Below are positions 1 to 64,000 of a DNA stretch of 64,000 nt, in pieces (position 1 is the stretch's first letter; each line of letters starts with the position of its first letter). Position numbers and translations under genes: made by a program. Below the pieces are notes generated by a model. The model worked only from the letters and a program-made list of their open reading frames with translations. It was not told where the DNA came from and searched no databases. Source of the stretch: Stictocephala bisonia (lineage: Eukaryota > Arthropoda > Insecta > Hemiptera > Membracidae); assembly GCA_035578905.1 (NCBI GenBank), contig JAQJVL010000542.1, positions 186,001 to 250,000 on the forward strand. The letters are read 5' to 3'.

Positions 1-1
1 A

Positions 2-874
2 TGTGGTGTTTGTGGTCAATCTGGTGAGAGCGACAAGAACGATAGTATAAAGTGCAGCGGCAGCACATGAAATTTATTCCACTTTTCATGTGTGAAGGAT
101 GAAATAGAGGGCTATAAAACACGATCTAATCGTGAATATAAGTGCAAAATATGCCGTACAGGCTCTTCAACTAAGAGTGGTTCTAGTGTCGTGCCGGAAA
201 CGGTGATTACTAAAGATTTCATTGTGAAAGTTATGGAACAATTTAAACAAGAAGTTTTCAGTGAAATAAAAAATCTGAAAAATGAAATGTCCGAGTTTTC
301 AACTGCTATTCAGTTTGTATCTGATAAATTAGATACTACCACAGAGTTAATGAAGAAGATCTCAACCGAACTTGAGGACCTGAAGAAGGAGAATATTGAG
401 CTACGCACCAAGAACACTTCTCTGTCAACTGAGGTGGATGATCTCAAAGAAAGAATGCGATCTCTCAAGCAATACACTCGCAGGAATAACCTTGAGATCA
501 GCGGTATACCAGTTACAGCTAACGAGAATGTTACTGAAATAGTGAAAGACGTGGGAGCGAAGCTGGGCGTGGATGTGCAGGATGACGAGGTGGCAGCCGC
601 GCACAGGGTGCTCTCCTACCGTCAAGATCGGATGTCGGCGATCGTGGTGCAGTTCCATAAAAGAGCTACCAGGGACAGCTTAATTGGAAAGTTCAGGGAG
701 AAAAAAAATCTATGTGCAAGTCAGGTTTACAGTTCTTTTAATAAACAGAAAGTGTATGTAAACGAGCACTTGTCGCCCAGTAACAAGTTTTTCCTAGGCA
801 AATTAAAACAAAAATGCAAGGACATAGGGTACTCTTATGTATGGTGCAGGAAAGGCAAGTTTTTTTGTTCGTAA
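2..874 (+). pseudogene. LINE ORF1 protein (PHD finger, coiled coil, RRM-like), one stop
   Basis: Read from base 2, the frame gives a C-x2-C pair (CGVC), a cysteine in IKCSG, an FHFSC segment and a second C-x2-C pair (CKIC), the order seen in PHD fingers of CR1-like ORF1 proteins. A single TGA at 68-70 sits where a zinc-ligand cysteine is expected. After it the frame is open to 874. Roughly bases 230-470 are a Leu/Lys/Glu heptad-rich coiled coil. Next comes TRRNNLEISGIP, typical of the RRM-like domain of LINE ORF1 proteins, and a basic C-terminus. Such proteins bind element RNA. The true start lies left of the window. Confidence 0.75.
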
Positions 875-1069
875 AGCCTCTGGGGACAAAGCAAAAAAAA
901 ATAAGTAGTTACGATGAGATGACCAAGCTTAAGTAATTGGTAACATTATGTTGTGTATGAAAAGTTTCAGTTATTATTTTATTATTTTTTTCTTTTTCTT
1001 ATGTCAAACCCCAGTCATAAATCATCTGTATGGTTATTACCAGTAATATAAAAAATATTGCAGACTTAA

Positions 1070-1574
1070 ATGATTTTTTTTCTTCTTCAGAATAATAATA
1101 CAGTTTTCAGTTTATTGTACACAAATATTAAAAGCCTAAGAAAAAACTTTAATATTTTCGTTGCGGGGATTAATAATATTCTTCCAATTCCAAATTTTAT
1201 AGTTTTAAGTGAAATTTGGGTAGAATCAGAGGAAATAAATTTGTACAAACTGAGTGGTTATAGTGTGTTTTCCAAATGTAATCACAATTACAGGGGGGGG
1301 GGTATTATGTGTTATGTAAGAGATTCAATTTGCGTTAGAGAATTAGATATAAATATGATAACTGCTGATGCTTTATTATTGGATATTAAAATAGGAAATA
1401 GTTATTTTAAAATGTTATGTATATATAGACTACATGGTTTCACTGAAAATGAATTTTTGCAAGAATTTTCTGATATTGTCGACAATTTATCCAATAACGT
1501 AATAATACTTGGTGATATAAATATTAACACTTTAAATAATACGCTTAACAATCAAAATTATGTAGGCCTACTTA
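1070..1574 (+). pseudogene. LINE ORF2, N-terminal endonuclease part
   Basis: The frame encodes the first part of an exonuclease-endonuclease-phosphatase fold: LLYTNIKSL at the N-terminus, a VLSEIW motif with the catalytic glutamate, YRGGGIMCYV, and ILGDININ near the end. It nicks target DNA for target-primed reverse transcription. The frame breaks inside NNQNYVGLL, where the minus-strand I-like LINE inserted. The protein resumes with GLLKNSGFV after the right target duplication at 5840. A run of eight G at about 1292-1299 is a likely indel hotspot but does not break this frame. Confidence 0.75.
1563..1574 (+). repeat. Target-site duplication, left copy
   Basis: TAGGCCTACTTA occurs here and again at 5828-5839, directly flanking the nested minus-strand LINE. 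Removing one copy and the insert rejoins the endonuclease reading frame of the host LINE. Confidence 0.9.
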
Positions 1575-1666
1575 GTTAGTTAGTTAGTTAGTTTAAGTGG
1601 GGATATATAGTTGGTCCAGCCAACCCTTGCAACGAAGCCTAAGGCTTTTTGTGCCAATCCCGGTGC

Positions 1667-3457
1667 CTAATCGTCGTAAAGCTGGCAACCCTTGACCAAG
1701 TCAAGGAGCTTCTTCACTAGATTAGTAATTTCCAACTGTCCCAGAGGTGAGCCTTCAAAAAGTGCTCTTCTTCTGGCACCAAGGGCCTCACACTCCAGGA
1801 CAATGTGTTCTGCCGACTCTTCGTCCTCCCCATAGAGGTGACAGATGGGATCCTCCGTAAAGAGTCCCACCGTTCTTAGATGCCTCCGGAATTTGCCGTG
1901 GCCGGTGATGAGTCCCACCACCAGCTTAACGTGCGATTTACTTAACCCAAGAAGTGACTTTGTCAACTTCTGGGAGTGATTCTTGACAAGAACCTTGCCG
2001 AGTCTTTGCCCTGGGAACCGCCGCCATCTTTCCAGATGTCTGGCGCTGACCCAGTTTTTAATTGCTGTTTTGGCAGCTGCAATCGAAACGCCGCAGGCCG
2101 GCTCAGGACCAATGAAGGGCTTGAGAGCACCCTCCCTAGCCAAGGCATCGGCCTGCTCGTTGCCTTCTAATCCCCTATGTCCTGGGATCCATTCCAGCAA
2201 GACCTGATTTCTTGAACCCAGGATGCTGAGGGACTCCACACATTCCCAGACTAGACCAGACGAGACCTTCCAGGAGTCAAGAGCCCCTAAGGCCGCCTGA
2301 CTGTCTGAGAGGATGTGGATATATTTCCCGCAAACCCCTCTCTCGACCGCCTGGGCGGCACAATGAAGGATTGCGGTGACCTTAGCTTGGAAAACGGTGC
2401 CATACGCTCCCAGGCTCACGCTAGCGTTAGTCCTAGGGTCGCCAGTATAGACACCAAATCCAGCTCTGTTGCCCATTCTAGACCCGTCTGTGAACCATAC
2501 AATTCGGTCGTGAGAAGAAACCGGGCTACTAACACCGTCCCGGTACTCCCTCGACCTGAAATCCACAGTATAGGGTCTAGTGAAAAGGTACTTAGTCCCA
2601 ATGAAGTCAGACTTTATTGAGAGTACCTCATCGTTTACTAGATTGGCCACTGAGGAGTGACCTGTACAGGACCCCCTCCAGTGGCCAGTTAGCTGAAGCC
2701 TATAAGCCGCCGCCCGAGCCTCCCCAATAATGAAGAGATCAAGGGGCGGCAGGTTGAGAAGAACCTCCAGTGCAATAGAAGGGGTCGACCTAAAGGCCCC
2801 TGTCATGCACATGCAGGCAAGTCTTTGTAGGCTAGAAAGCCTACCCCGGACAGTTACCTGATTGACCTTAGGCCACCAGATCAAAGCCCCGTAAGTAATT
2901 TGTGGTCTGATGACCACTGTGTAAAGCCAGTGGCAGACATGGGGTGACAGGCCCCATGTGGAGCCCACGCAGCGCCTAGTGGTCACGAAGGACCACTTAG
3001 CTCTGCGGATGACTTTATCAAGATGCAAGTTCCATGTCAGTTTCTGATCAAGGATTACTCCCAGATACTTAACCGACGATGAAACAGGCAGAGACACTCC
3101 ACCGAGGGCCAGGCCTCTGAAGGAGCCCTGAACCCTTTTCCTGGTGAAGGGAACTATTGCTGTCTTGGAAGGGTTTATTGCAAGCCCTTCTCTTACACAC
3201 CAGGAGTTCACTGCTTCCAGACTGTCGTTCATGATGTCCGTAACAGTGCCCTGGTACTTGCCACGGACCAGTAGGACGAGATCGTCCGCATAGCCCTGTA
3301 TGAAAATGCCCTTATCCGTGAGGCTGACTAGGAGATCATCCACCACCAGGTCCCACAGGAGGAGTGATAGAACTCCCCCCTGCGGGCATCCTCGGCTCAC
3401 AGAAATCTCCACCACCTCACTTAGAAGGGTTGATTGAATTCTTCTGCCCTGTAACAT
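1667..3457 (-). pseudogene. LINE ORF2, RT palm/thumb and RNase H
   Basis: The 596-residue frame starts inside the RT palm. SRGCPQGGVLS is followed by GYADDLVLLV, the catalytic aspartate pair, and by KYLGVILDQKLTW of the thumb. RNase H follows with WFTDGSRMGNRAGFGVY, ILSDSQAAL and WIPGHRGLEGNEQADALA, keeping the D-E-D-type residues that degrade RNA of the hybrid. A C-terminal CHLYGEDEESAEHIVLEC motif resembles the Cys/His segment of I and R1 elements. This frame continues the 3487-4512 frame after a one-base loss near 3545. Confidence 0.85.
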
Positions 3458-3486
3458 GTGGTCGACCCACCTACAGATGGTAGGCT

Positions 3487-4512
3487 CTACACCACGTTGT
3501 CCCAGCGCACGAATAATTGACTGATATGAGGTGTTGTTGAATGCCCCTCAATATCCAAAAAGGCTCCTAGAGCAATTTCTTTGTTCTCCAGGGAATGTTC
3601 AAGGTGCCTGACCAAACAATGGAGGGCAGACTCACAAGACTTCCCCGGGAGATACGCATGTTGATTTCGATGTAAAGGGGAGTCTTTAAGCGCCCCTTCT
3701 CGAATGTGAAATTCTACGAGTCTCTCCATGGTCTTCACCAGAAACGAGGAACGACTAATTGGCCTAAAGGATTTGGCGTTTGTGTAGTCGCCACGACCCC
3801 GCTTAGGAATAAAAACTACTTTGCTAATTCTCCAGGACTGAGGAATATACCCAAAGGCAAGGCTCGCCCTGAAGATTTCGCAAAGTAGAAAGTGGAGGTT
3901 CGGTGGGCCCTTCTGCAACAGTGCGGGAAAGACGCCATCGCCTCCTGGGGATTTAAATGGGTTGAACTTGTCGATTGCCCATTTAACTTTGGAAACGGTG
4001 ACTATGCGTCTAGCTTGCCTCCAGTCCTCTCGAGTTGCCCTAGGTATAGGGCTAATCTCTCGAGGGCCAGAGACTTCCAGAGCATCGTCAACGAGATTCT
4101 CTGGGAAGTGACACTCCAGAAGGAGCTTGAGTGTTTCGCCAGGTAAAGTTGTCAATTCCCCTGAGCTGGTTCTAAGACTGCCCATGGGGTTGATAGGTTC
4201 GCTAGCCAAGATTTTCTGGATTCTGGCTGCCTCTTTGATGGAGTCAATGCCCCTACAAAAGGTTTGCCATGAAGCCTTCTTGGCATCACGAATGGATGAA
4301 TTGTAGTCGTTAAGAGCTAAACGATACTCTTCTCGACAATTGTCCACCTTAGAGCGATTAAAAAGCATTCTAACGCGCCTTTTCTTAGCTTCCAGGGATT
4401 TTGACCACCACCCGATTTTTGGCCTAGGCGGTGTGTTTGAAATTGGACAGTTGTCGTGGTAACTTTCGAGGATCGCATCTTGTAAACAGGATGCCGCCTG
4501 CTCTAGTTCCAC
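3487..4512 (-). pseudogene. LINE ORF2, RT N-terminal half
   Basis: The frame contains the linker after the endonuclease and the first RT blocks: FKSPGGDGVFPALLQ, FIPKRGRGDY, SFRPISRSSFLVKTMERLV and ALGAFLDIEG, the last being the block that carries the first catalytic aspartate. Immediately after LDIEG the frame runs into unrelated residues and stops. The continuation lies in another frame, so a single-base deletion near 3545 separates it from the rest of the RT. The family's RT is otherwise collinear. Confidence 0.8.
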
Positions 4513-4586
4513 GACAGACCTTATTCGTACTCTACCCCCCCGGGACCCAATCCCGCAATGGCCGAAAGTTCCGCAGCATAGGACTC

Positions 4587-5312
4587 TCAGTCCGTCCGCC
4601 TAGGATTTCGGTGAGGAGAGGAAAAGGCTAACATTTTAGCTTTGATATCAAAACGAATGTACAGATGATCAGAAAGAGAAGGTTCGTCAGAGACCCGCCA
4701 GTTGTCAATGAGGCCTAGAGTGACCGCATTGCAAAGGGTCAGGTCTATGACTTCGGCTCTAACCCTATTCCTAAACATGGGTTCATTGCCCCGATTTAGT
4801 ATGAATAGATCATTAGAAACAATGAAGTTTAATAGGTACTCACCCCTCCTGTTGGAGTCGGTTGATCCCCATGCTTCATGATGGGCATTGGCGTCGCAGC
4901 TGACCAGAAGGTGCCGCCCCCCAATGGATTGTTTCTTTACCAGGGCTTCTAGTTCCCTGGAAGGGGGTGGATCCTGAGCATCATAGGGAAGGTACACAGA
5001 GCTGACGGTGAACTCCCCATGCCCTTCCTCAGTGCTCAGTGTCATTCTCACTGTCGTGATGTCCCTGGAACAGAACTCAAACAGGGGAAATACTTCCATA
5101 CCATTGCGTACCAAGATACATGTCCTAGCATTATTGATGGAACAAGAGGAAATTATCTTACCTTTTGCATCGGCCAGTCCTGCGATTCTGCCCTTGTGTA
5201 ACCAAGGTTCTTGAATCAGGGCCAGGTCGATGTTGTGTGCAGTCATGGACTGACAGAGGGCTGCCGAGGCAGCCTTACTGTGGTGCAGATTGGCTTGAAT
5301 CACCCTTGGCAT
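4587..5312 (-). pseudogene. LINE ORF2, endonuclease domain
   Basis: This 241-residue frame is a complete exonuclease-endonuclease-phosphatase domain. It starts MPRVIQANLHHSK, keeps LIQEPWLHKG (catalytic Glu), SCDANAHHEAWGS (Asp/Asn/His) and SDHLYIRF (Asp/His) at the C-terminus, and closely resembles endonucleases of I- and R1-type LINEs. ATG 5312 is a natural start just after the upstream small frame ends. It terminates 75 bp before the RT frame, so a frame change near 4590 separates endonuclease from RT. Confidence 0.85.
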
Positions 5313-5317
5313 TGTCC

Positions 5318-5563
5318 CTAGCCAGCCAAGTTGGAGTCAGAATCGGAGAGAGACATGTCCCCCCCCGACGTTGATTTAGCCCGAGCAATGGAAAACAAGG
5401 GCTGGCCAGTGTGGCTGCCCTCTGCTCCCATGCTCGGTTCATTGCCTAAGGACTCAATGCGGTCCTTAGGTGAAGGTTTTGATGTTTTTGTTTTATCTGG
5501 GTCCATAGGATTCCCACGATTAGCTAGGGAAATAAATGATCTAGCCCCGACAGAGCCCCGCAT
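5318..5563 (-). pseudogene. Possible ORF1 remnant of the I-like LINE
   Basis: An 81-residue frame rich in Ser, Lys, Asp and Pro lies just upstream of the endonuclease frame and ends 5 bp before it, the spacing expected between ORF1 and ORF2. No CCHC zinc knuckle is visible, although I-type ORF1 proteins usually have them and are several times longer. It may be only the C-terminal tail of ORF1 after a deletion, or non-coding 5' sequence. Confidence 0.35.
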
Positions 5564-5827
5564 GCCAGAGTAAGCCTATTTGAAACTGGATTTCGGCAGG
5601 TGTCCAGAGTCCGCATGGTATAGACTGGTCTACCACCAGCCATTCAGCCCTCGGCCCACGCTGTTCCACCTTGGCTTGGTTGGAAGGTTAGGTAGGATAA
5701 CGAATTAATGGGATAGGAGTGCTCTCAGCATCAGGATCACACTGAGAGCTGTGGGAAGGTACCCTCCTCCTCCTCATCGGTTATGGGAATGATGAGACGC
5801 CGGGCTTGGGACCGGTACAAGCGGAGT

Positions 5828-5839
5828 TAGGCCTACTTA
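5828..5839 (+). repeat. Target-site duplication, right copy
   Basis: This is the second copy of TAGGCCTACTTA (first at 1563-1574), immediately before the resumed endonuclease frame of the host LINE. Confidence 0.9.
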
Positions 5840-8233
5840 AGAATAGTGGTTTTGTATCTTTAATTAATTCACCAGCCAGGATTACTGAAAACAGTAAGTC
5901 CTGTATCGATCACATCTGGATAAGACATAAGAAAATAAATTGCTTTAAGACCTCAGTTTTTGATATAGGTCTTACAGACCACTGTTTTTTGGGTATAAAT
6001 TTTACTGATTTACAAAACTCTGTTGGCATTAAAAATGTAATTAATAATGGAAATTTAAAAGAGAATAGTAAATTAGACCTTAATCTACTTTAAAGTATCT
6101 TAAGTAATGTGAATTTGAACCATCTTTATCAGGAAAGTGATGTAAATGTTTGTTATTCAATTTTTTACAATATTTTAAGTAATGCTCTGGAAAATAGTTA
6201 TGTAAAAAGGAACACAAATAGTAAATTTTTAAAAGCAAAACAAATCAGTCCATGGATAACAGAGAAAATTTTGAATAAAATTAAAAAAAGGAACCGTCTA
6301 TATGCAATTTTTAAAAGACGGCCATATGATTTAACTTTTAAGAATTATTATCGCAATTTATGTAATAATCTTTCAGCAGAAATAGATTGTGCCAAAAACG
6401 ATTTCTTTAAATTACAAATTGAAAATTGTCGTGGCGACTCAGCTCAGCAATGGAAAATTATAAATGGGCTAACAGGTGTGGTAAGTAACAAAAATGTGGA
6501 TAAAATTGAATTGGATAACGGCGAAGTTGTAGCGGAACCTGTTAAGATTGCTCAGCTTATCAATGATCACCTTATCAGTATTCAGACTGACAGACCTGAC
6601 CTTGACACCGGTACCGCTCCACTAATGACTTTGTACTCGTACCCTTACTCCCTGTACCTTACTCCAACTTCAGTCGACGAAATAAAAACAACAGACGAAA
6701 TAAAATAAAAAATCTTCTGGTTTTGATAATGTTAATGTATATATACTAAAAAATACAGTAGAAATTCTTGCTCCAGTTTTAGTATACATAATAAACCAAA
6801 GCTTCAGTAAAGGTGTGTTTCCTGTTAAGTTAAAATTGAGCTCTGTTATACCAATTTTTAAGAAAGGAAATTCTTTTAAAATTAAAAACATAAGGCCAAT
6901 TAGCTAGCTGTCGGTTTTTTCTTAAGTAATTGAAAAAACAGTCTTGAAAAGATTACTTAGTTTTCTTGAAGGTTACAATTTTTTTAATGTAAATCAATTT
7001 GGTTTCACCAAAGGTAAATCTACAGAAGATGCCTTAATTTCTCTAACTGACAATTTATACAACAGTTCAAATAAAACTTTAATCACAATAAAACTTCTGG
7101 GCTATTTATAGATTTTAAAAAAGCGTTTGATCTGGTCGATCACAATATTCTTATAAAAAAAATGGAATTAGCTGGCATTCGAGGTATAGCACTTGATTTC
7201 TTCAAAAGTTTTATTACCAATCGAAAACAACAAGTCAAAATCAAAAACTATCTGAGTCCTCCCTTGACAGTTAAGGCCGGTGTTCCTCAGGGGAGTGTAA
7301 TATCAGCTACTCTGTTCCTAATTTTTATAAATGACTTATTAAAGGTTAACTTTCATGGTAAAAGTTACAGCTTTCGCTGACGACATAGCATTTTTCTATT
7401 TGAATAAAAATATTAATATTTTATGTGACATGATGACTGAAGACTTACTGCTGCTTAGAAATTGGTGCAAAGCAAACAGGATGGAAGTTAATGTCGAAAA
7501 AACTAAATTTATTAATTTTGGATTCACCGATTTTGAATTGCCTTTGCCGTTAAAATACCATCTTTACAACTGTAACACTTTTCAAAATTGTAAATGTCAA
7601 CATATTGAGAAAGTAACAAATATAAACTATTTAGGAGTTGTCCTGGACCAAAGACTATCATGGGAAAATCACATCATCCGATTAAATAATAAATTAAGGT
7701 CATCAATACGAACTTTTTATTATTTACGCAACTTCTGCAACACATCCTTGTTAAAAACGTTATATTTTTCTTTAATTAATTCCAAAATTCAGTATGGGTT
7801 AATTTGTTACGGTGGAACGTACAAAACATTGATAGATAAAATAAGAGTATCTCAAAATCATTTTATACGTCTTATGTTAAGAAAAAGATTAAGAGACAGT
7901 TCCTTTCCACTGTACCAAGATTTAAAGATTTTAACAGTTCAACATTTATTCGTGTATAAGGTTCTGAGAATATTTTTCATTAGAAGCGGTAACAGAGAAG
8001 ACAATGAATTACATTGCTACAACACTAGAGATAGAGCTCGTGGCAATATTAAAATTCCTAAAGTAAATAAAAATATTTTCAGAAAGTCTTTTGAATATTT
8101 AGCGCCTAAATTTTTTAATCACTTACCTATCTTCATTAGAAACATTACAGCTTTCAATTTATTTTGTAGAAAACTTAAAGAATGGCTTTTAAGTCTTAGT
8201 GACATTAGTTTCATGAGTGATATCCTTTCTTAA
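5840..8233 (+). pseudogene. LINE ORF2, endonuclease C-term and reverse transcriptase
   Basis: The frame resumes with GLLKNSGFVSLINSPARIT and CIDHIW, then LTDHCFLGI, the endonuclease C-terminus. A linker with ISPWITEKILNKIKKRN at 6240-6290 leads into RT. RT blocks are scattered over frames: NQFGFTKGKSTEDAL near 6990-7035, KAGVPQGSVISATLF near 7276-7320 and TAFADDIAFFY near 7367-7400. The thumb and C-terminal part (NYLGVVLDQRLSWENH, later LAPKFFNHLPIF) are open from 7355 to 8233. A stop at about 6064, missing RT blocks and frame changes between 6700 and 7360 make this a pseudogene. Confidence 0.8.
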
Positions 8234-8689
8234 TTAATTCTCAAATTATGTTTGTGTTCTTTTATTTATTGTTATTTATTATAATACAGCTGACTCTTTG
8301 TACCTCTAAGTTAAAATATGTATGTATATATAGTGTATAGATAAGAATAGAGGTTACATTTTTTTTATCTTTATATATTGTAATTTTTATACATAAGTCT
8401 AATGTGATATGCATATATTGTACATGCAGACACTGCAGATGGCGGCTATTAAATTGTAAATAACTGCTAGATTCAAATCAAATTAAATTGTTTTATTATC
8501 TATGTAACTTAATCTTTTTTAACTGATCACTCAACTTGTTATGTGATCAGTAAATTTCCAAGTTTGTTTATTGTATTTTATTTTTGTAAAAATATGTGGA
8601 AATAAATATCATTTATCATTATCATTTATCACATTAGTGTAGGTTTCAATTTATATTGATGGTCTGTTTTTGTTTTTCCCCTCGTGGTG

Positions 8690-9240
8690 TCTGTAAATGA
8701 TTTTTGAAATATATATTTTGTTTATGTCTTTTGGTTTTGACATTTTGTACACCATTATTACGTTATTTTGTTTGTTTCTTTTTTTCAAACAGCAATCAGT
8801 GTTACTTCATTTGACCATTTTAATCATCATCTTCTTGTGTTTATTTGTCTTCTCTCAGCCCAATATCTCATCATGTGTTCGTATCATAACTTTCTTTCTT
8901 CATCTGGAATCAATCTTCCTATCCTTTGTATATTTATCTTGGTTTGTAGTCTGGTCTGCTTGTAATTTAGAATCTTAATTTTTTTTCTTATTTCTCAAAT
9001 CTTTAAATGAAATTTGCAACTCTCTCATGTCCTCCTTTTATTTGTTTTACTGTTCCATAGCTGTCCTATGATCTTTTGGCTTAATCTCTCCTCAGGTGTC
9101 GTGATTAAATGTCCAAGGAATGAGATTCGTTTCTTCTTCATTGTACTTATAACAGGTTCTATCTCTTATAAACTGTTTCATTAGAAGCTAGTCTAAAATC
9201 TAAATTTATCTACTATTCCACCATCATCTTCCTTAATTTA
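8690..9240 (-). pseudogene. Old LINE RT C-terminus, antisense in the exon A intron
   Basis: Read on the minus strand, this intron shows broken LINE ORF2 C-terminus-like sequence: SNETVYKEIEPVM, then ISFLGHLITTPEE, and further on ERKLWYEHMMRYW. These match the C-terminal tail of LINE reverse transcriptases (KRRISFLGH-type and WSEERKxxHSExM-type motifs). Frameshifts and stops break it. The same relic recurs before the other class A exons (near 18.1, 22.8, 25.4, 28.5, 56.7 and 60.65 kb), so it was present before the exon duplications. Confidence 0.6.
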
Positions 9241-9381
9241 TTTGAGACAAGATAAAGATTTTTTATTTTATTACTTTACATGGTTGATCAATACCTACTT
9301 TCTCCTTTCTCTATCTAATAAGAATTGCTTCTTTATATAAAATATTTTGTAAATATATTAATTTATCAATCAACTTTTCAG

Positions 9382-9435
9382 GTAACTCTTTCAGAACGAG
9401 CTGTGCATGAACTTCTTGAACCGAATGGATCACAG
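9382..9435 (+). CDS. Micro-exon A1
   Basis: A 54-nt candidate exon preceded by a pyrimidine-rich CAACTTTTCAG acceptor and followed by CAG|GTGAGTAA. Read in phase 0 it gives VTLSERAVHELLEPNGSQ. The other two phases contain stops (TAA at once, TGA at the middle), so phase 0 is the only coding phase. Six other copies exist in the window. It sits in the segmental duplication whose partner exon is A6, from which it differs by two replacement changes. I do not recognise the protein; the function is unknown. Confidence 0.6.
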
Positions 9436-9869
9436 GTGAGTAATTTATTATTTAAGAGGAAATATGTAACTATACAAAAATTAGTATAAGCCATCCAACC
9501 ATTGAGGAATTTTAGGTTGCCGTCCTACCATTTGGCTTAATCTCTCCTCAGGTGTCCTGATTACTTAAGTGTCCTTGGACACTTGTCCAAAGAATGAGAT
9601 TTGTTTCTTTTTCATTGTACTCGTGACAGGTTCTATCTCCTTGTAAATTGTCTTGTTAGAGGCTTGTAAATTGTTTATTAAATAAAAAGATGTACACTAT
9701 TGACACTAGTATTTATTATATTGTGTAGTTTTCACCATAATGTCTAATATTATTAATTAATTGAGTGTTAAATGCAATAAATATGAAATCTACTTTAGTA
9801 AATGTAATATTTAACTTTCATTAACATATTACTCTTTATTTATTATTACTACAATAATAACTGATATAT

Positions 9870-10440
9870 AGGTTGATCAACTCAAGATGGCCACAATTGG
9901 GATCTCAAAAAGTTCAAATTTTACAACAAACTATAAATGGGGAACTTAACCTCATTTTTTATGTTCAATACAATTACGTACTTCAAATTTAAAAATTCAG
10001 TCGCCATTTTCCAATATGGTCGTCAACTTTGAAATTTCTTATAGGAACCCTTATTTTTTATGATGGATTCAGGTTTTATAGTGATTTTAAAAATTGTTTA
10101 CTCTTGGTATTATTTTGATATACTTAACCGTTTCGCCACTAGGAGCGCTGAAAGTTTGAGAAATCCTTATTTCAACAAGATTAGAGAGGCATATTCTGCC
10201 ATTTACAAATAATAAAAAGCTTAACTTGGAATGTATTATTTTTAATCAGTTGAATGTTGAATTGCTCTTAGTTTCACAAATATATATTTTATACAAAATA
10301 TTACAATTACGTAGGTCAAATTTTGAAATTCGTTCACCATTTTCCAATTAGCGGTCAACTTTGAAATTACTTATAGTAACCCATATTTTGCTTGATGGAT
10401 TTAAATTTTTAATAGTGATTCTATGACTCTGTTACTCTTG
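9870..10440 (+). repeat. Mariner-type MITE family with internal direct repeat
   Basis: A non-coding repeat starting GGTTGATCAACTCAAGATGG. Related copies or pieces lie at 19074-19190, 57500-58150 and inverted at 23960-24252 and 24420-24592; the inverted ones end in CACCCTGTATA, typical of Tc1/mariner MITE ends. Inside, about 220 bp (from near 9973) recur from near 10305 onward, sharing CGCCATTTTCCAAT-like and TACTCTTGGTATTA segments. The second internal repeat was the mariner insertion site. Confidence 0.65.
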
Positions 10441-10446
10441 GTATTA

Positions 10447-11391
10447 CGAGGTACGTCCAGAAAGTAAGTTCCGTTTCCATTTATATCCGCTGCAGCGCTG
10501 CGATCGCAGTTCCGCGCATGCGCGGCAGACGCTCTGTATCAAGGAGAAGAAACGTGCGCCATTTTGAGATCGCTATCAGTCTCGTACACTTTGTTGTGCT
10601 TGTTTAAAATGTTGGTGTTGATCGAAAATCCCGCCGCTTGTGAAATCAGATCTGTGATTCGTTTTCTGAATGCTAAGAAAGTGAAACCGATTGACATTTA
10701 TCGGCAAATTTGTGAAGTTTACGGACAAAATGCGATGAGTGATTCAATGGTGAGAAGATGGGATGGAATGGAGGCACACTTCATCTCCAGCAAAGGTTAA
10801 GCCGAAAGAAATCTTGACACCTCGAAAAATCATGTGCACAGTGTTTTGGGACAGGAAAGGCATCTTACTGATTGATTTCTTACCGCGAGGTCAAACAATC
10901 AATGCAGAAGTTTACTGCGAGACACTGAGGAAATTGCGCCGCGCAATACAGAATAAGCGCCGAGGATTTCTGTCCAAAGGTGTTGTTTTTCTTCACGACA
11001 ATGCACGACCACACACTGCAAATGTGACGAAAAACCTCATACAGGGATTTGGCTGGGACGTGTTTGACCATCCTCCGTACAGCCCTGACCTCGCTCCTAG
11101 CGACTTTCATCTGTTCTTACATCTGAAGTCTTTCCTTGGCGGTCAACACTTCAACGATGACGAAGAGCTGAAAGAAAATCTTTCCAAATGGTTGAAGACA
11201 CAGGCGGCAACCTTCTATGAAGAAGGCATAGAAAAACTTGTGCCATGCTATGACAAATGCCTACAAAATTTCGGCAGTTATGTAGAAAAGTAGTTTAAGA
11301 GTTGTAGATTTTAGTGCAATAAATATTTTTCTGTATCTGTAGACAAATTATTTTTATTACCAAACGGAACTTACTTTCTGGAGGTACCTCG
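10447..11391 (+). mobile_element. Mariner element, internally deleted
   Basis: Terminal inverted repeats begin CGAGGTACGTCCAGAAAGTA and end with its imperfect complement (CTTTCTGGAGGTACCTCG), flanked by TA at 10445-10446 and 11392-11393. At 945 bp it is shorter than the roughly 1.3 kb usual for mariners, because the transposase centre is missing. The duplicated partner segment near 58100 has the intact empty TA site, so the insertion (or its absence) is directly documented. Non-autonomous at best. Confidence 0.92.
10609..11293 (+). pseudogene. Mariner transposase, centre deleted
   Basis: ATG 10609 opens the N-terminal helix-turn-helix part (SVIRFLNAKKVKPIDIYRQI, then QNAMSDSMVRRW). At about 10765-10800 the sequence jumps to the C-terminal catalytic half in another frame: KIMCTVFWDRKGILLIDFLP, FLHDNARPHT with the second catalytic Asp, and PYSPDLAPSDFHLF with the third, in D,D34D spacing. 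The region with the first catalytic Asp (GDETW-type) is deleted. The frame ends FGSYVEK at 11293, the usual mariner C-terminus. Confidence 0.9.
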
Positions 11392-11492
11392 TATTTTAAT
11401 ATACTTGCTGTTTTCTCGCTTGAAGCGCTGAAAATTTCTGAAATTATTATTACAGTTTTGCTTTTGCTTCTTTCTTGCCAAGCGAAATGCAC

Positions 11493-11672
11493 AGTCAAAT
11501 TAATTTATTAAAAGTTGTAAGTAAAGAAGAAATGTATTCTTAAAGTTAGATTGAAGCATTAAATGTTTGACTATCTTTGTATTAATAAAAGTAATATTAA
11601 AGAGAACATATGTAATGTGCGATCTCGTAGATATCATACTCATATTTTTGTCAAATCTGTCAGTTTAGCAGT
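11493..11672 (-). pseudogene. C48 peptidase tail, copy 1 (frameshifted)
   Basis: This is the partner of 58225-58520 and encodes, on the minus strand, the last part of a Ulp1/SENP-like (C48) peptidase after the catalytic cysteine. Two extra bases in an A run relative to the other copy break the frame. The catalytic Cys segment itself is beyond the duplication boundary and absent here. Confidence 0.5.
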
Positions 11673-11675
11673 ACA

Positions 11676-12239
11676 ATAAGCTAACCTAGACAGAACTGTG
11701 TTTTCTTTCTTATTCAAGTCATAGAACAATAACACATTGTTTTTTATGTTTGACAACTGTGGGATGTACCAGCTAGAGCATTTATTACTTGCTTTTGTAT
11801 TATTTTGTCTGACTGATATTTCTTTGGGGCATATACAAATTAAAGTTATTGTTCTAAAAACTTAGTATTAGATATTGTACTTATAGTTAATTGTAATTCA
11901 TAATTAAGTAATTTAATAGTTTGTTCCTCTTATCTATTTTTATAATCTCTTAAGCATAAATTGTTACTCACATACTCATCATATTCAACTGTTACATTAT
12001 TGAAATTTGAATAATATTACTGGCCTCTATGCACATGCACTTGCCAAAAGTCAAATGTCAGGTGACACTGTCTAACCCTTGTAATCGGTGGTGTGAACCC
12101 CGATGTTAGTTGGTCCTCCGAAAAGGCACTAAGCTTTACAATCTCTCAAAACGCCCTCAATGCTAAATAATTGTATAAAAATATATTAATGAAATGATTA
12201 AAATTTGATTCACAGTCAGCTGAGTCTGATAATACAGTT
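11676..12239. other. Gene-free AT-rich stretch
   Basis: No credible coding frame, splice-flanked exon or inverted repeat is seen here. It starts at the right breakpoint of the segmental duplication. Confidence 0.6.
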
Positions 12240-14124
12240 AGCCAGTCTATATTTGATAGAGAATCCTTAAACTGTAAAATCTTACTATCTGTTATTGGTC
12301 TGGTACTTACAATTTTTGGTTTGTCACTATCTCATCCTACGTTTACATCTAATAAGCTTAACCATACACAATCATGATCAGAAAAAGGAAACTCAGTAAC
12401 ATTTTTTTTATATTGTTATGACTTAGATTTGTAAAAATCTAACGCAGGCTAGACCTCTTGAATTTATAATGAACACAATGAAAATATAACTGCCTGAGAA
12501 GATTTTTAAACTCATGCACATTTGTTTTATCTTTTAATACATCAAAATCAGCATTAATTTCACCGCCTAACACAATGCTATAATTTTTCAATTTGGGCTA
12601 GCTAAATAAATTAAAAACACTTTCTAGCCCTTCTAAAAAAACTGCAGGGTCACCCATGGGTGATCTATAAAGTGAGATTAAAACAAACTTAAACTTTTCA
12701 ATAGCAATTCCTGGTACTTCAAAATTCTTTTTGCAGACGAAACAATAAGTCTAATTTAATGAAATCTGGAAAAGTTCTAACCTAACATAAATTGATACTT
12801 CTCCATGTGCATGCTGTTTTCTACAATAAACTATTTTACTAGGCTATAATCATCTAGGACGAGAAAAGCGACTTCTTCTTAACACCAGTGTTCACTAAGG
12901 CATAAAGCATGAAAATCATTTTGCACCCCAAAATCATTCAGAACTACATGTTTATTAATTATACTTTGTACATTAAATTTTGAGGTTAACTTACATTCCA
13001 GGATAGGCTGATCAAAGTTGATTACTTTAGGCCTAATACAATCATTATTGGAAGACAATTTAGTGGACAAACAAAACTGTTTGGAGTTTACTACGTTTCT
13101 AAAAAAATCCTTATCAGAAAGTGAAATAATATCAAGTATATGAGTGTCAATACTGTTGACTATTTCTAAGATCTTATTACTAACATATTTCTTCCCCAAA
13201 GCATTTAAATGGAGTCCTTGAGTTGAATGAAATCTTCTACCTAACTTACTAATATCTACATATATTATATTAGAGAAATGTTTACACACTTTTGAGATGG
13301 CCTCATTTGCTTCACTCACTTCCTTGATGACAATAGACCAATTTGCAAGATCATGCCGATATGGGACTGAGAATACAACCACCTGTCTGACACTGCGTAG
13401 TTCCTGTAGTTTTTTCTTGAGTGAAGATATCAGATCTTTTTGTTCATTATTAGCAATGTCATTTGTACCAGCTATAAGATCTTAAACAAATGAATTGGTA
13501 CAGAATTGGTATATCATTCTGTACCAATTCGGAAACACCATATACTACTTGAGAAAATTTGGCCCCAGGCTTTACATTAGCAGAGAAATTATGGCTTATG
13601 TTAAGTTTGCAGAATTCCCTATACACTTCTCCCTAGGCTATTGGAATAAAGAAGAATATTCATAGACCTAATCTGTTTGTTATTTGTTTTATTGCATTTT
13701 ATTTCTTGAGAATTTTCTTCAAAATTTCAATCGGATAAAGCCAGTGCTGAAAATCTGTTTATTAATGGAGCAAACTGCATTTGGCAAGCAAGATGAATGC
13801 TAGGCTTATTTTTCTTTGCTTTTCTTAAAACTATCTCCCTTTTACTATGACGAAGCTCATCAGTACTTTTAATTTATCATTTTCTTCTTTAAAGCTTTCT
13901 AAATCTTTATTTATCTCTTTTAAGCTTGCTATTGAATCTTCCGTCTCTGAATGAGTCATTGCGTTCAACATCAATGTGGTGTCTTCTTTGTTTTGATATC
14001 TTGAGCAGTTCCTTTCAACATTTTCACTCAGTAAAGTACATTTAAAATGGTTCCAACAATCACAATTTATATATATATTTATATTTATATATCTGTGAGT
14101 GTGTAAAAACCAAATACCACTCAC
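12240..14124 (-). mobile_element. Decayed CR1-like LINE with esterase-type ORF1
   Basis: Read on the minus strand from 14124 down, a partial PHD-like piece (CDCWNHFKC) and a coiled coil (SLKEINKDLESFKEENDKL) are followed by an SGNH-esterase-like domain at 13500-13000 and then the start of an endonuclease (ALCLSEHWC at about 12880). Endonuclease remnants with many stops, such as FVLISLYRSPMGDP, continue to about 12300. The RT is not visible. PHD and esterase domains in ORF1 are known features of CR1-like LINEs. Confidence 0.65.
12879..13500 (-). pseudogene. SGNH-esterase-like domain joined to endonuclease start
   Basis: The minus strand gives LIAGTNDIANNEQKDLISSL just upstream of the longest frame; GTND matches the SGNH block III GxND motif. 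The frame then runs through VVVFSVPYRHDLANW and FHSTQGLHLNALGKKYV, where GLHLN carries the expected catalytic histidine. It ends in FHALCLSEHWC, the beginning of an endonuclease. In CR1-like LINEs this esterase is part of ORF1 or the ORF1/ORF2 junction; its role in retrotransposition is not settled. The Ser block is not clear here. Confidence 0.65.
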
Positions 14125-14950
14125 TCATTGATCACTGTTTCTGGAAAACCGCTAAACCTTCGAGGCTGAAATTTTGTAGGATGATTGGTCATATATTTTA
14201 GGCGTGCAAGGAGAATGAATTTTGATAAATTCTTCATAATTCCGAAATGACAGCCTTTTTTACCCCCTAAACTGCCCCAATGTTTGGGAAAGTCACAAAA
14301 AAGTAGTATTTCTGACCTAACTTGAAAAAAATCTTGAGTAAAAGTTTCAAACTTTCACAATTCTAAACATTTAACAAACTTGCACCTTAACCATACATTT
14401 CAGCTTAAAAACCTAACAATTTGGTGTATTGGGAGCCTTAAAGCTGACATTTTTGGAAATATATAATTTTTTTAAACTGAACTTATCTACTTAAGTTGGA
14501 TATCTAATTAAAGCTATTTTTCTTCTTAAACCAAACATACCATCAGATTTTGGAATGGCAATTAATAAGAGGTGTATGAAAAACACCCGAAAACAAAAAA
14601 AAGCGTAATACTAAAATAAAATGCCCTAGTGGGGTATCAAACTGTAGGTATTTGTCTCCCAAATACCATCATATCATTGTATTTCGGAAGAGACTCAATT
14701 TAAGGGCTCTCCCACTTCCCTAAAAATATGCTCAAAATCCCAAACTTTGGGTAATGTTAAACAAATTCCCGAGTAGTGTATCAAATAAGTGTAAAATTTA
14801 AATACACCAAGTAAACAAATACACAATTTTGTTGTGGTGGTGGTGGTATGCTTTTATTATTGTTTTTAAATTACCTGTGTTCCACAAAATGTACATTTTT
14901 AAGCAGTGTTGGAGATACTGCAAATATAATACATAACTCAATTTTATAAA
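14125..14950. other. Gene-free stretch, unclassified
   Basis: AT-rich sequence with several homopolymer runs and a short GTGGTGGTGG tract near 14835. No frame, splice-flanked exon or clear terminal repeat is visible. Confidence 0.55.
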
Positions 14951-15355
14951 TACACTAAACTCTTGATTTAACGGACTAAATGGGGTAGGTTCTAATCCGT
15001 TAAAGCCGATTGTCTGTTACATCAGGGTGAATTCACTCCAAGCTGTTATTGCCACACCTTACTCAAAATTGTGATGCTGTAAGCTCATTGTTAACTCAAA
15101 AACCAATAAAATATACAAATATATTGTATGAAAATGATTAGCCTTAAGGATAAAGGGTTTTAGGATATACTGAAGGATAATAATAACTATACATGGAATA
15201 TTTGAAGTTATTACAGAAAAACTACAAGTTTTATAAATTAAATGTTGTATAAAACCTACTTCTGTGGGGTTACAGTAAACAGTAATTTAAATACTGTAGT
15301 ACAGGTGCAAGTTCTAAGTTAAGTCAGAAGTCTGTTAAATGGAGGGTTTACTGTA
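14951..15355 (+). mobile_element. Pogo/Tigger-like MITE
   Basis: A 405-bp non-coding segment. Its left end reads TACACTAAACTCTTGATTTA and its right end reads GGAGGGTTTACTGTA; the complement of the latter (TACAGTAAACCCTCCATTTA) matches the left end well. The ends include the TA target, and the ACGGACT-type subterminal motif is shared. These are the hallmarks of pogo/Tigger ends. No transposase frame is present. Confidence 0.7.
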
Positions 15356-15767
15356 ATTTAATTTTGCATGGGGTCATTTAAATAATATTTAAGTAATATT
15401 TAAATGTGTGTAGTGCTGAATTACAACAAATTAAAATTAAAACTGTATATTTTTGCAAATTATATTTATGATTAGATATAGAACAGAAAATGTTTGAAGT
15501 AATTTTTATTACTTTTCTATTTATTTATGATTCATTAAGTGCCTGAATGGAATTTTTTTTTATATAAAAAAATAACCCTACCAGATTTGATTATGTTATA
15601 AATGACATATACAACAACAGTTTGATGTCAGGAATAGGAATAAAAATAAATTAGGAAAGTTGTCTTTAGTTATGTACAAATGATATTCAACACCACCCAA
15701 TATAAATTTCAGGCAAAAAATTGAGTCATATCAGTTATAGTGGCGCCATATAACATCAATATCTGAA
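15356..15767. other. Gene-free AT-rich stretch
   Basis: Nothing supportable beyond AT-rich single-copy-looking sequence between the MITE and the twin hairpins. Confidence 0.5.
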
Positions 15768-15850
15768 TCAAAGAGGAACTTATAACACAGTTCCTCTTTG
15801 ACACAGGAGAATGTGTTTACCAAACAGGAAAGGTTGGTAAACACATTCTC
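15768..15850. repeat. Two adjacent perfect hairpins
   Basis: First hairpin: TCAAAGAGGAACT (15768-15780) pairs perfectly with AGTTCCTCTTTGA (15789-15801) across an 8-nt loop. Second: GAGAATGTGTTTACCA (15807-15822) pairs perfectly with TGGTAAACACATTCTC (15835-15850) across a 12-nt loop. They are five bases apart and lie about 110 bp before a LINE fragment. Their origin is unclear; they could be recent foldback debris or a transposon end. Confidence 0.8.
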
Positions 15851-15960
15851 TCGCTATCTTAAGCTAAAGAATGTCGGTGAGTGCCAGAAGCAAAACGTTG
15901 TTAACAAATACTGTGAGTAATTCCAACGTTAACCACTGTATGGTAGCCTAGCCTTGTCTT

Positions 15961-17940
15961 GGCAATCCAAGTGTCAGACACTACAATAGTCAATCTTTAT
16001 TAGCCTCCTAACATCCAATGGCCTGAAAATAGGATTTTGCCAAGTTTTGAACATTCTGTCCTCTATGTGGGGGACTTTAACAGTCACCATAGCCAATGGG
16101 GCTACAACACCGACGATGAGTATGGTAGAAATCTTGCTGACTGGGCTGAAATGAACAACCTTTTCCTGATCTTTGATGCAAAACACTCAGCCACTTTTTA
16201 TTCAGCTCGTTGGCGTCGAGGTTACTCTCCCGACTTAAGCTTCTGCTCATGTGAATGATTATCAAGCCCAAAACCAATTAGGAAAGTTCTTGATGCTTTT
16301 CTCCACTCTCAACATAGGCCAGTACTGGTTTCATTGGAGATCCAAATTCCCATAATTTGATCTTTTCCATGGCCTAGATGGAATTTTAATAAAACACATT
16401 GGGAGGCCTTTACCATCAGTCTTGATGGTATCAGATTCATTCCTCCTAGGATAAGAAATTACGATCATTTACAAATCTCGTCTTGTCAATTGCTAAAGAT
16501 TGCATACCAAGAGGATACAAATTCTAATGTTCCAGTTGAGCAGGCTGGTTTTCATCCTGGCCGAAGTTGTTGCGACCAGATCCTAGCTCTCACATCATTT
16601 ATTGATAATTGGTTTGAAAAGAAGTTAAAATCATCTGCAGCTGTTGTTGATCTCAGAGTTTGGAACAAAGGTTTGTTGCTAAAGTTCTACAGCCTCCTTC
16701 CTTGTTCCTTTCTTCTGCAACTTTTAGAGTCAATGCTTAGTGCCAGGCTAATAAAAGTAAATCTCGGTCAGGAAGAAAGCTCTTTTAGACAGTTGAAGAA
16801 TGGTTTGCCACAGGGGTCTGTCCTTGCTCAAATTTTGTTCAACGTGTATACCGCTGACTTCCCAATAACAAACTCTAGAAAGTTTATAAATGCAGATAAT
16901 ATTGCTTTAGCTTACCAACATACGGACTTCACAGCTACTGAAGAAATACTCACAAGTGACCTTGCAGCTCTCTAAGTATATTTTAGAAAATAATCCTAAC
17001 GTATCAAAAACCGAAGTAGTCTGCTTCCACCTAAGTAACAGACTGGCTAATTGAAAACTGAACATCTTTCTAAATTGTAAAATTCAGATGTAAATGTAAT
17101 CTAAATGGTGTAAAAGTCCATCATAATGATCATCCACAGTACCTGGGAGTAAAGTTAATTCAATCGCTGACGTTTATAAGCCATCTTCAAAAAACAGGAG
17201 CTAAAATTAAAACCAGGGTAAATGTACTACATCATATTGCTGGAACAACTTGGGGAGCCAACGCACACATCCTGCGTTTAAATGCTTTGTCTTTGGTATA
17301 TTCCACTGCTGAATACAGTGGTCCTGTATGGCTAAATAGTGCACATATAAAAGTGATTAATGTCCAACTTAATAGAGCTATGAGAGCTATTAGTGGTACT
17401 CTCACGCCAATTCCACTTACTTGGCTCCTAGTACTGTGCAATATATCTCCTCCAGAGATAAGAAATCAGGAGGTACTACTTAAAGAATTCAATAATATGT
17501 TGAATGCCCCGCACCTCTCCATTACCCAGGATCTCCCTCGTCAAAACGGTCACATAAAATTAACGTTCCATCAATACCTGTAGGTGGAATGAACCTCCCT
17601 CAGAGGGAATGGACACTTTTGAATCGGTTCTGAACTGGCGTGGGTAGTATAAATGGGTAGTAACTACTGGAAGTATAAATGGGAATTGATACTAAATGTA
17701 CTACCCAAACTGTCTATCCAAACAATTTATCACATAATTACAGTGTCCCCTGCATTTTTTCACAGAGTGATTGGCTAGTATAAACAGAATAAGTGAGGCA
17801 GGCTGTAAATGGCTCGATGATTTGAAATTTAGCTTTGTGACAGGTCACTTTTATTTTATATTATATATTGCATGCCTTTTGGATCTTAATCCAAATATAT
17901 ATCGCAGCTTAAAGAAAAAAAAAATGACTTAATGGTAGCT
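15961..17940 (+). mobile_element. Jockey-like LINE fragment, copy 1
   Basis: A plus-strand LINE remnant with endonuclease, part of RT, and the C-terminal tail, all collinear but with internal deletions. Related copies are at 19440-22660 and 22991-23650. Its 3' end (CTTTGTGACAGG, then TTATATTATATATTGCATG) leads directly into the repeated intron block upstream of exon A2. The same LINE-intron junction occurs in copy 2, so LINE and intron were duplicated together. Confidence 0.75.
16019..17583 (+). pseudogene. LINE ORF2 pieces (endonuclease, RT, C-term)
   Basis: Bases 16019-16258 encode YVGDFNSHHSQWGYNTDDEY and GYSPDLSFCS, the second half of a Jockey-type endonuclease. Bases 16490-16975 begin in the linker, jump by deletion to EQAGFHPGRSCCDQI of the RT, and continue through NGLPQGSVLAQILFNVY. 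The catalytic Asp box, normally FADD or YADD, reads NADN here. Bases 17287-17583 give the tail (VYSTAEYSGPVWLNSAH, LCNISPPEIRNQE). Deletions and stops between them make it inactive. Confidence 0.75.
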
Positions 17941-17953
17941 GAAAAGAACCATA

Positions 17954-17955
<2 letters not shown>

Positions 17956-17989
<34 letters not shown>
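17956..17989. repeat. (TA)n microsatellite
   Basis: About 17 uninterrupted TA units just after the LINE 3' end. The paralogous junction near 22663 has only a few units, so the tract expanded after duplication. Confidence 0.95.
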
Positions 17990-17992
<3 letters not shown>

Positions 17993-18384
17993 ATATATAA
18001 ATTTCCACAATCCATCTATTATTTGTTGTTTTACTGTTCCATAGCTATCCTATGATCTTTTGATATAATCTCTCCTTATGTGTCCCGATTAAGTGTCCAA
18101 GGAATGAGATTTGTTTCATTTTTAATTGTACTGATGATAGGTTCTATCTCCTTGTAAACTGTTTCATTGGTAGCTAATGAAAAATCTAATTTTATCTTCT
18201 ATCCTGGGCATACAATCCCACCATCATCTTCCTTAATTAACTTCAGTCAAGATAAAGATTTTTCATTGTAATACTTTACATTGTTGATCAATCTCTACTT
18301 TCTCTTTTCTCTATCTTATAAGAATGGCTTCTTCTTTATATAAAATATTTTGTAAACATATTAATGTATCAATCAACTTTTCAG

Positions 18385-18438
18385 ATGGAACTTTCAGAAC
18401 GAGCTGTGCATGATCCTCTTGAAATGTGTAGATCACAG
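18385..18438 (+). CDS. Micro-exon A2
   Basis: A 54-nt candidate exon, acceptor CAACTTTTCAG, donor CAG|GTGAGTAA, phase 0 product MELSERAVHDPLEMCRSQ. It is preceded by the same repeated intron block (antisense LINE tail, then TTCTCTATCTTATAAGAATGG) seen before the other class A exons. Relative to the class A consensus nearly all changes are amino-acid replacements in the C-terminal third, while LSERAVH is kept. Confidence 0.55.
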
Positions 18439-18637
18439 GTGAGTAATTTATTATTTTAGAGGAAAAATGTTTGTATACAAAAATTAGTATAAACCTTCCA
18501 ACCATTGAGGGTTTTGAGTTTGTCAGCCTACCATTGAGGGTAACTGCATTTTTTCACAAAAGCTACAAGTAGTTTCTAAAAATAATAATATATTACATTG
18601 AACAGTGAATATATTAATTTATCAATCAAATTTTCAG

Positions 18638-18691
18638 GGGCAACTTTTAGAACGAGCTGTGCATGAACCTCTTGAACCGAGTGGATCACAT
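18638..18691 (+). CDS. Micro-exon A3
   Basis: A second 54-nt candidate only 199 bp downstream of A2: acceptor AATTTTCAG, phase 0 product GQLLERAVHEPLEPSGSH, donor CAT|GTGAGTAA. The last exon base is T instead of G, which weakens the donor (also seen in A5). The short A2-A3 intron shows a local tandem duplication of exon plus about 250 bp of intron. Confidence 0.55.
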
Positions 18692-19073
18692 GTGAGTAAT
18701 TTATTATTTTAGAAGTAATCCAACCATTGAGGAATTTTAGATTGCCGCCCTACCATTTTGCTTAATATATCATCAAGTGTCCAAGGATGTCGTGATTAAG
18801 TGTTTGAGGAATGAGATTTGTTTCTTTTTCATTGTACTTGTGACAGGTTTTATCTCCTTCTAAATTGTTTTATTTTAAATTGTTTATTGAATAGAGATGT
18901 ACAATATTGACACTAGTATTTAATAGATTGTGCAGTTTTATCCAGAATCTAATATTTTTTTTAAATTGAATGTTAAATACAATCAAACATATGAAATATA
19001 GTTCAATAAATGTAATTTGTACCTTCATATCAATCTTTATTTATTATTACTACTATAGTAAGTAATACACAGG

Positions 19074-19190
19074 GTGATCAACTCAATCACTGCCATAATT
19101 GGGATCTCAAAAAGTACAAATTTTACAATAAACTTTATAAATGAGAAATTTACCTCATTTGTTATGCTCATTACAATTGCATAGCTCAAA
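19074..19190 (+). repeat. Fragment of the mariner-type MITE family
   Basis: CAGGGTGATCAACTCAATCA starts a copy of the repeat described at 9870, including CATAATTGGGATCTCAAAAA. It breaks off near 19190. Confidence 0.65.
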
Positions 19191-19855
19191 CATCATCCCC
19201 CCATCATCACATAGTGGGGGATGATGTTCGCGTCCATAGCAAATCTTTAAAGCTGTACGTATCCCTTCTAAACGAGCAACAAACCCTCGTAGCTGGACCG
19301 TCACAAATTTGTGATTTCATAGCTATGGCAGCTACCACACAAAATAAAAAAGGCCCTTTTGAGGACCAAACTAATTTCAAAATAAAAGATTCTATTTAAA
19401 TGTAGTCCATTTTAACGCTGAGGGTTAAAGGAAGGCGAACAGTGAGTGATCAGTAGGGTCCTTCTAGAAAACAATGTAGATGTCCTTGCATTCCAAGAGA
19501 CACTCGAAGATAACAATAGTGCAAGAGGCAGTATTCCTGGACACAGACTTGTTGATTCAATTGGGCGTAGAGTGTATGGTATTGCAACTTATGTAAAGAA
19601 TGACATGGACAATGTGTCAATTACCCATAAGAGCTCTGATGGTGACATCTTTGTCTTGGCAATTCAAGTGTCAGACACTACAATAGTCATTGTTTATAAG
19701 CCTCCTAACATCCAATAGCCTGACAATAGGATTTGGCCTAGTTTTGTACATCCTGTCCTCTATGTGACTTTAACAGTCACCGTAGCCAATAAGGCTACAA
19801 CACCGACAATGAGAATGGCAGTAAGCTTGACTGGGCTGAAATGAACAACCTTTTG

Positions 19856-21139
19856 CAACCCACCCTCATACTATCAAAACATTGTTGGACCCATCGAGAG
19901 TGGGTGTGAAGGCACTGAACTCAGAAGGGGGACACAGAAAAAAAACACAAGTTGAATGGCAAAAATACTGTTTATTACATTAAAATTTAAACAATATTAA
20001 AATCAAAAGTATTAAAAAAATATTAAATGTCAGGAAAAAAATTAAAACATGTAAAGGCAAATGGGCTGTTGACTATTTGTGAAAGGTTACTCTAAATCAT
20101 TATCAATAATAGCTACAGAAAAATATATAAGATATGGCCTCAAGGCAAGAGAAATAAAGAAAAGAAGATCGGCAAATATCAACAGTACAAAGTATCAATA
20201 AAATGTAAATTAAAATGATTAGTCCTAATAAAATTTATATCAAAATATTTATAAATCTCTGAAAAATATAATAAAAATAAATAAATAATAACAATGAACT
20301 AATACAAGAATAATTAAATAACAGAATACTTGAATGAGTAAACTACAACTAGAAAACAATAACTACAGATAACAAAAGGACAACATTTTAAAATGTCAGC
20401 TGAACTTACAGGGCTTCCGGCAATAAAAGAAAATTGGAAGGTTAGGCCAATTTGGAAAAGATAAAAAAACTTAACAAAAGAATTAAATTGATAACTACGC
20501 CAAAATCCAGCAAGCTAAACTGGGCGACTCTTAATAGGAACAACAAATTGAAGAATTACCCGAGAACCCTGTTCTTTAAAAGAAAATTACTTTAAATTGC
20601 CCCTAGTAACTAATTAGTAACTAAACAACATAAAAATACAATCTAAATATCTATCTCGCAAAAAAAGGTAAACGTTTCTTGAACCACAAACAAGTCTTTC
20701 ACTGGTAAACAAAGTTCTACTGAAGACACTTCTATTTGAAATTCTTCTAAAACAATTAAATTCTTATAAATGTTCAATGCTTGGGGCCAGAAGTGCCAGA
20801 AAATAAACTTGGTTTGGGTCACCTGCATGTCGATTTCTTCATCCTGGAGGCCAATGGATGAACAACCTGGAAAGGGGGAAAGGTGGTAGCCTCTCTGAGA
20901 CGAAAAGTAGAGGCTTGGCCCAGCCTGTAGGTACCACGCTGTGCCTCCAGGAAAACACAGTCAGTAGCCATGCAGGTGCCCGTCCACCAGTCTCCGACTC
21001 CGGAGCCAGGGCTAAACGTATTTATAGCCGCAAAACATGTTGTGTTGGCAGCAAAGCTAGAATGGCGAGCTTGCCGTTCATACCAAGGAACACAGAAAAC
21101 AAATGCACGGAACACGGAAAATAAACATAAAGATACTTT
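19856..21139. mobile_element. Unclassified 1.28-kb insertion in LINE copy 2
   Basis: Comparison with copy 1 shows foreign sequence between GAACAACCTTTT and CTTTTTATTCAGC, replacing about 28 bp of the LINE. The left two-thirds are A-rich. The right third is GC-richer. On the minus strand near 21022 it contains GGCTATAAATACG, a TATA-box-like string. This could be an LTR-type or retrotransposed fragment in minus orientation, but I see no coding domain, TG..CA ends or clear target duplication. Confidence 0.5.
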
Positions 21140-22219
21140 TTATTCAGCTTGTTGGCATTGAGGTTACTCTCCCGACTTAAGCTTCTCCTCATGTGAACAA
21201 TCATCTAGCCCAAAACCCATTAGGAAAGTTCTTGATGCTTTTCCCCACTCTCAACATAGGTCAGTACAGGTTTCATTGGGGATCCAAATTCCCATAATTC
21301 GATCTTTTCCGCGGCCTAGATGGGATTTTTATAAAGCACACTGAGAGGGCTTTACCACCAGGCTTGATGATAGAATCAGGTTCATTCCTCCTACAATAAG
21401 AAATTACGATCGTTTCACAAGTATCGTCTTGTCCATTGCTAAAGTTTGCATACCGAGAGGATACAGAAAGGAGTATATACCAGGATGGAGTAAAAAATCA
21501 AATGACCTTTACAAAAAGTTTAATACCACCAAAAACTCTAGACAGTGCCAGGGGAGAAAAATGGGTTAAAACTATTGAAGATATAAACTTTACCCACAGC
21601 AGTAGAAAAGCATGGTAACTTTTAAAGAAACTTTCTACTGATAAATCTCCAAATCAAAGAGAAGTGCTTTACCCAAAAGCCTCTGATATAGCTAAACGGA
21701 TAGTCAGTTTATCAAAGTCAGCTTGGCAACCTTCGGACAAACACATGCTTTACAAGCTGAGTGAAATAAAAAAAGAGTAAATTGGCGCCCCTGGAAAAGC
21801 CCTCTTCAAAAACAGCAGCTAAAATTAAAATTAGGGCAAATGCACTACATCATATTTCTGGAACAACTTGGGGAGTCAACGCACACGTCCTGCGTACAAC
21901 TGCTTTGTCTTTTGTATATTCCGCTGCTGAATACAGTGCTCCTTTATGGCTAAATAGCGCACATACAAAAGTGATTGATGTCCAGCTTAGTAGAGCTATG
22001 AGAGCTGATAATGGTACTCTCATGGCAACTCTAACTCCTTGGCTCCCGGTACTGTGCAATATAGCTCCTCCAGAGATAAGACGTCAGGAGGCACTACTTA
22101 AAGAATTCAATAAGATGTTCAATAAGCACCTCCCCATTACCCAGGATCTTCCTTGTCAGAATGATCTATATACAGCCTCCCAGTTGAGCAGTTCAAATTT
22201 TTCACCAAATACTAGCTGA
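21140..22219 (+). pseudogene. LINE ORF2 pieces (endonuclease end, linker, C-term)
   Basis: After the insertion the endonuclease end is recognisable but frameshifted. Bases 21436-21780 are the linker (ARGEKWVKTIEDINFTHSSR, KLSTDKSPNQ). After a deletion of the RT catalytic region, 21782-22219 gives the C-terminal tail ALHHISGTTWGVNAHVLRTT, YSAAEYSAPLWLNSAH and LCNIAPPEIRRQEALLKEFN. No RT activity is possible. Confidence 0.7.
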
Positions 22220-22679
22220 GCCATAGCATGGAAAAGTTTTGATGGACGCTATAGGTTCCTTATTAACGTTCCATCAATACCTGTAGATGGAATGAACCTC
22301 CCTCGAAGGGAATGGACACTTTTGAATCGCTTCCAAACTGGCGTAGGTAGATGTAACTACTGGAAGTATAAATGGGAATTGACACTAGATCAGTCATGTG
22401 ATTAAGGGGAGTCTATCCCAACAATGGATCACATATGTTTCAGTGTCCCCCTGCGTTCTTTCATGTAGGGATTGGCTATGATAAACAGAATAAGTGAGGC
22501 AGGTTGTAAATGGCCCGATGCATTGGATTTAGCTTTGTGACAGGAGATCACTTTTATTTTATATTATATATTGCATGACTTTTGGATCTTAATCCAAATT
22601 TATATCGCAGCTTAAAGAAAAAATAAAATTACTGAATGGTAGCTGACAAAAAAACCATAAGATATATATATAGTTCCAC

Positions 22680-22990
22680 AATCCATCTTTTATTCGTTTA
22701 ACTGTCCTATAGCTGTCCTATGATCTTTTGGTATAATCTTTCCTCAGCTGTCCTGAATAAGTGTCAGAGGAATGAGATTTTTTTTTTTTTTAATTGTACT
22801 GACGAGAGGTTCTATCTCCTTGTAAAATGTTTCATTGGAAGCTAGCCTAAAATCTAATGTTATCTTCAATCCTGGTTATAACATCCCACCATCATCTTTC
22901 TTAATTTACTTTAGACAAGATAAAGATTTTTTATTGTAATACTTTACATTGTTGATCAATCTCTACTTTCTCCTTTCTTTATCTAATAAG
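22680..22990 (+). repeat. Exon A intron block whose exon was lost
   Basis: The intron block that precedes class A exons (ATAGCTGTCCTATGATCTTT through CTTTATCTAATAAGAAT) is present, but at 22991 it switches to LINE copy 3 instead of running on to the acceptor and exon. One exon A unit was therefore deleted or replaced here. Confidence 0.7.
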
Positions 22991-23650
22991 AATAAGCTGC
23001 TGAATACAGTGCTGCCGTATGGCTAAATAGCACACATACAAAAGCAATTGATGCCCAGCATAATAGAGCCATGAGAGCTTTTAGTGGGACTCTCATTGCA
23101 ACTCCACTCCCTCGGCTCTCGATGCTGTTCAATGTAGCTGCCCCAGAAATAAGACGTCAGGAGGCATTACGTAAAAAATTCAATAAGATCTTGAATGCCC
23201 CACACCTCCCCATTACCCAGGATCTCCCACGTTAGAACGGTCGCTTAAAATCTCAAAACCTACCTCTACGTACTGCGTTCCAGTTGAGCAGATCAAATTT
23301 CTCGCCCAATACTAGTTGGGCCATAGCATGGAATAGATTTGATGGACGAAATAAGTTCCTTATAAACGATCTATCAATACCTGTAGGTGGAATGAACCTT
23401 CTCGTATGGAGTGGACATTATTGAATCGGTTCCGAACTGGAGTGGGCAGATGTAACTACTCGAAATACAAATAGGGACTGACAGTAGATCAGTCATGTGA
23501 TTGCGAGGAGTCTATCCAAACAATGGATCACATAGACACAGAGTGCCCCTTGCGCTGTTTTACGGAGGGATTAGCTAGTATAAAAATAATCAGTGAGGCA
23601 GGTCTTAAATGGCTTGATGGAATCGATTTAGCTTTGTGACAGGAGAAACA
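22991..23650 (+). mobile_element. Jockey-like LINE fragment, copy 3 (3' end)
   Basis: It contains only the C-terminal tail (GCTGCTGAATACAGTGCTGC onward) and 3' UTR of the same LINE family, ending TTAGCTTTGTGACAGGAG. Several stops break the frame. Its left edge is a clean joint with the truncated exon A intron block. Confidence 0.7.
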
Positions 23651-24600
23651 AAACTAACTTAATTATTAAATGCTACTAGAGACAAATAATAGTTGTGATT
23701 CTGGTAACAGAGTAATTAATAGGTTAGATGAGGTAAAACAAAAGTGAAAATTCCAACAACGAAACAGCTGATTATTGCCTAGCAACACAATCATATGATT
23801 GTTTTATACTGTATTCATTTATCACTTATAATTACTTCTTATACTATTCTTGTACTTACACAATACAAACTTGTTACATTGACAAGGTTTTTTAATATTT
23901 TTTAAAGAAAATAAGTAGTTGTGAACTTCAACAGTTTTCAACATTCAATCAAATAAAAAAATTACATTACGAGTTAAGCTTTATTATTTGTAATGACAGA
24001 ACACGCATGTTTAATAAATTGTTAAAATAGGGATTTCTAAAACTGTCAGCGCTCCTAGCGCCAAAACAGCCAAGTATATCAAAATAATACCAAGCGTAAA
24101 CAATTCTTAAAATCACTAGTAAAACCTAAATCCATTATAACAAGATTGTAATTAGCATAACAATTGAGGTAAAGTTCCCATTTAAAGTTTGCTGTAAAAT
24201 TTGTTCTTTTTGAAATCCCAATTGTGGCCACCTTGAGTAAATCACCCTGTATAAAGGTAATAACTCCATAATATTCACGTAAAGATTATATAAATCACTT
24301 GATTTTTTTTAAACTTTGTGAGCTATTCTCTCCAAAACAATTATATTTATGAAAAAAAATTATAAGGTTAAAAAGGCCTTAAAATCACAATTAAATAAAA
24401 AAATTTAGGTTTCCATTACAAATGTTGAAGTTGGCTGTCATATTGGAAAGTGGCTGCTCAATTTTGAAAATTTATTTTAAATGTTTAATGTTTACTGAAA
24501 ATGAGGAAAGTTCCCCCATTTAAACTTTGTTATAATTCTTGTGTTTTCCAAGATCCCAATGGTCGACCAGTTCAATTTAACACCCTGTATATACCAGCTG
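23651..24600 (-). repeat. Inverted MITE copies and intron-derived piece
   Basis: Bases 23725-23790 are the reverse complement of the intron sequence that follows class C exons (TTGCTAGGCAATAATCAGCT near 35655). Bases 23960-24252 and 24420-24592 are inverted copies of the MITE described at 9870, each ending CACCCTGTATA. No coding frame is present. Confidence 0.6.
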
Positions 24601-24904
24601 TTTTTCTAAAAACATATGATAAATTAAACATAATTAAATAGTCTTACTTGACTGCATCATGTCCCACTGAGCTGAGCTACTTTCTAATCTTGACTCTAAT
24701 ATAATCCTTAATGGGTCTGCATGTTTTTAAAAATATTTCACACCAGCTCACATTTTCCAAGTATTATTTCAAGGTGACTTTAGTGTGGCCAAGAATTTAC
24801 AACTGAGCAAATTTTTATCTTTTTTCTAAATTCATAGAAATTGAATGATCGTTTGTGGCAATTAATTAATTAATCAGACATTTTCTAAATTACCTCCGGC
24901 CAAT

Positions 24905-25480
24905 ACACTCCAAAATTAGTGTAGGTTTCAATTTATATTGATAGTCTGTTTTTGTTTTTTCCCCTTATGGTGTTTATAAATGATTTTTTAGATATATCTT
25001 TTGTTTATGTCTTTTGACTTTGACATTTGGTATACTATGTTACATTATTTTGTATTTTGTATATTTCTCAGCTTTTATTATGGCTTTCATTGGACCTCTT
25101 TACTCATCTTCTTCTTGTGTTCCATTGTCTTCTCTCAGCCCAGTATCTCTTCATGTTTTCGGATCGTAACTTTCTTTCTTCAGTTGGAATCACTCTTCTG
25201 TCCTTTGTCTATTTATCTTGATTAGTAGTCCGGTCAGCTTTTCATTGAGAACCTTGATATTTTTGTTCATATTTTTCTAATGTTTGAATGATATTTGCAA
25301 TGCTCTTATGCCTTCCTTCAGTTCCACAATCTTTTATTTGTTTTACTGTTCCATAGCTGTCCTATGATCTTTTTGCTTAATCTGCCCTTAGATGTCCTGA
25401 TTAAGTGTCCAAAGAATGAGATTAGTTTTCGTTTTCATTGTACTCATTTCAGGTTCTATCTGTTAGAAGGTTTGTAACTA
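24905..25480 (+). repeat. Exon A upstream intron block (LINE-derived)
   Basis: AATTAGTGTAGGTTTCAATT starts a diverged third copy of the segment that opens both long duplication copies (8632 and 56252). On the minus strand it carries the same old LINE RT tail. Several open frames across it are only low-complexity readings of the opposite strand. Confidence 0.65.
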
Positions 25481-25966
25481 ACTACATAGATTTTACTTAT
25501 TACAAATATTTAATAAACAAAACACAGCATTAACTGAGAGTACAGAGGCTATTTTACTTAATCCAATATTGTTACAGTTGAGCATCAATGTGCTTTTCTG
25601 ACATTACTTAAAGACAGTTCCTTTTTCATATTACATGTTAGACAGAGAGCAATTATATAGCAACTATATTATGTGATAAGATATTATAACAAATATTACA
25701 AATACTAAATTATTATATTCAGCTCTATCCCCATGAAAACTGTTTCGTTGGAAGCTAGTCTAAAGCCTAAATTTATTTCCCCCCCCCCTGGTGATATATC
25801 CCATAATCATCTTCCTTAATTTAATTGCGAAAAGATAAAGATTTTTCTTTTTATTACTTTACATTGTTGAACAATCTCTACTTTCTCCTTTCTCTATCTA
25901 ATAAGAATGGCCTCTTCATTATATAAAATATTTTGTAAATATATTAATTTACAATGAACTTTTCAG

Positions 25967-26020
25967 GTGGAACTTTCAGAACGAGCTGTGCATGGATCTC
26001 TTGAATCGATTGGATCACAG
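25967..26020 (+). CDS. Micro-exon A4
   Basis: A 54-nt candidate exon, acceptor GAACTTTTCAG, donor CAG|GTGAGTAA, phase 0 product VELSERAVHGSLESIGSQ. Core LSERAVH is kept, and the changes lie in the C-terminal half. The antisense frame here hits a stop, which argues that the plus strand is the coding one. Confidence 0.55.
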
Positions 26021-26734
26021 GTGAGTAATTTATTATTTTAGAGAAAATATAAATGTGAATAATACAATATATATACACAATATATAAATAATACAAAAAT
26101 TAGAATAAGCCGTCTAACCACTGAGGGATTTTAGGTTGTCGCCCTACCATTGAGAGTAACTGTTTTTTTTTTTCACAAAAGATGCAAGTAGTATCTAAAA
26201 ATAATATATATTATAGTGAACAGTAAAATGCTTGACTAATATCACATAGAAGAAATAAACAAAGAGTTGATTCAGTATTGCGCTGAAAGTGTGTCGAATA
26301 GTTATTTCTCCAGTTCACCTTATGGGTGGCAGGGTCAGCACCTCCTCAATCCCTCCCTTATTACTCCCAAATCTTCCAGTGTAAACATAGTAATTATTAC
26401 CTGCTAGAGATTTATTAAGATGTACATTAGTTGTAATCTATTTATAATCATCACTGAGGCTTTCGCTGCAGCCATTAGAAAGTGACCTATGTTACTTTAT
26501 CTTTGTTCTAATACGAAACAATTAATTCAGGTTATTGTTAATATATTATTAGATAATTGAGATTTCAATCAGTATTTACAACAAGATTAATTAAAGTTTA
26601 ATTATAACGTAAACTAGCCTAGACTACATAGCCTAATACTATTATATATGATGTACAAATAGGCCTACAACAAGGATCAGAGAACTTAGTTTATTGCATG
26701 AGAGCCATACTACCAATCAATCATTCAATCAAAT

Positions 26735-27000
26735 TCTTTATTTGTAATTTCATAGAGAAGTACAATGGTTTCAATAATCTTTAAATAAGTATCAGAGAAC
26801 ATTATTGTCAGTTAGTTAAAAGGAGAACTTGTCCAGAGTATAGTGTGGTCGATTCATGAGACATTTAGTCAAGTTGTTCTTCATGCTTTTCTCAGTCAGG
26901 AATCGTAGATAGTCTGGAAGATGGTTAAGTAGTTTGCAGCCAATGTAGTCAGGTTTCTCCTCATATAATGTCAAACGGTGTCGAGGAATCACAAAGTGAG
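26735..27000 (-). pseudogene. LINE RT C-terminal tail, antisense relic 1
   Basis: On the minus strand this matches the 29330-29600 relic: a TLYEEKPDYIGCKLLNHLPD-like segment followed by a LLTTRLMDRP-like stretch, the hydrophobic NKLP-type tail of LINE RTs, and a TTTGATTGAATGATTGA-like 3' tail. Frames are broken. Confidence 0.55.
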
Positions 27001-27450
27001 TTGCGTGCCTTGTATGGTATATATATGAAAGTTGTTGTTTCCAAGTGGATTTTGCTGTCTACATACATTATTATTCATTCATGTATAATATTGGCTAGTA
27101 TCACAGAGAAGAAACAAACAGAGGCTGCATGCAGTAGTACGCCAAATGCTTGTCGAATAGTTATTTCTCAAGGTCACCTTACGGGTAGCCGGGCCAGTCA
27201 TAAAAACAAAATGTCATTATGTAAATACATATTTACAGCAGTCATGATCTTTAAAAAAGGAATACATGTCGGTGGTATTGGCCCATTTATGTCCGATGGT
27301 ATTGATGTGGTCCGGTGTGTGTCATTTCAATCCCCATATTCCCAATAGCCAAAGCCATCTGCTGTTAATACTTTCTCCCTATCTCCTTAATATTTTTTTC
27401 TCCAGTAGTAAATTGAATATATATATTAATTTATCAGTTCAAATATTAAG

Positions 27451-27506
27451 TTACAAGATTTGGCACCAGATAATAACCTACTTGCTGAAATTTACGTGGC
27501 TCACCT
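27451..27506 (+). pseudogene. Relic of a class A exon
   Basis: The intron consensus on both sides is still recognisable: TATATTAATTTATCAGTTC upstream, and CACCTGTGAGCAATTTACTATT downstream in place of the usual CACAGGTGAGTAATTTATTATT. The acceptor polypyrimidine tract is lost, the interval is 56 nt (not a multiple of three) and the peptide no longer matches LSERAVHE. It is best read as a dead duplicate. Confidence 0.5.
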
Positions 27507-27856
27507 GTGAGCAATTTACTATTTTAAAGCATATGATATATAAAAAAAGTCAGTATAAACCAACTAACCAGTATCAATCAACAAGCTAGATACTACGGTA
27601 TAGCGATAGATGAAATATAAAATATTATATTTCTCATTGAGTTAACTTCAATGTGTTACAAGTTTTATTGTGTTGCTTTTAAACCATCAGCCAAAATTTA
27701 ATAAAAAGTAGTGTCTGGATATCACCTATTTCTCAATCCAAATTGGTTTCTGAAATGAATTGATAAATATCTTTATTAACAAAGTTTACAAATGGCGAAG
27801 TTAGGAGTACTGTAGTTAGGAGAGAGTACAAAGTGCACCTATCTAGTCCTCTCTTA

Positions 27857-28040
27857 CGAGGTGTGGCTAGAAAAAAGTGAACTGAGGCTGAAAATAAAAT
27901 TTACTTACAAATATTTACATTTTGATGTTATCTTTTTCAATGTACTCCCCTCCTCGTTCTCTACACCGCTCCATACGAGTTTTCCACTGGATGTAGCACT
28001 GCTGAAGATCATTTTCTGAAGCCCGTTCATGACTTCCGTC
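27857..28040 (-). pseudogene. Mariner-type transposase C-terminus, fragment
   Basis: The minus strand encodes ASENDLQQCYIQWKTRMERC then GGEYIEKDNIKM and a stop, the usual end of mariner-like transposases. The sequence then reaches CTAGCCACACCTCGTA at 27857, a terminal-repeat-like end next to TA. The rest of the element is not recognisable, and the family differs from the two other mariners in this window. Confidence 0.65.
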
Positions 28041-28736
28041 GCTTTTTATTTTACTGCTTTAACAGTTTCAAATTCTGTTCCTTTTAGATGCTGACTTGAC
28101 TTAAGCAATAAAAAATGTCAAAATTCTATTTTTTCAACAAATTCTATTTCATTACCAGCACTCTCCATGTTCACAATTATACCATGCTGACAATTTTACT
28201 GTACAACTAAACAAGACTTTTTACCATTTTACGATTGGACTGGGCCCATAACCTGTTAAAAGGTTAGTAACTGACTACACAGATTTTACTTATTATAAAT
28301 ATTTAATAAACGAAACACAGTATTAACGAGATTACAGAGGCTATTTTACCTAGTCTAATGTTGTTTCAGTTGGGCATCAATGTGCTCTTCTGACATTACT
28401 TAAAGACAGTTCCTTTTTCATGTTACACAGAGAGCAATTATATTATGTGATATGATATTATAACATGTATTACAAATACAATATTATTATATTCAACACT
28501 ATCTCCTTGTAAACTGTTTTGTTGGAAGATAGTCTAAAGTCTAAATTTATTTCCCCCCTGTTGATATATCCCACAATCACCTTCCTTAATTTACTTGAGA
28601 CAAGATAAAGATTTTTCATTTTTATGCTTTACATTATTGATCAATCTCTACTTTCTCCTTTCTATATCTAATAAGAATGGCCTCTTCTTTATATAAAACA
28701 TTTTGTAAATATATTAATTTATCAATAAACTTTTAG

Positions 28737-28790
28737 GTGGATCTTTTAGAACGAGCTGCGCATGAACCTATTCAACGGAGTAGATCACAT
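28737..28790 (+). CDS. Micro-exon A5
   Basis: A 54-nt candidate exon, acceptor AAACTTTTAG (weaker, no C before AG), donor CAT|GTGAGTAA, phase 0 product VDLLERAAHEPIQRSRSH. It is the most diverged intact class A copy, and the weakened acceptor and donor may mean it is skipped or dying. Confidence 0.5.
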
Positions 28791-29329
28791 GTGAGTAATT
28801 TAGTATTTTAGAAAAAATATGTATCTATAAAAAATTTAGTATAAGCCACTCAACCATTGAGGGTAACTGCCTTTTTTCATTAAAGCTTCAAGTATTTTCT
28901 AAAAATAATATTATATTTTAATGAACAGTAAAACGCTTGAGTATTATTAAAGAGAAGAAATGAACAGAGGTTGGATCCAGTATTGCATGGAATGTGTGTC
29001 GAATAGTTATTTCTCCAGTTCACCTTACAGGTGGCAGGGCCAGCACATTGTCAATCCCTCCCTTATTCCCCCAAATCTCCCAGTGTAAATGTAGTAATTA
29101 TTACTAGAGATTTATTAAGATGTACATTAGATGTAATCTATTTATAATCGTCACTGTTGTTAGAATCAGTATTAATTACAATCTTGTTGTTAGAATTAAT
29201 TACTGTAATTCTAACCTAAACTAGCCTAGACAACATAGCCTAATACTATTATCTATTATATACAAATTACAAATAGGCCTACAAGAAGGATCAGAGAACT
29301 TAGTTTATTGAAAGAGAGCAATCAATTAT

Positions 29330-29600
29330 TTATTTATATATTTATAGAGAAATACAATGGCTTCAATAATCTTTAAATAAGTATCAGAGAACATTAGTGT
29401 CAGTTAGTTGAAAGGAGAACTCGTCCAGGGTATAGTGTGGTCGATCCATCAGACATCTAGTCAAGGTTTTCTTTAGGCTCTTGTCAGTCAGGAATTGTAG
29501 ATGGTCTGAAAGATGGTTAAGAAGTTTGCAGCCAATATAGTCAGATTTCTTCTCATATAATGTCAAATTTTGTTGAGGAATCACAAAGCGAGTTGTGTGT
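29330..29600 (-). pseudogene. LINE RT C-terminal tail, antisense relic 2
   Basis: A 66-residue minus frame reads NLTLYEKKSDYIGCKLLNHL and later TRCLMDRPHYTLDEF, matching the conserved LINE RT C-terminus (YNKLP-type block and fYSLDEF-type end). The upstream minus sequence gives FHRYHARHTTRFVIPQ, another expected piece. It is a truncated 3' fragment duplicated with unit 2. Confidence 0.65.
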
Positions 29601-29928
29601 CTTGCGTGGTATCTATGAAAGTTGTTGTTTCTAAGTGGAATTTTGCAGTTTACATACGTTATTATTCATTAATCTAAAATATTGACTAATATTGTTATGT
29701 ATCCACTATGTAACTTTATGTTACATTATATTATCACTAGCTGACCATGTTCATTGTCAAATGTCTTTGATATGTAGTTTAACCTTATGTTGTATGTAGT
29801 GATGTCATACCATATGATATTAATAAAGCGACGCTATTGGCTGTCTTATCTCACACCACTTCCAAACCCGTACGGCCAATGTTCCCGCACAGAGCCATCA
29901 TCATACACACAGATAACCAGGGCCGTAT

Positions 29929-29995
29929 TTAGCATGTTGGCGCCCCTTTGTCTGGTTAAAGTTATTTTTCTAAAAACCTTTATCAAAATATTATA
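29929..29995 (+). mobile_element. Possible hAT-type terminal fragment
   Basis: CAGGGCCGTATTTAGCATGT resembles one end of some hAT elements. No opposite end or transposase is visible, and the sequence passes quickly into the duplicated intron upstream of exon B1. Confidence 0.25.
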
Positions 29996-30295
29996 ACATT
30001 TTTTATCCTGATTTGTAACTATACACATCTCAATAAGACTAAACATTCTTTTTAGATCATTTACTTAATTTGTTAAGTGATCATTTATGCACTTCTAAAA
30101 TTAAAAATTGTACCCTGCTTGTTTAGTAAGATTTTTTAAATCTAAATTTTACAATTGCATAGACATTCATATATAAACTCAGCATTACCGATGTTTAATA
30201 ATAACATTTAACTAAATGTATAACTTAAGCGGCTGAGGTAATATGCACAATCTCCAGCAGGTTAATGTATAACCTGGTTGTCTGCTTTTTTTCAG

Positions 30296-30400
30296 CCAAG
30301 AGGATATACAAGTCCTCACTCATCTGGTAGGCCTGTTATATCTACTAAACCTGCTATGAGTCCAGGAGAAATGCAAAAACTACACGCAGGTGGTTATTCA
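30296..30400 (+). CDS. Micro-exon B1
   Basis: A 105-nt candidate exon between CTGCTTTTTTTCAG and GTAAGTATAA. Only phase 0 is open; the other phases stop. The 35-residue product starts PRGYTSPHSSGRPVISTKPA and ends KLHAGGYS; it is Ser/Pro/Gly-rich without cysteine. Two more copies (B2, B3) exist. It differs from B2 at six codons, five of them replacements. The protein is not recognised. Confidence 0.6.
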
Positions 30401-30573
30401 GTAAGTATAATTTTACTATGTTATCTTCTATTTAATTTATGTCAATGTATATACTTGATTTTACATTGTAGATTATATTGTTGTGTTAAGAGTGTTGTGC
30501 ATACAGTGAGAAACCTCATTCAAAGAAAGATTTGTACATTATATTAGGAGTCTGCAATTTATAAGTAGAACCA

Positions 30574-30579
30574 TACAAC
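30574..30579 (+). repeat. Target-site duplication of the solo LTR, left
   Basis: TACAAC here is repeated at 31181-31186, on either side of the TG..CA segment. Confidence 0.8.
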
Positions 30580-31180
30580 TGTGGCAGATAGCCACGCGGC
30601 GAAAAGCATAAATATTGTTCGCGCATGCGCGAAGCTGAGGGAAGGGAGGTTGACGCGACGGGGTCGTCGTTGTGCCCGCAGAGAGAAGACAGCACCGCCA
30701 TGGTTAGGAGTCACCATCACCCTTGACAGACCCGGACAGATGAGTAGCCACTAGAATAAGATTTGGGGCTACCATTAGTAAATGTTTCTTTCAGGCTAAA
30801 TAATCGGAATGGGGGGGAGTAGATTCACTGAGTAGTGTCAATTAGGAAAACCATTCAATGTAGACTAACAATGAGAGGGCACGAGGGGATCGCAGCCAAT
30901 CACGTTGTAGCACCATTAATAATTAAATTAACCTTTTTTTCAAAGAAATTATTTTAGAGCTGATCAAAGCTGGTTGTGATTTTAGGGAACCGGACGAAGA
31001 GCACTCACGCGGCCAACGTTTCGACTTACCCCACTTGCTTCTAAGTTGAACGGGAAACAGGGCTGAATTAATCTTATAAATTACCACATGGCCTCTGATT
31101 AAATGATACCAATTGACCAATAACGTCCCAATAACCGGGGTTTCCTGTTAAATTGGTATCAACCAATACGATTTCCCTCA
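30580..31180. mobile_element. Solo LTR
   Basis: A 601-bp segment starts TGTGGCAGATAGCC and ends TTTCCCTCA, so it has the TG..CA ends of an LTR, and is flanked by the 6-bp duplication TACAAC. The duplicated introns after exons B2 (near 46585) and B3 (near 50770) lack it, giving the empty site. It is GC-richer than the surroundings, with CATAAATATTG near 30607 as a possible TATA element. It has no coding frame, so internal sequence was lost by LTR-LTR recombination. Orientation is unclear. Confidence 0.85.
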
Positions 31181-31186
31181 TACAAC

Positions 31187-31845
31187 AAGAAAATCTATTG
31201 GTGTGTAATATAAAGGGATTAGAATCAGATAATAATTTTATTTCACTTTTTAGTTACCAAAATCAAACATTTTATGTTATAAGGAATATAATTCTCGCAA
31301 AGGCAATTTGTGCCTGAGGGGGAAAATCAGTTGTCAGGGGGTTCTATCCCCCTTATCCCCCCTTCTTATACTTACACCAGTGTAATGGAGTATGGTATGA
31401 TTAGCGAATTAAGTATTAGCTATTGAATGTTCTAAGACTTGAAAAAAATTCATAACCAAGTTTTTATTTGTACAGATTTTAAAATTATTGTTAATCCTTA
31501 ACCCTCAAGAAGTGATTTGAAATTAATTTATCTTTACATCATCATTTACAATGAAATCATCAAAGATATACAGAGACAAGTTCCTTGTCTGACTAAATTA
31601 AAACTTACAAATAGAGTAGAACCCATAAACATGTATGAGAAAGTATCATGTAACTACTCATTAATAAATCGTACTGCTCTGTCACTGAGTAGTTTAGACT
31701 TTATTATCTCAGTTGGAGGGAGCTGCTTCAGTCTTAATGGGTATTTTATTGAACACTTTAATCCCTATATACAAAGAGCTAACCCATGATTAGGGTAGTT
31801 TACTGTTTGTACATTGACACATCTGGTAATACATTTAGTATTATA
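31187..31845 (+). repeat. Repeated intron segment after class B exons
   Basis: This matches 46600-47246 and partly 50770-50990, including CTCGCAAAGGCAATTT and a TCTATCCCCCTTATCCCCCC-type pyrimidine tract. Open frames here are not supported by any motif. It is part of the B-to-C duplication unit. Confidence 0.7.
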
Positions 31846-32247
31846 CTAGCACAGTACCGTCCTTCGTACGGGGTTTATGTTGATTTATATTGTGCTTATT
31901 GCATTCAGTAATACAAAATTTGTACGTAGTGGCATCTGTATAATGCAAAAGAGCATTGTGGTCTCGTTACCCCTAGGAAAGAAAACAGTAAGAATCATGC
32001 AGATCTCCTATTTCGTCACATGGGTGAAATGACAACAACAAACAAAACAATATCAGTTGTTATCAAAAAGTTGTTATCAGAGCGCTGATGAGTGAGGTTC
32101 TTATCTGATCCAGTCCGAGCCGCCACCTGTCCTGTGCCATGACTGTGCCAGTAGTTTTGCGTAATTTTTGTCGTTCTGTATTACTTTAAACTGAATATTT
32201 TATTTTTATTAGTAATGAACTATACATATTTGTATTTCTTACTTAAT

Positions 32248-32973
32248 GTCCGTTAAGTGTGGAAAATGTGCTGTGGAGTTTTTGGGTGCTGAACGTGTTC
32301 TTTAGTGTATGGACTGTAAGCAGTCCTTTCACCCGTCATGTACTCGCCTCGTAAATCTAAACTTAAAAATTGGAAGTGTGACTCCTGTAGTTAAGAATCT
32401 GCTTCATCTAAAAGTTCTGACAACGTCAGTGATGAATAATCATTTTTAATCAGCGTTCTGACTTCCATGAAGAACGAGGTATTGGAGGGAATTGACGCTA
32501 AACTCGAAGACGTGACCGCTGAATTGAAGAATATCAATGGTAAATTCAGTGCCCTGGAGAAGTCACACGAAGAGCTGCGTATACGCTGTGTCCAATTGGA
32601 ATGTGATCTCGGTGGGCTTACCGAGAAGGTGCGCGTTTTACGGGTGCGATTACACAACTCAGAGCAGCATTCCCGATGTGCAAAAATTGAGATACGAGGT
32701 TTTCTACGTAGTCAAGGAGAAGACTCAATAGAAGAGTTTTGTTATAGATGCTAATATTATTTAGGATGACCAAAAATTGTTATGGCTGTTAATGTTATTT
32801 ATGTTACCTTAAAAGTATCTTAACTTATAAGTTTGTGAACTTGGATGATAGTTGACGTGTTGAATAACCTTTGTTTTACTTTTCTGTTTTCCTATTGTTA
32901 AGTTTAATCTATGATACTATTCAATTGTGCATATGTCTGTGCAGATAATGAATAAAGAGATTTGGTTTGATTT
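32248..32973 (+). mobile_element. Half-LINE: PHD/coiled-coil ORF1 joined to LINE 3' end
   Basis: MSVKCGKCAVEFLGAERVL starts at 32248, then a stop at 32305 and CMDCKQSFHPSC, together a PHD-type finger. Bases 32467-32750 give a coiled coil (LEDVTAELKNINGKFSALEK, LTEKVRVLRVRL) and an EIRGF segment of the RRM-like domain. The sequence then switches to a non-coding 3' region ending AATAAAGAGATTTGGTTTG. All of ORF2 is missing. Two stops break ORF1. Confidence 0.65.
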
Positions 32974-33203
32974 GAATATGGATTTCGAATGAGTGTAATG
33001 AGTGTAGATGAGCGAATGTAGTCATTGTTACAAACTAAGGCCGACTATTCCTTAGAAAGTGTCATTAATTAATAGCCCAATGACAAATGAACAGCCGGTG
33101 GTTATCAACTGATCCTTCTCAAAATGTATTATGACTCTAATTGGGATCGAACTGAGAACCTTTAGCAGATGAAGCTGGGATTGAACTAACTACGCTACTG
33201 ACC
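32974..33203 (-). mobile_element. tRNA-derived SINE, copy 1 (truncated)
   Basis: On the minus strand it starts GGTCAGTAGCGTAGTTAG, where TAGCGTAGTTAG fits a Pol III A box, and further on carries CAGTTCGATCCC, a good B box. The body continues to CGAATCCATATTC-like sequence. The 3' portion and poly(A) are missing relative to the 44.3-kb copy. Confidence 0.75.
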
Positions 33204-33280
33204 AATTATTACATGGGCTATCTGCCCATGTAGGCTCATTTCCTGTTACTATTATTTAGCTTAAATAATTTCTATTATAC

Positions 33281-34271
33281 CAGGTGTAACAAAACTCTCT
33301 ACACAAACTTTAGGATATTGTTCCTTAGGTGAAATGAAGCAAAAAACATAATACAACAAATGGTCTATCTCATTCCGTTTACTGTCTGTATATCAATATG
33401 TGTTTTTTACTATTTAAAATGTTTAAAACCACATTACAAAGAAACTAATCGTTTTATGAAAAAATACCAAGAAAGATAATTGTTAGTGCTTTTAATAAGA
33501 ATAAAAACGATACCTTATTTTTTTAAATGAAACAATTAAAACAAAACTACAACGATTTTTTTGTAAAACTGTACAGCCTCACTTGCATGTGTGGGGAAAA
33601 AAATCGAGTGGTTTTATGAAAAAATACCAAGATAGGTAATTGGTAGTGCTTTTAATAAGGATTAAAACGATGCCTTGTTTGTGAAAATGAAAATCAAATA
33701 ATAAATAACAAATTTACTACGATAGTTCTATGACACTGTAAAGTTTAGAATGGACCCATAGAGCAACAATGGGATTCATTATTAATGGGCTGTCGGCTTA
33801 TAATAACGTAGTAACACTATAAATGTACTACTTTTTAAATATTTAAAATAAAACTACATTTTGACAGATTATAAAAATGAGTATTTATTATTCAACTATT
33901 AATAAAAGGATTACATTTTAGGTATTTTTTCATAAAACCACTCGATTTTTTTTCCCCACACGTGCAAGTGAGGCTGTACAGTTTTACAAAAAAATCGTTG
34001 TAGTTTTGTTGTTTATTGTTTCATTTAAAAAAATAAGGTGTCGTTTTAATTCTTATTAAAAGCACTAACAATTATCTATCTAGGTATTTTTTCGTAAAAC
34101 GATTAGTTTCTTTGTAATTTGGTTTTAAACATTTTAAATAGTAAAAAACACATATTGATATACAAACAGTAAACGGAATGAGATAGACCATTTGTTATAT
34201 TATGTTTTTTGCTTCATTTCACCCAAGGAACATTATCCTAAAGTTTGTGTAGAGAGTTTTGTTACGCCCTG
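33281..34271. mobile_element. Foldback element with ~360-bp arms
   Basis: CAGGTGTAACAAAACTCTCT at the left end is mirrored by AGAGAGTTTTGTTACGCCCTG at the right end, and the two arms (33281-33643 and about 33910-34271) remain nearly identical throughout as inverted repeats, with a loop of about 265 bp. Ends in CAGGG/CCCTG next to TA point to a Tc1/mariner-type foldback MITE. Transcription would produce a long hairpin RNA. Part of the arm (GGTTTTATGAAAAAATACCA region) is also repeated directly into the loop. Confidence 0.85.
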
Positions 34272-35190
34272 TATATACATACATAATCAAATTTAAACTG
34301 TATTTATTTTGTAAAATTGTATAGACTAAGCTTTTTTTAACTCGTTTTTAAGCTTTTCAATATTTGAATTTTTAATATGGAAATAAACGTAAATTCATTC
34401 ATTCATTCAATACTGTTCTAATTCCTGTAGTTTACAGTTCCGGCTGATAAGTGGTAAATAACTTGCCTAATGTTTAGCTAAATGCTTTCATGCGCTTGAA
34501 AGATTTAGTTACCAGTATTTTATCGAATATTCAAACCAGGTGATTTCACCCATGTGAAGTCATAGTCTACTGCGCAGCCTCATCAGTATACCTACCGTCT
34601 TTTTTAGTTACCGTGGTTGTGGTTAGGTTTGGTCCGGTATTTATTTCAGCACTATGTAAGTTGTTTATTTATTCCAACAGCTGATTAATGAAACTATTAT
34701 AAACAGTTAATTGTCAAATTGGTATTACCATAGGGGTTGCATTGACACTTCTTCGAACCCCTGGGGTGGTTTCCTGATGGAATTTCAAAATAAAGATAGG
34801 CTTATGGGTTAACCAGAGACCCTAAGAATGCCTATGCAAAATTTCAGATGAATGGGTTCAGTAGTTTTTGTGTTATTGATTCACACACACAGACACCCTT
34901 AAATTTTTATATAATAGTAAGATTTTTTAAGTTTTAAGTTTTTCTCATATTATTTATGTATTCATTTTTGTTTTAATAAAGTGAGAGAGAGTTTACTTTT
35001 TCAATTAATGTATTGATCGCTGTTTTGACAATATATTTATTAGTGTACTGGAACCTCCAAACATGCTTAAGCCTTGGAGGCCCTATATTTTTTCTTGTAC
35101 AAATAAATTGTCATAATGATTTTCAATTTTAAAAATTATTAGTTTTGGTTTGTAAATATATTCAACGGTCAGGTATATATAATTTTCTTC

Positions 35191-35239
<49 letters not shown>
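35191..35239. repeat. (TTA)n microsatellite
   Basis: About 16 trinucleotide units in the intron before exon C1. The paralogous sites near 36586, 45395 and 48213 carry shorter tracts, so tract length varies between duplicates. Confidence 0.95.
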
Positions 35240-35240
<1 letters not shown>

Positions 35241-35497
35241 CATATTTAAATTATATTTTAAGTAATTTTTTGTTTCTCATATTTATCTTTGAAAAGTCAG
35301 ACCTGGCAAGAATGATAAAGAACAATATGGACAATAACCTTTTCAACTTATTATAATAAGATTTGATATCTATAATTGTACATTTTTTAAAACCTTGTAG
35401 AGTGAAAAAATAAATATCTGTATCTTATCTATCTTATCTTTATCTTATTTTGATTTATCAGATAAAATTGGATATTAATTTTATATTTCTGTTTCAG

Positions 35498-35530
35498 CAT
35501 CACCCAACCCTTTCACCTCAACACCATTCT
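35498..35530 (+). CDS. Micro-exon C1
   Basis: A 33-nt candidate exon between ATTTCTGTTTCAG and GTAAGTCATAG, giving HHPTLSPQHHS in phase 0. It has three relatives (C2-C4) with the same flanks. The intron upstream (CTTGTAGAGTGAAAAAATAAA region) is also shared. Being so short, it is supported mainly by conserved splice sites and recurrence. Confidence 0.55.
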
Positions 35531-36850
35531 GTAAGTCATAGAATAGTTTTTAATTTTTATGTATTGATCTCAAGTTAATTCAGCTATAATTTAGGACATT
35601 AACTATTAAATTTCATGTTTAAATAACAAATGTTGATTTTTTAGGATTTGTGTTGCTAGGCAATAATCAGCTGTTTCATTGCTGCCAAATTTTCACTCTA
35701 TTTTTACATCATCTAACCTATTGCTAATATCAAATCTATTGTGATGCTATAAATATATAAAGTAAATTTAAAAATTTATGTTTATTTTTTAAGTCTTTTA
35801 CTTTAAACGTTTTTATTCTTTTATAACAGGGCAACTTTTGTAAAATTGTTAATTCATATTGTTTCTTGCCAAAATAATAAAATTTCAAAATGTTTTCTCC
35901 GGATTTTTAACTACATACATCTCAATAAGACTAAACATTCTTTTTAGATTATTTACTTAATTTGTTAAGTGATCATTTATGCACTTCTAAAATTAAACAA
36001 AAATTGTACCCTGTTTGTTTAGTAAGATTTTGTAAACTAAATTTTACAATTGCGTAGACATTCATATATACATTCACAATTACCGATGTTTAGTGATTTT
36101 ATTTAACTGAATATTATCATAAATACCATAGGGGTTGCATTGATACTTCTTCAAACTCCTAGGGTGGTTTCCTAATGGAATTTCAAGAAAAAAGGCCTGT
36201 GTGTTAACCAGACACCCTAAGAATGCTCATGCAAAATTTCAGATAAATTGGTTCAGTAGTTTTTGCGTGATTGAGTAACACACACACACAGACACCATTT
36301 CTTTTTTATATAATAGTAAGATTTTTTAAGTTTATTTTTTTTACATTTTATTTATGTCTTCATTTTGTTTTAATAAAGCGAGAGAGTTTATTTTTTCAAT
36401 TAATGTATTGATCACTGTCTTGACTGTGTATTTATTAAAGTGTACTGGAACCTCCAAAGAGGTTCAGCCCTGGAGGCCCTATATTTTTTGTTGTAGAATA
36501 AAATTTTTATGATTTTCAATTTTTAAAAATTATTAGTTTTGATTTGTAAATATATTCAACGGTCAGGTAAATATAATTTTCTTCTATTATTATTATTATT
36601 ATTATATTATCACATTTAAATTATATTTTTAGATTACATTTTGTTTCTCACATTTTTTTAAAAAAAGTCAAATCTGGCAAGAATGATAAAGAACAATATT
36701 TACAATACCCTTTTCAATTTAATATAATAAGTTTTTATGTCTATGATTGTACATTTTGATAATCTTGTAGAATGAAAAAATCAACATATTTATGTATCTT
36801 ATCTTTATCTTATTTTAATTTATCAAATAAATATGGATATTTTATTACAA
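35531..36850 (+). repeat. Duplicated intron; expected B and C exons lost
   Basis: After exon C1 the intron follows the pattern that leads to B2 at 46302, but at about 36118 (AATATTATCAT) it switches to the 3' end of repeat R, so the expected class B exon is missing. From 36320 a second copy of the intron upstream of class C exons follows, but no class C acceptor or exon is found where it should end (near 36850). Confidence 0.65.
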
Positions 36851-36976
36851 ATGGTATTACTTTTAAAGTATGAAAGGAAGGAAGAGTCAATATGTGAAGT
36901 TTATTAAATAATTGTTTACAAGAGTCTCTTTTCTTTACATGAGATATAGTATGTATAATGCTATATAGTATATATA

Positions 36977-38321
36977 CGAGGGTTGTCTCAAAAGTAAGTT
37001 ACACTATTTTATTAAAAGTATAAAAAACATCAGAAAATATTTTAAATGATATATTTTGAAAAGTACAAGTTAACCTTATTTTTCTACATAATTTCCATGA
37101 TTTTCTAAACATTTTTGGTAACGTGGTAACAGTTTTTTCAGTCCCTCATCATACCATTCTGCCGCCATATTGCTTAGCCAACTCTCAACCTCTTCTTTCA
37201 GCTCATCGTCATTTGCGAAGCGCCGACCTCCAAGATGTTGTTTGAGGTGTGGGAAAAGATGAAAGTCACTTGGTGCAAGGTCGGGGGAGTAAGGTGGATG
37301 TCCAAAAACATCCCATCGAAAATCTGTGAGCAGGTCTTGGGTCTGACGAGCAGCATGTGGGCGAGCGTTGTCATGGAACAAAAAAACTTTTTTCGTCAAC
37401 TTTCCTCTTCTTTTGTTCTGGATTGCTCTTCTCAGTTGTTCCAAAAGTTCACAATACCGTGCTGCTGTTATTGTAGTCCCACGAGGAAGGTAGTCGATCA
37501 ATAACACACCTTTGTTGTCCCAAAAAACCAGCGTCCCATGATTTTTCCAGCGGATTCCACAACTTTCGCTTTTTTTGGTGTTGGTTCGTCCTTTCCTTTC
37601 CATACCATACTCCGTCTTTTCGATTCAGGCGTCCAATGATAGATCCAGGTCTCATCCCCAGTCACTATTCGATCGAATAAATTGTCTCCTTCATCATCGA
37701 AAAATTGTTGAAATTGCAAAGCAGCATCAACTCTCTGCTCTTTGTGCTGTTCTGTGAGAAGGCGTGGAACCCACCTTGCACACACTTTTGACAGATGAAG
37801 ATCATCAGAAATAATCCTGTGGAGTGATGCACGGCTTATTTCCACATTAGAAGGCAGTTGACAAAGGATTTCGTCAAGAGTCAGGCGCCGATCGGTGTCA
37901 ATGACCTTTCTGACATCTTCAACAACAGTTGCCGCGCGAGAAGTGGAGGGGCGGCCGCTTCGTTGTTCATCATGCAGTGTTGTCCGTCCTTCAATGAATG
38001 ATTGACGCCAACGAGATACCATTGGCCTTGACATCACACCTTCACCATAAACACTACACAACTCATGATGAATTTCAGTAGCAGTTTTATTTTTTGCTGT
38101 TAAAAAATGAATAATAGCGCGAATTTCACAATCGGCGGTAGGAACAAGTGGTGTCTCCATATTGCCTGTAGTCTGACTGGCCGATCGATCGACGCACGCG
38201 CATAGGAATTTTACAGTGCTGCCACTACGCCCAGACGCAAATACTCCGCGACTCCCAGACTTCTGGCGCCAACAGAACGGCTTTAAAAAAATAGTGTAAC
38301 CTACTTTTGAGACGACCCTCG
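36977..38321 (-). mobile_element. Mariner element, near-complete
   Basis: A 1345-bp element with terminal inverted repeats CGAGGGTTGTCTCAAAAGTA and TACTTTTGAGACGACCCTCG, flanked by TA at 36975-36976 and 38322-38323. Length, termini and coding content are those of a full-length mariner, transcribed on the minus strand. One frameshift is the only obvious lesion, so the insertion is young compared with most elements here. Confidence 0.95.
37076..38160 (-). pseudogene. Mariner transposase, one frameshift
   Basis: ATG at 38160 gives METPLVPTADCEIRAIIHFL, followed by paired helix-turn-helix domains (GVMSRPMVSRWRQSFIEGRT, SRASLHRIISDDLHLSK). The catalytic domain has VTGDETWIYHW (first Asp), FLFHDNARPH (second) and PPYSPDLAPSDFHLFPHL (third), with exactly 34 residues between the last two, as in mariners. 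The WVPRLLTEQHKEQR linker is intact. A single missing base near 37540 shifts the frame between GKIMG and VFWDNKGVLL. The end is GNYVEK. Confidence 0.93.
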
Positions 38322-38322
38322 T

Positions 38323-38709
38323 ACAAATAATGAAAGATCTAAAAAACATATATTCATTCTGTGGAGTGGAATCAAATTCAAATAAGTTTGTAACTTCAGT
38401 ATATCATGATATCAGTGGTTTTCTTTGGGCCCCATGTATGTTATTTGCAAAAGCATTGTATTTTTATTCGTGTCTGCAGCATAAACGTTGGTGTCCTTCA
38501 AGAGTCTCTTACCAGAAACACTTGTACCCTATTTTCACTTACACCAACAGTGTTCTTTCAGCCTGCTGACATATTAATTTATTCTGTTAGTTACCTTTGT
38601 TGTTTTTATATTACTAACATTAGTACTTTATGTTAACAGTAGTGGTTTACACAATAATAATGTTTCAAGTATAATGAATGTTGTATAAACATTAAAATTG
38701 TTATTTCAG
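38323..38709. other. Intron-like stretch
   Basis: AT-rich, with no motif-bearing frame. It ends in the pyrimidine-containing acceptor-like TTGTTATTTCAG that precedes the possible terminal exon. Confidence 0.45.
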
Positions 38710-38745
38710 AAGTACAATGGATTCTTGCCAAGGAAAGAAGATTAA
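38710..38745 (+). CDS. Possible terminal micro-exon
   Basis: After ATTGTTATTTCAG, phase 0 reads KYNGFLPRKED and then TAA, 36 nt in all. The phase agrees with the class A, B and C exons, so it could end a transcript that used them. There is no second copy in the window, no clear polyadenylation signal immediately after, and the evidence is only one acceptor plus phase. This is a guess worth testing. Confidence 0.25.
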   Translation, partial: KYNGFLPRKED

Positions 38746-39530
38746 ATAATGTTGTCAAGTGTTGGGCAAGAAAAAGCTAATGCTTATAGGAGAGTAACTG
38801 GTTATTTTGTGAGAAATTTATTGTTGTAGATAGGTGATAGGTTTTGCTATCTACAAGGAGAGGTTGGCAGACCTGGTCTGCAGAAGATTGATGTGTGTAA
38901 TTACGCTCTGTGTAATTGCTCGAATAATACGGTTGATCTTTGTGGGTTATAATGTGCGTGCACTACGTCACACCAGAATATCCGACGAGGCGTTACAATA
39001 TCGCTAGACAGTTGAACAGTAACTCAGTAAGTAACTGAATGTCAACTGATGTGACTAACCAAGCTGAGCATGTAAGCTTGCTCAACCGATCAACACCACA
39101 CCAATACAGAGTCCAGTGCCATGTGCAGTGGATGTGCGCAGATACCAACTTACCTGTCGGCCAGATCATAGATTTCCCTGCTTCTGACTAACTCCCGTCC
39201 ATCAGTGGCTTCACGTTGACCTTTTAATGCATGGTTCTGGCGGTGCCTTCAATCTCTTGGATGCTCTTCCCACAGCTTGCTTGTTGTGCTCTTGGCAGTT
39301 ATCTAATTTGCAGTTACTGCATTTGCTACAATCATCCTGAACTGATAATGAATTATTCTGTAATGTTAAAATAATGTTCTGTTTCGCTGATTTGTGGACT
39401 TGTTGTTTTATCATTTAGCCCTTTGACTCTTATTGTTTAATAATATTGCTCCTCAATTCAATTTTTCGTAAACTTATTTTACTTAATACTCTATTGCATT
39501 AACTGTTTGTCTATTCATCACAGAGACATA

Positions 39531-40598
39531 ATGGTTGTCACACGAAGAATGAGAAGTGGCACAATGCCTGTAATTGAGGAAATGCTTTCAAATATAACAA
39601 ATCTAGATTATGTCACCGAATCTCTAGTTACTAAAGATTGTCTTAATTTAAAGCAATTAACAGCAAATTACCCACATATAGTTATATCTGACTTAGAATT
39701 GAACATATTACATTTAATTGAACATTTGGATATGTCTTTGGCTTCTAATAATAAATCTGTAACTACTATAGATGAACTTAGATGTGAAATTTTAACTTTA
39801 GAATCCCTGATTACACAGGATAAGAAAAGAATGTAGACTGAATTAAATAATTCTTTTAATGAACTAGATATAATAAAAGAAGAAACAAGCTCTGTTTATG
39901 AGTAAAATAAAGTCATGTTGTCTAACTTAAACAATCCTAACTCTAAGTTGAAAGTTACAATGGACGAATGTTTGTCTCTAAAGTCAAAAATTTACGAAAA
40001 AGAGAACTGTATTCTAGCACTTGATTTGCAGCTGGAACGCACTAGTAAAAAAAACTCAGATTTAATCGATATTATCACAGAGCTAAAGTCCACCCATTCG
40101 GAAATAGTCAGTCAGGCTCCAGTGTATCAGGAACTTTTGTCTTGGTCTAGTGGGTTAGATGGGGGTTGTGGTAATGAATGGAAAATTGTTAGAAGTAGCA
40201 AAAATAAAAGAGCAAAAATCAAAACTTTTGTAAACCTATCGCATGGCACTTCTAAAATAAACAGGTTTTCTGCTCTATCAGAAGATCGTAACACTAAATT
40301 ATTGTCAAGTGAGCCGATTTCCACTTTACATCCTGTAAGTAAAATTCACTTGCCTTCCAAAAAAAATTCATCTTTAAAAGGGGCAACTAAAAGTTTTAAT
40401 GTAAATTTCAATCATTCAAATAAGAAGTACATAAACTCAAATAAATTTGAAGTCAGTGAGAGGTTAACAAATAACCAAACTGTTTGTGATAGTCATAATG
40501 AAGCTATTGGGAATCTTTGTTCTCCTGACCAGACTAACCTTCCTATGGTCGTTAGAGAGAAACATGCAATTACACTTTTTTCTGATAGTGATAGATAG
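39531..40598 (+). pseudogene. LINE ORF1: coiled coil and W-motif region
   Basis: ATG 39531 starts MVVTRRMRSGTMPVIEEML. Heptad-rich helix follows (LKQLTANYPHIVISDLELNI, LRCEILTLESLITQDKKRM) to a stop at 39834; the frame then continues at 39915 with ECLSLKSKIYEKENCILALD. Near 40170 EWKIVRSSKNKRAKIKTF and then INRFSALSEDRN form a basic W-motif region common in these ORF1 proteins. Two breaks make it a pseudogene. It presumably bound element RNA. Confidence 0.6.
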
Positions 40599-40732
40599 GC
40601 CGAGGCTTTGCTGAAACAATGTTAAATGTTATTGACAGTAAATCAAGTGTTGTAGGTTGGGTTAAGCCAAATGCTAAAATTGAGAATGTGATTGAGGGAG
40701 TAATGAGTCAGTATCTCGTTGTAAGGATGATT

Positions 40733-41136
40733 GTATCATCATTCTAGGTGGCTCAAACAATATTGTCAATGGACGCTGTAGTAGCTTTGAAGAGAAATTG
40801 GGCAGTGTTTTAAGTACTATTACGGATCCCAGGATTCTAATAGTTGGCCTCCCACTCAGACATGATAACCCCTCTTTAAATTCAATAGTTTCTGATGTAA
40901 ATGTTAAACTTCAAAGATTGGCAGGTCGTTATGTAAATTTAACTTTTGTTCGGATTGATAACTTGTCTCGTGAATTTTTCACAAGACATGGACTGCATCT
41001 AAACTGGCGAGGCAAACAAAGACTATCCAACATACTTTTGTCGCATATTAATCCATCTAATACTCTTAATAAACCATATTTATTAAATGAACACCATATA
41101 AGACCGACCCCCGAGGTTACTTCCCGAATAGTATGA
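40733..41136 (+). pseudogene. LINE SGNH-esterase-like domain
   Basis: The frame reads CIIILGGSNNIVNG (GxxN-type block; the minus-strand relative at 13.4 kb has GTND), then LIVGLPLRHDNPSLNSIV and FFTRHGLHLNWRGKQRLSN, where GLHLN bears the catalytic His. It aligns block by block with the 12879-13500 domain, so two LINE families here share the same ORF1 esterase. A frame change separates it from the upstream coiled coil. Confidence 0.65.
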
Positions 41137-41239
41137 AATAACAGGTCTGACTTAAACCATACAAAATCACTAACTGCTAGGAGGACCTTTGTTAATACAA
41201 ATTTTTTAGGCGAAGTTACCAACAAGTTTTAATTTTTAA

Positions 41240-41549
41240 TGGCGTCATATGGCCTAAATAATGTGGTAAAATGTTACACGAGAGAAGCTCTCGGTAGTCA
41301 AAGTTTGATTGATCATGTGTTTACCTCAAATAAGAATACGCTATGTTCAGTAATAAAGTAAGAGTACCAGAGCATTATACTGCCTTCTTTGAGAAACATA
41401 CCCTTTATAAAGGTGTAGCTCTTTATAACTGCCTTCCACTCTCACTTAAACTGGTCACTAACCATATAAAATTTAAGAAACAACTGAAGAGCCTTCTGCT
41501 CGACCTTTGTTGTTACAGCGTCCATGAGTTTCTAGCTGGCCAAAAATAA
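41240..41549 (+). pseudogene. LINE endonuclease end fused to RT end
   Basis: Bases 41240-41341 encode NNVVKCYTREALGSQSLIDH and VFTS, the endonuclease C-terminal region. At 41343 the sequence changes to VPEHYTAFFEKHTLYKG, ALYNCLPLSLKLV and LLLDLCCYSVHEFL, the conserved end of LINE RTs. The whole RT catalytic core is deleted between them. Confidence 0.65.
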
Positions 41550-41715
41550 TACTGATTTACTGTGATTGTTGCAAATTTTTAAATATAAATAAATTGTTTT
41601 TGCTCTATCTTTTCACATGTTGTAGTCTTAGTTGATTATTGTGTATTGCATTTACTATGTCTTGGTTAATGCGTAAATATATGTTTACTGGCTTAATAAA
41701 CAATTTGATTTTGAT

Positions 41716-42299
41716 CTCCGTCCTCGTAATAGAGACATGGCTTTCACTCAATTGTTGCTATCGGCATAGAGACCATTAGAGAAGTCTGGGGTGTCCATGT
41801 TATCAGGTAGTCATCGCCCAAATTTTGTGTAGGGGAGAAAACTGAGTATGAGGAAATCAGAACAATACAATATGTGGTTTGGATTCTGTGTAAATCTGTA
41901 GGTCTCATAGGTGCCTGTATATTAAGCTCTTTCTTTATAAGTGGCCCTTTCTGAACAAAAGTCAAGCTCAGTTAGTAATAAGAGAATACAGATCTTCCAA
42001 CTCATCCTAGACTCATATAATTATTCATATTTGCCTAAAAATATGCATAGCACAAATAAGTTTTTTTGTAGGTTTGGGAAAACTGTTCAAATGATTGATT
42101 TTCTATAGATTGCAGATTTTCTATAAATTTTATAAAATAAAGAATAAAGAATAAAATAATTTTTATTGTCATCTTCATAAGTATACATAGAATGGACAAG
42201 GTCAAAAACAATGTATAACAAAGATTACTAAACAATTCAGGTTTAATACAAGATAAACTCTGCTTATATTACATTTTAACACTTAGCAACTATAGTAAA
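41716..42299. other. Gene-free stretch
   Basis: AT-rich, with an AATAAAGAATAAAGAATAAA motif near 42136 that could be a LINE tail. No supported gene. Confidence 0.45.
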
Positions 42300-42930
42300 A
42301 CTTGAGTTGATGTCTTGAAACCAGAATTCCCGTCATGATTTATTTTCTCTTCCTTTATAACCGGCTGTGCCTGGTTTCTCAGTGCAATGTTTGTTGAAAT
42401 GATAATTTAGGCAATCTTTAAAGTTTCATACTTAACCTCTGTTGATTGAGGAAATGTCGACATTTTCAATTTTCTTTTGAAAGGGATTGTTAGAGGAAAG
42501 TGATGTTTACGGGCGTTGTGTCTCCTTTTGTTAATTTTGGGCTCAAATTGTGTCTGATTAACACTAATTTTAACCTCTTAGCCACAGAGGTCCAGAATGG
42601 CTGTTTCGGCCACAGACACTGTGATGACAGGGATGTTTGAGATGATACTGTCGATGATCGTCTTTGTTGTACTCATCACTCTTGTCGGAGACTTAGTAAG
42701 CAACTGAAGGCTAAATGAGCTTAATAGGTTCCAGATGCTTTGTAATTGGTAGTTTTTTTTCTGAAGAGTTAAAATCCAGGTCTCTAACAAAACAAATGTT
42801 TGATTTGTTTTGGTCAGGTCTGTAAGTAAAGATTTGAGAATTGTAAACAAATTATTTTCACTCAGAGATCTGTGAATACCAATGATTGTCAGTTTTGAGT
42901 GATGTGGTTTGTTTGAATTCTAATTCAGCT
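42300..42930 (-). pseudogene. LINE endonuclease fragment
   Basis: The minus strand near 42850-42578 reads KTNQTFVLLETWILTL, then LQLLTKSPTRVMSTTKTIID and NIPVITVSVAETAILDLCG, matching the C-terminal half of a CR1-type endonuclease (SPTRVT, IDN, AISDH blocks). The usual GDxNI and SDH residues are mutated. No RT is attached. Confidence 0.6.
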
Positions 42931-43644
42931 GCTTCAGATTTTTAAATCTTAGATCAAAATCCTGTCAATTACTGAATAATTAACCTGATGAACATTTACA
43001 TTAGTTAAACACTAAATATACTGTTTTTGGGTATCACTGAACAGGCCACCACTGCAAATCGTGCAATATTAGTTATCCTTGTTGTGGTTGTCCCCATTAA
43101 GAGTATTAATAAATTTACATTAAAACTAAATTTACTTTTAAGTATTTGTTCCAGATCTTCATTTAAAATCTTATACAATGAGCAAATGGATTACATAAGA
43201 TCCATTAATAACCAATTTAGCTCCATTCATATTAAATTGATGCTTAATCCATGGTTAATAAATGTTGCCATTGTACTTATAATGACTATTAACAATGTTT
43301 TTGATATATAATGACTAATCATCATTGTTTTTGTAAAAAGTTCTGCCTACATTTTAATTAATACAATAATTTTAATTCACTGCAATAAGGTTCTTTCAAT
43401 TGGAAGTGTGAAATATAAGCAGATCTAATTAGAAAGTTATAGTCATATCCTCTGGACAAAAAGGCATAGTTTAGGTTTGTCAGATATTATATTAGTCTGT
43501 AGCTTAACTTTTTTCTATTAAATATTATCCTGACACTAAAAGGATTAAATGAGCAATTTCAGAATATCTTTTGAAATACGAGGAGTACGATTTTACACAG
43601 CAACTTGGCATCAAAATCATTTGACATACTTATTTATTAATTTA
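42931..43644. other. Gene-free stretch, partly duplicated
   Basis: No supported coding. The last 110 bp (GGATTAAATGAGCAATTTCA onward) resemble 48800 and 49650, and belong to a local duplicated block. Confidence 0.5.
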
Positions 43645-43798
43645 ATTAATTTTTTGGTTATTTTAAAAATTGTTCATTTGAAAAATTTAAATTATTATTG
43701 GTTTACAGAGTTTCAAATCCAAATAACCAGTCTTTAATAAGAAATCAGTTTAATATCAATAATTTATTTGTAGTTTAATCAGCTAAACTGTGGTTTTG

Positions 43799-44070
43799 AA
43801 TTTTTTTTTTTTATATTATTCATAAAGTTCGATTTGTCAAGATAGGGAATATGTGATTTCGAATATGAGTGTTGATCGAGTGTAGATGAGCGAATGTAGT
43901 CATTTTTTACAACTAAGCCGACTATTCCTTAGAAAGTGCTGTAATTATAGCCAATGGCAATTTGACAGCTGGTGGTTATCAGCTGATCCTTCTCAAGATG
44001 TATGACTTGATTGGCATCAAACTGACAACCTTAGCACTAAAGGGAATTGAACCAACTACGCATCGACCAT
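43799..44070 (-). mobile_element. tRNA-derived SINE, copy 2
   Basis: The same SINE as copy 3, duplicated with the tandem unit. Its A-box region is slightly damaged (CGATGCGTAGTTGG), and the poly(A) tail is read as the T run at 43801-43813. Confidence 0.7.
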
Positions 44071-44289
44071 ATACTTGTAAACACAGAGACTTTTATGCAA
44101 GTCTTTTAACTTGCAATAAACTTTAAAAATATTAATTTTTTGGTTATTTTAAAAATTGTTCATTTGAAAAATTTAAAATTTTAATATTAGGCTTACAGAG
44201 TTTCAAATCCAAATAACAGTTTTAAAGAAATCAGTTAACTATCAAAATAATTTTCATTTGTTAGTTTAAAGTGTAAACCTGTGGTTTTG

Positions 44290-44571
44290 AAATTTTTTTT
44301 TTTTTATTTATTCATAAGACGCCGATTGTCAAGATATGGGCGAATATGGATTTCGAATGAGTGTGATGAGTGTAGATGAGCGAATGTAGTCATTGTTACA
44401 AACTAAGGCCGACTATTCCTTAGAAAGTGGCATTAATTAATAGCCCAATGACAAATGAACAGCTGGTGATTATCAGCTGATCCTTCTCAAAATGTATTGA
44501 CTCTGATTGGGATCAAACTGACAACCTTTAGCACATAAAGCTGGAATTGAACCAACTACGCTACCGACCAT
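44290..44571 (-). mobile_element. tRNA-derived SINE, copy 3 (most complete)
   Basis: Minus strand: GGTCGGTAGCGTAGTTGG contains a Pol III A box, and GTCAGTTTGATCCC about 40 bp on is a diverged B box. A body of about 200 bp follows, ending in poly(A) (T run at 44293-44306). The paralogous block at 49917-49940 reads straight from TGTGGTTTTG to TACTGTAAC without it, which defines the insertion. Confidence 0.8.
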
Positions 44572-44814
44572 ATACTGTAACACAGAGACTTTAATGCAAG
44601 GTCTTTTAACTGCAATGAAACTTTTAAAATATTGTCAGTTAATCAATATCTATTAATAATAACTCTTCTTGTTCTTCAAAAGCATTAATATTGTAACTAA
44701 ATCATTGAGAAGCTGTATTTTCTGACTGGGTCCAACATTTATTTGACCTCGGGTTAGCACTTTTGTATTCCATTAACAAAGACCATCAAAATGGGGTGGA
44801 ACTCCAGGTGGGCT

Positions 44815-45130
44815 TATGTTTTGTGGTTGTGGTTAGGTTTGGTCTGGTATTTACTTCAGCACTATGTAAGTTGTTTATTTATTCCAACAGCTGATTAATG
44901 AAACTGTTATAAACAATTAATTGTCAAATTGGTATTAACATAGGAGTTGCATTGATACTTCTTCAAACCCCTGGGGTGGTTTCCTGATAAAATTTCAAAA
45001 TGAAGATAGACTTATGTGTTAACCAGACACCTAAGAATGGCTATGCAAAATTTCAGATAAATGGGTTCAGTAGTTTTGTGTAATTGAGTAACACACATAC
45101 AGACACCATTACAGTTTTATATAATAGTAA
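44815..45130 (+). repeat. Repeat R, 3' part
   Basis: It matches the 3' half of the intact copy at 47247-47946, from GTGGTTGTGGTTAGGTTTGG to ATATAATAGTAAGATT. Confidence 0.75.
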
Positions 45131-45392
45131 GATTTTTTAAGTTTGAGTTTTTTAAATTTATTTATGTATTTATTTTCTTTTAATAAAGTGAGTAAGTTTA
45201 TTTTTTCAATTAATGTATTGATTGCTGTTTAGACAGTATATTTATTAAAGTGTACTGGAACCTCCAAAAAGGCTTGGCCTTGGAGGCACTCTATTTTTTC
45301 TTATAAAAAAAATGTTTATAATGATTTTCAATTTTTTAATGTATTGGCTTTGGTTTGTAAATTTATTTAACAGTCAGGTAAATATAATTTTT

Positions 45393-45425
<33 letters not shown>

Positions 45426-45609
45426 CGCAATTAAATTATATTTTAGATAATTTTTTGTTTCTCATATTTATCTTTGAAAAGTCAGACTTGGCAAGAATGT
45501 TAAATTGTTGATTTTAGTAATAATAATACTGTATTCATATTATACTTTACTTATTTGTCCGCTCTTAGAATAGTGGAACAGAACTATTAGTTTTTTATTT
45601 CTGTTTCAG

Positions 45610-45642
45610 CACTGCCCAACCCATTCGCCTCAACCCCATTCT
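45610..45642 (+). CDS. Micro-exon C2
   Basis: A 33-nt candidate exon between TTTCTGTTTCAG and GTAAGTCATAG, giving HCPTHSPQPHS in phase 0. It is followed 660 bp later by exon B2, so C then B is the local exon order. Confidence 0.55.
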
Positions 45643-46301
45643 GTAAGTCATAGAATAGTTTTCAATTTCTATGTATTGATCTTAAGTTAATTTAGCTATA
45701 ATTTAGGACATTAACTATTAAATTTCGTGTTTATATAACAAAAGTTGATTTTTTAGGAATTTTGTTGCTAGGCAATAATCAGCTGTTTCATTGCTGCAAA
45801 ATATCCACTCTATTTTTACCTCATCTAACCTATTGCTAATGTCAAATATATTGTGATGCTGTAAATATATAACGTAAATTTAATAATTAATGTTTATTTT
45901 TTAAAGTACTTTACTTTAAACTTTTTAATTCTTTTATAACAAGGCAACTTTTGTGAAATTGTTAATTCATATTATTTCTTGCCAAAATAATAGAATTTCA
46001 AAATATTTTCTCCTGATTTGTAACTATACACATCTCAATAAGACTAAACATTCTTTTTAGATAATTTACTTAATTTGTTAAGTGATCTTTTATGCACTTC
46101 TAAAATTAAAAATTTTACCTTTTTGTTTAGTAAGATTTTTTAAATCTAAATTTTACAATTGCATAGACATTTATATATAAATTCACAATTACCGATGTTT
46201 AATGATTTCATTTAACTGAATGTTATCATAAGCGACTGAGGTAATATGCACAATCTGTAGCACGTTAATATATAACCTGGTTGCCTGTTTTTTTTTTTCA
46301 G

Positions 46302-46406
46302 CCAAGAGGATATACAAGTCCTCACTCATCTGGTAGGCCTGTTATATCTACTAAACCTGCATTGAGTACAGAAGAAATGAAAAAACTACACGCAGGTGGT
46401 TATCCA
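46302..46406 (+). CDS. Micro-exon B2
   Basis: A 105-nt candidate exon between TTTTTTTTTCAG and GTAAGTATAA, phase 0, beginning PRGYTSPHSSGRPVISTKPA and ending KKLHAGGYP. The first 19 codons are identical in nucleotide sequence to B1; the differences cluster in the second half, and five of six are replacements. Confidence 0.6.
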
Positions 46407-47246
46407 GTAAGTATAATTTTACTATGTTATCTTCTATTTAATTTATATCAATGTATATAGTTGAATTTACATTGTAGAATATATTGTTATTAAGTGTGTT
46501 GTGCATACAGTGAGAAACCTCATTCAAAGAAAGATTGGTACAGTATATTAGTAACCTGCAATTTATAAGTAGAACCATACAACATTAATATCTGTTGGTA
46601 CATAATATAAAGGGGTTAAAATCGGATAATAATTTTATTTCATTGTTTTGTTACTTAAATCAAACATTTTATTTTATAAGGAATATAATTCTCGCAAAGG
46701 CAATTTCTGCCTGAGGGAGAATCAGTTGTCAGTGAGTTCTATCCCCCTTATCCCCCCCCTCATAGTTACACCAGTGTAATGGAGTATGGTATGATTAGCG
46801 AATTAAGTATTAGCTATTGAATTTTCTAAGATATGAAAAAAATTCATAACCAAGTTCGTATTCAATATTTTTTAAATTGCTGTTAATCCTTAACCTTCAA
46901 GAAGTGATTTTAAATTAATTTATCTGTACATCATCATTTACAATAATATCATCAAAGATATACAGAGACAGGTTCCTTGTCAGACCAAACGAAGACTTAT
47001 AAATACAGTAAAACCCATAAACATGTATGAGAAAATATCATGAAACTACTCATTAATAAATCATACTGTTCTGTAACTGAGTAGTTTACACTTTATTATC
47101 TCAGTTGGAGGGAGCTGCTTCAGTCGAACGGGTATTCTATTGAACACTTTACTTCCTATATACAAAGAGCTCGTCTCATATAAGGCTAACCTATGATTAG
47201 GGTAGTTACTGTATGTACATTGACACATCTGGTATTACATTTAGTA

Positions 47247-47946
47247 TTATACTAGCACAGTACCCGTCCTTTGTACGGGGTTTCCGTTGATTTATATTGT
47301 GCTTATTGCATTCAGTAAGACAGAACGTGTACCTACTGGCATCTGTATAGTTCAAAAGTGCACCCCTAGGAAAGAAGGCAGTAGGCATCACGTGCATCTC
47401 CTATGATGTCACATGGGTGAATAGGCAAAAAAATACTGTTCTAATTCCTGTAGTTTACAGTTCCAGCTGATATGTGGTAAATAACTTGCCTAATATTTAG
47501 CTGAATGTTTTCATTCGCTTGGTAGATTTAGTTACCAGTATTTTATTGAATAATCAAACCAGGTGTTTTCGCCCATGTGAAGTCATAGTCTACTGTGCAG
47601 CCTCGTCGTGATACCTACCGTCTTTTCTAGTTACCGTGGTTGTGGTTAGGTTTGGTCCGGTATTTACTTCAGCACTATCTAAGATGTTTATTTATTCCAA
47701 CAGCTGATTAATGAAACTATTATAAACAATTAATTGCCAAATTGGTATTACCAAAGGGGTTGCATTGATATTTCTTTGAACCCCTGGGGTGGTTTACTGA
47801 TGGAATTTTAAAATATAGATAGGCCTTTGTGTTAACCAGAGACCCTAAGAATGGCTATGCAAAATTTCAGATAAATGGGTTTAGTAATTTTGTGTGATTG
47901 AGTAACACACATACAGACACCATTACAGTTTTATATAATAGCAAGA
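47247..47946 (+). repeat. Repeat R, intact copy
   Basis: A 700-bp unit from CTAGCACAGTACCCGTCC to ATATAATAGCAAGATT, uninterrupted. It shows where the copy at 31846-34925 is broken. It is non-coding and lies between exons B2 and C3, as the interrupted copy lies between B1 and C1. Confidence 0.75.
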
Positions 47947-48486
47947 TTATTTAAGTTTAAGTTTTTTACATTTATTTATGTATTCATTTTGTTTTAATAA
48001 AGCGAGTGAGTTTATTTTTTCAATTAATGCATTGATTGCTGTTTAGACAGTATACTTTTTAAAGTGTACTGGAACCTCCAAAATGGCTTAGCCTTGGAGG
48101 CTCTATATTTTTTCTTGTACAATGACATTTTTATAATGATTTTCAATTTTTAAAAATTATTGGTTTTGGTTTGTAAATATATTCAACGGTCATGTGAATA
48201 TAATTGTCTTCTATTATTATTATATAACATTTAAGTTTTATTTTAGATAATTTGTTGTTTCTCATATTTATCTTTGAGAAGTAAGACTTGGCAAGAATGA
48301 TAAAAAACAATAACCTTTTCAATTTATTATAATAAGTTTTTGTATCTATGATTGTACATTTTAAAAATCTTGTAGAGTGAAAAAATAAATATCTGTATCT
48401 TTATCTATCTTATCTTTATCTTATTTTGATTTATCAAATAAAACTAATAGTGGAACAGAACCATTAATTTTATATTTCTGTTTCAG

Positions 48487-48519
48487 CAATGCCCAACTCA
48501 TTTGCCTCAACCCCATTCG
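48487..48519 (+). CDS. Micro-exon C3
   Basis: A 33-nt candidate exon between TTTCTGTTTCAG and GTAAGTCATAG, giving QCPTHLPQPHS in phase 0. It is the first of two class C exons within 650 bp. Confidence 0.5.
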
Positions 48520-49131
48520 GTAAGTCATAGAATATTTTTCAGTTTTTATGTATTGATCTTAACTTAATGCTATAATTTGGGACATTCACTATTAAATTTC
48601 ATGTTTATATAATAAAAGTTGATTTTTTAGGAATTGTGATGCTAGGAAATAATCAGTTGTTTCATTGTTGAAGATTTCCATTTATTTATTTATCAACCGA
48701 TGACACCACTTTAAACTGGGTCTGTAACTTGCACCTGTATTTTCATTAGAGCCGAGTCTGGGGTTGCTCACGTGTATACTAGGCAAAACTGGCATTCAAA
48801 GGATTAAATAAGCAATTTCATTCATTCTGTTTTGAGAACTATTCAACACTCATCCAAGAAAAATTCAAATATCAAATCTTCATTCAAAACTACAAACAAA
48901 TTAAAAAAACAAACTGAACACCACGAAAGACAAAATTAAAAATGGACCTGTATCAGGAATCTATGAAATTCTATGATATTCTGTTATGTAACATTCCAAA
49001 TATGTAATAAATAAATATAGTTTGTTGATTTTACTACTAGTAATGCTGTATTTATATTATACTTCAAATTACTTTGTTGTACGCTCTTATAATAGTGGAA
49101 CTGAATTATTAGGTTTATTTTTCTGTTTCAG

Positions 49132-49164
49132 CATCGCACAAGCCACTCGCCTCAACCCCATTCG
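49132..49164 (+). CDS. Micro-exon C4
   Basis: A 33-nt candidate exon between TTTTCTGTTTCAG and GTAAGTCATAG, giving HRTSHSPQPHS in phase 0. The upstream AATAGTGGAACTGAATTATT matches the intron before C2, and the downstream intron matches that after C3, so C3-C4 is a local tandem duplication. Confidence 0.55.
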
Positions 49165-49339
49165 GTAAGTCATAGAATAGTTTTCAATTGTTATGAATTT
49201 ATCTTAAGTTAATTCTGGTATAATTTAGGACATTAACTATTACATTTCGTGTTTATATAACAGAAGCTGATTTTTTAGGAATTGTGATGTTAAGAAATAA
49301 TCAGTTGTTCTATTGCTGAATGATTTCAATTTATTTATT

Positions 49340-49498
49340 TAGTATATTGTAGAGATAGGACATGAGCAAACTTACCTTGAAAATTTGTGAGATTATGTGT
49401 TAATTTTGAGTATGTTACTACTACTCTGGTGTTAGTGAACTTGTCTTCTAAGGTATGTTTGCACTACCTTACATCAGTCCTATCTCTCTAATATACTA
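49340..49498. mobile_element. Small MITE
   Basis: TAGTATATTGTAGAGATAGG at the left and CCTATCTCTCTAATATACTA at the right are imperfect inverted repeats enclosing about 120 bp of non-coding sequence. It lies in the intron after C4. Confidence 0.65.
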
Positions 49499-49524
49499 AT
49501 TCCTGGCCTAGTGCCCTTAAACCT

Positions 49525-50050
49525 AACCATTTATTTATTTATCAACTGATGACACCACTTTAAACTGGGTCTGTAGCTTAGCACCTGTATTTTCTCTAGC
49601 GCCGAGCTTGGGGTTTCTCACATGTATACTAAGCAAACTCCTGGCACTCAGAGGATTAAATGAGCAATTATATTCAGTCTGTTTTGAGAATATATTTTTA
49701 AATACTCGGAGTACAATTTTGACACAGCAGCTTGGCCTCAAACTCATTTTACATACTTATTTACTGTTAGAAAAAACACTTTTTTAAAAATTGTTCATTT
49801 GAAATATTGAACATTTCAATACAATGCTCACAGAGTCTCAGATCCAAATAACAGTTTTAAAGCAGTCAGTTAACTTTCAAAATAACTTTCGTTTGATAGT
49901 TCAAAGTGTAAACCTGTGGTTTTGCTAAGTACTGTAACACAAAAAGACTTTATTGCAAGGCCTTTCAACTACAATGAAACTTTACAAATATTGTCAGTTA
50001 ATCAATAGCTATAAATAAAACCTCTCCTCCTCCTTAAAAATCATTAATAT
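49525..50050 (+). repeat. Block homologous to 43530-44610 without the SINE
   Basis: It shares GATTAAATGAGCAATT, AAATTGTTCATTTGAAA and AACAGTTTTAAAG segments with the tandem units. At 49917-49940 TGTGGTTTTG passes directly into TACTGTAACAC, the empty SINE site. Confidence 0.7.
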
Positions 50051-50488
50051 TGTGACTAAATCATTGAGTATTTGAATATTGTGAATATTAAAATACTAAA
50101 ACATTTGAATATGTATTGTTAATATGAGTTTCTGTCAGAAATAATCTTTTATTGTTAGGGGTGTGTGGAGGGGAGGGGTCACCCACCACCCTAAGTGTAT
50201 AGGAGGGACAACAGCACTGTTAAAAACCTTTCCCATCAAAAGAACGTAATAATCAATAAACAAATTTCTAAGTGATAACTTTGAAGACAATTAATATTGA
50301 ATACTGTTTTGTTAGTTTGGTGGTCTAGTTTTAGTTTTTATCTATTGCGTTTGTTATGTATTCTTTATTGACTAGTTACCTGTTTGAGCAGGAATTTGCC
50401 TACTTATATCAATGTATTGTCATGCTATAAATATATAAAGTAAATTTAATAATTGATGTTTATTTTTTAATGTTTATTTGTATTTCAG

Positions 50489-50593
50489 CCAAGAGAATAT
50501 ACGAGTCCTCACTCATCTAGTAGGCCTGTTATATCTACTAAACGTGCATTGAGTCCAAAAGAAATGAAAAAACTACACGCAGGTGGTTATCCA
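50489..50593 (+). CDS. Micro-exon B3
   Basis: A 105-nt candidate exon between TTGTATTTCAG and GTAAGTATAA, phase 0, beginning PREYTSPHSSSRPVISTKRA and ending KKLHAGGYP. It differs from B2 at six codons, five of them replacements (G/E, G/S, P/R, T/P, E/K). It follows C4, repeating the C-to-B order. Confidence 0.6.
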
Positions 50594-50989
50594 GTAAGTA
50601 TAATTTTATTATGTTATCTTCTATTTAATTTATATCAATGTATATGGTTGATTTTACATTGTAGAATATATTGTTGTGTTAAGAGTGTTTTGCATACAGT
50701 GAGAAACCTCATTCAAAGAAAGATTTGTAAAGTATATTAGGAACCTGCAATTTATAAGTAGAATAATACAACAAGAAAATCTCATGGTATGTAATATAAA
50801 GGGGTTAGAATCAGATAATAATGTTATTTCATTGTTTTAATTTCTTGAAACAAACATTTTATGTTGTATGAGATATAATTCCCGCAAAGGCAAATTTTGC
50901 CTGAGAGCTAGAATGAGTAATCTGGGGATTCTATCCCCATTATCCCCTTCCCCATAGTTATGCCACTGTAATGGAGTGTGGTATGATAA

Positions 50990-51190
50990 ATTATGTAAAA
51001 CCAAATTCAGACAGGGAGACGAAAACTAAGCATTTTAGGACATATGTTTATAAGAAATGTTTTCTTAGTATTTAAGTGAATAATCATATCCTGAAATCTT
51101 GAAGGGTTTTTAAAGAACACTCTGTTTATAAATAATATACTCGTTCAGCCGAAGATACAGTAATTGTATTAGTAAACAGATGTTATCGAA
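50990..51190 (+). repeat. Repeated block, partner 56050-56245
   Basis: Both contain ACGAAAACTAAGCATTTTAG, a CTTGAAGGGTTTTTA segment and a final AGTAAACA. The nature is unknown. Between here and the piggyBac (51190-51528) I see only AT-rich sequence. Confidence 0.6.
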
Positions 51191-51863
51191 ACAAACAAAT
51201 TTGTAAACAAAAAAAATTATTTAAGTTTTAATTTATACTAGATTGGTTTTAATCTATAGCTTTTATCCATTATATTCTCAACATTTTTATAAAAAGTATA
51301 TTTATAATATATTATCAAAAGTATTTTGATTTTAATATAAATAAAAAAAGATATTTCTCTTACTTACTAAAAGTTACAACAAAGTCAACTTTTTTATTTA
51401 CAAGATTTTACACAATATTTTATAACTACTTAAATTATCATTATAAATTACAATTTCAAAGACATGTTATGTAAAATGAACCATTTAATTCAATGTAACA
51501 TTAACATTTTTATTTACTAACATTTTAACCCTCTACTACACGCGCCCTATCAGCCGCCGTTAGTACACGCTAGCGGCACTCAGTACCGCTTTGTGTAATA
51601 TGCGTGTTTTATAACTGTTTACTGATGTAATTTGTAACATTTCACTTTGATTAATGTATTATAGTAGGTGTATGCAAATAACACACTTTTAGTCATAAAA
51701 AAATGTATTTACAACATTACTTACAACACTTGTATCATAAAGATTTTAAAACCACATACATTTTATGAAAATTATAATTAAAAATAAATGTTACTTATAA
51801 AAATATAAATTGTAGATAACTAGTACATTTTCATCTATTAAAATGTAATAAGATATAGTAATA

Positions 51864-53667
51864 TTATGTAAAGTTGTAAATTAATTTACGTTTAGTCCTC
51901 GTCTGAAGAGTCAGCAGTGCAGGTCCTGCATTCAACTCTTGCCGTGGAATGGTTCTTGCACACAAACCGAGTACAGAGTGAACAACGAATAGTGGTTTTA
52001 TTGTTTCAGTGTTTTCCACATTCATGGAAAGGTCCGCATCTGGCTTGAACAGCAGGTGGTATAGGGTTGGGCTGGTCATTTTTATATTGGGGAGGAATGC
52101 TTTTATATCCAGAGGTAAATTTTTTACATTAGCTCTACTTTTTAGCTGTTCGGTCATAAGACTAATGGCTAGTCCTTCTAAAAAGTCCATTCGGCTTTTA
52201 TTAGGCTCGTTATTGTTCATGTTATTAGCAACATAAATTACAAAAGCATTCACAGCAGTCATATCTAGAAATCTGAAAAACAAAGCTAATGGCCATCTTC
52301 TGGTTTTTATTGTCGTACTGTAGTTAGCACACTTTTGGACCACGGAGTCAACCCCCCCTTTTGTGCTATTATAATCTAATATGATCGTTGGTTTCCCCGT
52401 ATCCTCATCAATTTCTTCTTCGTCATGCATAGTAGACATCAATATGACGGCTTTGTTTTTTTTGGGCACGAATGAGACAATTGTACAGTTATCTTGGAAT
52501 CCAAATAGGGAAGATCCAATTTCTTTTGTTTTACTGGGAAGGAACTCACGTGGTATTTCAGGTCTATTTTTTTTCACTGTACCTAACAAAGTTAATTTAT
52601 TTTCTAATAGATACATTGCAAGCTCGTGAGTGGTGTAAAAATTATCTGTTGTTACATTTCTACACGTACCCTTTATTGGCTCTACTAAACGTTTTACAAC
52701 ATCAATAGTTTTGTTTGATGTTGCAAAAGGTCCTGCTACCTGTTTCCCACAGTAAATTTCAAAATTGCAAACATAAAATGTTTTAGCATCACACATGGAA
52801 TACATTTTCAATCCATACTTAGCAGGTTTGTTAGGCATGTACATGACAAAGCTGCAACGACCTCTAAATGGGTGTAACATTTCATCTATAGTTACGAACT
52901 CTGATGGACTGTAACAGTTTTGAAAGTTATCATTCAAAGCCGTGTATATTTGCCTAATCGGTGCTAGTTTGTCTGTAGCTGCTCTGGCAGCTCTCGTGTT
53001 TATGTCATCAAAACGGATTGACTGCAGGAGAAATCTGAATCTATTGATTCCAAACACAGCTCTGCATATCATTATGCCAGTGCCATTGGTTTTCCAAGCT
53101 CGTTTGGCATCAGCTTTACAGCTCTTGTTTATTGAAAGTATATACAAAACACCTAATAGAGCCATTATTTCATCCCTGGAAGTCTGTTTACAATCTCTAT
53201 CCCTTTCAAAACGGCCATCTAATTGTTTTTTCTCTATAAAAATATTTGTGTATTCAACTATCAAATCAATCATTTCAAGAGTTATAAACTTTTGAAAAGC
53301 ATCTAACTCACTTTTTGCATCTCGTGCAATACGTTTTGGTCCAGGTAATGTTTTTACAAGATTTTTTGATTTTGTTTTAGAAGAAAGGGTGCACGACCTA
53401 CTCAGCCAAAATTCATTATTTTGTTTACCCTGTCCTATAAATATTTGAAAATCTTCATTCGTACTTACAAGAGACTCGTTTCCATCATCACCTGACTGTT
53501 CACTGTCACTTGAATGGTTGTCTTGAAGAATATCCTCCCTTTCAGGTTCATTGCTGCTGATATCAGATAAATCAAAGTAGTCTTCATTGTTGTGATGGTT
53601 TCTTTCTTCATCCGAAAGTTCCTCCAAAGCTGTCGGCAGATCAACAAGCCTCACCACCCGTTGTTCC
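51864..53667 (-). pseudogene. piggyBac transposase, main exon
   Basis: After the proposed splice acceptor the frame begins EQRVVRLVDLPTALEELSDE and an acidic Ser/Asp-rich N-terminus. The DDE_Tnp_1_7-type core contains FVTIDEMLHPFRGR (Asp 1), NVTTDNFYTTHEL (Asp 2) and NSTKGGVDSVVQKC (Asp 3), the three catalytic aspartates of piggyBac. The protein is about 600 residues, usual for the family. The expected C-terminal Cys-rich zinc domain (CSLC, CKNH, CRTC) is encoded in a shifted frame, so one base is missing near 52005 and the native C-terminus is lost. Confidence 0.93.
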
Positions 53668-53828
53668 CTAAAAAAAAAAAAAAAAAAAAAAAAAAACACT
53701 TAATTTAGTAAAATATTATTACATTCAACACGCAAAGACAAAAGAGACCTAAAAAAAATGAAATTATCAACAAAAATCATAAAATGCATATTGAAAAGGC
53801 ATATTGCATAGAAAGAAAATGTACTTAC
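53668..53828 (-). other. Predicted 161-bp intron that splits the transposase start codon
   Basis: Minus strand: exon 1 ends GTGTAAACAT at 53829, followed by GTAAGTAC, a consensus donor. A T-rich intron ends in a run of about 25 T and TAG, after which exon 2 begins GGAACAACGG at 53667. Joining AT to G makes ATG followed by GAA CAA CGG, in frame with the whole transposase and with A at -3. Unspliced, the ATG at this place is followed at once by TAA, and the apparent poly-Phe N-terminus is only the pyrimidine tract. Confidence 0.7.
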
Positions 53829-54057
53829 ATGTTTACACGCTAGCGGTATGCGGTGCCGCAAACGTGATCCGCTCTGTTCAGAAGTCAACTGCTCACTGAA
53901 AAAACGGAGCCGAACTCCCCCCACCACTTCCTTCCCTTTGTCAAAACATGAAGAAAGAATACTACAACATCCGGGAGTTTTTAAGCCATCTAGGCCAATT
54001 TAAATATAACAAAATTAAAATTGCGGTACGCAGTGCCGCTTAGCGTGTAGTTGAGGG

Positions 54058-54680
54058 TTAAGTACATTTTTTAGTTAATATAAATAGTAGGTGACATGTT
54101 ACCCTATGTTGCCAATTACAACCAGACACTTCTTATTTACTAACATGTTAAGTACATTTTTTAGTTAATATAAATGTAGGTGACACGTTACCTTATGTTG
54201 CCAATTACAAACCACACACTTCTTATTTACTAACATGTTAAGTACATTTTTTAGTTAATATAAATGTAGGTGACACGTTACCTTATGTTGCCAATTACAA
54301 ACCACACACTTCTTATTTACTAACATGTTAAGTACATTTTTTAGTTAATATAAATAGTAGGTGACATGTTACCCTATGTTGCCAATTACAACCAGACACT
54401 TCTTATTTACTAACATGTTAAGTACATTTTTTAGTTAATATAAATGTAGGTGACACGTTACCTTATGTTGCCAATTACAAACCACACACTTCTTATTTAC
54501 TAACATGTTAAGTACATTTTTTAGTTATTATAAATGTAGGTGACACGTTACCTTATGTTGCCAATTACAAACCACACACTTCTTATTTACTAACATGTTA
54601 AGTACATTTTTTAGTTAATATAAATAGTAGGTGACACGTTACCCTATGTTGCCAATTACAAACCACACACTTCTTATTAA
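54058..54680 (+). repeat. 90-bp tandem array with a three-unit higher-order pattern
   Basis: TTAAGTACATTTTTTAGTTA recurs at 54058, 54148, 54238, 54328, 54418, 54508 and 54598, exactly 90 bp apart, giving nearly seven units. Units 1, 4 and 7 have AAATAGTAGG and ACCCTATG; units 2, 3, 5 and 6 have AAATGTAGG and ACCTTATG. The order a-b-b-a-b-b-a gives a 270-bp higher-order period. It is not a CRISPR array: units are contiguous and lack unique spacers. Confidence 0.95.
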
Positions 54681-54754
54681 TTACTCATTATTGTTTATTA
54701 ATTAACTGTAAAAGTATATTCAACAGTTGAAAACTGAAAATTGTGGTAAAGACA

Positions 54755-54968
54755 GCGTTAAGGTGTTATTTAGAATATTTAAACCATCAAAGGTTTTGCC
54801 CATACTGTGATGCGGGTGATCTCTGTGGTATCCTCAGTGCCCCTCAGTGGTGTCTCTAAGACTGACACCGAGGATGACATCAGTCTCAGAGGTACCATAC
54901 AGATCACCCACATCACAGAATGGGTGAAATGTTTAATGATTTAAATATTGTAAATAACACCCTAAAAC
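54755..54968. repeat. Imperfect 214-bp palindrome
   Basis: The left arm (AAGGTGTTATTTAGAATATT, ACTGTGATGCGGGTGATCTC) is mirrored by the right arm (GATCACCCACATCACAGAAT, AATATTGTAAATAACACCCT), and the centre also pairs (GGTGTC/GACACC). It is probably a MITE of unknown family. Confidence 0.75.
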
Positions 54969-54975
54969 GGTTGTT

Positions 54976-55599
54976 ACAGGAAGCTTTAGTTTTAAGTATT
55001 GACACTAGTAGCTTAAGCTTTTAAATTAAGATATTTGAAATTAATTAATTTTAATATTTTAACTATGAGTTATATAAGACTCATAACATTAATAAACAAT
55101 AAATGTGATCTTATGTATTTTGCTGGCATCATAACAACATTGGAAACATTGTAGATAATCTGAAAATGTTATATTAATTTAATAAAAGCTTGTTTTGTAT
55201 ATTCCATACTTTTAATAAAGCAAATTTATTAATTATTTGGAACTGGTTCAGGATTTCCGGTGTGTTCATCAGTAAGTATTGTTACGTACCAGTTTTAAAT
55301 AACAAATCTTTGTTACTTATTCATTTATTGAAACAATTATGGAAATAAAATTATACAATAATGTATTTATGTAACATAACCAATAATGCATTATACAAAT
55401 TTTAACTATCAAAATGTTTTCTAATTTGTAGTGAATGCAAATATTTCCCACTTTTATTGTGAAAATGCATGTTTAAATTGTTTTGGTCTCTGAAATCTCA
55501 ATTCTTTATGAAATGAAAAGCAAATTAAAACATACTAAAGCGATTTAGTCTAACTTGCATGATAGAAGGAACTACTCTAAGAACTATCTATAGACAATA
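54976..55599. other. Gene-free stretch
   Basis: Very AT-rich. A GTAAGTATTG at 55272, preceded by TGGTTCAG and 20 bp, could be read as a tiny exon, but it is not a multiple of three and has no second copy. Confidence 0.45.
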
Positions 55600-56030
55600 G
55601 ACAAAAATTCTTTATTTGTTGAGTACAAACTAGTACATTAAATAGTGTCAGTCTTACTACTAATTACATAAATCTCTAGACCCAAAAAGTTTGTGTTAAC
55701 TATATTACTAATATTTGTATCACCTACTTTAATGTTTGGGGAAAAAATGTTTTTGTTCTGTCTCGTTTGAAAAGAAATAAAATTTGTTTTGTCAATGTTT
55801 AAATACAATGAATTATTTTGAAAACATTCTTGAATTTTTGAAAGGTGCATTAGACTTGCAGATTCTATATCACTTTGATTTTTACCTGAAACGATTAAAT
55901 TTGAATCGTCAGCATAGAGTACAATTTTACTATCTAAAAAAACTAATAAAATTACAAGTTGAAGTAACAAATTGTAACCTTCAATCATTGACTACAATGA
56001 ACAGTACAAACTATAAAGGTGGTATAGGAT
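55600..56030 (-). pseudogene. LINE RT fragment
   Basis: Minus frame 55988-55638 gives SKIVLYADDSNLIVSG, the catalytic YADD box, then SASLMHLSKIQECFQNNSLY and NIDKTNFISF, and NTNFLGLEI of the thumb start. The rest of the thumb and the C-terminal tail are missing: the frame goes straight into a 3' end with CAACAAATAAAGAATTTTTG. Upstream RT blocks are deleted too, so this is another internally shortened LINE. Confidence 0.7.
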
Positions 56031-56251
56031 TATTAAGATATAATAAATAATGTAAAAAACACATTCAGGCAGACATACGAAAACTAAGCATTTTAGGACA
56101 AATGTTTACAGGAACTTTTTTCCTAGTTTTTATGTAAATAATCATATTCTTAAGTCTTGAAGGGTTTTTATGAACGCCATATATACTAATAATATTTGTC
56201 CATACGTTGTACTTGCTAATCACAGTAAACAAATTACTTTTGCCCAATGTG

Positions 56252-58367
56252 GTCCAACATTAGTGTAGGTTTCAATTTAGATTGATAGTCTGTTTTTGTT
56301 TTTCCCCTCGTGGTGTCTGTAAATGATTTTTTAAATATTAATTTTGTTTATGGCTTTTGGTTTTGACATTTTGTACACCATTATTATGTTATTTTGTTTG
56401 TTACTTATTTTAAAACAGCAATCAGTGTTACTTCATTTGACCATTTGAATCATCTTCTTCTTGTGTTTCTTTGTCTTCTCTCAGCCCAGTATCTCTTCAT
56501 GTGTTCGTATCATAACTTTCTTTCATCATCTGGAATCAATCTTCCTATCCTTTGTATATTTATCTTAGTTTGTAGCCTGGTTTGCTTGTCATTTAGAACC
56601 TTGATTTTTTTGTCTTATTTTTCAAATCTTTAAATGAAATTTGCAACTCTCTCATATCTTACTTTTATTTGTTTTACTTTTCCATAGCTGTCCTATGATC
56701 TTTTGGCTTAATCTCTCCTCAGGTGTCGTGATTAAGTGTCCAAGGAATGAGATTCATTTCTTTTTCCTTGTACTCATGACAGGTTCTATCTCCTTATAAA
56801 CTGTTTCATTAGAAGCTAGTCTAAAATCTAAATTTATCTACTATTCCACCATCATCTTCCTTAATTTATTTGAGACAAGATAAAGATTTTTCATTTTATT
56901 ACTTTACATGGTTGATCAATATCTACTTTCTCCTTTCTCTATCTAATAAGAATTGCTTCTTTTTTATAAAATATTTTGTAAATATATTAATTTATCAATC
57001 AACTTTTCAGGTAACTCTTTCAGAACGAGCTGTGCATGAACCTCTTGAACCGAGTGGATCACAGGTGAGTAATTTATTATTTTAGAGGAAATGTGTATCT
57101 ATACAAAAATTAGTATAAGCCATCCAACCATTGAGGAATTTTAGGTTACCGCCCTACCATTTGGCTTAATCTCTCCTCAGGTGTCCTGATTACTTAAGTG
57201 TCCTTGGACACTTGTCCAAGGAATGAGATTTGTTTCTTTTTCATTGTACTCGTGACAGGTTCTATCTCCTTGTAAATTGTCTTGTTAGAGGCTTGTAAAT
57301 TGTTTATTAAATAAAGAGATGTACACTATTGACACTAGTATTTATTATATTGTGCAGTTTTCACCATAATGTCTAATATTATTAATTAATTGAGTGTTAA
57401 ATGCAATAAATATGAAATCTACTTTAGTAAATGTAATATTTAACTTCAATTAACATATTACTCTTTATTTATTATTACTACAATAATAACTGATATACAG
57501 GTTGATCAACTCAAGATGGCCACAATTGGGTTTAAAAAAGTTCAAATTTTACAACAAACTATAATTGGGGAACTTAACCTCATTTTTTATGTTCAATACA
57601 ATTACGTACTTCAAATTTAAAAATTCAGTCGCCATTTTCCAATATGGTCGTCAACTTTGAAATTCCTTATAGGAACCCTTATTTTTTATGATGGATTTAG
57701 GTTTTATAGTGATTTTAAAAATTGTTTACTCTTGGTATTATTTTGATATACTCATACTTAACCGTTTCGCTGCTAGGAGCGCTGAAAGTTTGAGAAATCC
57801 TTATTTCAACAATATTAGATATTAGAGAGGCATGTTCTACCATTTAAAAATAATAAAAAGCTTAACTTATAATGTATTATTTTTAATCAAGTGAATGTTG
57901 AATTGCTCTTATAGCTTCACAAATATATATTTTATACAAAATATTACAATTACTTAGGTCAAATTTTGAAATTTGTTCACCATTTTTCAATTAGCCGTAA
58001 CTTCAACTTCAAGTAACTTTGAAATTACTTATAGTAACCCATATTTTGCTTGATGGATTAAAATTTTTAATAGTGATTCTGTGACTCTTTTACTCTTGGT
58101 ATTATTTTAATATACTTGTTTTCTCGCTTGAAGTGCTGAAAGTTTCAGAAATTATTATTACAGTTTTGCTTTTGCTTCTTTCTTGCCAAGGGAAACGCAC
58201 AGTCAAATTAATTTATTAAAAGTTTTATAAAAGAAGAAATGTATTCTTAAAGTTAGATTGAAGTATCAAATGTTTGACTGTCTTTGTATCAATAAAAGTA
58301 ATATTAAAGAGAACATATGTAATGTGCGATCTCGTAGATATCATACTCATATTTGTCAAATCTGTCA
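56252..58367 (+). repeat. Segmental duplication copy 2 (partner 8632-11675)
   Basis: It aligns along its whole length with copy 1 minus the mariner. It includes exon A6, the antisense LINE tail, the MITE at about 57500-58150 and the C48 peptidase tail. The empty mariner target is at about 58103 (GGTATTATTTTAATATACTT). Confidence 0.9.
57011..57064 (+). CDS. Micro-exon A6
   Basis: A 54-nt candidate exon, acceptor CAACTTTTCAG, donor CAG|GTGAGTAA, phase 0 product VTLSERAVHEPLEPSGSQ, the closest of all to the class A consensus. It is the duplicate of A1. Confidence 0.6.
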
Positions 58368-58520
58368 GGTCTAGTTCGTCTGATAGCCATCGTTTGTTGT
58401 TGGTACAATTTAGTATGTAATCTATTATTGTTTCTGCAAAATACATCTTGTATATACCACAATCATATGTATTTTCCGGTTGGGGACACGGTTGCTCAAT
58501 GAAGCAGATTTTCTTGGCGA
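58225..58520 (-). pseudogene. C48 (Ulp1/SENP-like) peptidase fragment
   Basis: The minus frame reads CFIEQPCPQPENTYDCGIYK and then MYFAETIIDYI, the Q..N.YDCG.Y block that carries the catalytic cysteine of Ulp1/SENP peptidases, and continues through a LTNMSMISTRSHITYVL tail. Such enzymes remove SUMO or NEDD8; the short C-terminus after the Cys is reminiscent of SENP8/NEDP1-like members. The catalytic His/Asp half is missing: upstream sequence is unrelated. It may be a last exon on the minus strand or a captured fragment. Confidence 0.6.
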
Positions 58521-58551
58521 GGCCATAGGCCGGGCTCCACAACGAGGCCAC

Positions 58552-59239
58552 AGGCCGAGTTCCACAAAGGGCATAAAAATAGAGTTCCCAGGCGAGACCG
58601 AAGGCTAAGCTTACCTCATGAGCATAGCGAGTGATGAAAGTGGGGAAGACAAAGCTTGTTGGACATTTGCCATCTATACGTGAAAATTACCAATCACGAC
58701 GTTTTGATTTGGTAGAACCCAAACCTTTTTCAAGTGCTAAAAACTAAATTACATCTACACAAATATGTTATAAAACTACGTTCTTAAACTAATAAACTTA
58801 TCTATAATAATAACTTGGGTTTAAATATTGGGTGAAATCGGCATACCACAAGAAACTATGAATCAGAAAGATAACAAACCCTTTTAAAATTAACCTTTAG
58901 TTTAAGATTTTGTTTTTGTGTCTTTGAATGATAGGCGAGAAAAATATGGTATGATTTATTTTTTATTGAATTATTTCACATACTTAATAATTTTTTTAGT
59001 ATAATTGTGTTTGTAAATTTTAGGATTTAAAACTGGTTTCTTGTTGTTTTTGTTTTTTGTTGATTCTAAAGATTTTATTGAGTTGTTTTGTTGTATATAT
59101 AATAGTCCAATGTTACATTTATTCCATTGTTTGTTTTGTTATTTATTTAAAATTTTTATAATTATTGATATCTAATTTATTGTTGTATTGTTTTTGATTT
59201 AAGGAAGTTAAAAAAAAAAAAAAAAATTTACTATAATTT
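58552..59239. other. Unclassified stretch
   Basis: Bases 58515-58620 contain three imperfect repeats of the type CGAGGCCACAGGCCGAG. The rest is T-rich without frames. Confidence 0.45.
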
Positions 59240-59398
59240 AAATGTGTAAAAATATGTTTCACATGTAATTGTAACACCATAATTGTAAACAAATTATAGT
59301 TTTTCTCTCAATTAGCCTTGAGCTAGAGAGATAAATATAAACTGCTTGTAAAAATTGTAATTTTTCGCAAGTAATAAATATATTTGAATTGAATTGAA
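59240..59398 (+). mobile_element. LINE 3' end fragment
   Basis: The stretch ends AATAAATATATTTGAATTGAATTGA, a polyadenylation-like signal followed by a repeated TTGAA tail, as at other LINE 3' ends in this window. No coding is left. Confidence 0.45.
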
Positions 59399-60078
59399 CT
59401 ATCCACATTTTAACCTAGATCATAGAAGGGGGTACAACAAAATAAACTTCTGCTAAATATAAAAATTTTAACAAAGTTAAATTAATATAACCAATTAGGC
59501 GTGCCAAGGTCACGAAATCAACGAAAAAATGTTAAAACACAATTAAATTAATATTCAAATCAGACTGAAATGAGATTATACTAACTAATCATAAATAAAA
59601 TAAATATAAGGTACCTGAAAAACACTATTAATTTAAAATAACATTAAGCATGTACAAAAAATGATATATGTGACTCGGAAGGACTGAGACTACTATCCAA
59701 TCTAATTAACTATTACAAATACACTTTAACCTTAACAGACAACAATTATTAGGAATAAAACAATATAATAATCAAATATTACAAAATGATTAAGTCTTAC
59801 GACCCGCAGTGACGATGGCGTCTAGACGTCCCAGGCACGAAGTGAGGATGATACAATCCAAATGCAGAGTTTACGAAGTTCCCTCCAAGGTGATAAAACA
59901 CGGGGACAAGACAAAAATACACACTACACTCACAAGAACCATCCATAGACTGACGTGGTCAGGGACGTACGCTCCGAGATTGCCAGGAATGCGGTGACTC
60001 AGGTACGAGGACGTAGGCTCATGGGGTGTCTTCTTGTTGTAGGTGCAGGTGGTGTAGGATTCTGGTTAGATGATGTCA
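59399..60078. other. Gene-free stretch
   Basis: AT-rich to 59790, then about 240 bp that are GC-richer (from GACCCGCAGTGACGATGGCG). The short plus frames there show no recognisable motif. Confidence 0.45.
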
Positions 60079-60580
60079 TTAGTGTACTGAACTTTTTATC
60101 AAGTGTGTTTTTAAGTAAAGGAACCACATGTGTCTAACTTCTATGCTACTTTTACTGATTATTTGTTCATTATTTAGTTTCATAAAGGCACCTTCGATGA
60201 ATTTACATTTAAAAAAATGTGGTTCCCTGTGAAGTATTTTAGTGTTATCCCAGTTAAATTTGTGTTCATTGTTCCAAGCATGTTCAGCCAATTTAGAATT
60301 TGTAGTGTCTCCTTTTTTAATGTTATTTTTGTGTTCTTTTAGTCTAACTTCTAGTGGTATTTTTGTTTCCCCTATGTATTTTTCATTGCATTCACAAGTA
60401 ATGCAATATACCACATTTTTGGAGGATTGGTTAAAGACTGTCTTAATGTATTTTGTGTGTTGAGTGATGTTCTGATTTTGTATTTCCTAGCTTTGCGTCT
60501 GATTTTTTCTGAAAGGTTAGGCGTACCTGTATATGGAATGGACATGAATGACTTCTGCTTTTCTGTGTCAGTGGGTGTTT
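60079..60580 (-). pseudogene. Penelope-like element, GIY-YIG endonuclease end
   Basis: Minus strand: the pre-domain SFMSIPYTGTPNLSEKIRRK and NTLRQSL lead, after a frame change, to VYCITCECNEKYIGETKIPL, the GIY-YIG-type core with a CxC motif, then RLKEHKNNIKKGD, KLAEHAWNNEH and LNNEQIISK. This is the C-terminal endonuclease of a Penelope-like retroelement. The RT that should lie upstream (above 60580) is replaced by the exon A intron block. Confidence 0.75.
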
Positions 60581-60589
60581 GTTTGTCTA

Positions 60590-60874
60590 AGGAATGAGTT
60601 TTGTTTCTTTTTAATTGTACTCATGACAGGTTCTGTCTCCTTATAAACTGTTTCATTAGAAGCTAGTCTAAAATCTAATTTTATCTTCTACCCTGGTCAT
60701 ATCATCCCACCATCATCTTTCTTAATTTAACTGAGACAAGATAAAGATTTTTTTATTTTAATACTTTACATTGTTGATCTATCTCTACTTTCTCCTTTCT
60801 CTATCTAATAAGAATGGCTTCTTCTGTATATAAAGTATTTTGTAAACATATTAATTCATCAATCAACTTTTCAG
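60590..60874 (+). repeat. Exon A upstream intron block, copy 7
   Basis: TAAGGAATGAGTTTTGTTTC onward matches the intron preceding the other class A exons up to the acceptor. It is truncated on the left by the Penelope-like fragment. Confidence 0.75.
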
Positions 60875-60913
60875 GTGGAACTTTCAGAACGAGCTGTGCA
60901 TGAACCTCTTGAA
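60875..60913 (+). pseudogene. Micro-exon A7, cut by the gypsy element
   Basis: After CAACTTTTCAG, phase 0 reads VELSERAVHEPLE, identical to the class consensus, and is then replaced at about 60914 by gypsy sequence. The donor is gone and the frame reaches TGA at 60956. The exon was intact until the rearrangement. Confidence 0.7.
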
Positions 60914-60968
60914 CTGTTGAACTGCCTCCACAGTAGCTCCCCGCGTTGTTGCGAGTGACCGTGGCCAT

Positions 60969-61427
60969 TTGCCTCTGACACGTGCCCATAGCAGGAGTGT
61001 CGGGGATTTTTCGGGCCTTGCTGGCATGGCTTCCCTGGGACTTAGTGCGGTCACCTCGGTGTGTCCTGGCGTTTTTGTTTCTTTTGGTGGTACGGTGTGT
61101 CGAGCCCTTCTTGATTCTGGTTCGGCATGCAGTATCATCAGCCTTTCTCTTTTTGAGTCCCTTGACGCCTTAGGACTTGTCAGGCACACCGAGCCTTCTT
61201 CTATCACGTGCTGGACGGCATCCCAAACTCCTCTACCTATACTTCTAAAGGCGTTTTTACATTTTAAAATTGAAGGATTTTCCTGGAGTTGGGGTTTTCT
61301 TGTTGCCAAGGACCTGGCGGTTTCTTGTATCCTAGGGGCAGACTTTATCTCTAAAAGTGGTATGGTGCTTGACCTCCAGAAGCGCCAGATGTTTTTAAGT
61401 TTAATCGGCGAGTTTTGGTGCCTCTAG
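60969..61427 (+). pseudogene. Gypsy aspartic protease region
   Basis: The frame contains CRALLDSGSACSIISLSLFE, the DSG active-site motif of retroviral-type aspartic proteases, then ILGADFISKSGMVLDL, the second conserved ILG block. It would cleave the gag-pol precursor. The frame ends at 61425-61427; pol-type sequence continues in a different frame, so one base is missing near 61410. Upstream in the same frame an acceptable residue run extends only to a stop at 60918. Confidence 0.75.
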
Positions 61428-61664
61428 TAGGTGATTCTGACTGCCCTCCTGCAGTCAGAGAGGTGGGTTGTGAGCCCGAACAACCCAAGGTGGATCCAGT
61501 TGGTCATCTCCCCCCTGAGCAGGCGGAGGCTATTAGGAGGCTGTGTTTGCAGTTTCCTGATGTGCTTACGCCTGAGCTTGGGGTCACTTCTCTTCTGGAG
61601 TATGAGATCCACCTCACCGATCCTCAGCCAGTTAGAAGTCATCCGTACAAACTTGCTCCCCAAA
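61415..61664 (+). pseudogene. Gypsy pol, protease-RT linker
   Basis: The frame reads GHLPPEQAEAIRRLCLQFPD, LGVTSLLEYEIHLTD and VRSHPYKLAP, the usual lead-in to gypsy RT. After LAPQRWRL it stops, while the RT follows in another frame. A second one-base loss near 61664 is the likely cause. Confidence 0.75.
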
Positions 61665-61665
61665 G

Positions 61666-64000
61666 ATGGAGGTTATGAGGGCTATGATTGAAGATCTTCT
61701 GAGCAAGGGTGTGATTGAACCGTCTCGTTCCGCTTATGCCAGTCCAGCTTTTCTTGTGCCCAAGCCTAATGGTAAGTCTAGGCTTGTGATGGATTATCGG
61801 AGGCTCAACGCTAAGGTCGCTATTGACTCGGTACCTCTGCCTGATTTGCATTCTGCGTTTGATTGGTTCGGTAAGGCTAAGTTTTTCAGTGTTTTTGATT
61901 TGAACCAGGCCTACCATCAGATTCCATTGAAGAAGGAATCACGGCCTATGACTAGCTTCTGTGTTCCCTGGAATCTCTATCAGTTCACTAGGGTTCCTAT
62001 GGGTCTTGCTGTGGGTGCCCAGACTCTTACTCGTCTGCTTGATTCCATCTTCCATAATGTGAAATTCAAGTTTGTCTTCAATTACCTGGACGACCTTCTT
62101 GTCTACAGTGAGACTTTTGAGGAACACATGCAACATCTGGAGGAAGTTCTTAGTCGCCTTAAATCAGCTGGCCTTACCGTCAATCCAGAGAAAGTCACTT
62201 TTGCTCGTCCTGAGATTTCTTTTCTGGGTCATCTCATATCTTCTCGAGGCATCTGCATTGATCCTGCGAGGACCCAGGGCATTCGGGATTTTCCTCCTCC
62301 CAAAGATGCCAAGGGAATTGCCCGTTTTGTGGGGATGGTGAATTTTTACCGGAGGTTCATCCCTAACGTGGCCGAGCTTGCTGCCCCGTTGAACGAGTTG
62401 CGGAAGAAAGGTGTCCCTTTTGTGTGGGGCCAAGCTCAGCAGACTGCCTTTGATGCTCTCAAGGAGGCTATCATGCAACCTCCTGTCCTGCGTATGCCTG
62501 ATTTTAGCAGAGAATTTATTCTTCAGACTGATGCCTCCTCCTCCGCCATTGCTGCTGTTCTTTCTCAGGAGTTTGATGGGGTCAGGCAGCCCATCGCTTT
62601 TGCTTCGAGGACGTTGTCTCACCAGGAAAAGAAAACTTCTTCCATCTATGAGTTAGAGTGTCTGGCTGTTGTCTTTGGTACGGACAAGTTTCGGCGTTTC
62701 TTGGAACACGCTGAGTTCTTGCTGGAGACGGACAATCAGGCACTATCTTGGCTTCTTGCCCATCCCAGACAGCTTGGGAAAATTGGTCGCTGGGTGGTCA
62801 AAATTTCTGCTTTTAAGTTCCGAGTCCAACATCTTAGGGGTACCCAGAATGTCATCGCGGATGCTCTTTCCCGCATGTATCATGAACCCAATGATCCACC
62901 GACTGAGGCTGTTGCTCAGTGTGGTGCTGTTCTTCTGGATTTTCCTCTGGCTTTTGACGACCTACTGTCCCATCAGCAGAAAGATCCTGAGCTGTCAGTC
63001 ATCTTAGGTGAGCTTCAAGAGGGAGGTGCCCACCCTCCCTATTTTCTGTCCAAAGGGGTACTCTGTTGCCGTCCTCGACAGAGGGGTGAACCCCGTGTAG
63101 TGCTGCCTAGTCATCTAGTACCGATGGTCTTTCAATATTATCACTCTTCCCTTGTGGGCGGTCATCTTGGCATTCATAAGACCATCGCTAAGATTTGTAG
63201 GTACTTCATCTGGAAGGGCATGGACCGGGATGTTGCGGGCAGAGTGCGGGCTTGTCACCTGTGCTTTCTCAGCAAGCCTAGTCAGAATGCAAGGTTAGGG
63301 CTGTTATCTTCTGAGGTGGCCGAGCGTCCTTTTGAGAAGGTGTTCATCGACTACGTGGGTCCTTTTCCCCGTAGCAAGTCAGGTAGCTCCTACCTACTTG
63401 TTTGTGTGGATGCTTTCTCGAAGTTCGTTTGGCTTTTCCCACTTCGGAGTGCTACGGCTAAGCTCACCATCCGTGCTCTCCAGTCCCAACTCTTCCAGCA
63501 CTTTGGTGTGCCTTCTACTCTTGTGTCCGACAACGGTAGCCAGTTTACCTCACACGAGTTTCGTAGGTTCTGTTTTGGCAATGGTATCAGGCATGTGACT
63601 ACCTCTCCTTATTACCCACAGCCTTCTCATGCAGAGCGGTTCAACCGTAATCTTCGGTCTGCCCTTATTACTTTCCATGCTGAGAAGCAGAACACCTGGG
63701 ATGAGAGTCTCTCTTGGCTCCAGCTTGCTTTCAATTCTTCCAAGCATGAGAGTCACAATGCCACTCCCTTCGAGATTCTACATGGCTACCCTCCTAACAA
63801 CCCGTTGTCCAACTTGTGGAGGCTAGAGGATCTTGTAACTACGCCAGGTGCCACTGACGTAGTGTCCACGTGGCGGGCTGCTCGGCGCAACCTGCTACGT
63901 GCTAGAGAGAGAGTAAGGAGGAGGTATGATAAGGGTCGTACTCCTAACCCTTTTCAGGTTGGAGATCTGGTTCTTTGTCAGGCTCACCCGGTCAGTTCGG
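61666..64000 (+). CDS. Gypsy pol: RT, RNase H, integrase (open to window end)
   Basis: From ATG 61666 the frame stays open for 778 codons to the edge, the longest open frame in the window. RT: SRLVMDYRRLN (about residue 40), FSVFDLNQAYHQIPL (about 77) and NYLDDLLVYS with Asp 142-143. RNase H: ILQTDASSSAIAAVLS with Asp 289. A HHCC zinc finger follows near residues 490-545 (HSSLVGGHLGIHKT, ACHLCF). Integrase has FIDYVGPF (Asp 562), LVSDNGSQF (Asp 622) and SHAERFNRN (Glu 657). All catalytic residues are present. Upstream frame breaks mean it is not part of an intact polyprotein. The stop lies beyond the window. Confidence 0.93.
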   Translation, partial: MEVMRAMIEDLLSKGVIEPSRSAYASPAFLVPKPNGKSRLVMDYRRLNAKVAIDSVPLPDLHSAFDWFGKAKFFSVFDLNQAYHQIPLKKESRPMTSFCVPWNLYQFTRVPMGLAVGAQTLTRLLDSIFHNVKFKFVFNYLDDLLVYSETFEEHMQHLEEVLSRLKSAGLTVNPEKVTFARPEISFLGHLISSRGICIDPARTQGIRDFPPPKDAKGIARFVGMVNFYRRFIPNVAELAAPLNELRKKGVPFVWGQAQQTAFDALKEAIMQPPVLRMPDFSREFILQTDASSSAIAAVLSQEFDGVRQPIAFASRTLSHQEKKTSSIYELECLAVVFGTDKFRRFLEHAEFLLETDNQALSWLLAHPRQLGKIGRWVVKISAFKFRVQHLRGTQNVIADALSRMYHEPNDPPTEAVAQCGAVLLDFPLAFDDLLSHQQKDPELSVILGELQEGGAHPPYFLSKGVLCCRPRQRGEPRVVLPSHLVPMVFQYYHSSLVGGHLGIHKTIAKICRYFIWKGMDRDVAGRVRACHLCFLSKPSQNARLGLLSSEVAERPFEKVFIDYVGPFPRSKSGSSYLLVCVDAFSKFVWLFPLRSATAKLTIRALQSQLFQHFGVPSTLVSDNGSQFTSHEFRRFCFGNGIRHVTTSPYYPQPSHAERFNRNLRSALITFHAEKQNTWDESLSWLQLAFNSSKHESHNATPFEILHGYPPNNPLSNLWRLEDLVTTPGATDVVSTWRAARRNLLRARERVRRRYDKGRTPNPFQVGDLVLCQAHPVSS

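What the first reader, a model, noticed from the sequence alone, without database searches (positions are those of the whole stretch)
9382..60913. A dispersed micro-exon locus with three repeated exon classes
Fourteen short segments in three families (A 54 nt x7, one truncated; B 105 nt x3; C 33 nt x4) are all on the plus strand. All have acceptor and donor consensus, are multiples of three, and share phase 0; for A and B the other phases contain stops. Flanking introns are duplicated with the exons. Exon order in the later part is C then B. Symmetric short exons can be added or dropped without a frameshift, the design known from micro-exon gene families of secreted proteins (schistosome MEGs, aphid bicycle genes), though those differ in sequence and I make no homology claim. 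The product would be Ser/Pro/His-rich and repetitive. I do not recognise it.
Basis: partly seen in the sequence, partly recalled or inferred. Interest (0 to 1): 0.88.

Follow-up and report, generated by a model that had tools for sequence, protein, structure and literature searches.

The report
Locus of repeated symmetric micro-exons
A transposon-filled stretch of what is likely an arthropod genome carries thirteen intact small exon-like segments in three repeated classes, which are predicted to splice together in one reading frame into a Ser/Pro/His-rich repetitive protein, and in which one class appears to change its amino acids unusually fast.

Summary
Thirteen complete segments (A 54 nt x6, B 105 nt x3, C 33 nt x4) and one truncated A lie on the plus strand; all thirteen have AG/GT borders, a length divisible by three and an open phase 0. 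A scan of 109 direct repeat alignments for conserved symmetric phase-0 exons returned exactly these 13 on plus and 2 segments on minus. The intact exons carry no indel or stop although their flanks carry indels; one decayed A unit does not keep frame. Copies spread as exon-plus-intron blocks. Class A shows 23 nonsynonymous to 1 synonymous change, but 19 of 424 overlapping intron windows are as skewed. Phase 0 and the lack of C-Y-C pairs speak against aphid bicycle genes; B exceeds the exon range of schistosome MEGs. Best reading: the middle of an undescribed micro-exon gene, probably arthropod, for a repetitive, likely secreted protein. Splicing, one-gene status and secretion are untested; genome-wide copy number could not be checked.

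The parts
9382..9435 (+). exon A1, 54 nt, VTLSERAVHELLEPNGSQ
18385..18438 (+). exon A2, 54 nt, MELSERAVHDPLEMCRSQ
18638..18691 (+). exon A3, 54 nt, GQLLERAVHEPLEPSGSH
22743..22994 (+). upstream half of an A unit that has lost its exon
   Evidence: nhmmer with the A upstream profile, E 3.2e-61
25967..26020 (+). exon A4, 54 nt, VELSERAVHGSLESIGSQ
27369..27570 (+). old, decayed eighth A unit: flanks recognisable, exon region 56 nt by my count and not symmetric
   Evidence: nhmmer E 6.3e-6; alignments at 63-66% identity and downstream profile E 5e-6
28737..28790 (+). exon A5, 54 nt, VDLLERAAHEPIQRSRSH; weak acceptor
30296..30400 (+). exon B1, 105 nt, PRGYTSPHSSGRPVISTKPAMSPGEMQKLHAGGYS
35498..35530 (+). 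exon C1, 33 nt, HHPTLSPQHHS
45610..45642 (+). exon C2, 33 nt, HCPTHSPQPHS
46302..46406 (+). exon B2, 105 nt, PRGYTSPHSSGRPVISTKPALSTEEMKKLHAGGYP
48487..48519 (+). exon C3, 33 nt, QCPTHLPQPHS
49132..49164 (+). exon C4, 33 nt, HRTSHSPQPHS
50489..50593 (+). exon B3, 105 nt, PREYTSPHSSSRPVISTKRALSPKEMKKLHAGGYP
57011..57064 (+). exon A6, 54 nt, VTLSERAVHEPLEPSGSQ
60875..60914 (+). A7, truncated exon that runs into retrotransposon-like sequence; no donor
34409..35681 (+). block of repeated sequence plus exon C1; matches 47432-48667 (with C3) in two adjoining alignments
   Evidence: pair alignments
8631..10446 (+). A1 duplication block, 94% identical to 56257-58104 (A6)

Best explanation
This is likely the repetitive middle of a single protein-coding gene whose thirteen intact segments are predicted to act as interchangeable phase-0 micro-exons. 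The exon-plus-intron blocks are shown by alignment to be copies of one another; that they were copied by local segmental duplication is inferred. Because every intact exon has a length divisible by three in the same phase, a copy could be gained, lost or skipped without shifting the frame (follows from the sequence; splicing itself is inferred). The mature protein would be a chain of 18-, 35- and 11-residue modules, rich in Ser, Pro and His, probably disordered and probably secreted or structural (inferred). The A modules appear to diverge in amino acids faster than their silent sites and the adjacent introns do, which would fit selection for variety. Promoter, signal peptide and terminal exons would lie outside the window.
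For: Paired scan of 109 direct repeat alignments returns exactly the 13 exons on plus against 2 segments on minus. All 13 keep AG/GT, frame and open phase 0. No indel among the intact exons, against 24, 9 and 38 pairwise indel events in the flanks of A, B and C. Intron columns within 30 nt of the splice sites vary less than distal ones, 29 of 160 against 184 of 594, P 0.001. A: 23 nonsynonymous to 1 synonymous change, simulated P 0.002; dN 0.243, dS 0.056; exon pi 0.176 against 0.109 upstream and 0.087 in the first 30 nt downstream. B exon varies less than its distal intron (11 of 105 against 48 of 195 columns, P 0.004). Block alignments extend well beyond the exons. Composition of the 257-residue concatemer: Ser 15.6%, Pro 12.5%, His 10.1%.
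Against: No transcript data. No relative found in the 5.8-billion-protein set, which does hold arthropod proteins, although length, word and candidate limits could hide one. No first or last exon or signal peptide was identified. Introns reach 10 kb and hold transposons. One A copy is cut, one decayed A unit has lost symmetry and was left out of the indel, stop and substitution counts, and one A unit has lost its exon, so part of the locus is decaying. The diversification signal is limited to A: B is 9 to 2 and C 8 to 5, and C has dN below dS (0.185, 0.434). 19 of 424 overlapping intron windows reach the same nonsynonymous share. Exon A against its upstream intron gives Fisher P 0.083 and against distal intron P 0.52; all exons against proximal intron P 0.42.
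Confidence: 0.55

Rival explanations
1. The units are a transposable or satellite-like element whose splice-like sites are incidental or serve the element; the openness of the frames is luck.
For: The window holds many transposons. A sequence in the A-unit tail (57494-57946) also occurs inverted at 23890-24253. A7 abuts a retrotransposon-like sequence. A family stays free of stops by chance with probability 0.18 (A), 0.70 (B) or 0.66 (C). One further copy of the sequence that precedes exon C lies at 36124-36841 without a C exon.
Against: All 14 copies, and the decayed and exonless A units, are on plus. I saw no terminal inverted repeats or target duplications at the A-unit ends printed (by eye only). 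Intact exons have no indels while flanks do, and the minus strand gives almost no equivalent.
Confidence: 0.14
2. A relic: a once functional micro-exon gene now decaying under transposon insertion, no longer expressed.
For: Truncated A7, decayed A unit at 27369-27570, exonless unit at 22743-22994, transposons through the locus.
Against: 13 of 13 complete exons keep sites and frame, including the pair in the 94% identical recent duplication.
Confidence: 0.14
3. Clusters of mutually exclusive alternative exons of an ordinary gene, of which one copy per class enters each mRNA.
For: Same-length, same-phase exon paralogues are what such clusters look like (recalled).
Against: A copies lie on both sides of the interleaved B and C copies, so classes are not contiguous; symmetric exons give no frame-based enforcement of exclusion. 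No splicing data.
Confidence: 0.08
4. Repeated linker exons of a large intracellular structural protein (muscle, cuticle or scaffold type) rather than a secreted one.
For: Repetitive Ser/Pro-rich symmetric exons occur in such genes too (recalled); no signal peptide was identified in the window.
Against: No Pfam match above cut-off and none in solved structures for exon B2, the only one tried; the skewed A changes fit a conserved scaffold poorly.
Confidence: 0.09

Closest known systems
Schistosome micro-exon genes (MEGs)
   Same: Most of the coding region in very small symmetrical exons separated by long introns; high dN/dS in the mature parts; similar transposable elements enriched at the genes (PMC4350168 and PMC10526429; passages seen).
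   Different: MEG exons are 6-81 bp, mostly 15 bp, with introns up to about 5 kb, and they appear restricted to flatworms. Here exons are 33, 54 and 105 nt in three repeated classes, gaps reach 10 kb, and the named relatives of the window's transposase are arthropod.
Aphid bicycle and megacycle genes
   Same: Many small internal exons almost all in one phase; fast evolution; megacycle has more than 100 microexons, in one case 118 exons over about 100 kb, with internally repeated units (PMC9168663, abstract and passages seen).
   Different: Bicycle internal exons are almost all phase 2, most of the proteins carry a pair of C-Y-C motifs and they have saposin-like folds (PMC13041983, passages seen). 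Here phase 0, and 3 Cys in 257 residues.
Ameloblastin (SCPP enamel matrix gene of vertebrates)
   Same: Small exons with two to four prolines each that are duplicated and lengthen a secreted proline-rich protein; 21 nt of intron on each side rather well conserved; five codons under positive selection (PMC4518657, passages seen).
   Different: Vertebrate, with 13-residue duplicated exons; fewer copies and, in the passages seen, no interleaved classes.

Membership tests
Schistosome MEG | small exons mostly a multiple of three | tested here: met
   13 of 13 complete exons
Schistosome MEG | exon length 6-81 bp, majority 15 bp | tested here: not met
   33, 54 and 105 nt against PMC10526429
Schistosome MEG | introns 0.1 to about 5 kb | tested here: not met
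   gaps from 0.2 to 10.1 kb between successive intact exons (coordinates)
Schistosome MEG | N-terminal signal peptide | not testable with these tools
   no 5' exon identified in the window
Schistosome MEG | flatworm genome | tested here: inconclusive
   species unknown; among the 120 listed hits of the piggyBac-like transposase every one that names an organism names an arthropod, most being unnamed; such elements can move between species
Aphid bicycle | internal exons almost all phase 2 | tested here: not met
   A and B open only in phase 0 as families; definition
Aphid bicycle | pair of C-Y-C motifs (most members) | tested here: not met
   3 Cys in the 257-residue concatemer; definition; the unseen ends of the protein could differ
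Aphid bicycle | many exons (mean about 17, minimum 5) | tested here: met
   13 predicted here, if they are one gene; definition
Aphid bicycle | saposin-like fold | not tested
   no full-length protein available
SCPP / ameloblastin | small Pro-rich exons duplicated in frame | tested here: met
   comparison
SCPP / ameloblastin | sequence homology to the family | tested here: inconclusive
   no Pfam match to the concatemer above cut-off; no homologue within the limits
Transposable element | dispersed in both orientations with defined ends | tested here: inconclusive
   within the window not met: all copies on plus, no terminal repeats seen by eye at the A-unit ends; genome-wide not answered (and ten repeats)
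Mutually exclusive exon cluster | contiguous same-class exons, one used per mRNA | tested here: inconclusive
   A copies not contiguous; usage not testable without RNA

The most novel reading that the evidence does not exclude
An independent, previously undescribed origin of the micro-exon design in an arthropod: a gene of three interleaved phase-0 exon classes that generates protein variety by copying exon-plus-intron blocks and by splicing, with its A modules under diversifying selection much as in host-interface proteins.
Probability: 0.28. Interest if true: 0.75.

Novelty: new variant of a known kind. Interest (0 to 1): 0.52.

Why it matters
Micro-exon genes are unusual and hard for automatic annotation (said of the schistosome ones), and in the schistosome and aphid cases encode host-interface proteins. 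A separate example with a different phase and three exon classes would let one ask whether symmetric tiny exons are a general route to fast-evolving repetitive proteins. It would also show block duplication of exons in the act, with fresh (94%), older, decayed and exonless copies side by side.

Tried and rejected
Rejected: bicycle membership (phase 2) and strict MEG membership (exon length). Rejected as further exons: 37202-37246 (antisense within a mariner ORF region), 63958-63990 (retrotransposon-like region), 40282-40308 (9 codons, no repeat support); 31510-31632/46902-47024, conserved but not open in phase 0 in both copies.

Led nowhere: protein search with the 257-residue concatemer (the 7999 candidates sharing most words were scored, none at E <=1; only lengths of about 141-450 were eligible); search around exon B3 in its unspliced frame (no candidate shared three words); PDB with exon B2 only; Pfam with the concatemer and exon B3 (two matches below cut-off, best E 0.036); Rfam and tRNA scans of the window (0 and 0); viral and prokaryote contigs with a 117-residue composite query (10 and 358 pattern matches, none a relative) and with exact DNA patterns (0 matches). 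Nothing in those listings looked to me like this locus; I saw listings only, apart from passages of the five papers named.

Weakened: an excess of exon over intron divergence in A holds against the nearest 30 nt of intron (Fisher P 0.028) but not against the whole upstream stretch (P 0.083) or distal intron (P 0.52).

Mended on re-reading: the sequence copied together with exon C had been called a retroelement in my draft; I did not identify it, so it is now called repeated sequence. The decayed A unit with an asymmetric exon region had not been set against the indel count; it now is. For these two reasons I lowered the best explanation from 0.58 to 0.55 and raised the transposon rival from 0.12 to 0.14 and the relic rival from 0.13 to 0.14. 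An earlier count said 9 known exons among the 11 candidates; the correct number is 8.
Full report
What is there. The window is AT-rich and holds many mobile elements: reverse-transcriptase ORFs of LINE type, two mariner-like elements, a piggyBac-like transposase, a GIY-YIG fragment (Penelope-like) and, at the right end, a retrotransposon-like stretch with an aspartyl-protease match below its cut-off (element names beyond the Pfam domains are recalled). Each complete segment is preceded by AG and followed by GT, has a length divisible by three (54, 105 or 33 nt) and is open in phase 0. A and B are closed in the other plus phases as families (two of six A copies are open at offset 1); C is too short to decide.

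Is it more than chance. With recalled splice-site matrices, symmetric phase-0 candidates at acceptor >=6 and donor >=7 bits number 11 on plus, 2 on minus and 2.5 on average in 10 Markov simulations; 8 of the 11 are among the 13 exons. A stronger test does not presuppose the exons: I took the 109 direct BLAST alignments of the window with itself (E <=1e-5, at least 40 columns) and asked where both copies carry a homologous acceptor, a homologous donor and a symmetric open phase-0 segment of equal length. On plus the answer is 13 segments, and they are the 13 exons; on minus it is 2 segments of one repeat pair beside LINE-like ORFs. With the acceptor cut-off raised from 3 to 5 bits it is 12 and 0. 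Allowing any length and phase gives 49 and 6 segments, many of the 49 nested in A and B. The lower cut-offs were chosen after seeing the scores of the exons, and the 13 are three independent families.

How the copies arose. The copies are blocks of exon plus intron. The A1 block 8631-10446 matches 56257-58104 (A6) at 94% and continues beyond a mariner-like insertion in the first copy. In the C and B part, 34409-35202 matches 47432-48223 and, adjoining it, 35227-35681 matches 48212-48667, so about 1 kb of upstream sequence and exon C were copied together; 44823-45504 carries part of the same sequence ahead of C2; 35473-36122 matches 45585-46231; and 29995-30579 (B1) matches 46000-46583 (B2). 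That upstream sequence also occurs at 36124-36841 without a C exon, and I did not identify what it is. The long blocks and the single orientation fit local segmental duplication better than transposition of the unit. Older stages remain: an A unit at 22743-22994 that lost its exon, and an eighth A unit at 27369-27570, 63-66% identical to the others, whose exon region, 56 nt by my count, is no longer symmetric.

Evidence that selection sees these exons. The flanks hold 24 (A), 9 (B) and 38 (C) pairwise indel events while the intact exons hold none; from these rates 6.9, 3.9 and 4.4 pairwise events would be expected in the exons (5 of 6 intact A copies, all B and C; the truncated and the decayed A unit left out, the latter with an insertion in its exon region). 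Pairwise events are not independent: dividing by the comparisons each copy enters gives roughly five expected events, by hand. No stop arose; the chance of that alone is 0.18, 0.70 and 0.66, which is not strong. Intron columns within 30 nt of the splice sites vary less than those further out (29 of 160 against 184 of 594, P 0.001; singly P 0.029 for A, 0.040 for C, 0.24 for B), as expected if splicing is used; alignment quality falling with distance may add to this. Family A has 23 distinct nonsynonymous changes and 1 synonymous (simulated P 0.002, 6 of 6 intact copies), dN 0.243 and dS 0.056 with 0.001 of codon bootstraps at or below zero difference, and codon positions 1 and 2 vary about twice as much as position 3 and the upstream intron (0.217, 0.200, 0.111 and 0.109, 5 copies). 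The results against: 19 of 424 overlapping intron windows treated as codons reach the same nonsynonymous share, although none of the 8 open ones does; exon A against its upstream intron gives P 0.083, and distal intron is as variable as exon A; B (9 to 2) is near neutral in this count, and C (8 to 5; dN below dS) shows no excess. I read this as suggestive, not proven, diversification of A.

What it is not, and what it resembles. No Pfam family reaches its cut-off, exon B2 has no PDB match, and no homologue appears among the candidates scored or around exon B3 read unspliced. That database does hold arthropod proteins: the piggyBac-like transposase of the window has 861 hits, 120 listed, and every listed hit that names an organism names an arthropod. 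This is the sole ground for calling the genome arthropod. Aphid bicycle genes have almost only phase-2 internal exons (PMC9168663, passages) and most of their proteins carry C-Y-C pairs (PMC13041983, passages); neither holds here. Schistosome MEGs share symmetric small exons and fast evolution (PMC4350168, passages), but their exons are 6-81 bp and mostly 15 bp (PMC10526429, passages). Vertebrate ameloblastin offers a mechanical parallel: small proline-rich duplicated exons with conserved intron borders in a secreted protein (PMC4518657, passages).

Verdict. The anatomy is real and unusual. The most likely mechanism is in-frame modular growth of a repetitive, likely secreted protein through block duplication of symmetric micro-exons, with splicing able to vary the set. 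Shown: positions, frames, splice-like borders, duplicated blocks, lack of indels among the intact exons. Inferred: that they are spliced, belong to one gene, and encode a secreted, disordered protein. Not testable here: transcription and genome-wide copy number, because the genome search gave no answer in 11 tries.

Noticed in passing
51864-53699 (-) and 54057-54678: A long uninterrupted piggyBac-like transposase ORF (611 aa between stops; Pfam DDE_Tnp_1_7) with a 90-bp tandem array of 6.9 copies nearby.
   Followed up: partly
10446-11392: A mariner-like element with terminal inverted repeats inserted inside the A1 duplication block; its transposase lies in two overlapping ORFs in different frames.
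   Followed up: partly
36969-38329: A second mariner-like element on the minus strand with inverted terminal repeats and two overlapping ORFs.
   Followed up: no
58225-58686 (-): Ulp1-type protease fragment (Pfam Peptidase_C48, E 9.6e-5) whose frame runs into the end of the A6 block.
   Followed up: partly
12879-13481 (-) and 40696-41136 (+): Two ORFs of similar look (by eye); the first has a GDSL-lipase match below cut-off, the second was not searched. Possibly esterase-like ORFs of retroelements.
   Followed up: no
33276-34275: Large near-palindrome: arms of 271 nt, 94% complementary, 458 nt apart.
   Followed up: no
5746-8631: LINE-like ORFs followed by a short TATCATT array (8607-8631) that ends at the left border of the A1 block.
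   Followed up: no
23890-24253: Inverted copy of a sequence found in the tails of A units (57494-57946, 9865-10306), suggesting a dispersed element within the unit.
   Followed up: partly
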